DNA from: a virus
Virus record (IMG/VR): IMGVR_UViG_3300025138_000296
Location: 1-26,297 of that record
DNA length: 26,297 nucleotides
Direction: 5' to 3' (one strand)
In this document: piece after piece, positions 1-26,297 of the stretch
Position numbering within the stretch: the stretch's first letter is position 1
How the letters are laid out: each line of letters begins with the position of its first letter
Made by a program: the position numbers and the translations under genes
The notes under the pieces: model-generated
The model's input: the letters and a program-made list of their open reading frames with translations, nothing else
Told to the model about the DNA's origin: nothing
The model's database searches: none

Positions 1-2
1 AA

Positions 3-125
3 GGTAATTTTGAGTATAAAACTCAAGGTGGAAAAATTCGTCAAGCTCGAGTTATTAAGAATTTTAAGCAAGATCAGGACGTAAATAAAAAAATGTTTAG
101 TAAAGCATTAGAATTAGTAGCATAA
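3..125 (+). CDS. C-terminal end of an unidentified protein (gene starts before the window)
   Basis: An open frame runs in from the left edge and encodes 40 residues, ending ALELVA before TAA at 123-125. The visible tail is basic and polar (a GGKIRQARV stretch, then a charged NFKQDQD segment). Its stop overlaps the next start as TAATG, so the two genes are probably translated in series. The basic, strand-like tail loosely recalls the OB-fold end of ATP-dependent DNA ligases, but too little is visible to assign a family and I do not rely on that idea. Confidence 0.6.
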   Translation, partial: GNFEYKTQGGKIRQARVIKNFKQDQDVNKKMFSKALELVA

Positions 126-595
126 TGGAAAGAATAACAAAAACTAAAGCGAAGGGGTTTATTCCCCTTCGTGAAAATTATGGAAATACGGATTTAGAAC
201 ACGCTAAATATTTTACATTAACACCTAGCGCAAAAGGAGAGGGATGGGAAGATATAACGTATTATACGGGTAAAAAATATGGATTGTATGCGGATAGAGG
301 CGGTGGAGATCAATGGGTATACATACTATCAAACCCAACCCAACCTGGGTTATTAAAAATAGGATATACTAAAAAACTACCAGAAGAAAGAGCTAAACAA
401 ATATCTTCTGCTACTGGGGTTGCTTTGCCTTATATAGTAGAATGGGCATATCAATGTTTTAATGGTGAAATGGTAGAAAGAGAAGTACACCATAAATTAA
501 AGGCACAACGTGTTAACAGTAGTAAAGAATTTTTTCAAATTAGTTTGGAAGAGGCAAAAGAAACAATTAACTTAATAGGAAATAAATTTAAATAA
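125..595 (+). CDS. GIY-YIG superfamily protein with T5orf172/MUG113-type domain
   Basis: 156 residues. Residues 64-151 match the T5orf172 (MUG113) branch of the GIY-YIG nuclease superfamily: WVYILSN at 64-70, PGLLKIGYT at 74-82, an Arg in EERAKQISSATGV (87-99), the acidic pair in VEREVHH (117-123) and KEFF at 134-137. The first 60 residues are a phage-specific extension without a recognisable fold. GIY-YIG enzymes cut DNA with a metal ion held by a conserved glutamate; catalysis by this branch is inferred, not established here. The gene shares TAATG with the gene before it and is followed after one base by the next, so it sits inside an operon rather than as an obvious insertion. It could be a DNA-processing or host-DNA-degrading nuclease, or a free-standing mobile endonuclease. 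Confidence 0.85.
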   Translation: MERITKTKAKGFIPLRENYGNTDLEHAKYFTLTPSAKGEGWEDITYYTGKKYGLYADRGGGDQWVYILSNPTQPGLLKIGYTKKLPEERAKQISSATGVALPYIVEWAYQCFNGEMVEREVHHKLKAQRVNSSKEFFQISLEEAKETINLIGNKFK

Positions 596-596
596 T

Positions 597-788
597 ATGT
601 CAAAACAAGAGGAATTAGACCAGCAAAAAGCAGAATTAATTAATGATTTAGTGGCAACATCTACTGTAATGGAAGAAATGTGGAATTACCACCCAGATAA
701 CCCTAATAAAAAAAATATAGTTAAAGAATATAAAATTTTAGAAGAAATTAAATTTCAGATTGAAAAAGAACTTAGTGAGATGGAGTAA
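597..788 (+). CDS. Small helical protein of unknown function
   Basis: 63 residues, highly charged, predicted almost entirely helical: a Glu/Gln/Lys-rich N-terminal helix, a short break around YHPDNPNKKN (residues 31-40), and a second amphipathic helix ending ELSEME. This helix-turn-helix hairpin looks like a small protein-binding or dimerising protein. It has no signal peptide, membrane segment or zinc motif. It begins one base after the preceding stop and has the same composition as its neighbours, so it is probably a real operon member. I do not recognise a family. Confidence 0.65.
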   Translation: MSKQEELDQQKAELINDLVATSTVMEEMWNYHPDNPNKKNIVKEYKILEEIKFQIEKELSEME

Positions 789-817
789 ATGTTGGTTTAA
801 ATGCATATGTATAATTG

Positions 818-991
818 ATGGAACAATTCAATGCTAAAATAGTTGAAATGTATGGTTTTAAAGCTAACCGTAAGGGATTCTTTAAAGAATGGCAAGAAAA
901 AACATCATCAATAAAAGATCAAGAGAAAACATCACTTGATGAAGCAGCAGAAAAAGCATATAAACAATTAAAATTACAAGGAAGTGAATAA
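818..991 (+). CDS. Short charged protein (57 residues), unknown function
   Basis: An ATG at 818 opens a frame ending TAA at 989-991, giving 57 residues that start MEQFNAKIVEMYGF. It is Lys/Glu-rich and mainly helical, with aromatic residues in the first third (YGF, GFFKEW) and a polar second half. It fills what would otherwise be a 195-bp gap in a tightly packed block, and its end overlaps the GTG start of the next gene (GTGAATAA), the same coupling used elsewhere here. These context arguments support it more than similarity does; I know no family for it. A shorter start is possible at the ATG at 848. Confidence 0.6.
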   Translation: MEQFNAKIVEMYGFKANRKGFFKEWQEKTSSIKDQEKTSLDEAAEKAYKQLKLQGSE

Positions 992-1418
992 AGATAAAAT
1001 TTTTAATTTATTTAATGATTCACCAGAAGCTAAAAATGATGAAACATTTCAAAAAAAGGCTTTAGCTATATTTAATAATAGCCCATATCATAAATTGGGT
1101 ATGTTTACTAAATTGATAGTAAATCATTTTATATTTCACTCAAAATTAGAAAAGTTTTTAAAAAAAGAAGAACCTAATTATAATGCGGAATCTACTAGGG
1201 AGGCATCAGAATTTGTAGTATTTAATAGAGCATTTAACTATTTAAACCAAATTAACCCTCTGGATAAAAAAGTTACATATGCTGTTTTAGATTTTGATAA
1301 TAAAATATTAAATCAAACCCTAGAAAGTGCACTTCAATATTTTCAAGATACAGAAGAATATGAAAAGTGCGCACATATATTTAAATTTCAAAAAATATTA
1401 AAAGAAAGTAAAAGATAG
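984..1418 (+). CDS. Unknown helical protein, GTG start
   Basis: 144 residues with a GTG start overlapping the previous stop. An AAGGA lies just upstream at 977-981, very close to the start, so initiation may depend on translational coupling. The protein is rich in Lys, Asn, Phe and Leu, is predicted mostly helical, and has no membrane segment or metal motif. Aromatic-rich segments (KIFNLFND, NHFIFHSKLEKFLKK, FNRAFNYLNQ) suggest a compact helical bundle. The next in-frame ATG lies at residue 40 and would discard the first third. It is the last gene before a 126-bp non-coding spacer. Function unknown. Confidence 0.7.
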   Translation: MNKDKIFNLFNDSPEAKNDETFQKKALAIFNNSPYHKLGMFTKLIVNHFIFHSKLEKFLKKEEPNYNAESTREASEFVVFNRAFNYLNQINPLDKKVTYAVLDFDNKILNQTLESALQYFQDTEEYEKCAHIFKFQKILKESKR

Positions 1419-1428
1419 CGTGCCATTT

Positions 1429-1465
1429 TAAATTCCTATACGTACCTTGGTATTACAGGAATTTA
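1429..1465 (+). other. Long interrupted hairpin in the 1419-1544 spacer
   Basis: TAAATTCCT (1429-1437) is perfectly complementary to AGGAATTTA (1457-1465). Pairing can continue inwards with ATAC (1438-1441) against GTAT (1450-1453), leaving a three-base bulge, and outwards with a T-run against an A-run at 1467-1469. That gives about 13 base pairs around an 8-base loop. No open reading frame crosses the spacer. It could stabilise the upstream transcript, be a processing site or bind a protein. It is not followed by a T-run, so it is not itself a typical terminator. Confidence 0.55.
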
Positions 1466-1507
1466 GAAAAATGAAAGAATAAAGGGAATAAAGGTAATAA
1501 TAACTAG

Positions 1508-1530
1508 GGGTTATGGATAACCCTGTTTTA
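1508..1530 (+). terminator. Candidate weak rho-independent terminator
   Basis: GGGTTA (1508-1513) and TAACCC (1518-1523) form a 6-bp stem with a TGGA loop, followed by TGTTTTA. The stem is short and the T-run is interrupted, so termination would be weak. It lies after the 984-1418 gene and just before the next start at 1545, a sensible boundary between two units. Confidence 0.5.
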
Positions 1531-1532
1531 AA

Positions 1533-1540
1533 TATAAATA
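1533..1540 (+). promoter_or_regulatory. TATAAATA, T4-late-like element
   Basis: An exact copy of the T4 late -10 sequence TATAAATA lies 12 bp before the ATG at 1545. In this AT-rich DNA such an octamer can arise by chance, and here it would leave almost no leader. Its position directly after a terminator-like hairpin is the only added support. Confidence 0.3.
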
Positions 1541-1544
1541 AGCC

Positions 1545-1742
1545 ATGAGAAATAGAAATTTAATCAACAAAAAATTAGATTTATTAGAAACTACTCTAAT
1601 TACACTTCAGCAAATAGTAAACAGACAATCACCAATTGAATCTTATAAAACTAATATCATTAAAGCCCAGGGGATTGTAGAAGATCTTAAAGATATGGTT
1701 GAAAGAGAAGAAATGAGTAGTAATGAAATTAATAATATATAA
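1545..1742 (+). CDS. Small coiled-coil protein, unknown function
   Basis: 65 residues, predicted as a long amphipathic helix or a two-helix hairpin. The first helix covers LINKKLDLLETTLITLQQIV (residues 6-25), then a short break around NRQSPIES, then IIKAQGIVEDLKDMVERE. Leucine/isoleucine spacing in both parts fits a coiled coil. There is no membrane segment. It is the first gene after the structured spacer at 1419-1544 and precedes the HD-domain gene by 18 bp. Its role is unknown; small adaptor or oligomerising proteins of this type are common in large phages. Confidence 0.65.
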   Translation: MRNRNLINKKLDLLETTLITLQQIVNRQSPIESYKTNIIKAQGIVEDLKDMVEREEMSSNEINNI

Positions 1743-1745
1743 ATA
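1738..1745 (+). promoter_or_regulatory. TATAAATA, T4-late-like element before the HD gene
   Basis: TATAAATA overlaps the stop codon of the 65-residue gene and begins 23 bp before the ATG at 1761, the same distance range (22-29 bp) as the repeated ATATTTATAA elements in the late block. It could act as a -10 element for the HD-sigma unit, or be a chance product of ATA-TAA followed by an AT-rich gap. Confidence 0.35.
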
Positions 1746-1760
1746 AATAAAATTAAGGTT

Positions 1761-2534
1761 ATGAAATTAACAGCAGAACAACTCCAATCTAATTGGATTG
1801 AATTTACTACTAACATTGAAACATATATTACTGGAGATCGTAGGCAACGTTTACTTGATTTTTATAATAAATATGAAGACCGTATTATATTAATGCCCGC
1901 AGCCCATAAGAAAGAATACCATTCAGCATTCCCAGGTGGGTATGTAGATCACGTTAATAGAGTTGTAAAAGCAGCTTTATCCATGTCCGCTGTATGGGAG
2001 GGATTTGGTTGTAATATGACGACATTTACCCAGGAAGAATTGGTATTTTCGGCGATTAATCATGACCTAGGTAAAATGGGTTCTGATACTGAAGAAGCAT
2101 ATGTGCCTCAAACAGATAATTGGAGACGTGATAAATTAGGTGAAGATTATATGTTTAATAAAGCATTACCATTCTCATCCGTTCCAGATCGTGGGTTATT
2201 TCTACTTCAACAACATGATATTAAATATACTTTTAATGAAATGATTGCTATTCAGACCCATGATGGTTTATATGACGCAGCAAATGAGAAATATTTAAAA
2301 GCATTTATGCCAGAACAAAAACCTCGCACATCACTTCCATTCATTTTACACCAAGCTGATATGATGGCAGCACGTATTGAATTTGAAATTGAATGGTTAC
2401 CAAAGTTCTCTAAGAATAGCGTGGATACTCCAAAGAAAAATTATACATTAAACGGCAATATAAAATCATCCAAATCTAAGGCACTTAATACAATATCAAG
2501 CCCTGGATTAAAGAATATGTTAGACAGTCTATGA
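1761..2534 (+). CDS. HD-domain metal-dependent phosphohydrolase
   Basis: 257 residues with the full set of HD-superfamily metal ligands: H64 in GGYVDHV, the H101-D102 pair in NHDLGKMG, further histidines H152 (QQHD) and H167 (QTHDG), and D200 in HQADMMA. HD enzymes hydrolyse phosphate esters, usually of nucleotides or cyclic nucleotides; the substrate cannot be read from the sequence. The first 45 residues are a helical lead-in, and the tail after about 215 is Lys/Ser/Asn-rich and probably disordered. An AAGG sits near the start at 1761. The gene ends in an ATGA overlap with the small membrane protein and stands two genes before the late sigma factor, so it is expressed with early/middle functions. 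I recall proteins with the same HD architecture in other marine T4-like phages. Possible roles are nucleotide-pool control or removal of a host signalling nucleotide. Confidence 0.85.
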   Translation: MKLTAEQLQSNWIEFTTNIETYITGDRRQRLLDFYNKYEDRIILMPAAHKKEYHSAFPGGYVDHVNRVVKAALSMSAVWEGFGCNMTTFTQEELVFSAINHDLGKMGSDTEEAYVPQTDNWRRDKLGEDYMFNKALPFSSVPDRGLFLLQQHDIKYTFNEMIAIQTHDGLYDAANEKYLKAFMPEQKPRTSLPFILHQADMMAARIEFEIEWLPKFSKNSVDTPKKNYTLNGNIKSSKSKALNTISSPGLKNMLDSL

Positions 2535-2809
2535 TATTAGAAGTAATAATAGGAATTTTAGGTTTATTAGTCGTTATCTTAGGATACACGACTTTTAACC
2601 TTTTGAAAAAAAATGAAAAAGCAGAAGATATTATTATTTCCCAATCCGAATTTATAAATAACATCACAGAACAAGTAAGTAAATCCCAAAAACGTTTAGG
2701 AGAAATAGACGAAAAAGGCACATTCCAAGGCGATGATGAAATAGGTTGGTTTTTTAACGAAATAAAAATTTTACAAAATGATCTTTCACGATTTAAAATT
2801 GACCAATAA
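2531..2809 (+). CDS. Small single-span membrane protein with coiled-coil tail
   Basis: 92 residues. Residues 2-20 form one strongly hydrophobic helix (ILEVIIGILGLLVVILGYT), followed by a KK-containing boundary, so the chain is probably anchored in the inner membrane with the C-terminal part in the cytoplasm. The rest is charged and helical, with a conserved-looking segment DDEIGWFFNEIK near residues 69-80. It overlaps the end of the HD gene by ATGA and precedes the sigma gene by 5 bp, so the three are co-translated. It may tether a partner, for example the HD enzyme, to the membrane, but this is inference from adjacency only. Confidence 0.8.
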   Translation: MILEVIIGILGLLVVILGYTTFNLLKKNEKAEDIIISQSEFINNITEQVSKSQKRLGEIDEKGTFQGDDEIGWFFNEIKILQNDLSRFKIDQ

Positions 2810-2814
2810 TAATA

Positions 2815-3531
2815 ATGGCCCTAAGAAAAAGAAGAAAAAAGAGTAAAAATTATTTTACCCAAGAAACAGAAGACTATATTGTAAAATATAACAATTTAGA
2901 TTCTGTTGAAGATTCAGAATTAAGAAGTAAAATATATGAAAGGGATATTCATTACCCTTTTTTTAAACTTACCCAAAATATAATCCATACTTTTAAATTT
3001 TACCATACGGAAGTTACAGATTTGGAACATCTCCAACATGAAATTATTACTTTTCTTTTATCTAAAATTCATTTATTCGATCCTACTAGAGGAGCAAAAG
3101 CATATTCATATTTTGGTACTATAGTAAAAAGATGGTTAATTTTATATAATACTAAAAATTATAAGAAAAAAATTAATAAAGTAGGGGTAGACGAATTATC
3201 AAAAGAAGGTTCATCCCATGTTTATAGCATGGGGGATAGTAGAATAAAAAGTGATTTAGATAAGTATGTAGATATTTTTATAGGTCATGTATCAGAAAAT
3301 ATATTTGAATTATTTCCTAAAAAAAATGATGCCCAAATAGCGGACGCAATTTTAGAATTATTTCGTAAAAGAGAAGATTTAGAAGTATTTAATAAAAAAG
3401 CACTTTATATTTACATAAGAGAAATGGTAGATGTAAAAACCCCAAAAATCACTAAAATAGCTGATAAATTACACGATATATTTAAATCCCAATATATATT
3501 TTATTTAGAAAATGGCTATACCAGATTCTAA
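2815..3531 (+). CDS. 55: T4 gp55-like late-transcription sigma factor
   Basis: 238 residues resembling T4 gene product 55, the reduced sigma factor that recognises late promoters with host RNA polymerase core. Residues 16-26 (QETEDYIVKYN) and the block 46-112, from HYPFFKLTQNII through FKFY, HEIITFLLSKI, FDPTRGAKAYSYF and the following KRWLI, are the region-2-like core typical of gp55 in marine T4-like phages. A Lys-rich stretch follows (114-122). As in gp55 there is no classical sigma region 4. T4 gp55 works with the sliding clamp and the co-activator gp33; neither is encoded here. The gene closes the early/middle unit, and the first ATATTTATAA element lies 17 bp after its stop, so late transcription appears to begin right behind it. 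Confidence 0.88.
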   Translation: MALRKRRKKSKNYFTQETEDYIVKYNNLDSVEDSELRSKIYERDIHYPFFKLTQNIIHTFKFYHTEVTDLEHLQHEIITFLLSKIHLFDPTRGAKAYSYFGTIVKRWLILYNTKNYKKKINKVGVDELSKEGSSHVYSMGDSRIKSDLDKYVDIFIGHVSENIFELFPKKNDAQIADAILELFRKREDLEVFNKKALYIYIREMVDVKTPKITKIADKLHDIFKSQYIFYLENGYTRF

Positions 3532-3547
3532 AACCCTCTTTATATCA

Positions 3548-3558
3548 ATATTTATAAT
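3548..3558 (+). promoter_or_regulatory. Candidate late promoter element ATATTTATAAT, copy 1
   Basis: Lies in the 38-bp gap between the sigma factor gene and the first late gene, starting 22 bp before the ATG at 3570. The same core occurs in three further late-block gaps. It contains TATAAT (3553-3558) on the + strand and TATAAATA on the complement. Confidence 0.6.
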
Positions 3559-3569
3559 CAAAAAATATT

Positions 3570-3926
3570 ATGGGATCATTAGACAATGTAATATTCGGAA
3601 AGAAAAAATTTTCGGATATATTAAGTGAAATTTATGATAATCAAAAAAGAAAAGAAACTCAAATTACTGGGTTAATTTCTGAATTAAAACCACTTATAAA
3701 TGATATAGGGGACGCAACTTTAATTGTACCACTTATTAAAGAATATATGGAAATTGGCGTAAGAAACGATGAACAATTAATTAAAATGGCTACGATAGTA
3801 CAGCGTACGCTTAATAATAGTTCTAGTGAAGATTCATTGGGTATAACAGAAGAAGAAAAAGCTGAATTAATAGCTGAATTAGATAAGCTTAACGAAAACT
3901 TCGAAGGAAATAAAGATGAAAAATAA
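3570..3926 (+). CDS. Conserved phage protein of unknown function, first late gene
   Basis: 118 residues, mostly helical. The N-terminal segment SLDNVIFGKKKFSDIL leads into a helix, then the segment IGDATLIVPLIKEYMEIGVRND (about residues 46-67), which looks like the conserved core, and an acidic tail (EEEKAELIAELDKLNENF). I recall similar proteins next to baseplate genes in marine T4-like phages, without assigned function. It sits directly behind the first late promoter candidate and overlaps the spike gene by 11 bp, so it may help assemble the baseplate hub. That role is inferred from position alone. Confidence 0.75.
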   Translation: MGSLDNVIFGKKKFSDILSEIYDNQKRKETQITGLISELKPLINDIGDATLIVPLIKEYMEIGVRNDEQLIKMATIVQRTLNNSSSEDSLGITEEEKAELIAELDKLNENFEGNKDEK

Positions 3927-5151
3927 TATTGGAATTTCAGGTTTAAATAATTCTTTAATGGGGGGAGATAATTCTGCCTTAATTAAAAATTTACAAGCCG
4001 TATCTTCTGTAATAAACTATGTTAGGGTTAGTGATATTATTTTAAATGGAAACCACCCCAAATGGTCATTTTATGGTGGTTGGAGTAGTATTGGAATTAT
4101 AGAATTTACAGGATTTGAAACCTCTGGAGAGGTAAATGATGGTTTTGCTTTACCCCTTTTTCCTAATATTAAACATTATCCTTTAATTGATGAAACAGTT
4201 ATAATATTTGCTTTAAATAGTAAAGATGGAGAATTACCTAGTTTAATACCTGGTTCTTCTGATACTAAAACATTTTTCTACCTAAACCCAGTAAATATTT
4301 GGAATAGTCAACACCATAATGCTTATCCAAATCCTTTATCTCCGGGGCAAACAGACCCCCCGACACCCTTATTTAATTCCCCATCTGAAAAAACTTTTAT
4401 AGAAAAATCAAACATTTCTCCACTTTTACCTTTCCCAGGTGACATGATTATAGAAGGTAGATTTGGAAATTCTATTCGTTTAGGGAATACGGCTAAAATA
4501 GAAAAGGGTAAAAGTAATAATTGGTCAACAGCAGGTAATAATGGAGACCCTATTTCTATAATTAGAAATGGACCTAGTCCTAATACTGAAACTAATGGGT
4601 GGGTACCCACTGTAGAAAACATAAATAGAGATTTATCTTCTATTTACTTAAGTTCAACCCAAAGACTACCTTTAATTAGCAGCATAGAAAATTATAAGGC
4701 ATTTACAACACCACCAGTAGCTATACAACAATATAATAAACCACAAATTATTTTAACCTCAGGTCGTTTAGTATTTAATACTTTTACAGATGATATAATT
4801 TTATCTTCAAAAAATCAAATAGCTTTAACATCGGTTAATAATATAGGTATTTCTACTAAGAAAGGTGTTATTGTTGATAGTAATAAAATAAAATTAGGTA
4901 GTAAATTTTCTTCTCAGTCCGTAATACTAGGAAATGATTTTATGGATCAATTTGAAGAATTATTAAAAGTATTTGATAATTTACTTTCTTCATTAGAAAG
5001 CTTAAGGGATTGGCCCGGTGGTGCACCTGTACCTCAAGCTATAGTACCTCCTATGGCTACAGCAGCTAGAGGAGTTATAGAAAGCATATTAAATTTAGTA
5101 GCGGATGAAAAAGCTCCATTATTATCTGATAAGGTAAAAGTAGAAAAATGA
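3916..5151 (+). CDS. 5: Baseplate central spike/hub protein, gp5/VgrG-like OB-fold, no lysozyme domain
   Basis: 411 residues. Residues about 35-110 look like the OB-fold of gp5/VgrG/phage base V proteins (strands around VRVSDIIL, SIGIIEFTGF and the Pro-rich PLFPNIKHYP, then DETVIIFALNS). A second conserved block is GDMIIEGRFGNSIRLGN near residues 175-191. Residues about 270-340 are short strand repeats (IILTSGRLVFNT, DIILSSKNQIALTS, IGISTKKGVIVDS, KIKLG), the pattern of the gp5 C-terminal beta-helix needle. The last 70 residues are helical with a PVPQAI motif. T4 gp5 (575 residues) has a lysozyme domain between OB and helix; I see none here. It would form the trimeric tip that pierces the outer membrane. 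It overlaps the genes on both sides, by 11 bp and by ATGA. Confidence 0.75.
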   Translation: MKNNIGISGLNNSLMGGDNSALIKNLQAVSSVINYVRVSDIILNGNHPKWSFYGGWSSIGIIEFTGFETSGEVNDGFALPLFPNIKHYPLIDETVIIFALNSKDGELPSLIPGSSDTKTFFYLNPVNIWNSQHHNAYPNPLSPGQTDPPTPLFNSPSEKTFIEKSNISPLLPFPGDMIIEGRFGNSIRLGNTAKIEKGKSNNWSTAGNNGDPISIIRNGPSPNTETNGWVPTVENINRDLSSIYLSSTQRLPLISSIENYKAFTTPPVAIQQYNKPQIILTSGRLVFNTFTDDIILSSKNQIALTSVNNIGISTKKGVIVDSNKIKLGSKFSSQSVILGNDFMDQFEELLKVFDNLLSSLESLRDWPGGAPVPQAIVPPMATAARGVIESILNLVADEKAPLLSDKVKVEK

Positions 5152-6698
5152 GAATTATTGCCCAATACATATTATCTAATGGTTACATAGTCGACATACG
5201 GACTAACGGTATCCAAAATCAGGCGTTATTAACAGATAATTTAGGGTTCCCAATTCAAGAAGGACCAAAAAATTTTGGGGCATCTGATGCTCAACTAGTT
5301 AATCAAATAATAACAGATTATCAACCTACTGGGTTAAAAAATGATAATAATAGTTGGGAAGTTTTACCTACTACAGTAGAAAGATTAGGGCCACCTGATG
5401 CAAAACCTCCATTAGTAAGAGAATATAAAGTAGAAGGTAGAATAGCTAATAAAGATACTCAAGAACCGGTTATTGGGGTAAAGATTTCAATTGAAACCCA
5501 ATTACCAAAAGAAGATAACCCCCTGGTTAACGAACCTAAAACTTTTAAAACTGAATCGGATGATAAAGGAAGTTATATTTTAACTTTTAAAATAAGAGTA
5601 GAAGAAACGAAAGAGGATGTTTTTCACGTATTAGAAGTTCCAAAAATTAAATTTGATGGTCTTAAACAAAAATTTGCTACTGAATCAAAATCCCCCTATA
5701 ATTATATCAGTTCCTCAGAGCAAATAGTAAAATCTAGTTTAGATGTAGTATTATTAAAGCCTTTTATAGCGGATTTAAAAAAAGAAACTACTAAATATCA
5801 AAATATAGGTAATAAAGAAATTGCAAATTTAAAAAATATATTACCCAAAGATTCATTCCAATCTTTACAAAAAGGTGTAGGTAAAAAAATAAAAGATTTA
5901 GTAAAAAAATATATGCCCCTAATTATAGGGATGATTGCAGAGTTTGGTATTAGTAAACTAAGGGAAGGGATTGAAAATAAATTTAAAGATTTTAGTAAAA
6001 AAGATTGCCCTAGCCCCGATAGACTTAAAAAGTTAATTAAAAAAAGAAACCAAATAGTAAAAATATTAAATTCTATTTATAAATTTGTAGATGCTCTAGT
6101 AAAAATTACAGGTATAGTTTTAAGTCTTTTTCAAATATTTAAATTAGTAAAAAATATTACAGTAAATATACCTGTACCACAAGCAATAGGTACACCCCCA
6201 GCTAAAGATTTTGGTGGTCTTATATCATCTTTACCCATGAGTGCAACTTTAAAAAGTTCTAGTGCCCTAGATCAATTTGAAAAATTTATCGCTAAATATG
6301 AAGGACTAACTATTATGATTTTATCTATTTTAACTGTATTAAGGGCAGTTTTAAAATTAGCTATTGATTTACTAAAAGGATTAGATGCATTATTACAAAT
6401 TTGTGCCCAAGATTATTTAGATAAAGAAGAAATTACTTTAGAAGAAATAGATGCTGAATTATTAGCATCTTTAGATGAAAATGAAGAAGTTAAATCAGAT
6501 CCTTTTATAAATGGGTTTAAAATTAGTGTAATGGAAACACAACAAAAAGTTGGTTCATTAAAACGTAGACAAGCAGTAGCTAAAAATCAAAAAGGAATTA
6601 TTTTATTAAAAGGAGAATCCTCATTTAGTGCTAATGATAAAATTTTAATAGATGAACTTAAATTTTATATTACACAAAACAATTTAAAAGCTAACTAA
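5148..6698 (+). CDS. Virion protein with carboxypeptidase-regulatory-like beta domain and hydrophobic helices
   Basis: 516 residues. The N-terminal 90 residues are mixed and unassigned. Residues 92-147 resemble a carboxypeptidase-regulatory-like/CNA-B beta sandwich (YKVEGRIAN, EPVIGVKISIE, DDKGSYILTF). From about 245 the chain is helical with three hydrophobic stretches: 254-267, 302-336 and 385-418. Around them are CPSPDRLKKLIKKRNQIV (287-304) and PVPQAIGTPP (342-351). The tail is acidic (425-450), then mixed. The start overlaps the spike gene by ATGA, so the two are made together, and both contain a PVPQAI-(x)n-PP motif. It may be a spike- or hub-associated protein, possibly one meeting the host membrane. 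Function is inferred from context; I do not recognise a named T4 counterpart. Confidence 0.65.
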   Translation: MRIIAQYILSNGYIVDIRTNGIQNQALLTDNLGFPIQEGPKNFGASDAQLVNQIITDYQPTGLKNDNNSWEVLPTTVERLGPPDAKPPLVREYKVEGRIANKDTQEPVIGVKISIETQLPKEDNPLVNEPKTFKTESDDKGSYILTFKIRVEETKEDVFHVLEVPKIKFDGLKQKFATESKSPYNYISSSEQIVKSSLDVVLLKPFIADLKKETTKYQNIGNKEIANLKNILPKDSFQSLQKGVGKKIKDLVKKYMPLIIGMIAEFGISKLREGIENKFKDFSKKDCPSPDRLKKLIKKRNQIVKILNSIYKFVDALVKITGIVLSLFQIFKLVKNITVNIPVPQAIGTPPAKDFGGLISSLPMSATLKSSSALDQFEKFIAKYEGLTIMILSILTVLRAVLKLAIDLLKGLDALLQICAQDYLDKEEITLEEIDAELLASLDENEEVKSDPFINGFKISVMETQQKVGSLKRRQAVAKNQKGIILLKGESSFSANDKILIDELKFYITQNNLKAN

Positions 6699-6702
6699 TT
6701 TA

Positions 6703-6713
6703 ATATTTATAAT
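6703..6713 (+). promoter_or_regulatory. Candidate late promoter element ATATTTATAAT, copy 2
   Basis: Lies in the 28-bp gap after the 516-residue protein and starts 24 bp before the ATG at 6727. It is identical over 11 bases to copies 1 and 4. Confidence 0.6.
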
Positions 6714-6726
6714 AAATCATGTAAGT

Positions 6727-7119
6727 ATGAAACTAAATCACTTAAAAAAGATAATAAAACAAGCAGTTAAAGAAGCAATTCAAGAAGAAATGAAAGATAT
6801 TCTTTTAGAAGCTGTAAAATCTCCAAAACAAACAGTTATCGAAACTAGAACATCTGCACCCTTAAAAGTAGCAGATACACCTGGGCCAATGAACCCTATG
6901 ATGCAAACTTCAATGCCCGAAGATAATAAAATGGCTATGAGAGAAAACATCCAAAATGTATTAGGATCAATGATGCCAGGAGCAAATGGAACAATTAATG
7001 CAACAACCACTGATGTCCCTATGAGTGTAACACCTGGAATGGATACAATGTCTCCAAATGGAAAACTTCCAGCAGGAAATGTTAGTATAGACCAGATAAT
7101 GGGATTAATGAAAAGATAA
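6727..7119 (+). CDS. Small Met/Pro-rich protein, probable virion or assembly factor
   Basis: 130 residues. The first 32 form a Lys/Glu-rich amphipathic helix (MKLNHLKKIIKQAVKEAIQEE). The rest is low-complexity, rich in Met, Pro, Thr, Asn and Gly, with repeated MSVTPG/DTPGPM-type turns, and is likely disordered, ending in a short helix (IDQIMGLMKR). It is the first gene after late element copy 2 and precedes the gp25 gene by 10 bp. This suggests a small baseplate component or assembly chaperone, but I do not recognise a family. Confidence 0.65.
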   Translation: MKLNHLKKIIKQAVKEAIQEEMKDILLEAVKSPKQTVIETRTSAPLKVADTPGPMNPMMQTSMPEDNKMAMRENIQNVLGSMMPGANGTINATTTDVPMSVTPGMDTMSPNGKLPAGNVSIDQIMGLMKR

Positions 7120-7129
7120 ATAATAAATT

Positions 7130-7537
7130 ATGGCATTTGGAGCAAAAAGAGTATTTCCTAGGGATTTGCAACCTAGAGTTGCTATTGGGTTTAATTTACC
7201 TATTAATGGTGATGCTGTTTTTACCTCAAACTACCAAACTAAGGATTCTATAAGAAATAATTTAATTAATTATTTTTTAACAAATCCTGGAGAAAGACCA
7301 TTAAACCCTGAATTTGGAGGTGGGTTAAGAGAATTTATTTTTACCCAAATACAAAATGATAATGTTGAATATTTAAAAGATGATATCCAACAAAAAATAG
7401 AAGAAGAATTTGGAAGAATTAATTTATTATCTCTTGATATTCTTCAACAAACAGATCATAATTTAATTACAGTTCAAATAAAATATAATATACCTAATAC
7501 TGGAATAAATGATGAATTAGAATTAAACTTTTCATAA
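7130..7537 (+). CDS. 25: Baseplate wedge protein, gp25-like
   Basis: 135 residues, the usual size of the T4 gp25/P2 gpW family. The family signature is present: an N-terminal strand region, a helix SIRNNLINYFLTNPGERPLNP (residues 40-60) followed by EFGGGLREFIF, then an alpha-beta segment ending in the paired strands of LITVQIKYNIP. gp25 is a core wedge protein that sits next to the sheath-initiating ring and holds gp6. Its stop overlaps the gp6-like start as TAATG, fitting production of the two interacting proteins together. Confidence 0.93.
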   Translation: MAFGAKRVFPRDLQPRVAIGFNLPINGDAVFTSNYQTKDSIRNNLINYFLTNPGERPLNPEFGGGLREFIFTQIQNDNVEYLKDDIQQKIEEEFGRINLLSLDILQQTDHNLITVQIKYNIPNTGINDELELNFS

Positions 7538-9375
7538 TGGCTATAAATAGAAATATATCATATTTAAATAAAGATTTTACGGATTTTAGAAGTGAACTAA
7601 TTAATTTTTCACAAACCTATTTTCCAAATACTTATACAGATTTTAGCAATACTTCCCCTGGTATGATGTTTATGGAACAAGCATCATATGTAGGTGATGT
7701 TCTTTCTTTTTATTTAGATACTCAAGTACAAGAAACATTTCTACAATATGCTAAACAAAGTAATAATTTATATGAATTAGCTTATATGTTTGGTTATAGG
7801 CCTAAAGTAACAGGTTTAGCAAGTGTATTATTAGAATTTTTCCAAGTAGTACCCGCTATAACATCAGGGGGTGAAAGGGTTCCAGATTTTAGTTATTCTA
7901 TATTAATAGATAGTAATAGTACTATTTCATCACAGGATGATCAATCATTTATAATAGAAGACCCAGTTGACTTTTCAGTTTCTAGTTCATTGGACCCAAC
8001 AGAGGTTACAATATCTCAAATTACTGGAAATGAACCTGAATTCTTTTTATTAAAAAAAACAAGAAAGGCTTCATCTGGTGTAGTAAATACCACTACTTTT
8101 ACTATAGGTAATTATTCTCCTTTCCCTACTATTGAAATAGATGCTAGTGATGTAGCAGAAATTATAGATGTATTTGATTCTGATGGCAACCAATATCACG
8201 AAGTAGATTATTTAGGGCAAGAATTAATATATGATAATATAAAAAATACAAATGTAAATGACCCAAATAATTATTTGAGTAGTAATGATACACCTTATAT
8301 TTTAAAAACTAAACAAACTCAACGTAGATTTGCAACCCGTTTTTTAAATGAAACAACATTGCAAATACAATTTGGATCAGGCACCCCAGGGGATACAGAT
8401 GAAGAAATAATTCCTAACCCTGATAATGTAGGCTTAGGTTTACCATTTGAAAAAAATAAATTAACTACGGCTTTTTCTCCTACTAATTTTATATTTACTA
8501 ATACTTATGGTATTGCTCCTTCTAATACTACTTTAACAATTAGATATTTAGCAGGTGGGGGAGTAAGTTCTAATATAGCAGCAAACTCACTAACAAGTTT
8601 AGATAGTATTAATTCTAGATTTATTAATAGTAACTTAACACCAGTTACAGCCCAATTTGTTTTTGATTCTCTGGCAGTTAATAACCCAACAGCAGCATCG
8701 GGAGGCCAGGATGGTGATACTATAGAAGAAATTAGACAAAATACTATATCTAATTTTAATTCACAACTACGTAATGTAACTGCTGATGATTATTTAGTAA
8801 GAGCACTAAGTATGCCAGCTAAATTTGGTGTGGTGTCAAAAGCCTATACTCAAAAACCAAAAGCTGAAAGTGCTGACACTACTTTATGTATTTATGTTTT
8901 AACCTATGATGTTGATAGAAAATTAATAGCTCCATCTAATTCATTAAAACAAAATCTTAAAACATATCTTAATCAATATAGGATGATTGGGGACTCAATT
9001 GATATTAAGAACGCTTATGTAATTAACATAGGATGTGAATTTGAAATAATAACACTTCCTAATTATAATAATAATGAAATATTAGCTAACTGTATTACAG
9101 AAGTTCAAAAATATTTTAATATTAATAAATGGCAAATTAATCAACCTATTATTATTAAAGATATTGAGATTATTTTAGATAATGTAAATGGAGTTCAAAC
9201 TGTAAATAAAGTACAAATAATAAATAAAACAGGTACTACATTAGGGTATTCAAGATATGCCTATGATGTTAGTTCCGCAACCTCAAAAAATATAATATAT
9301 CCTTCTTTAGATCCTAGCATTTTTGAAGTTAAATATTTAAACGAAGATATAAAAGGTAGAGTAGTAACAATATAA
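7537..9375 (+). CDS. 6: Baseplate wedge protein, gp6-like (baseplate J family)
   Basis: 612 residues, close to T4 gp6 (660). The N-terminus is typical: ISYLNKDF, then LINFSQTYFPN, SPGMMFMEQASYVGDVLSFY (about residues 43-62), and QVQETFL followed by ELAYMFGYRP. The baseplate J segment lies around residues 390-430, with GDTIEEIRQNT and RNVTADDYLVRALS. The C-terminal part contains the gp6/gpJ segment covering the dimer region. gp6 forms the inner ring of the baseplate by two kinds of self-contacts. It follows gp25 with a 1-bp overlap and precedes the next structural gene by 2 bp. Confidence 0.92.
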   Translation: MAINRNISYLNKDFTDFRSELINFSQTYFPNTYTDFSNTSPGMMFMEQASYVGDVLSFYLDTQVQETFLQYAKQSNNLYELAYMFGYRPKVTGLASVLLEFFQVVPAITSGGERVPDFSYSILIDSNSTISSQDDQSFIIEDPVDFSVSSSLDPTEVTISQITGNEPEFFLLKKTRKASSGVVNTTTFTIGNYSPFPTIEIDASDVAEIIDVFDSDGNQYHEVDYLGQELIYDNIKNTNVNDPNNYLSSNDTPYILKTKQTQRRFATRFLNETTLQIQFGSGTPGDTDEEIIPNPDNVGLGLPFEKNKLTTAFSPTNFIFTNTYGIAPSNTTLTIRYLAGGGVSSNIAANSLTSLDSINSRFINSNLTPVTAQFVFDSLAVNNPTAASGGQDGDTIEEIRQNTISNFNSQLRNVTADDYLVRALSMPAKFGVVSKAYTQKPKAESADTTLCIYVLTYDVDRKLIAPSNSLKQNLKTYLNQYRMIGDSIDIKNAYVINIGCEFEIITLPNYNNNEILANCITEVQKYFNINKWQINQPIIIKDIEIILDNVNGVQTVNKVQIINKTGTTLGYSRYAYDVSSATSKNIIYPSLDPSIFEVKYLNEDIKGRVVTI

Positions 9376-9377
9376 TT

Positions 9378-10529
9378 ATGGCAATATATAAATTATTTCC
9401 TTCTAAAGACACTTCAATATATTCATTTTATCCTACAATGAATACAGGGATAGATCCTATTATGGAAATAGGAAATTTGAATGTAAACTATGATCCTACA
9501 CCACAGGTATTTAGATTTTTAGTAAAATTTGATCAAAATGAAATTGGGGATGTTATTGATAATAAAGTAGGAGGAACTCAATTCTCTAGTAGCTTAAAAT
9601 GTTTTATAGCTCAAGCTCAGGGGATTGTAATGGAAACAGAACTAGAAGTATATCCTATTTCGGGATCATGGAATAATGGTTCTGGTACATATTTAGATTC
9701 ACCTTTAACTACTAATGGGTGTAGTTGGAATTTTAGAACATTTAATGGAGGTAATGAGTGGGATATAGATGGAAATTATCCTACTTATGTAACAGCTTCT
9801 TGGTCAGGCAGTAATATAGGTGGAGGTAATTGGTACACAGGTTCTAGTGACCCTCATAATACTAACATTGAAGTAAGTCAAACTTTTGATTTAAGAACTG
9901 AAAAAGATATAAATATAAACGTTACTGATATAGTAAAAGTTTGGTATTCTAGTTCTAAATCTATTGGGAGTTTTACTAATATAGCAAATGAAGGATTTAT
10001 AGCTAAATGGGAGGATGCGATTGAATTTAGTTCAGCAGAAGCACTCCAACCTATAATGCAATTTTATTCAGTTGATACTAATACTATTTACCCACCGACC
10101 TTAGAAATTAAATGGGATGATTCATCTTATAATGCGGGAGAATTAAAAGAAATATCTACTACGGATGTATTTGTATCCCTAGACAACAACCCAGGAGTTT
10201 TTTATAGTCAAAGTATTAATAAGTTTAGATTAAATGTAAGACCTGAATTCCCAGATAGAACATATCAAACTTCTTCTAGATATACCTCTAATTTTGCATT
10301 GCCAACTACATCTTATTATGCTGTAAAAGATTTAGATACTAACGAATTTATTATAGATTTTGATGACCAATTTACTAAAATTAGTTGTGATAATACAAGT
10401 AATTATTTTTCTTTATATATGAATGGTTTTGAACCTGAAAGATATTATAAAATTTTAATTAAGACTATTGTAAATGGTAGTACTATAATTAAAGATGAAG
10501 ATTATTATTTTAAAATAGTTAATGGGTAA
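9378..10529 (+). CDS. Structural protein with DNRLRE-like beta-sandwich domain
   Basis: 383 residues. The N-terminal 230 resemble the DNRLRE/carbohydrate-binding-like jelly roll seen in phage and surface proteins: KDTSIYSFYPTMNTG, a strand with FRFLVKFD, a middle rich in Trp, Asn and Gly (GSWNNGSG, NEWDIDGNY, GGGNWYTG), a strand IVKVWYSS, and GFIAKWEDAIEF near residues 206-218. The C-terminal 130 form further beta strands (FRLNVRPEFP, YYAVKDLDTNEFIIDF). It follows gp6 where T4 has gp7 and gp8, so it is probably a wedge-peripheral or receptor-related protein. No close T4 equivalent is visible. Confidence 0.72.
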   Translation: MAIYKLFPSKDTSIYSFYPTMNTGIDPIMEIGNLNVNYDPTPQVFRFLVKFDQNEIGDVIDNKVGGTQFSSSLKCFIAQAQGIVMETELEVYPISGSWNNGSGTYLDSPLTTNGCSWNFRTFNGGNEWDIDGNYPTYVTASWSGSNIGGGNWYTGSSDPHNTNIEVSQTFDLRTEKDININVTDIVKVWYSSSKSIGSFTNIANEGFIAKWEDAIEFSSAEALQPIMQFYSVDTNTIYPPTLEIKWDDSSYNAGELKEISTTDVFVSLDNNPGVFYSQSINKFRLNVRPEFPDRTYQTSSRYTSNFALPTTSYYAVKDLDTNEFIIDFDDQFTKISCDNTSNYFSLYMNGFEPERYYKILIKTIVNGSTIIKDEDYYFKIVNG

Positions 10530-11098
10530 TGACTGAAAAAAGAATAGATTTAAAGAAAGATGTGTTTAGTAAAGCTCAATACATAAAAACTATAAATACT
10601 AGTTTTAATGAATTAGGGGTCACATCTATTTCTGAGGATCTTCAACAAGAAACTAGTGTTGAAGAATTTTTTGAATTATATCAACAATTATTTTATGAAA
10701 TCCCAGCAGAGGGGGATACAAATTCTCATAGATATTTAGTAAAAGAAAGTGGAGAATATATTAATTTTGATGAACAATTAGAAGAAATTCAAGCATTAAG
10801 AGAAGAAATTGCCCAACTAAGAACTGAAATTTTAGGATTACAAGTCCAACAAATTGAAAAAGATACGGGTCAATCTTTAGGTATAAATATAGATAGTTTA
10901 ACTAATCAATTTGGAGGTTTAACAACAAGCTTAGAAGCTAATGAAGCAGCTATAGCGGCATCAGTTCAAAATAAACTTGCCCCAACCACAGATACTTCTA
11001 AAAACCAAGGATCTTCTACTCAAGTAGGAGGATTTGGTGGGAATACTGGAGGTAGTGGAGGAGCTGGAGGAGCTGGAGGAAATAGTGGAGGTTATTAA
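10529..11098 (+). CDS. Coiled-coil structural protein with glycine-rich tail
   Basis: 189 residues. Residues 1-75 are a helical N-terminal domain (EEFFELYQQLFYEIP around 45-59). Residues 82-118 are a coiled coil (LEEIQALREEIAQLRTEI) suited to forming a dimer or trimer. Residues 120-150 are a second helical part. The last 35 residues are almost only Gly, Ser, Asn and Ala (GGFGGNTGGSGGAGG). The start overlaps the previous stop (TAATGA), and the giant tail gene follows after 3 bp. This points to an adaptor that joins the wedge to the giant protein or helps it fold. No enzymatic motif is seen. Confidence 0.75.
   Translation: MTEKRIDLKKDVFSKAQYIKTINTSFNELGVTSISEDLQQETSVEEFFELYQQLFYEIPAEGDTNSHRYLVKESGEYINFDEQLEEIQALREEIAQLRTEILGLQVQQIEKDTGQSLGINIDSLTNQFGGLTTSLEANEAAIAASVQNKLAPTTDTSKNQGSSTQVGGFGGNTGGSGGAGGAGGNSGGY
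11057..11080 (+). repeat. Short tandem repeat (GGAGGAGCT)n coding the Gly/Ala tail
   Basis: Two full copies of GGAGGAGCT (11057-11065 and 11066-11074) and a partial third (GGAGGA). The unit is a multiple of three, so expansion or loss would change the length of the glycine tail without a frameshift. Confidence 0.7.
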
Positions 11099-11101
11099 AA
11101 T

Positions 11102-14100
11102 ATGGAAGAAAAAAACATAACTATAGAACAATTAAATCCTACTAGTTTTGAATTTCAAAACTACGTACAATCAGATGAATCTTTAATAGCATCTTCTGAT
11201 TTGGATACCGTATTTTCACAGTCTACAGATTATATAGAAAATTATGTATATGATGAAAATAATAATCTAATAGACTCTACACTCCCATGTCTTTTATATA
11301 CTATTAAAGAAGGGGATGTTTTAATTACACCTACAAAAGAATTAGAAAATAAAGGATATACTCAGGGAGTATATAATATTTTATATAACTTTTATAGAAA
11401 AAGACTATCATCTGATTTTGGGTTTAAGTATTATATAAAAGAAATATCTTCGGATAGAACAGAAATAAAATTAGATAGTAATTTTATTATTGATGAAAAT
11501 ATTATTTCCTCAACTGAGGAGTTTATTTCTTATAGAGAAAACAATAACTATTTTGTAGATTTTTATCTTAATTTTGGTAATAATAAAACTGTTATTGCTA
11601 ATAATGTTAAATTAGATACTACATTAGAAGATAATCCTACAGTTTTAATTAAATTATATGAACCCCTTCCTGAGGAGTTTGATGTAAAAACTGAATTATG
11701 GGTAATTGAAGAAATATCTTCACCCCAATTATATAAAATAACTTTCCCTAATAAAATAGTTGAAATACAGGATTTCACCTATATATCAGGTCCTAATTTT
11801 AACTTAAATGTTAAAGAACAAACAGGAAAATCTGGTCAATTATTTTCATATAATACTTTAGTTAATTCTGATATTACTAGTTCAACCCAACAAATTCAAA
11901 ATTTACTTAATGAAAAGCAAATTAACATTAATATAAATTATGAAAATTATAATGAATTTATACATTTTAGTTCTGCTAAAACACGTTTAGAAAATTTTTA
12001 TTATAAAGTAGGATTAATTGAATCTGCCAGTAATCAATTAAATACCTATTTAGGTCAAGTAACAAGTACTACTAGTACAACATCAGCATTTAGCTCTAGT
12101 GTTAAAGTATTAACTTCACAAATTGATAGTGTTGTAAATAATTTTGATGGTTATGAATATTTTTTATACTTTAATAGTGGATCTTCTAAATCCTATCCTA
12201 AACAAAATCCTGAGGGCCCTCCTTACCTATTACAATCAACTGGAAGTACAGAAGTACTAGAATGGTTGGGTAATGCAACCCCAGGAAGCATATATTATGG
12301 TGGCCAGGCATTAACGGCTTCTAATTATGATGAGGCTAATGATGATTATTTATATGATGCTATTCCAGAATATTTAAGAGAAGATCCTGATAACCGTAAA
12401 TATGAATTATTCGTAGACATGGTTGGTCAACATTATGATAATTTATGGATTTACACTAAAGATATATCTAATAAATTTAATGCTGATAATAGATTAGAAT
12501 TTGGTATTTCAAAAGATTTAGTTGCTGATGCCATTAGGGATTTTGGAATTAAACTTTATTCAAATAATTTTAATACTGAAGATTTATACACCGCATTTTT
12601 AGGAATAACTCCTACATCTAATAAATTTCCATTTCCTAATATAACTAGCACACTACCAGTATCTAGTACAGGATCCGAATATATAGAAACTAAGGTAACT
12701 TCTTCTCAAAGCGATATAATCCCATTAAATGATGTAAATAAATCATTATATAAACGAATATATCATAATATTCCTTATTTACTTAAAACTAAAGGAACAA
12801 TAGCAGGTTTAAGAGCATTAATTACATCTTATGGTATCCCAGATACAATTTTAAGAATAAATGAATTTGGAGGTAAAGATAAAAATGAGGCTCAAGATTA
12901 TGATCTAAAACAAAAGGTATTTAATTTTGCATTTAATACTGGGATTGACGCTTCCCCTCATAATATTATAACTTCTTCATTTGACCCAAGTCAGGATTTT
13001 AGGTCTGGATTTCCATCCTCTCCTAACACAGTTCAATTTAGATTTAAACCAGCTCCAATACCACCTGCTGTAAATAATTTACCAAATAGTCTTATCCGGT
13101 ATTCTCAATCTCTTTGGTTAGCAGATGATAATGATAATACATTTGCAACCCCGGGCGCAGCCGTAGTATTAGAATATACAGGATCAGGGTTTAGAACAGG
13201 TTCACATTCTGGGTCTATTGCTAGCCCCTTTGATACTTGGGGTACTTTAAAATTTTACCCTAATGCTCAATTAAATTCTGGAATAACTTGTAGTGTAGCT
13301 GCTCCATTTTTTAATGGAGATTGGTGGTCAGCACAAGTAACATTTACTGGAAGTAATACTACAGATTCAACTGCTTCATTATTTTCAGCAAATGAAATAG
13401 ACGGTAAAATAGGATTTAGGGGATCTGAAGTTAAACTAGGACTTGATGCTAGAGATTGGGATAGACAAGATTTTGCCGCATTAAATATGTTTGCTAATCG
13501 AACAATAAATAGTAAAATTTATAAACCATTTTCTGGGTCCTTCCAAGAATATAGAATGTTTATTCCAAGAATTAGTGAAAGCAAATTCCTTGATTATGTA
13601 GTAAATCCATATTCTAATGAGGGTAATACAATAAATAGTACTCCTAATGAATTAATGTTTAGAGCAGCTTTAGGTTCTCAATTAACCACTGGAAGTACTT
13701 CTCAAACTACTTTTACATCAATCCACCCTAAGGTAACAGGTTCAGCAGTACAAATTACACAATCATTTACAAATGATAGTAATTACCATATGATAAATTT
13801 TTCAACTGGTAATCGTCAATGGGTTCCTAATAAAGAAGATATCTTTCAGGACCAAGTACCTTCAGGTATTAAAAATAGAGTAACGGATAAAATAGGTATA
13901 AGAGCACATATTCTACCCGAAAGACCTACGGGATCCAATGCAAATATAGATGTTTTATCTCCCTATAGATCGATAGAACAAGATTCTTTTGTAAGTCAAA
14001 GTTATACTCCTGATGTAAATTATTTAGAAGTAGCTATATCTCCTCAAAATCAAATTAATGATGATATTAATGCTCAAATAGGGTATTTTAACATGGGAGA

Positions 14101-17100
14101 TTATATAGGAGATCCTAGACAATTTTCATCATCTGCTAGAAACTACCCAGATTTAGATACCTTAAGAGATTCTTATTTTAATAAGTATATAAAAAGTTAC
14201 GATTTAGTTGATTTTATTAGATTAATAAAATTCTTTGATAATTCATTATTTAAAATGATTAAAGATTTTACTCCAGCTAGAACAAGTTTAGCATCTGGTG
14301 TAGTAGTAAAACAACATATTTTAGAAAGAAATAGACAAAGACCAGCTCAAGTTGAATTTTCAAATGTTACTTATACTGGTTCCGTAAAATCACAAGCAAG
14401 AAATTACGATACTGGATCTGGAGACACAGGTCAATATGAATTTAATAATGGATCTTCAATATATAGATTTAGTGGTGGAACAGGAGGATCTTTTGAAAGA
14501 TATAATGGTCTTTCTACGTCTCCTTCAGCTTCAATTTTAGGATTATCTAATAGATTTAATTTAACTCAAAGTTGGAGTGAATCTATAGATGGATCAGTAG
14601 CTAATGCTATTAATAATAGTGGCTCATTTCAAAATCATGGAACCATATTATTAACTAATCAGGATGAATTTTATGATGGTATATTTAGTGGTTCTTCTCT
14701 TCAAGTAACTAGACAAAATCTTAACCCAGGTTGTGACCCTTATTTAAAACCAGCAGATGATGGTGTTGATTATAATTTCTTATTTTTTAGTAATGGATAC
14801 CCTTATGATGGTACTGTAGATGAAACTTCATTTTTAGATATTAATAACTACCCAGTATCGGGAGATGCTTGGATATATTCCGAATATAAAAGCATTGGTA
14901 GTGGTATTGAGAGCGCACAATGGGTTAAATATATTAAATTATCACCACGTGATGCAGATGGACGTTTTGTATTAAATTATTTTGCAGGCATACCAGATTT
15001 AAGAATAGAATTTACTGAGGGAATAATAAAATATATAGTTACAGATATATTATTAAATCCTAATTATGTTTTACTTACTATAGATAAATTCCAACCCGAT
15101 GCTGAATTTACATCATCAGTAGATGGAGGTTCAGAAAACTGGAGTCTTCTAGCTCATGGAAATTTTATGAAAGAAGGAAATAATACTCTTGACTCACATG
15201 CTAAATATGGTTTTGCTAATGCGGTAGCAACAGAAACTCAAGCTTTAAAATTCTTTAATGGTGTTTTAAAAGATGAACTATCCTTTTTCGATACAGGATC
15301 AACATATGATGCAACTGACCAAAATTGGAACCTACAAGGTGGGAGATATGGAACTTATAGCCCAACAAGAACATCTAATATACCATGGGCAATATCAGGT
15401 TCTATAAAATATAGTGCCTCTGCTGCAGATCTTAATGCAACAGCATCAGGATTATATCATTCAGGTAGTACTTTTACAGGATTTAAAATGTCAGGGGTTT
15501 TCCCACCTTCAGATGCAATGATAAATACTGTACCATTTTCAAATGAAACCCCACAACCCTTTCAAATATGGCAAACGGATTTCATGAAACATTTTAAAAG
15601 AACAACTTTTAAACCATCCCCATCTATAATACAACTCCCAGATGGAGTATTTGATAATGGTTTAAACCCCTTAATTCCAGGAAATTCCGGTTCTGGGGTG
15701 GTAGGCTTACCAGGAGGAGGACATTCTAGAATACTTATTCCAGGAACTGCTTCACTTGATTTCCATTTTCCATATTTACAATTTTCGGGGAGTGAATTAA
15801 CTTTAAATGATGTAGCAGAAATCCAACCAGTACCTCTTTCGGGAAGTATTAGAGGTAGTAATGAACCTTTAAAAAATACAGATTCTATAAACACATATAC
15901 ACCAGGGGGTAATATAAACCCATCTGCAATAGCGGGGCCAGGATTTTTTAACTTTTTCCCTATTGAAGACGGAAGTTATAGTGCATCTATGGGAAGGATA
16001 GAAAATCCAATCGCACTGATTGATGGGCAAACTCCTATATATTCGGTACCCTTAGGAACTATTTATGATAATCCTTTATCTTCATTAGCTAATCAAAATA
16101 CTCATGATCTTGCATCATTTGTTTATAATGCTTCAGTACAGTTACCAGATACAAATCCAAATTTTCCATTAACTGCTAAAGTATATGGTAACCCAACAAT
16201 TTTTTCTTTAAGTGCATCTATTGAATTATCTTGTTCATCAGCAGCTAATATTACAGCTTCAATTGAATGGTGTCGTGATTCTTCACCTGATATTAATACA
16301 GTATGGTATTTAAGTAATAATTTATTCGGTAAAGCTTCTACACCGGGTCATATTTCATCTTCAGGACTTTTAGGGAATTCTGATGATGGAGAAGCAATAA
16401 ACGAAATGACTTCAACCGGACTATCTTTTAGAGCTGTAGCTTGGGGTGATGGAGATGATCATAATATTGCATATAAATTAACTAAATTTGAAGTTTCTGG
16501 GTGGGAGACACTTAAAGGACCATTACGACTTGATTTGGAAAACGGTTCTACTCAATCTCCAAATTTTGCGTCTTATGATATTGTATTAGATGATGATACA
16601 ACATCAGATACAACTGTAAAAGATAAAACATATGGTATAAGAGGAACGCAAAATACTCTTTTAAAAAATCAATGGTTTATAGGAAATAGAGTAGTTGAAG
16701 AATGGCCAACTATTGATTTTACAGCTCATTTAAAACGTACGGGATCAGATGGAGAATTTTTAATTACATCTTCAAACTTATTAGAATCACAATCTTGTGG
16801 ACCAGGTTTATCTGCTGTGTTCCCTGATAGCCCTATTTTAGATATTTTACACCCAACAGTAACCCCTAGCTCTTCTATAAATAATGTAGGAGATATGTAT
16901 TTTATAGAATATTCGGGTAGTAATCCTCAATTTCCTACTAATATACCTAATGTAAAACCAAATTTATTCCTACAAGGACCAGCATTTACAACCCAATCAA
17001 TTAATTCAAGTGGGTTAAGTGGCTTTTTAAATGGATATGTTTATCAATTTGGTGGAGGTAGTAGTAACCCTAATGGAAGTTTTACAGAACCTGGATTATG

Positions 17101-19717
17101 GCTTACAGAATTTGCATTTCTTAATTATGCAAGTGGACAAAGTTCCCAACAAGGTATTTTTGATCTTTTTGGAGATGTTAATATTATGTCATTTGGAACA
17201 ACATCAGACACTGGTAGCAAGATTATAATTTCACAATCTTATGACTTACCTAGTGGGTCAAATCAAGAAATGACTGCATCTCTTTCCTTAAGAAATTCAA
17301 ATGATATAGAACAATATGGAAATATAGATGTTAACTTAAATCGAGTATTTATTTCTGCTAGTAATCAAGAGGGTGAATTGCTTTGGGAAGCACGTTATGG
17401 AGCTCAATATGGAGGATTTCCATATGAAGCAAGTGATAATTTTAGACTTACTGTAGATATAAGTAGAAGTTTAAATATGAATTTATCTATAACAGAATAT
17501 ACCCATAGTATAGTACCACATCCTTCTAGATTTTCACCTATATCCCTCCCAATGGCATATGGTAATTATAATGTACCTAGTCTTGATACTTCAGTAGTGT
17601 CTAATTTCTTTGGAATAAATGATGAAGAGGGTGGTAATATTTTACCTTTCTATTTAGCTTTAGATTGTCAACCTACTTTAAATAATTATATTAATAGCAG
17701 ACCCAGTTCATATATAATGAATGTGTCTTATAATAATATAACAGGATCTATAACACCCGTAAATTTTTTACAAATTTTATCCGGAAGTGCAACTAAAGCA
17801 TCAGTACCAGATTCAAATTATTCTACAGCTCGTTCTATTATTCCTAGATATGATGGGAGTAAAAGTACTAGTGCACAGTATAATATATGGAGTCCAACGG
17901 ATAAGGGAACATTTGGAAAATTACCTACTATTGATTTAAGGAAAACATATTTTTCATATTTTAACCAAATTGAAGATCCTTACCCAAATATTAATGATAA
18001 AATTAAATTAAATGTTCAATATTTAATAGATGAAGAAGGTAATGCTTTACCACCTGCTTTAGAGGGAACAAGTAGAACTATATTTGAAAGAGTTTATCCT
18101 CCAAAAGCAGGAGGAACGGTTGCAGTAGAAACATCAGATAAACTACTTAAAGCATTAAATTCAAATTTTGAGATATCAGAAGTAGGTAATTATTATGCAC
18201 CTATTATGTACTCACAAACAAGTAGTAGAAATTATTCTAGTACAATACCTTTATCGGGATCAGGAAGAATTTCAAGATATGACAATAATGATGCTAATAG
18301 CTTTGATTCATTTGCCTTTACCGCAATTGGTACTGCTTCTAATGCCCCAGTAACACAACAAAGATCATTTTCATATAAAATCGCTCCTACACAAGATTTA
18401 CAACTTAAAACTGCTGCTGGTGTAAACACATACAATACTTCTAGTACTGCGGGAATAATATTTTATTCTGCTTCAACTTCTGAAGCTCCTAATGGATTTG
18501 ATTTAAATAATACTCAACGTTTAACTTTAGAAACACAATTTACAACTACATACATTTATGATACAGATAGAACACGCAATGAAATGAGTGTATCTATGGC
18601 TATGAAGAGTGGTAGTTTAAATTTACCTTTTAAAGTAAAAGATGTTAAATTGTCAATACAAAAAGGAGATGGATCAATCCAACCATTAGGTTCAGTGATA
18701 AAGCAAAGTTGGTTAGGGTTTTTAGGAGAAAAGTTTAACCAAAACAATCAATTTTATAATTATAGAAATTCATGGCCTTATAAAGAAAGTACAAATTTCC
18801 AATTAAAAGAAGATCAAACTATGACAATGACTTTGGATTGGGAAATGTATCATTTTTTAAGGGATAAAGGTGTATACCTTAATGGTGGAGATGCACAATA
18901 TAGAAACTCAGATTTTTTAGCACTTATTTGGACTATAGAAGCAGAAAATGATTATATTATAAAAAGTAATGATAAAATTCATTGGGAACTATCGGGTAGT
19001 GCAAAAAGAGCTTCTGCAGGGAATCAACCGGATGCTGCATTTTTCCCAAATTTATTTCAAGGAGAACATACCCCATCAAGAATAACTTCATATGGGGCGT
19101 TAGATCATTTACTCAGTACTGATAATAGATCTACTGCACCCTTTTGGATTTTTACAGGTTCTGATAATAACCCTTCTTTCCAATATGGTGATATTATATC
19201 ACAAAAAATATTAGTAATGTCTTCCTCTAATATGAATGAAGCGTATGGCGCAGAATTTTATCAAGGAAATTTACCTTATACACCTGGTGAATCCGATATA
19301 TTTCCAACAGGATTAGAACCACCAGGTACTAAATTTGATGATATAGTGTATCCTTTACAATTAGAAAAAGGAGATGAAATAAGATTTGCAAATAATGAAA
19401 ACTATACTTATACTATAGAAGAAGTAATTAAACCATCTGATAATATAGAGTGGTATCAAGGAAAGAAAGTAGGAAGATTAAAAATAATATTAAATAAAGA
19501 TGTACCTAGTGGAGTAGATTTGAATTTCTTTTTAATAAGAAGAAAAATACCTAATGCCAATAGTGTTTATTTAGGTAGTACTTTCCCTTATGGAACTAAC
19601 CTATCAGCTTCATCAACACCTGGTATTCTTTATCCTGATTTTCCAACAGAACTATTAGAAAATAGTGCCTCTATATTAGTAAATGAATTAATTAGTAAAG
19701 GAATAATAACATCTTAA
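11102..19717 (+). CDS. Giant tail/baseplate structural protein (2871 residues)
   Basis: The largest gene of the window. Residues 1-400 are beta-rich with an early YIENYVYDENNN segment. Residues about 445-590 resemble a P2 gpI/tail-protein-I module: YDNLWIYTKDI, SKDLVADAIRDFGIKLY, and YLLKTKGTIAGLRALITSYG, which is its usual GT-start helix and loop. Residues about 640-850 look like a LamG/concanavalin-type sandwich (VQFRFKP, a Trp pair, then GSFQEYRMFIPRIS). Residues about 1040-1080 contain FTPARTSLASGVVVKQHILE, and near 1195 EFYDGIFSGSSLQV, both motifs I associate with giant tail proteins of marine T4-like phages. The rest is Ser/Gly/Thr/Asn-rich beta structure with repeated SGS turns. The C-terminal 200 hold ending strands (FFLIRRKIPN). 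It likely occupies the gp7/gp10 role in the wedge and carries receptor-facing domains. Confidence 0.8.
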   Translation: MEEKNITIEQLNPTSFEFQNYVQSDESLIASSDLDTVFSQSTDYIENYVYDENNNLIDSTLPCLLYTIKEGDVLITPTKELENKGYTQGVYNILYNFYRKRLSSDFGFKYYIKEISSDRTEIKLDSNFIIDENIISSTEEFISYRENNNYFVDFYLNFGNNKTVIANNVKLDTTLEDNPTVLIKLYEPLPEEFDVKTELWVIEEISSPQLYKITFPNKIVEIQDFTYISGPNFNLNVKEQTGKSGQLFSYNTLVNSDITSSTQQIQNLLNEKQINININYENYNEFIHFSSAKTRLENFYYKVGLIESASNQLNTYLGQVTSTTSTTSAFSSSVKVLTSQIDSVVNNFDGYEYFLYFNSGSSKSYPKQNPEGPPYLLQSTGSTEVLEWLGNATPGSIYYGGQALTASNYDEANDDYLYDAIPEYLREDPDNRKYELFVDMVGQHYDNLWIYTKDISNKFNADNRLEFGISKDLVADAIRDFGIKLYSNNFNTEDLYTAFLGITPTSNKFPFPNITSTLPVSSTGSEYIETKVTSSQSDIIPLNDVNKSLYKRIYHNIPYLLKTKGTIAGLRALITSYGIPDTILRINEFGGKDKNEAQDYDLKQKVFNFAFNTGIDASPHNIITSSFDPSQDFRSGFPSSPNTVQFRFKPAPIPPAVNNLPNSLIRYSQSLWLADDNDNTFATPGAAVVLEYTGSGFRTGSHSGSIASPFDTWGTLKFYPNAQLNSGITCSVAAPFFNGDWWSAQVTFTGSNTTDSTASLFSANEIDGKIGFRGSEVKLGLDARDWDRQDFAALNMFANRTINSKIYKPFSGSFQEYRMFIPRISESKFLDYVVNPYSNEGNTINSTPNELMFRAALGSQLTTGSTSQTTFTSIHPKVTGSAVQITQSFTNDSNYHMINFSTGNRQWVPNKEDIFQDQVPSGIKNRVTDKIGIRAHILPERPTGSNANIDVLSPYRSIEQDSFVSQSYTPDVNYLEVAISPQNQINDDINAQIGYFNMGDYIGDPRQFSSSARNYPDLDTLRDSYFNKYIKSYDLVDFIRLIKFFDNSLFKMIKDFTPARTSLASGVVVKQHILERNRQRPAQVEFSNVTYTGSVKSQARNYDTGSGDTGQYEFNNGSSIYRFSGGTGGSFERYNGLSTSPSASILGLSNRFNLTQSWSESIDGSVANAINNSGSFQNHGTILLTNQDEFYDGIFSGSSLQVTRQNLNPGCDPYLKPADDGVDYNFLFFSNGYPYDGTVDETSFLDINNYPVSGDAWIYSEYKSIGSGIESAQWVKYIKLSPRDADGRFVLNYFAGIPDLRIEFTEGIIKYIVTDILLNPNYVLLTIDKFQPDAEFTSSVDGGSENWSLLAHGNFMKEGNNTLDSHAKYGFANAVATETQALKFFNGVLKDELSFFDTGSTYDATDQNWNLQGGRYGTYSPTRTSNIPWAISGSIKYSASAADLNATASGLYHSGSTFTGFKMSGVFPPSDAMINTVPFSNETPQPFQIWQTDFMKHFKRTTFKPSPSIIQLPDGVFDNGLNPLIPGNSGSGVVGLPGGGHSRILIPGTASLDFHFPYLQFSGSELTLNDVAEIQPVPLSGSIRGSNEPLKNTDSINTYTPGGNINPSAIAGPGFFNFFPIEDGSYSASMGRIENPIALIDGQTPIYSVPLGTIYDNPLSSLANQNTHDLASFVYNASVQLPDTNPNFPLTAKVYGNPTIFSLSASIELSCSSAANITASIEWCRDSSPDINTVWYLSNNLFGKASTPGHISSSGLLGNSDDGEAINEMTSTGLSFRAVAWGDGDDHNIAYKLTKFEVSGWETLKGPLRLDLENGSTQSPNFASYDIVLDDDTTSDTTVKDKTYGIRGTQNTLLKNQWFIGNRVVEEWPTIDFTAHLKRTGSDGEFLITSSNLLESQSCGPGLSAVFPDSPILDILHPTVTPSSSINNVGDMYFIEYSGSNPQFPTNIPNVKPNLFLQGPAFTTQSINSSGLSGFLNGYVYQFGGGSSNPNGSFTEPGLWLTEFAFLNYASGQSSQQGIFDLFGDVNIMSFGTTSDTGSKIIISQSYDLPSGSNQEMTASLSLRNSNDIEQYGNIDVNLNRVFISASNQEGELLWEARYGAQYGGFPYEASDNFRLTVDISRSLNMNLSITEYTHSIVPHPSRFSPISLPMAYGNYNVPSLDTSVVSNFFGINDEEGGNILPFYLALDCQPTLNNYINSRPSSYIMNVSYNNITGSITPVNFLQILSGSATKASVPDSNYSTARSIIPRYDGSKSTSAQYNIWSPTDKGTFGKLPTIDLRKTYFSYFNQIEDPYPNINDKIKLNVQYLIDEEGNALPPALEGTSRTIFERVYPPKAGGTVAVETSDKLLKALNSNFEISEVGNYYAPIMYSQTSSRNYSSTIPLSGSGRISRYDNNDANSFDSFAFTAIGTASNAPVTQQRSFSYKIAPTQDLQLKTAAGVNTYNTSSTAGIIFYSASTSEAPNGFDLNNTQRLTLETQFTTTYIYDTDRTRNEMSVSMAMKSGSLNLPFKVKDVKLSIQKGDGSIQPLGSVIKQSWLGFLGEKFNQNNQFYNYRNSWPYKESTNFQLKEDQTMTMTLDWEMYHFLRDKGVYLNGGDAQYRNSDFLALIWTIEAENDYIIKSNDKIHWELSGSAKRASAGNQPDAAFFPNLFQGEHTPSRITSYGALDHLLSTDNRSTAPFWIFTGSDNNPSFQYGDIISQKILVMSSSNMNEAYGAEFYQGNLPYTPGESDIFPTGLEPPGTKFDDIVYPLQLEKGDEIRFANNENYTYTIEEVIKPSDNIEWYQGKKVGRLKIILNKDVPSGVDLNFFLIRRKIPNANSVYLGSTFPYGTNLSASSTPGILYPDFPTELLENSASILVNELISKGIITS

Positions 19718-19725
19718 AAAATAAC

Positions 19726-19735
19726 ATATTTATAA
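19726..19735 (+). promoter_or_regulatory. Candidate late promoter element ATATTTATAA, copy 3
   Basis: Lies in the 37-bp gap after the giant gene and starts 29 bp before the ATG at 19755. The 10-base core is identical to the other copies; the next base is C rather than T. It is preceded by AC, as is copy 4 (ACATATTTATAA). Confidence 0.6.
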
Positions 19736-19754
19736 CATATAATTATATAACAAA

Positions 19755-20426
19755 ATGGGATATTTAAACAATTCAGTAATAACAGTTGATGCTATTCTTA
19801 CCAAGAAGGGAAGAGAGTTATTAGCTAAAAATGATGGTTCTTTTAGAATCACTCAATATGCTTTAGCTGATGATGAAATAGATTATACTTTGTATAATCC
19901 AATTCACCCATCAGGTTCTGCTTATTATGGTGAAGCAATTGATAACATGCCTTTATTAGAAGCATTTCCGGATGAACAACAAATAATGAAGTATAAATTA
20001 GTAACTTTACCTAGAGGTACAGCAAAATTGCCTGTATTAGATTTAGGATATGGTGCTATAACTTTAAAACAAGGAGCTCAATTAGCGATTACTCCACAAA
20101 CATTAAATTACTTAGGTAATGCTCAAACATTTGAAAGCTCGGGTTACTCGGCAACAATTGGAGATGTGCGTTTACTTAATCAATATAATGGTGTAGGAGT
20201 TAATAGTAATGCTGCTACAGCTGCTAACCAATCCTCAATAGATACCATCGGCACTAATGTGTCTAAAACGGTAATTGGAACACAGTTTAATATAACTGCC
20301 ACCACTGTAAATACTTTATTTGGATTAAATCAAACCACGTTAAGAACAACACTTACAGTAGTTGGATTAGATAGTGGAGCTAGATTAACAATCCCAGTAA
20401 CAATAACTCAAAACCAAATAACATAA
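19755..20426 (+). CDS. Conserved virion structural protein
   Basis: 223 residues. The first 110 look strongly conserved among marine T4-like phages as I recall them: GYLNNSVITVDAILTKKGRELL, a segment ending ITQYALADDEIDY, then YYGEAIDNMPLLEAFPDE and YKLVTLPRGT. The second half is Thr/Asn/Gln-rich and beta-structured, ending in an Ig-like pair of strands (LTVVGLDSGARL, IPVTITQNQIT). It opens the third late unit and precedes two paralogous structural genes by 1 bp, so it is likely a tail-surface or fibre-attachment protein. A precise role is not known to me. Confidence 0.75.
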   Translation: MGYLNNSVITVDAILTKKGRELLAKNDGSFRITQYALADDEIDYTLYNPIHPSGSAYYGEAIDNMPLLEAFPDEQQIMKYKLVTLPRGTAKLPVLDLGYGAITLKQGAQLAITPQTLNYLGNAQTFESSGYSATIGDVRLLNQYNGVGVNSNAATAANQSSIDTIGTNVSKTVIGTQFNITATTVNTLFGLNQTTLRTTLTVVGLDSGARLTIPVTITQNQIT

Positions 20427-20427
20427 T

Positions 20428-21498
20428 ATGGGCTTTAAACAATTCGATCCAGAAGATTTTGTAGTAAGTGCTGACACAGTAACTTCTACTGTTTGGTCAA
20501 ATCAAAGTGTGACCTTAAATAATTATTTTACTTCTTCTATTCAAAGAGAAGGTAGTTCGGGACCATATTATCTTAATGTATTTCAAACGGGATCAGATGA
20601 TTCAACTTCTGCTGTTCAATTTGCTATTGCATATGCTAATAAAAATGGTGGGGGTGGATTAAGATTTGATTCATCTGTATCTGGTAGAACAGCAACTAGA
20701 TCTATATATGGACAATACAGAACATTAATATTAGAAGATGAACTTTCAAGTTTTAAATGGGGTCCTACTTCTACAGGTAGTAATGATAATGATTTTTATG
20801 TTTTAAGTGTTGAAAGAGCAAGATATAAAGAAAAATTATTACCAGGTTCTTTTAATTTAGTATTATCTAGTAGTCAAGACAATATAGGGGCTTTACATTT
20901 AACAGATGACTCAGGATATGTAAGTTTACCTACTTATTATGGTACTCAAAGAGCTTATAATGTAATTAGCGGCTCAGATGGTTCACCTCATAATGGAAAT
21001 GGATACTCTTACACAGGTTCTTATGGTTTATTCCTCCCAGATATTTCAACAATATTATTAAATGCAAATGCTTTAGATGACTCTTCAATTCCAGGTGCTT
21101 CAGGTATTAATAATGGTGCAGGAATAGGATTATCAACCTCAGTAATTGAAAATACAAATGGTGATAATCCAACCAAATTATATGTTCATATATCATCTTC
21201 TAGTGGAAACTCAGGTGGTGAAATTTTTCAATTAAATTCACAAGAAACTATTACATCTGATTATGTATTTGTAAGAGCAAGAAATGCAGAGTTTAATTAT
21301 TCAGAAAATCCATCATATATTTCAGGATCAACTGGTGAAGTAATATATAACTACTTTATTAATAATCCACAAACCTATGCTACAACAGTAGGAATGTATA
21401 ATGATAGTAATGAATTATTAGCTGTGGCTAAATTATCAAGACCTCTAGTAAAAGACTTTACAAAAGAAGCACTTATTAGAGTTAAATTAGATTTTTAA
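20428..21498 (+). CDS. Tail structural protein, paralogue A
   Basis: 356 residues, beginning MGFKQFDPEDFVVS. Residues about 20-200 are beta-rich with a likely fold core around LILEDELSSFKWG and SGSFNLVLSS-type strands. The middle is Gly/Ser/Asn-rich. Residues 282-356 form a C-terminal module with EFNYSENP, SGSTG, TTVGMYND and ELLAVAKLSRPL. This module and the first 12 residues are shared with the next gene. There is no enzyme motif. It is probably a surface or fibre-type protein of the tail, sharing an attachment module with its neighbour. Confidence 0.75.
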   Translation: MGFKQFDPEDFVVSADTVTSTVWSNQSVTLNNYFTSSIQREGSSGPYYLNVFQTGSDDSTSAVQFAIAYANKNGGGGLRFDSSVSGRTATRSIYGQYRTLILEDELSSFKWGPTSTGSNDNDFYVLSVERARYKEKLLPGSFNLVLSSSQDNIGALHLTDDSGYVSLPTYYGTQRAYNVISGSDGSPHNGNGYSYTGSYGLFLPDISTILLNANALDDSSIPGASGINNGAGIGLSTSVIENTNGDNPTKLYVHISSSSGNSGGEIFQLNSQETITSDYVFVRARNAEFNYSENPSYISGSTGEVIYNYFINNPQTYATTVGMYNDSNELLAVAKLSRPLVKDFTKEALIRVKLDF

Positions 21499-21503
21499 GA
21501 TGA

Positions 21504-22517
21504 ATGGCGGCTTTCAAACAATTCAACTCACAGGACATAATAATATCTCCCCTAGAGGTAAATAAGGGTTTTACATTTCAGGGAAATGCCTTAACTGGGT
21601 CTGATGTTGGTATTGATAGGTTTTTAGGAAAAAAAGGAAATTATTTAACTTCTGGAAGTTTTCTTACTGGCAAAATCAGAGACCAACAAGTCCCACAAAC
21701 TTTAATTTATGATTCAGTAAAACATCTTTACTATTCTAATTATCTTTTTGGTAATGATGGATTTATTTCTAATGCTAATACTGCTAGTAAAGGATTAGAT
21801 GGAATATTAAGAGGAGTTGGATATCAAACTAATCATTATAATTACGAACAAAATACTGTTTATCCCAATAAACTTTTCCCTACTGCAAGTAATTCTCCTA
21901 TAGGAGTAATTTCATTCCCCTCAAAATTATTTGGGGATTATATCCAACCTAATTCTATAAGAATAGAAAGCCCAGTAAGTGGTACTATTATTGATGATGG
22001 ACAAGGACGTTTATTAATGGATGATAGTGATCCTAATTTTATAGGTAATGTAGGAGATTTATCTTATGTAGGTAATGTAATATATCAACATGGTATAGCT
22101 ATAATAACAGATGATATAGTTAGAGGATTTGACCCTTCAGGATCTGCGTATGGGGCTGCTACATATGGTTATAGTTTATATGGAGGAGCTTTAAGGGATG
22201 AATTAGGATTTATTTCTAATTTTATAGAACTTGTTAATATAACTTGTTCATTCTCTAGTTCATATAAATTATTTGAAACACAATATAAATGTACTTTAGG
22301 GGAAAGCGAATTTAATTATAGTTTAAACCCAACTGTATTATCTGGAAGTGGAGGTAAATTATATGATGAATTTACTGGTTCATATTTTGATCCATATATT
22401 ACTACAATAGGTATGTATAACCATAATTATGAATTATTAGCTATAGGTAAGTTAGCTAAACCTTTACCAACATCTAGAACAACAGATACAACAATTTTAA
22501 TAAATATAGATAGATAA
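21504..22517 (+). CDS. Tail structural protein, paralogue B
   Basis: 337 residues starting MAAFKQFNSQDIIIS. The ATG at 21500 is in another frame; the one at 21504 gives the FKQF start shared with paralogue A. Residues 263-337 align without gaps to residues 282-356 of A: by eye 29 of 75 positions are identical, including EFNYS, SGS, TTIGMYN, ELLA and the KL-PL pair. The central 240 residues differ and are rich in Gly, Asn and Tyr (NYLFGNDGF, YSLYGGALRDELGF). The pattern of shared ends and divergent middle fits a duplicated fibre or decoration protein whose exposed part has diversified. Confidence 0.75.
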   Translation: MAAFKQFNSQDIIISPLEVNKGFTFQGNALTGSDVGIDRFLGKKGNYLTSGSFLTGKIRDQQVPQTLIYDSVKHLYYSNYLFGNDGFISNANTASKGLDGILRGVGYQTNHYNYEQNTVYPNKLFPTASNSPIGVISFPSKLFGDYIQPNSIRIESPVSGTIIDDGQGRLLMDDSDPNFIGNVGDLSYVGNVIYQHGIAIITDDIVRGFDPSGSAYGAATYGYSLYGGALRDELGFISNFIELVNITCSFSSSYKLFETQYKCTLGESEFNYSLNPTVLSGSGGKLYDEFTGSYFDPYITTIGMYNHNYELLAIGKLAKPLPTSRTTDTTILINIDR

Positions 22518-22519
22518 AC

Positions 22520-22530
22520 ATATTTATAAT
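22520..22530 (+). promoter_or_regulatory. Candidate late promoter element ATATTTATAAT, copy 4
   Basis: Lies in the 28-bp gap before the fibre gene and starts 26 bp before the ATG at 22546. It is preceded by AC as in copy 3. An AGGAT at 22541-22545 just before the start is a possible weak ribosome binding site. Confidence 0.6.
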
Positions 22531-22545
22531 AAACCAATTTAGGAT

Positions 22546-24165
22546 ATGGCAAAAGTATTAAATTATGAATCACAAATAGGACAGGGAGAAGTAATCCAAT
22601 CTTGGCACGTTTCTCAATCTGTTGACGCTTTTACAGGTGTAGAAGATTACGATATAACTTTATCAGGTTCTTTTACTTTATCAGGTTCTGCTAAAATAGA
22701 AGTAGCAGAATTATCTACTTCAACTAAACCTTTTGTTTTATCTTATGATGCAAGCACGGGTCAAGTATTTAAAATGAATACCTCTAGTATAGATGATGGA
22801 GATGGTGCTAATGAAGTTTATACTACTAGTTCAAATGATAATAATATAGTACCTGCTAAATTTGGTAGTAATAAAGCCGGTGGAAATTTTGCTGTTGTTA
22901 CTGGAGGTTCATCTAATAGTGCCTCAGCTGATCAATCCTTTATAGGTGCAGGTACTCTAAACACAGCTTCAGGGGGTTGTTCCGTAATAGTTGGAGGTGT
23001 AAATAATTCATCTTCAGGTGATTTTACATTTATTGGGAGTGGTAACAAAAATAAAGTCAATGCTAGTGGTGGTGTTATAGGAGGTGGTGATCAAAACCAA
23101 GTAACTGGTACTTGTGGTGGTGTTGTTAGCGGCTTATGTAATTTAGCATCGGGTGCATGGAGCTTTGTTGGAGCGGGTTTTAAGAATTCTTCTTCAAATG
23201 CAATATCAGCTATTGTAGCTGGGCACAGTAATAATATAGATGGTCAAACTTCTTTTATTGGAGCAGGGAATAAAAATTATATTTCAGGTCATGCTGCATC
23301 AGTTGTTGGAGGAACAGAAAATACATCATCAGCATGTCGTTCATTTATTGGAGGTGGATGTTTTAATGTTACTAATAGTACTGGTTCTGTAATAGCAGGT
23401 GGAAAATTAAATTGTATAGCTAATAAATCTGATTTTGCAACTATAGCTGGGGGGTGTGCTAATAATATTGTTGGTACTAATTCTTGCTGTAGTTTTATAG
23501 GTGGAGGTTCATTAAATTGTATTTCTGGTAATTCATCTGGTATAGGTGCGGGTCTACAAAATTCAGCATCAGCTTTTGCTAGTTTTATAGGAAGTGGATG
23601 TAAAAATCAATTAGCAGCTTCTTATTCATTTTTAGGTTCTGGTCGATCAAATTGTAATTATGGTGACCAAAATGGGTTAGTAGGTGGAAATGTAAATGAA
23701 CTAACTCTTAACACCCAATGTTCTTTTTTAGGGGGAGGACAGTTTAATTACATGAATACAGCAAAAAGTGTTATTGTTGGGGGAGAATGCAATCGCATTA
23801 ATCGTCCTACAATGGTAACATCTACTCATAGTGGAATAGTAAGTGGGTTTTGCAATAATCTTACAGCTTCTAGGGCAGTTATTGGAGCAGGATGTAAAAA
23901 TCAAATTTCAGAAACTGGAACAAGTAGTGGTATCTTAGCTGGTGATGAAAATACTATAACTCATGCATGTTCATTTGTTATTGGCGCAAATATTACATCT
24001 CACGCTAGTTGTACAACCCATGTTAATAATCTTACAGTAAGTGGATCTAATGGTGGTGGAGCAGGAGCTTCAATTGTAATAATGAGAGGTTTACCTACAT
24101 CTGATCCAACTAATGTTGGTCAAGTATGGAACGATAGTGGTACATTAAAAATATCAGCAGGTTAA
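22546..24165 (+). CDS. Tail fibre with cysteine-rich beta-roll repeats
   Basis: 539 residues. Residues 1-60 are an attachment segment (QSVDAFTGVEDYDITLSGS). Residues about 116-487 are some 20 imperfect repeats of about 15 residues with the pattern (I/V)xGGxxNxxxxxxSF, for example SFIGAGTLN, SVIVGGVNN and SFIGGGSLN. This resembles the left-handed beta-roll of YadA heads (14-residue repeats) and marine phage fibre repeats. The C-terminus has GLPTSDPTNVGQVWNDSG, a closing motif frequent in phage fibres. There are 18 cysteines, all inside the repeat region (first at 145, last at 489), mostly at two recurring places in the repeat. It would form a trimeric host-contact fibre. It has its own late promoter candidate. 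Confidence 0.82.
   Translation: MAKVLNYESQIGQGEVIQSWHVSQSVDAFTGVEDYDITLSGSFTLSGSAKIEVAELSTSTKPFVLSYDASTGQVFKMNTSSIDDGDGANEVYTTSSNDNNIVPAKFGSNKAGGNFAVVTGGSSNSASADQSFIGAGTLNTASGGCSVIVGGVNNSSSGDFTFIGSGNKNKVNASGGVIGGGDQNQVTGTCGGVVSGLCNLASGAWSFVGAGFKNSSSNAISAIVAGHSNNIDGQTSFIGAGNKNYISGHAASVVGGTENTSSACRSFIGGGCFNVTNSTGSVIAGGKLNCIANKSDFATIAGGCANNIVGTNSCCSFIGGGSLNCISGNSSGIGAGLQNSASAFASFIGSGCKNQLAASYSFLGSGRSNCNYGDQNGLVGGNVNELTLNTQCSFLGGGQFNYMNTAKSVIVGGECNRINRPTMVTSTHSGIVSGFCNNLTASRAVIGAGCKNQISETGTSSGILAGDENTITHACSFVIGANITSHASCTTHVNNLTVSGSNGGGAGASIVIMRGLPTSDPTNVGQVWNDSGTLKISAG
22891..24006 (+). repeat. About 20 degenerate repeats of roughly 45 bp coding the beta-roll
   Basis: The repeats are clear at protein level (a GG or GAG turn, an Asn two or three residues later, and Ser-Phe before the next turn) but diverged at DNA level. 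Unit length varies from about 14 to 22 residues, with longer units around residues 290-320 and 411-430. Confidence 0.75.
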
Positions 24166-24171
24166 AATTAC

Positions 24172-24200
24172 TTGTCAATTTAATAGTTTTTAGTTATATT
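24172..24200 (+). promoter_or_regulatory. Sigma70-like promoter for the nuclease-primase unit
   Basis: TTGTCA (24172-24177) and TATATT (24195-24200) are separated by exactly 17 bp, close to the sigma70 consensus (TTGACA/TATAAT), and lie 24 bp before the ATG at 24225. AGTTA (24192-24196) and TAACT (24207-24211) form short inverted arms around the -10 and could be an operator. This gap lacks the ATATTTATAA element, which fits early or middle rather than late expression of the replication genes. Confidence 0.5.
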
Positions 24201-24224
24201 AATTATTAACTTTAAAATAAAAAC

Positions 24225-24707
24225 ATGAGTTGGACCTATAAAACACATAAAATAGGGGACATTACTCAATTTCCAGAAAATACATTCGGTTTCGTTTATA
24301 TAGTTACACACAAACCCACTGGAAAATCATATATTGGGAAAAAAGTCTTATTTCATAATAAAAAAAAGCGACTTGGCAAAAAAGAGTTAGCTGCATTAAC
24401 TGGAATTGTTGGACGTCGTCCTACCTACAAATTAGAAGTTAAAGAATCGGATTGGATAAACTACTATGGTTCCCAAAAAGATATTAAACAATTACTATTA
24501 GAAGGCAAAAAAGATGAATTCGAACGTACAATTTTAAAAATGTGCCCTGATAAAAAATCAATGACCTATTTTGAAATTAAATACCAAATGCTTTATCAAG
24601 TGTTAGAAAAACCAGATGAATTTTTTAATGATAACATTTTAGGTAAATTTTTTACAAAAGATTTAAAAGACATTGAATTTGAAGATCTCGTGAAGGAGCG
24701 AAAATAG
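24225..24707 (+). CDS. GIY-YIG family endonuclease
   Basis: 160 residues. The GIY-YIG motif is at residues 23-40 (FVYIVTHKPTGKSYIGKK), followed by a basic region with paired Arg at 64-65, then ESDWINYYGS (74-83), and an active-site-type Glu in TYFEIKY (114-120). It resembles the short GIY-YIG nucleases of T4-like cyanophages rather than the T5orf172 type encoded at 125-595. It may cut DNA during recombination or host genome breakdown, or be a free-standing homing endonuclease. It is the first gene behind a sigma70-like promoter and precedes the primase by 18 bp. Confidence 0.82.
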   Translation: MSWTYKTHKIGDITQFPENTFGFVYIVTHKPTGKSYIGKKVLFHNKKKRLGKKELAALTGIVGRRPTYKLEVKESDWINYYGSQKDIKQLLLEGKKDEFERTILKMCPDKKSMTYFEIKYQMLYQVLEKPDEFFNDNILGKFFTKDLKDIEFEDLVKERK

Positions 24708-24725
24708 TTTCATATATTACCATAT

Positions 24726-25655
24726 ATGGTAAATCAATTATTGGTTACGTTAGTGAATTCAGTATTGGGTTCGGGCAAAGCAACTGCTCGAAACAACTAT
24801 GCTTACCATTGTCCTTTTTGTAATCATCACAAACCTAAGTTAGAAGTTAATTTAACTGAAAATCGCGAAGGTAAAAATCCTTGGCATTGTTGGGCTTGTG
24901 ATATGCGAGGTACTACTATATACAATTTATTTAGACAATTAAAAGCAGAAGTAGGAAAGTTTACAGAACTTAAATCACTTGTTAAAACATCTAAATCAAT
25001 AAAAGACACACAAGTTGTATCTAGTGTTGTATTACCTACCGAATATATTAGCCTAAATAACGTTGATACTAGCGATATTATGGCTAGACACGCGCTTGCG
25101 TACTTAAAAAATAGACACGTGAGTAAATACGATATTATAAAGTATAATATAGGTTATTGTAAAGAAGGTTTATATAAAAACATGATTATATTACCAACAT
25201 ATGATGCAGATAGTAGATTAAATTACTTTACTGCTCGTTCATTTGAAAAAGAACCATATGTCAAATACAGAAACCCATCAGCAAGTAGAGATATAGTACC
25301 TAATGAACATTTAATTAATTGGAACATACCAATTATTTTATGTGAAGGACTATTTGATGCTATGGCTATAAAAAGAAACGCAATCTCATTATTGGGGAAA
25401 AACATACAGAGTAGCTTAATGAAAAAGATAGTTACATCTGTAGTAGATAAAATTTATATTGCATTAGATAGGGATGCAATTAAACAAGCTTTAAAATTCT
25501 GCGAGAGGTTAATGGCGGAAGGTAAAGAAGTCTATCTTGTAGATATGCAAGATAAGGACCCGAGTGAAATGGGTTTCGAAAATTTCACTAAACTTATACA
25601 AAACACAGTTCCATTGACCTACTATGACTTAATGGAACAAAAACTATCAATATGA
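24726..25655 (+). CDS. 61: DNA primase, T4 gp61/DnaG-type
   Basis: 309 residues. The N-terminal zinc ribbon has C29-x2-C32 (CPFC) and C55-x2-C58 (CWAC). The TOPRIM core has the glutamate in LCEGLFDA (E207, with D211) and the DxD in ALDRD (D248, D250), followed by DKDPSEMG (276-283). Residues 150-185 (MIILPTYD, NYFTARSF) correspond to the RNA polymerase-like N-terminal part of the DnaG core. It would lay RNA primers for lagging-strand synthesis with the phage replicative helicase. It is close in size to T4 gp61 (342). It ends in an ATGA overlap with the following nuclease gene. Confidence 0.9.
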   Translation: MVNQLLVTLVNSVLGSGKATARNNYAYHCPFCNHHKPKLEVNLTENREGKNPWHCWACDMRGTTIYNLFRQLKAEVGKFTELKSLVKTSKSIKDTQVVSSVVLPTEYISLNNVDTSDIMARHALAYLKNRHVSKYDIIKYNIGYCKEGLYKNMIILPTYDADSRLNYFTARSFEKEPYVKYRNPSASRDIVPNEHLINWNIPIILCEGLFDAMAIKRNAISLLGKNIQSSLMKKIVTSVVDKIYIALDRDAIKQALKFCERLMAEGKEVYLVDMQDKDPSEMGFENFTKLIQNTVPLTYYDLMEQKLSI

Positions 25656-26297
25656 TCAAAAAATCATACAAGAGACTATTAGAAATTTCAGATGATTATC
25701 AGCAAGTTACAATGCCTGATTCTAGGTATTATAGACGTAATGGTAAGTACTACCCTTCAGTAACTCATGTTTTAAGTTCTTACCCAAAAGGTAAGTATTT
25801 TGAAGACTGGCTTAAAAAAGTAGGATATAGTGCAGAATGGATTGTTAAGAAAGCAGCTGAAGAAGGAACATTAGTGCATGAAATGATTGAAGACTGGTTA
25901 AACGGTAAAGAAATAAAATTCTTGTACGATGATGGAAATCCTAAAATGCCTACTCATGTATGGCAAATGTTCCTTAGATTTGTAGATTTTTGGGAAACTT
26001 ATAACCCAACATTAATAGAAGCAGAAGTACATTTATTCTCAGATGAAATACAAGTAGCAGGTACCTGCGATTTAGTATGTGAAATTGAAATAGACGGTAA
26101 AATGGAACGATGGATTATAGATTTTAAAACATCTAACCATTTACAAACAACATATGATTTGCAAAGTGCTATATATGCTCAATGTTATGAAGAATGTTAT
26201 GGTAAAAAAATAGATCGTATTGGAGTTTTATGGTTAAAATCCAAGTCTAGAGGTGAAGATAAAAATGGAAAACGTTTAAAAGGTAAAAATTGGGAAG
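25652..26297 (+). CDS. PD-(D/E)XK nuclease, RecB-like (runs past the window end)
   Basis: The first 215 residues are visible; no stop is reached. The RecB/Cas4-type nuclease core is present: H76 in GTLVHEMIE, D140 in GTCDLV, D157 and K159 in IIDFKTS, and Q171-x3-Y175 (QSAIYAQCY), the motif IV-type helix. Such enzymes degrade or trim DNA ends with one or two metal ions. The start is fixed by the ATGA overlap with the primase stop, suggesting translation together with it and a role in replication, recombination or genome processing. Whether a helicase or other domain follows cannot be seen. Confidence 0.85.
   Translation, partial: MIKKSYKRLLEISDDYQQVTMPDSRYYRRNGKYYPSVTHVLSSYPKGKYFEDWLKKVGYSAEWIVKKAAEEGTLVHEMIEDWLNGKEIKFLYDDGNPKMPTHVWQMFLRFVDFWETYNPTLIEAEVHLFSDEIQVAGTCDLVCEIEIDGKMERWIIDFKTSNHLQTTYDLQSAIYAQCYEECYGKKIDRIGVLWLKSKSRGEDKNGKRLKGKNWE

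Follow-up and report, generated by a model that had tools for sequence, protein, structure and literature searches.

The sequence ATATTTATAA is very likely a late promoter of a large, distantly T4-like and mostly marine phage group: it is of a diverged T4 type, and its reader would be the sigma factor that the phage encodes next to it. The hosts of this group are probably Bacteroidota. The motif was found in the window analyzed here, a whole virus record of 26.3 kb (26,297 nucleotides; IMGVR_UViG_3300025138_000296), which is the only available contig (26 kb) of this phage. As the window is the complete record, genome-wide motif counts were made in relatives.

In the proposed mechanism, the core (A)TATTTATA(A) has, in most cases, a Y next to it and A-rich sequence after that. 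The polymerase of the host, equipped with the phage sigma factor from 2815–3531, would recognize and melt the box without a -33/-35 element. Transcription would begin shortly after the box, so that the virion genes have a leader of approximately 8–15 nt, and early genes would be served by host-type -33/-7 promoters. Both the start sites and the timing assigned to the late promoter are predictions.

Placement of the motif in the late block

The window contains four copies of ATATTTATAA, at 3548, 6703, 19726 and 22520, all of which lie on the + strand, with none on the - strand. A re-count agrees with the sequence-only reading, which had placed the motif at these four positions, 22–29 bp 5' of an ATG; copy by copy, the ATG lies 22, 24, 29 and 26 bp from the beginning of the motif. 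Three copies had also been described as identical across 11 bases and this was confirmed: the 11-mer ATATTTATAAT is common to three copies, and the copy at 19726 has a C at the differing position. The motif-bearing gaps are 38, 28, 37 and 28 bp long and are the sole gaps of at least 28 bp from the sigma gene to the fibre gene. All remaining late junctions are overlaps or gaps of 10 bp or less, so that the proposed restriction of the motif to these four gaps holds. The 59-bp gap behind the fibre gene (24166–24224) does not carry it.

The raw count of ATATTTATAA is only mildly unusual, as 1.33 copies are expected from whole-window shuffles and 5/100 of these contained at least the 4 that were found. 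Significance rests instead on the placement of the motif. Non-coding sequence accounts for only 405 bases of positions 125–25655, and when the four gaps were dinucleotide-shuffled 100,000 times, not one shuffle produced any 10-mer common to all four.

The T4 late box is located at -13 to -6 (PMC1524935), and by analogy a start can be predicted for each copy. The core at 3548–3557 (+) would direct transcription of gene 3570 from approximately 3562, with a leader of approximately 8 nt. For the cores at 6703–6712 (+; gene 6727) and 19726–19735 (+; gene 19755), the predicted starts are approximately 6717 and 19740. The candidate core of the fibre-like gene 22546 (22520–22529, +) has a predicted start at approximately 22534 and was called from the window alone.

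Downstream of these cores lie four groups of late genes, all on the + strand. The first spans 3570–6698 (genes 3570, 3916 and 5148, with overlapping junctions). The second, 6727–19717, includes gp25-like (7130) and gp6-like (7537) baseplate wedge genes and the gene for a 2871-aa protein. The third spans 19755–22517 (genes 19755, 20428 and 21504), and the fourth consists of the fibre-like gene at 22546–24165. The 2871-aa protein is encoded by one reading frame at 11102–19717, in the baseplate/tail region, and has no PHROG match; the gene found there in Flavobacterium phage immuto is 3.8 kb.

The sequence-only reading had divided the late block into four separate transcription units. This division is unsupported, as no terminator-like structure was found in any of the four gaps, and the overall number of such structures is at chance level. 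Nested, overlapping transcripts are more likely than four isolated units because terminators are absent from the gaps. A scan with the host sigma-70 consensus returned promoter-like sites at chance number only. Outside the late block, a 126-bp non-coding gap at 1419–1544 contains an inverted repeat as well as a GGGTTATGGATAACCC hairpin with T-rich sequence behind it; the fold is no better than that of shuffles. Comparable gaps of some relatives contain CGTATATTTATAATACG-like sequence.

Conservation in related phages

Two scans identified 158 related loci, which were reduced to 88 sequences (window included; 1.32 Mb) by the removal of near-duplicates. An unsupervised comparison of 8-mers in upstream gaps and in gene bodies returned ATATTTAT, TATTTATA and ATTTATAA as the three top upstream 8-mers, so that the motif is the top signal upstream of the relatives' genes. 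Across the 88 loci TATTTATA occurs upstream 216 times, against approximately 2.3 expected from gene bodies. The same pipeline, applied as a control to part of T4, ranks the T4 late box, TATAAATA, first. In the relatives, 212 copies of ATATTTATAA lie entirely between genes and 14 entirely within coding sequence, and the distance to the start codon peaks at 22–24. The motif is thus depleted inside genes rather than equally frequent there. The core is also stringent, as single-substitution variants each have at most 13 upstream copies versus 87 for the core itself.

The sites of the window are conserved at orthologous genes. TATTTATA lies 5' of 75/80 orthologues of gene 3570 (TATTTAT in 80/80), 73/75 orthologues of gene 6727 and 11/14 orthologues of gene 19755, including that of immuto. 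Orthologues of nearby non-motif genes have it in 0/80, 0/73, 0/76, 1/81 and 0/74 cases, and the highest count among close-packed non-motif late genes is 5/77. Two orthologues of fibre gene 22546 were available and the motif is present at neither (0/2), which an exchange of fibre modules between phages would explain.

Many sites of the 88 loci are orthologues of one another and therefore not independent, which is addressed by within-genome counts. Observed motif numbers relative to the gap-shuffle mean were 23/2.2 in immuto, 15/2.4, 20/1.8 and 27/1.7 in large contigs and 9/1.7 in Mel-JY01. The enrichment in gaps relative to shuffled sequence that a promoter implies was in this way found in relatives, with a 5- to 16-fold excess over own-gap shuffles in 5/5 large genomes.

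Within the complete genome of immuto, TATTTATA is the top-enriched upstream 8-mer, and the motif is present in 14/28 gaps of the structural region versus 6/71 elsewhere (p=1.5e-5). The genes it precedes include those for the terminase, portal, sheath, tube, tape measure and a tail spike, as well as the gene that comes immediately after sigma. Of five genomes, most have the motif at the orthologues of the portal, tube, sheath and tape-measure genes, and none has it at those of ssb, recombinase, helicase, primase or sigma. Rather than being equally frequent before early genes, the motif is therefore absent before the replication genes checked. The original proposal of a phage-specific late promoter is supported by this placement before virion genes, by the rank of the motif as the top upstream signal and by a distinct, host-type early class that is described below.

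The putative late sigma factor

The proposed reader of the motif is a putative gp55-like phage late sigma factor encoded at 2815–3531 (+), a call that draws on weak profile matches, predicted fold and synteny. PHROG 234 (late sigma) is matched weakly by 8/21 homologues of this protein (best E=0.0022), and Sigma70_r2 by 13/21, with a best E=0.0056 that falls short of the curated cut-off. The immuto homologue is 47% identical and occupies the same place; this protein, KNV73_gp118 (L159:18150-18872), is annotated only as a hypothetical protein. When the sigma profile was compared with PDB sequences, no relative was found.

The protein was also modeled with AlphaFold2, at moderate quality (mean pLDDT 75, pTM 0.45). 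Residues 13–122, approximately, match sigma region 2 in 5h6x (93 aa, 2.8 A, Z 8.5) and 5wuq (93 aa, 3.0 A, Z 9.0). The best fold matches are nearly all sigma factors, but Z values of 8–10 may be frequent among helical proteins. Most of the viral proteins matched by fold are sigma factors of phages, annotated gp55s among them; the T4 gp55 structure is not among the fold matches listed. Plain Foldseek against the PDB gave weak E-values. The model supports the presence of sigma region 2 in the 2815–3531 protein. The description of a gp55-like late sigma gene directly before the first motif copy gains a predicted sigma region 2, and its gp55 part is a weak sequence match.

That the motif is a late promoter read by a phage factor other than this sigma is unlikely. 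In favor of another reader are the weakness of the match to gp55 and the huge uncultured phage LR756508, which has a sigma homologue (approximately 41% identical) and, in the 100-kb stretch examined (60–160 kb), no enrichment of TATTTATA and no clear late motif. Mel-JY01, with a sigma approximately 36% identical, is enriched for the motif. Against another reader, PHROG 234 gives no second candidate in five genomes, almost all relatives have the sigma gene directly 5' of their first late site, and the model matches sigma region 2. From its position, its fold and the lack of a second candidate, the sigma factor at 2815–3531 probably reads the motif.

A second, host-type promoter class

The Bacteroidota -33/-7 promoter has been described (PMC6847099, PMC9723704). 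In sigma-A promoters of this type, TTTG is located at -33 and TAnnTTTG at -7, and a similar class is present in immuto. There, promoters composed of TTG, 20 bp and TATATTTAGG precede mostly small genes at 60–76 kb, with A instead of the final G in the -7 box and with TTG in 12/12 early sites. In the immuto segment L159 (60001-110000), approximately a dozen near-identical TTG-N20-TATATTTAGGTATCAATAATTAAAA elements lie before small genes at 958–13900. A comparable class, CGTATATT, was seen in the relatives G001 and G002, where 13/19 and 9/13 sites, respectively, have a correctly spaced TTG.

An ordinary host sigma-A promoter with an altered -7 box could resemble the late motif, since TATATTTA is similar to TAnnTTT and the early promoters of immuto contain TATATTTAGG. 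However, the late sites do not show the -33 TTG, 19–21 bp 5' of a -7 box, of Bacteroidota sigma-A promoters. A TTG near -23 (10-bp window) is found at only 5/23, 1/15, 4/20 and 5/27 late sites, and within-genome logos of late sites (immuto, G001–G003) reveal no strong conserved upstream element. Moreover, the TAnn part is unconserved in late sites, including the T two bases 5' of the core that TAnnTTT requires. The late and early classes precede different genes, and the same motif is present in Mel-JY01, which was reported from a cyanobacterium. Collectively, these observations make the host-promoter explanation very improbable.

One candidate host-sigma promoter (TTG, 20 bp, TATATT) is present in the window at 24172–24200 (+), before the GIY-YIG-like gene 24225, with the spacing of the immuto host-type class. 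The gap at 24166–24224 may thus contain a host-type promoter where late genes give way to replication genes, but one such match is compatible with chance.

The position of the late motif relative to the start codon could suggest that it acts in RNA, as a translation enhancer or RNA-processing site. The fixed spacing of approximately 22–24 nt to the ATG in most relatives is consistent with this, as is the use by Bacteroidota of A-rich leaders instead of Shine-Dalgarno sites (PMC6847099). Yet, closely packed genes of the same blocks do not have the motif. Furthermore, it is not bound to one distance from the start codon, as it lies 41–48 nt upstream at several Mel-JY01 late genes, where some leaders contain a purine-rich, ribosome-site-like stretch. 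RNA-level action is, accordingly, a highly improbable explanation and the promoter reading is preferred.

Comparison with T4 and other late promoters

T4 late promoters consist of a single -10 box, with the -35 region unconserved (PMC2988020). The core of the late promoter proposed here is not the canonical T4 octamer TATAAATA, but TATTTATA, which matches it at 6/8 positions on the same strand, with AA changed to TT at positions 4–5. TATAAATA itself was considered as the motif of the relatives and rejected, as it occurs at shuffle level or slightly above. Similarly, TATAAYAA was rejected as a T4-like core: its downstream bases vary and in Mel-JY01 that part changes, leaving TATTTATA as the anchor.

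A point absent from the sequence-only reading is that TATTTATA is also the exact reverse complement of TATAAATA, which would allow a T4-type promoter on the minus strand that drives antisense RNA; this is extremely improbable, as the orientation of intergenic copies follows the downstream gene (26 vs 7 in immuto; 28 vs 7 in G003), the distance to the ATG is constrained, the A-rich stretch just downstream of the core is conserved on the gene strand, and opposite-strand genes carry the element inconsistently. The direct-strand T4 reading is preferred because of this orientation, the constrained ATG distance and the A-rich stretch.

The similarity to T4 comprises one stringent A+T octamer, the absence of a -35 element, placement before virion genes and a phage sigma factor. 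The differences are the A-rich stretch after the core, a very diverged sigma, early promoters of Bacteroidota type and T4-type gp45/gp33 that were undetected. In Aeromonas phage Aeh1 (CTAAATA), both the T4-type late box and gp55 have likewise diverged (PMC1524935); there the box is altered at the 5' end, whereas that described here is altered at the center. The late motif of cyanophages S-PM2 and Syn9, NATAAATA, was also identified in silico and lies upstream of virion genes in T4-like phages from the sea (PMC2984593). It retains ATAAATA, however, and these phages have g33 and g45 homologues. No paper describing the motif was found in the open-access literature searched, which leaves out most subscription journals.

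Late transcription and the sliding clamp

The sliding clamp acts as an activator of late transcription in T4 (PMC2988020). The Pfam models for gp45 and gp33 (PF02916, PF09116, PF16805), which may be too narrow, had no matches in five related genomes. G001 and Mel-JY01 encode a family B polymerase and gp44/gp62-like clamp loaders with a clamp candidate nearby. Immuto encodes a family A DNA polymerase and has a strong TATTTATA late signal; the gp44/gp62 clamp loader, gp45 and gp33 were undetected in its genome. Thus, G001 (L162–L168) and immuto (L159–L161, L181) share the late promoter and differ in the replisome. It is possible, although on balance doubtful, that the late promoter works without the replication-coupled clamp of T4 and that sigma and box survived an exchange of the replisome. 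If true, the clamp and late transcription would no longer be coupled, and the group raises the question of whether T4-style clamp coupling is needed.

The analysis provides a candidate late-promoter sequence, together with a candidate reader, for phages that are widespread and mostly uncultured and in which late genes can be called from sequence. It offers a case of sigma/promoter co-divergence from T4, and Flavobacterium phage immuto is a cultured member in which the promoter is testable.
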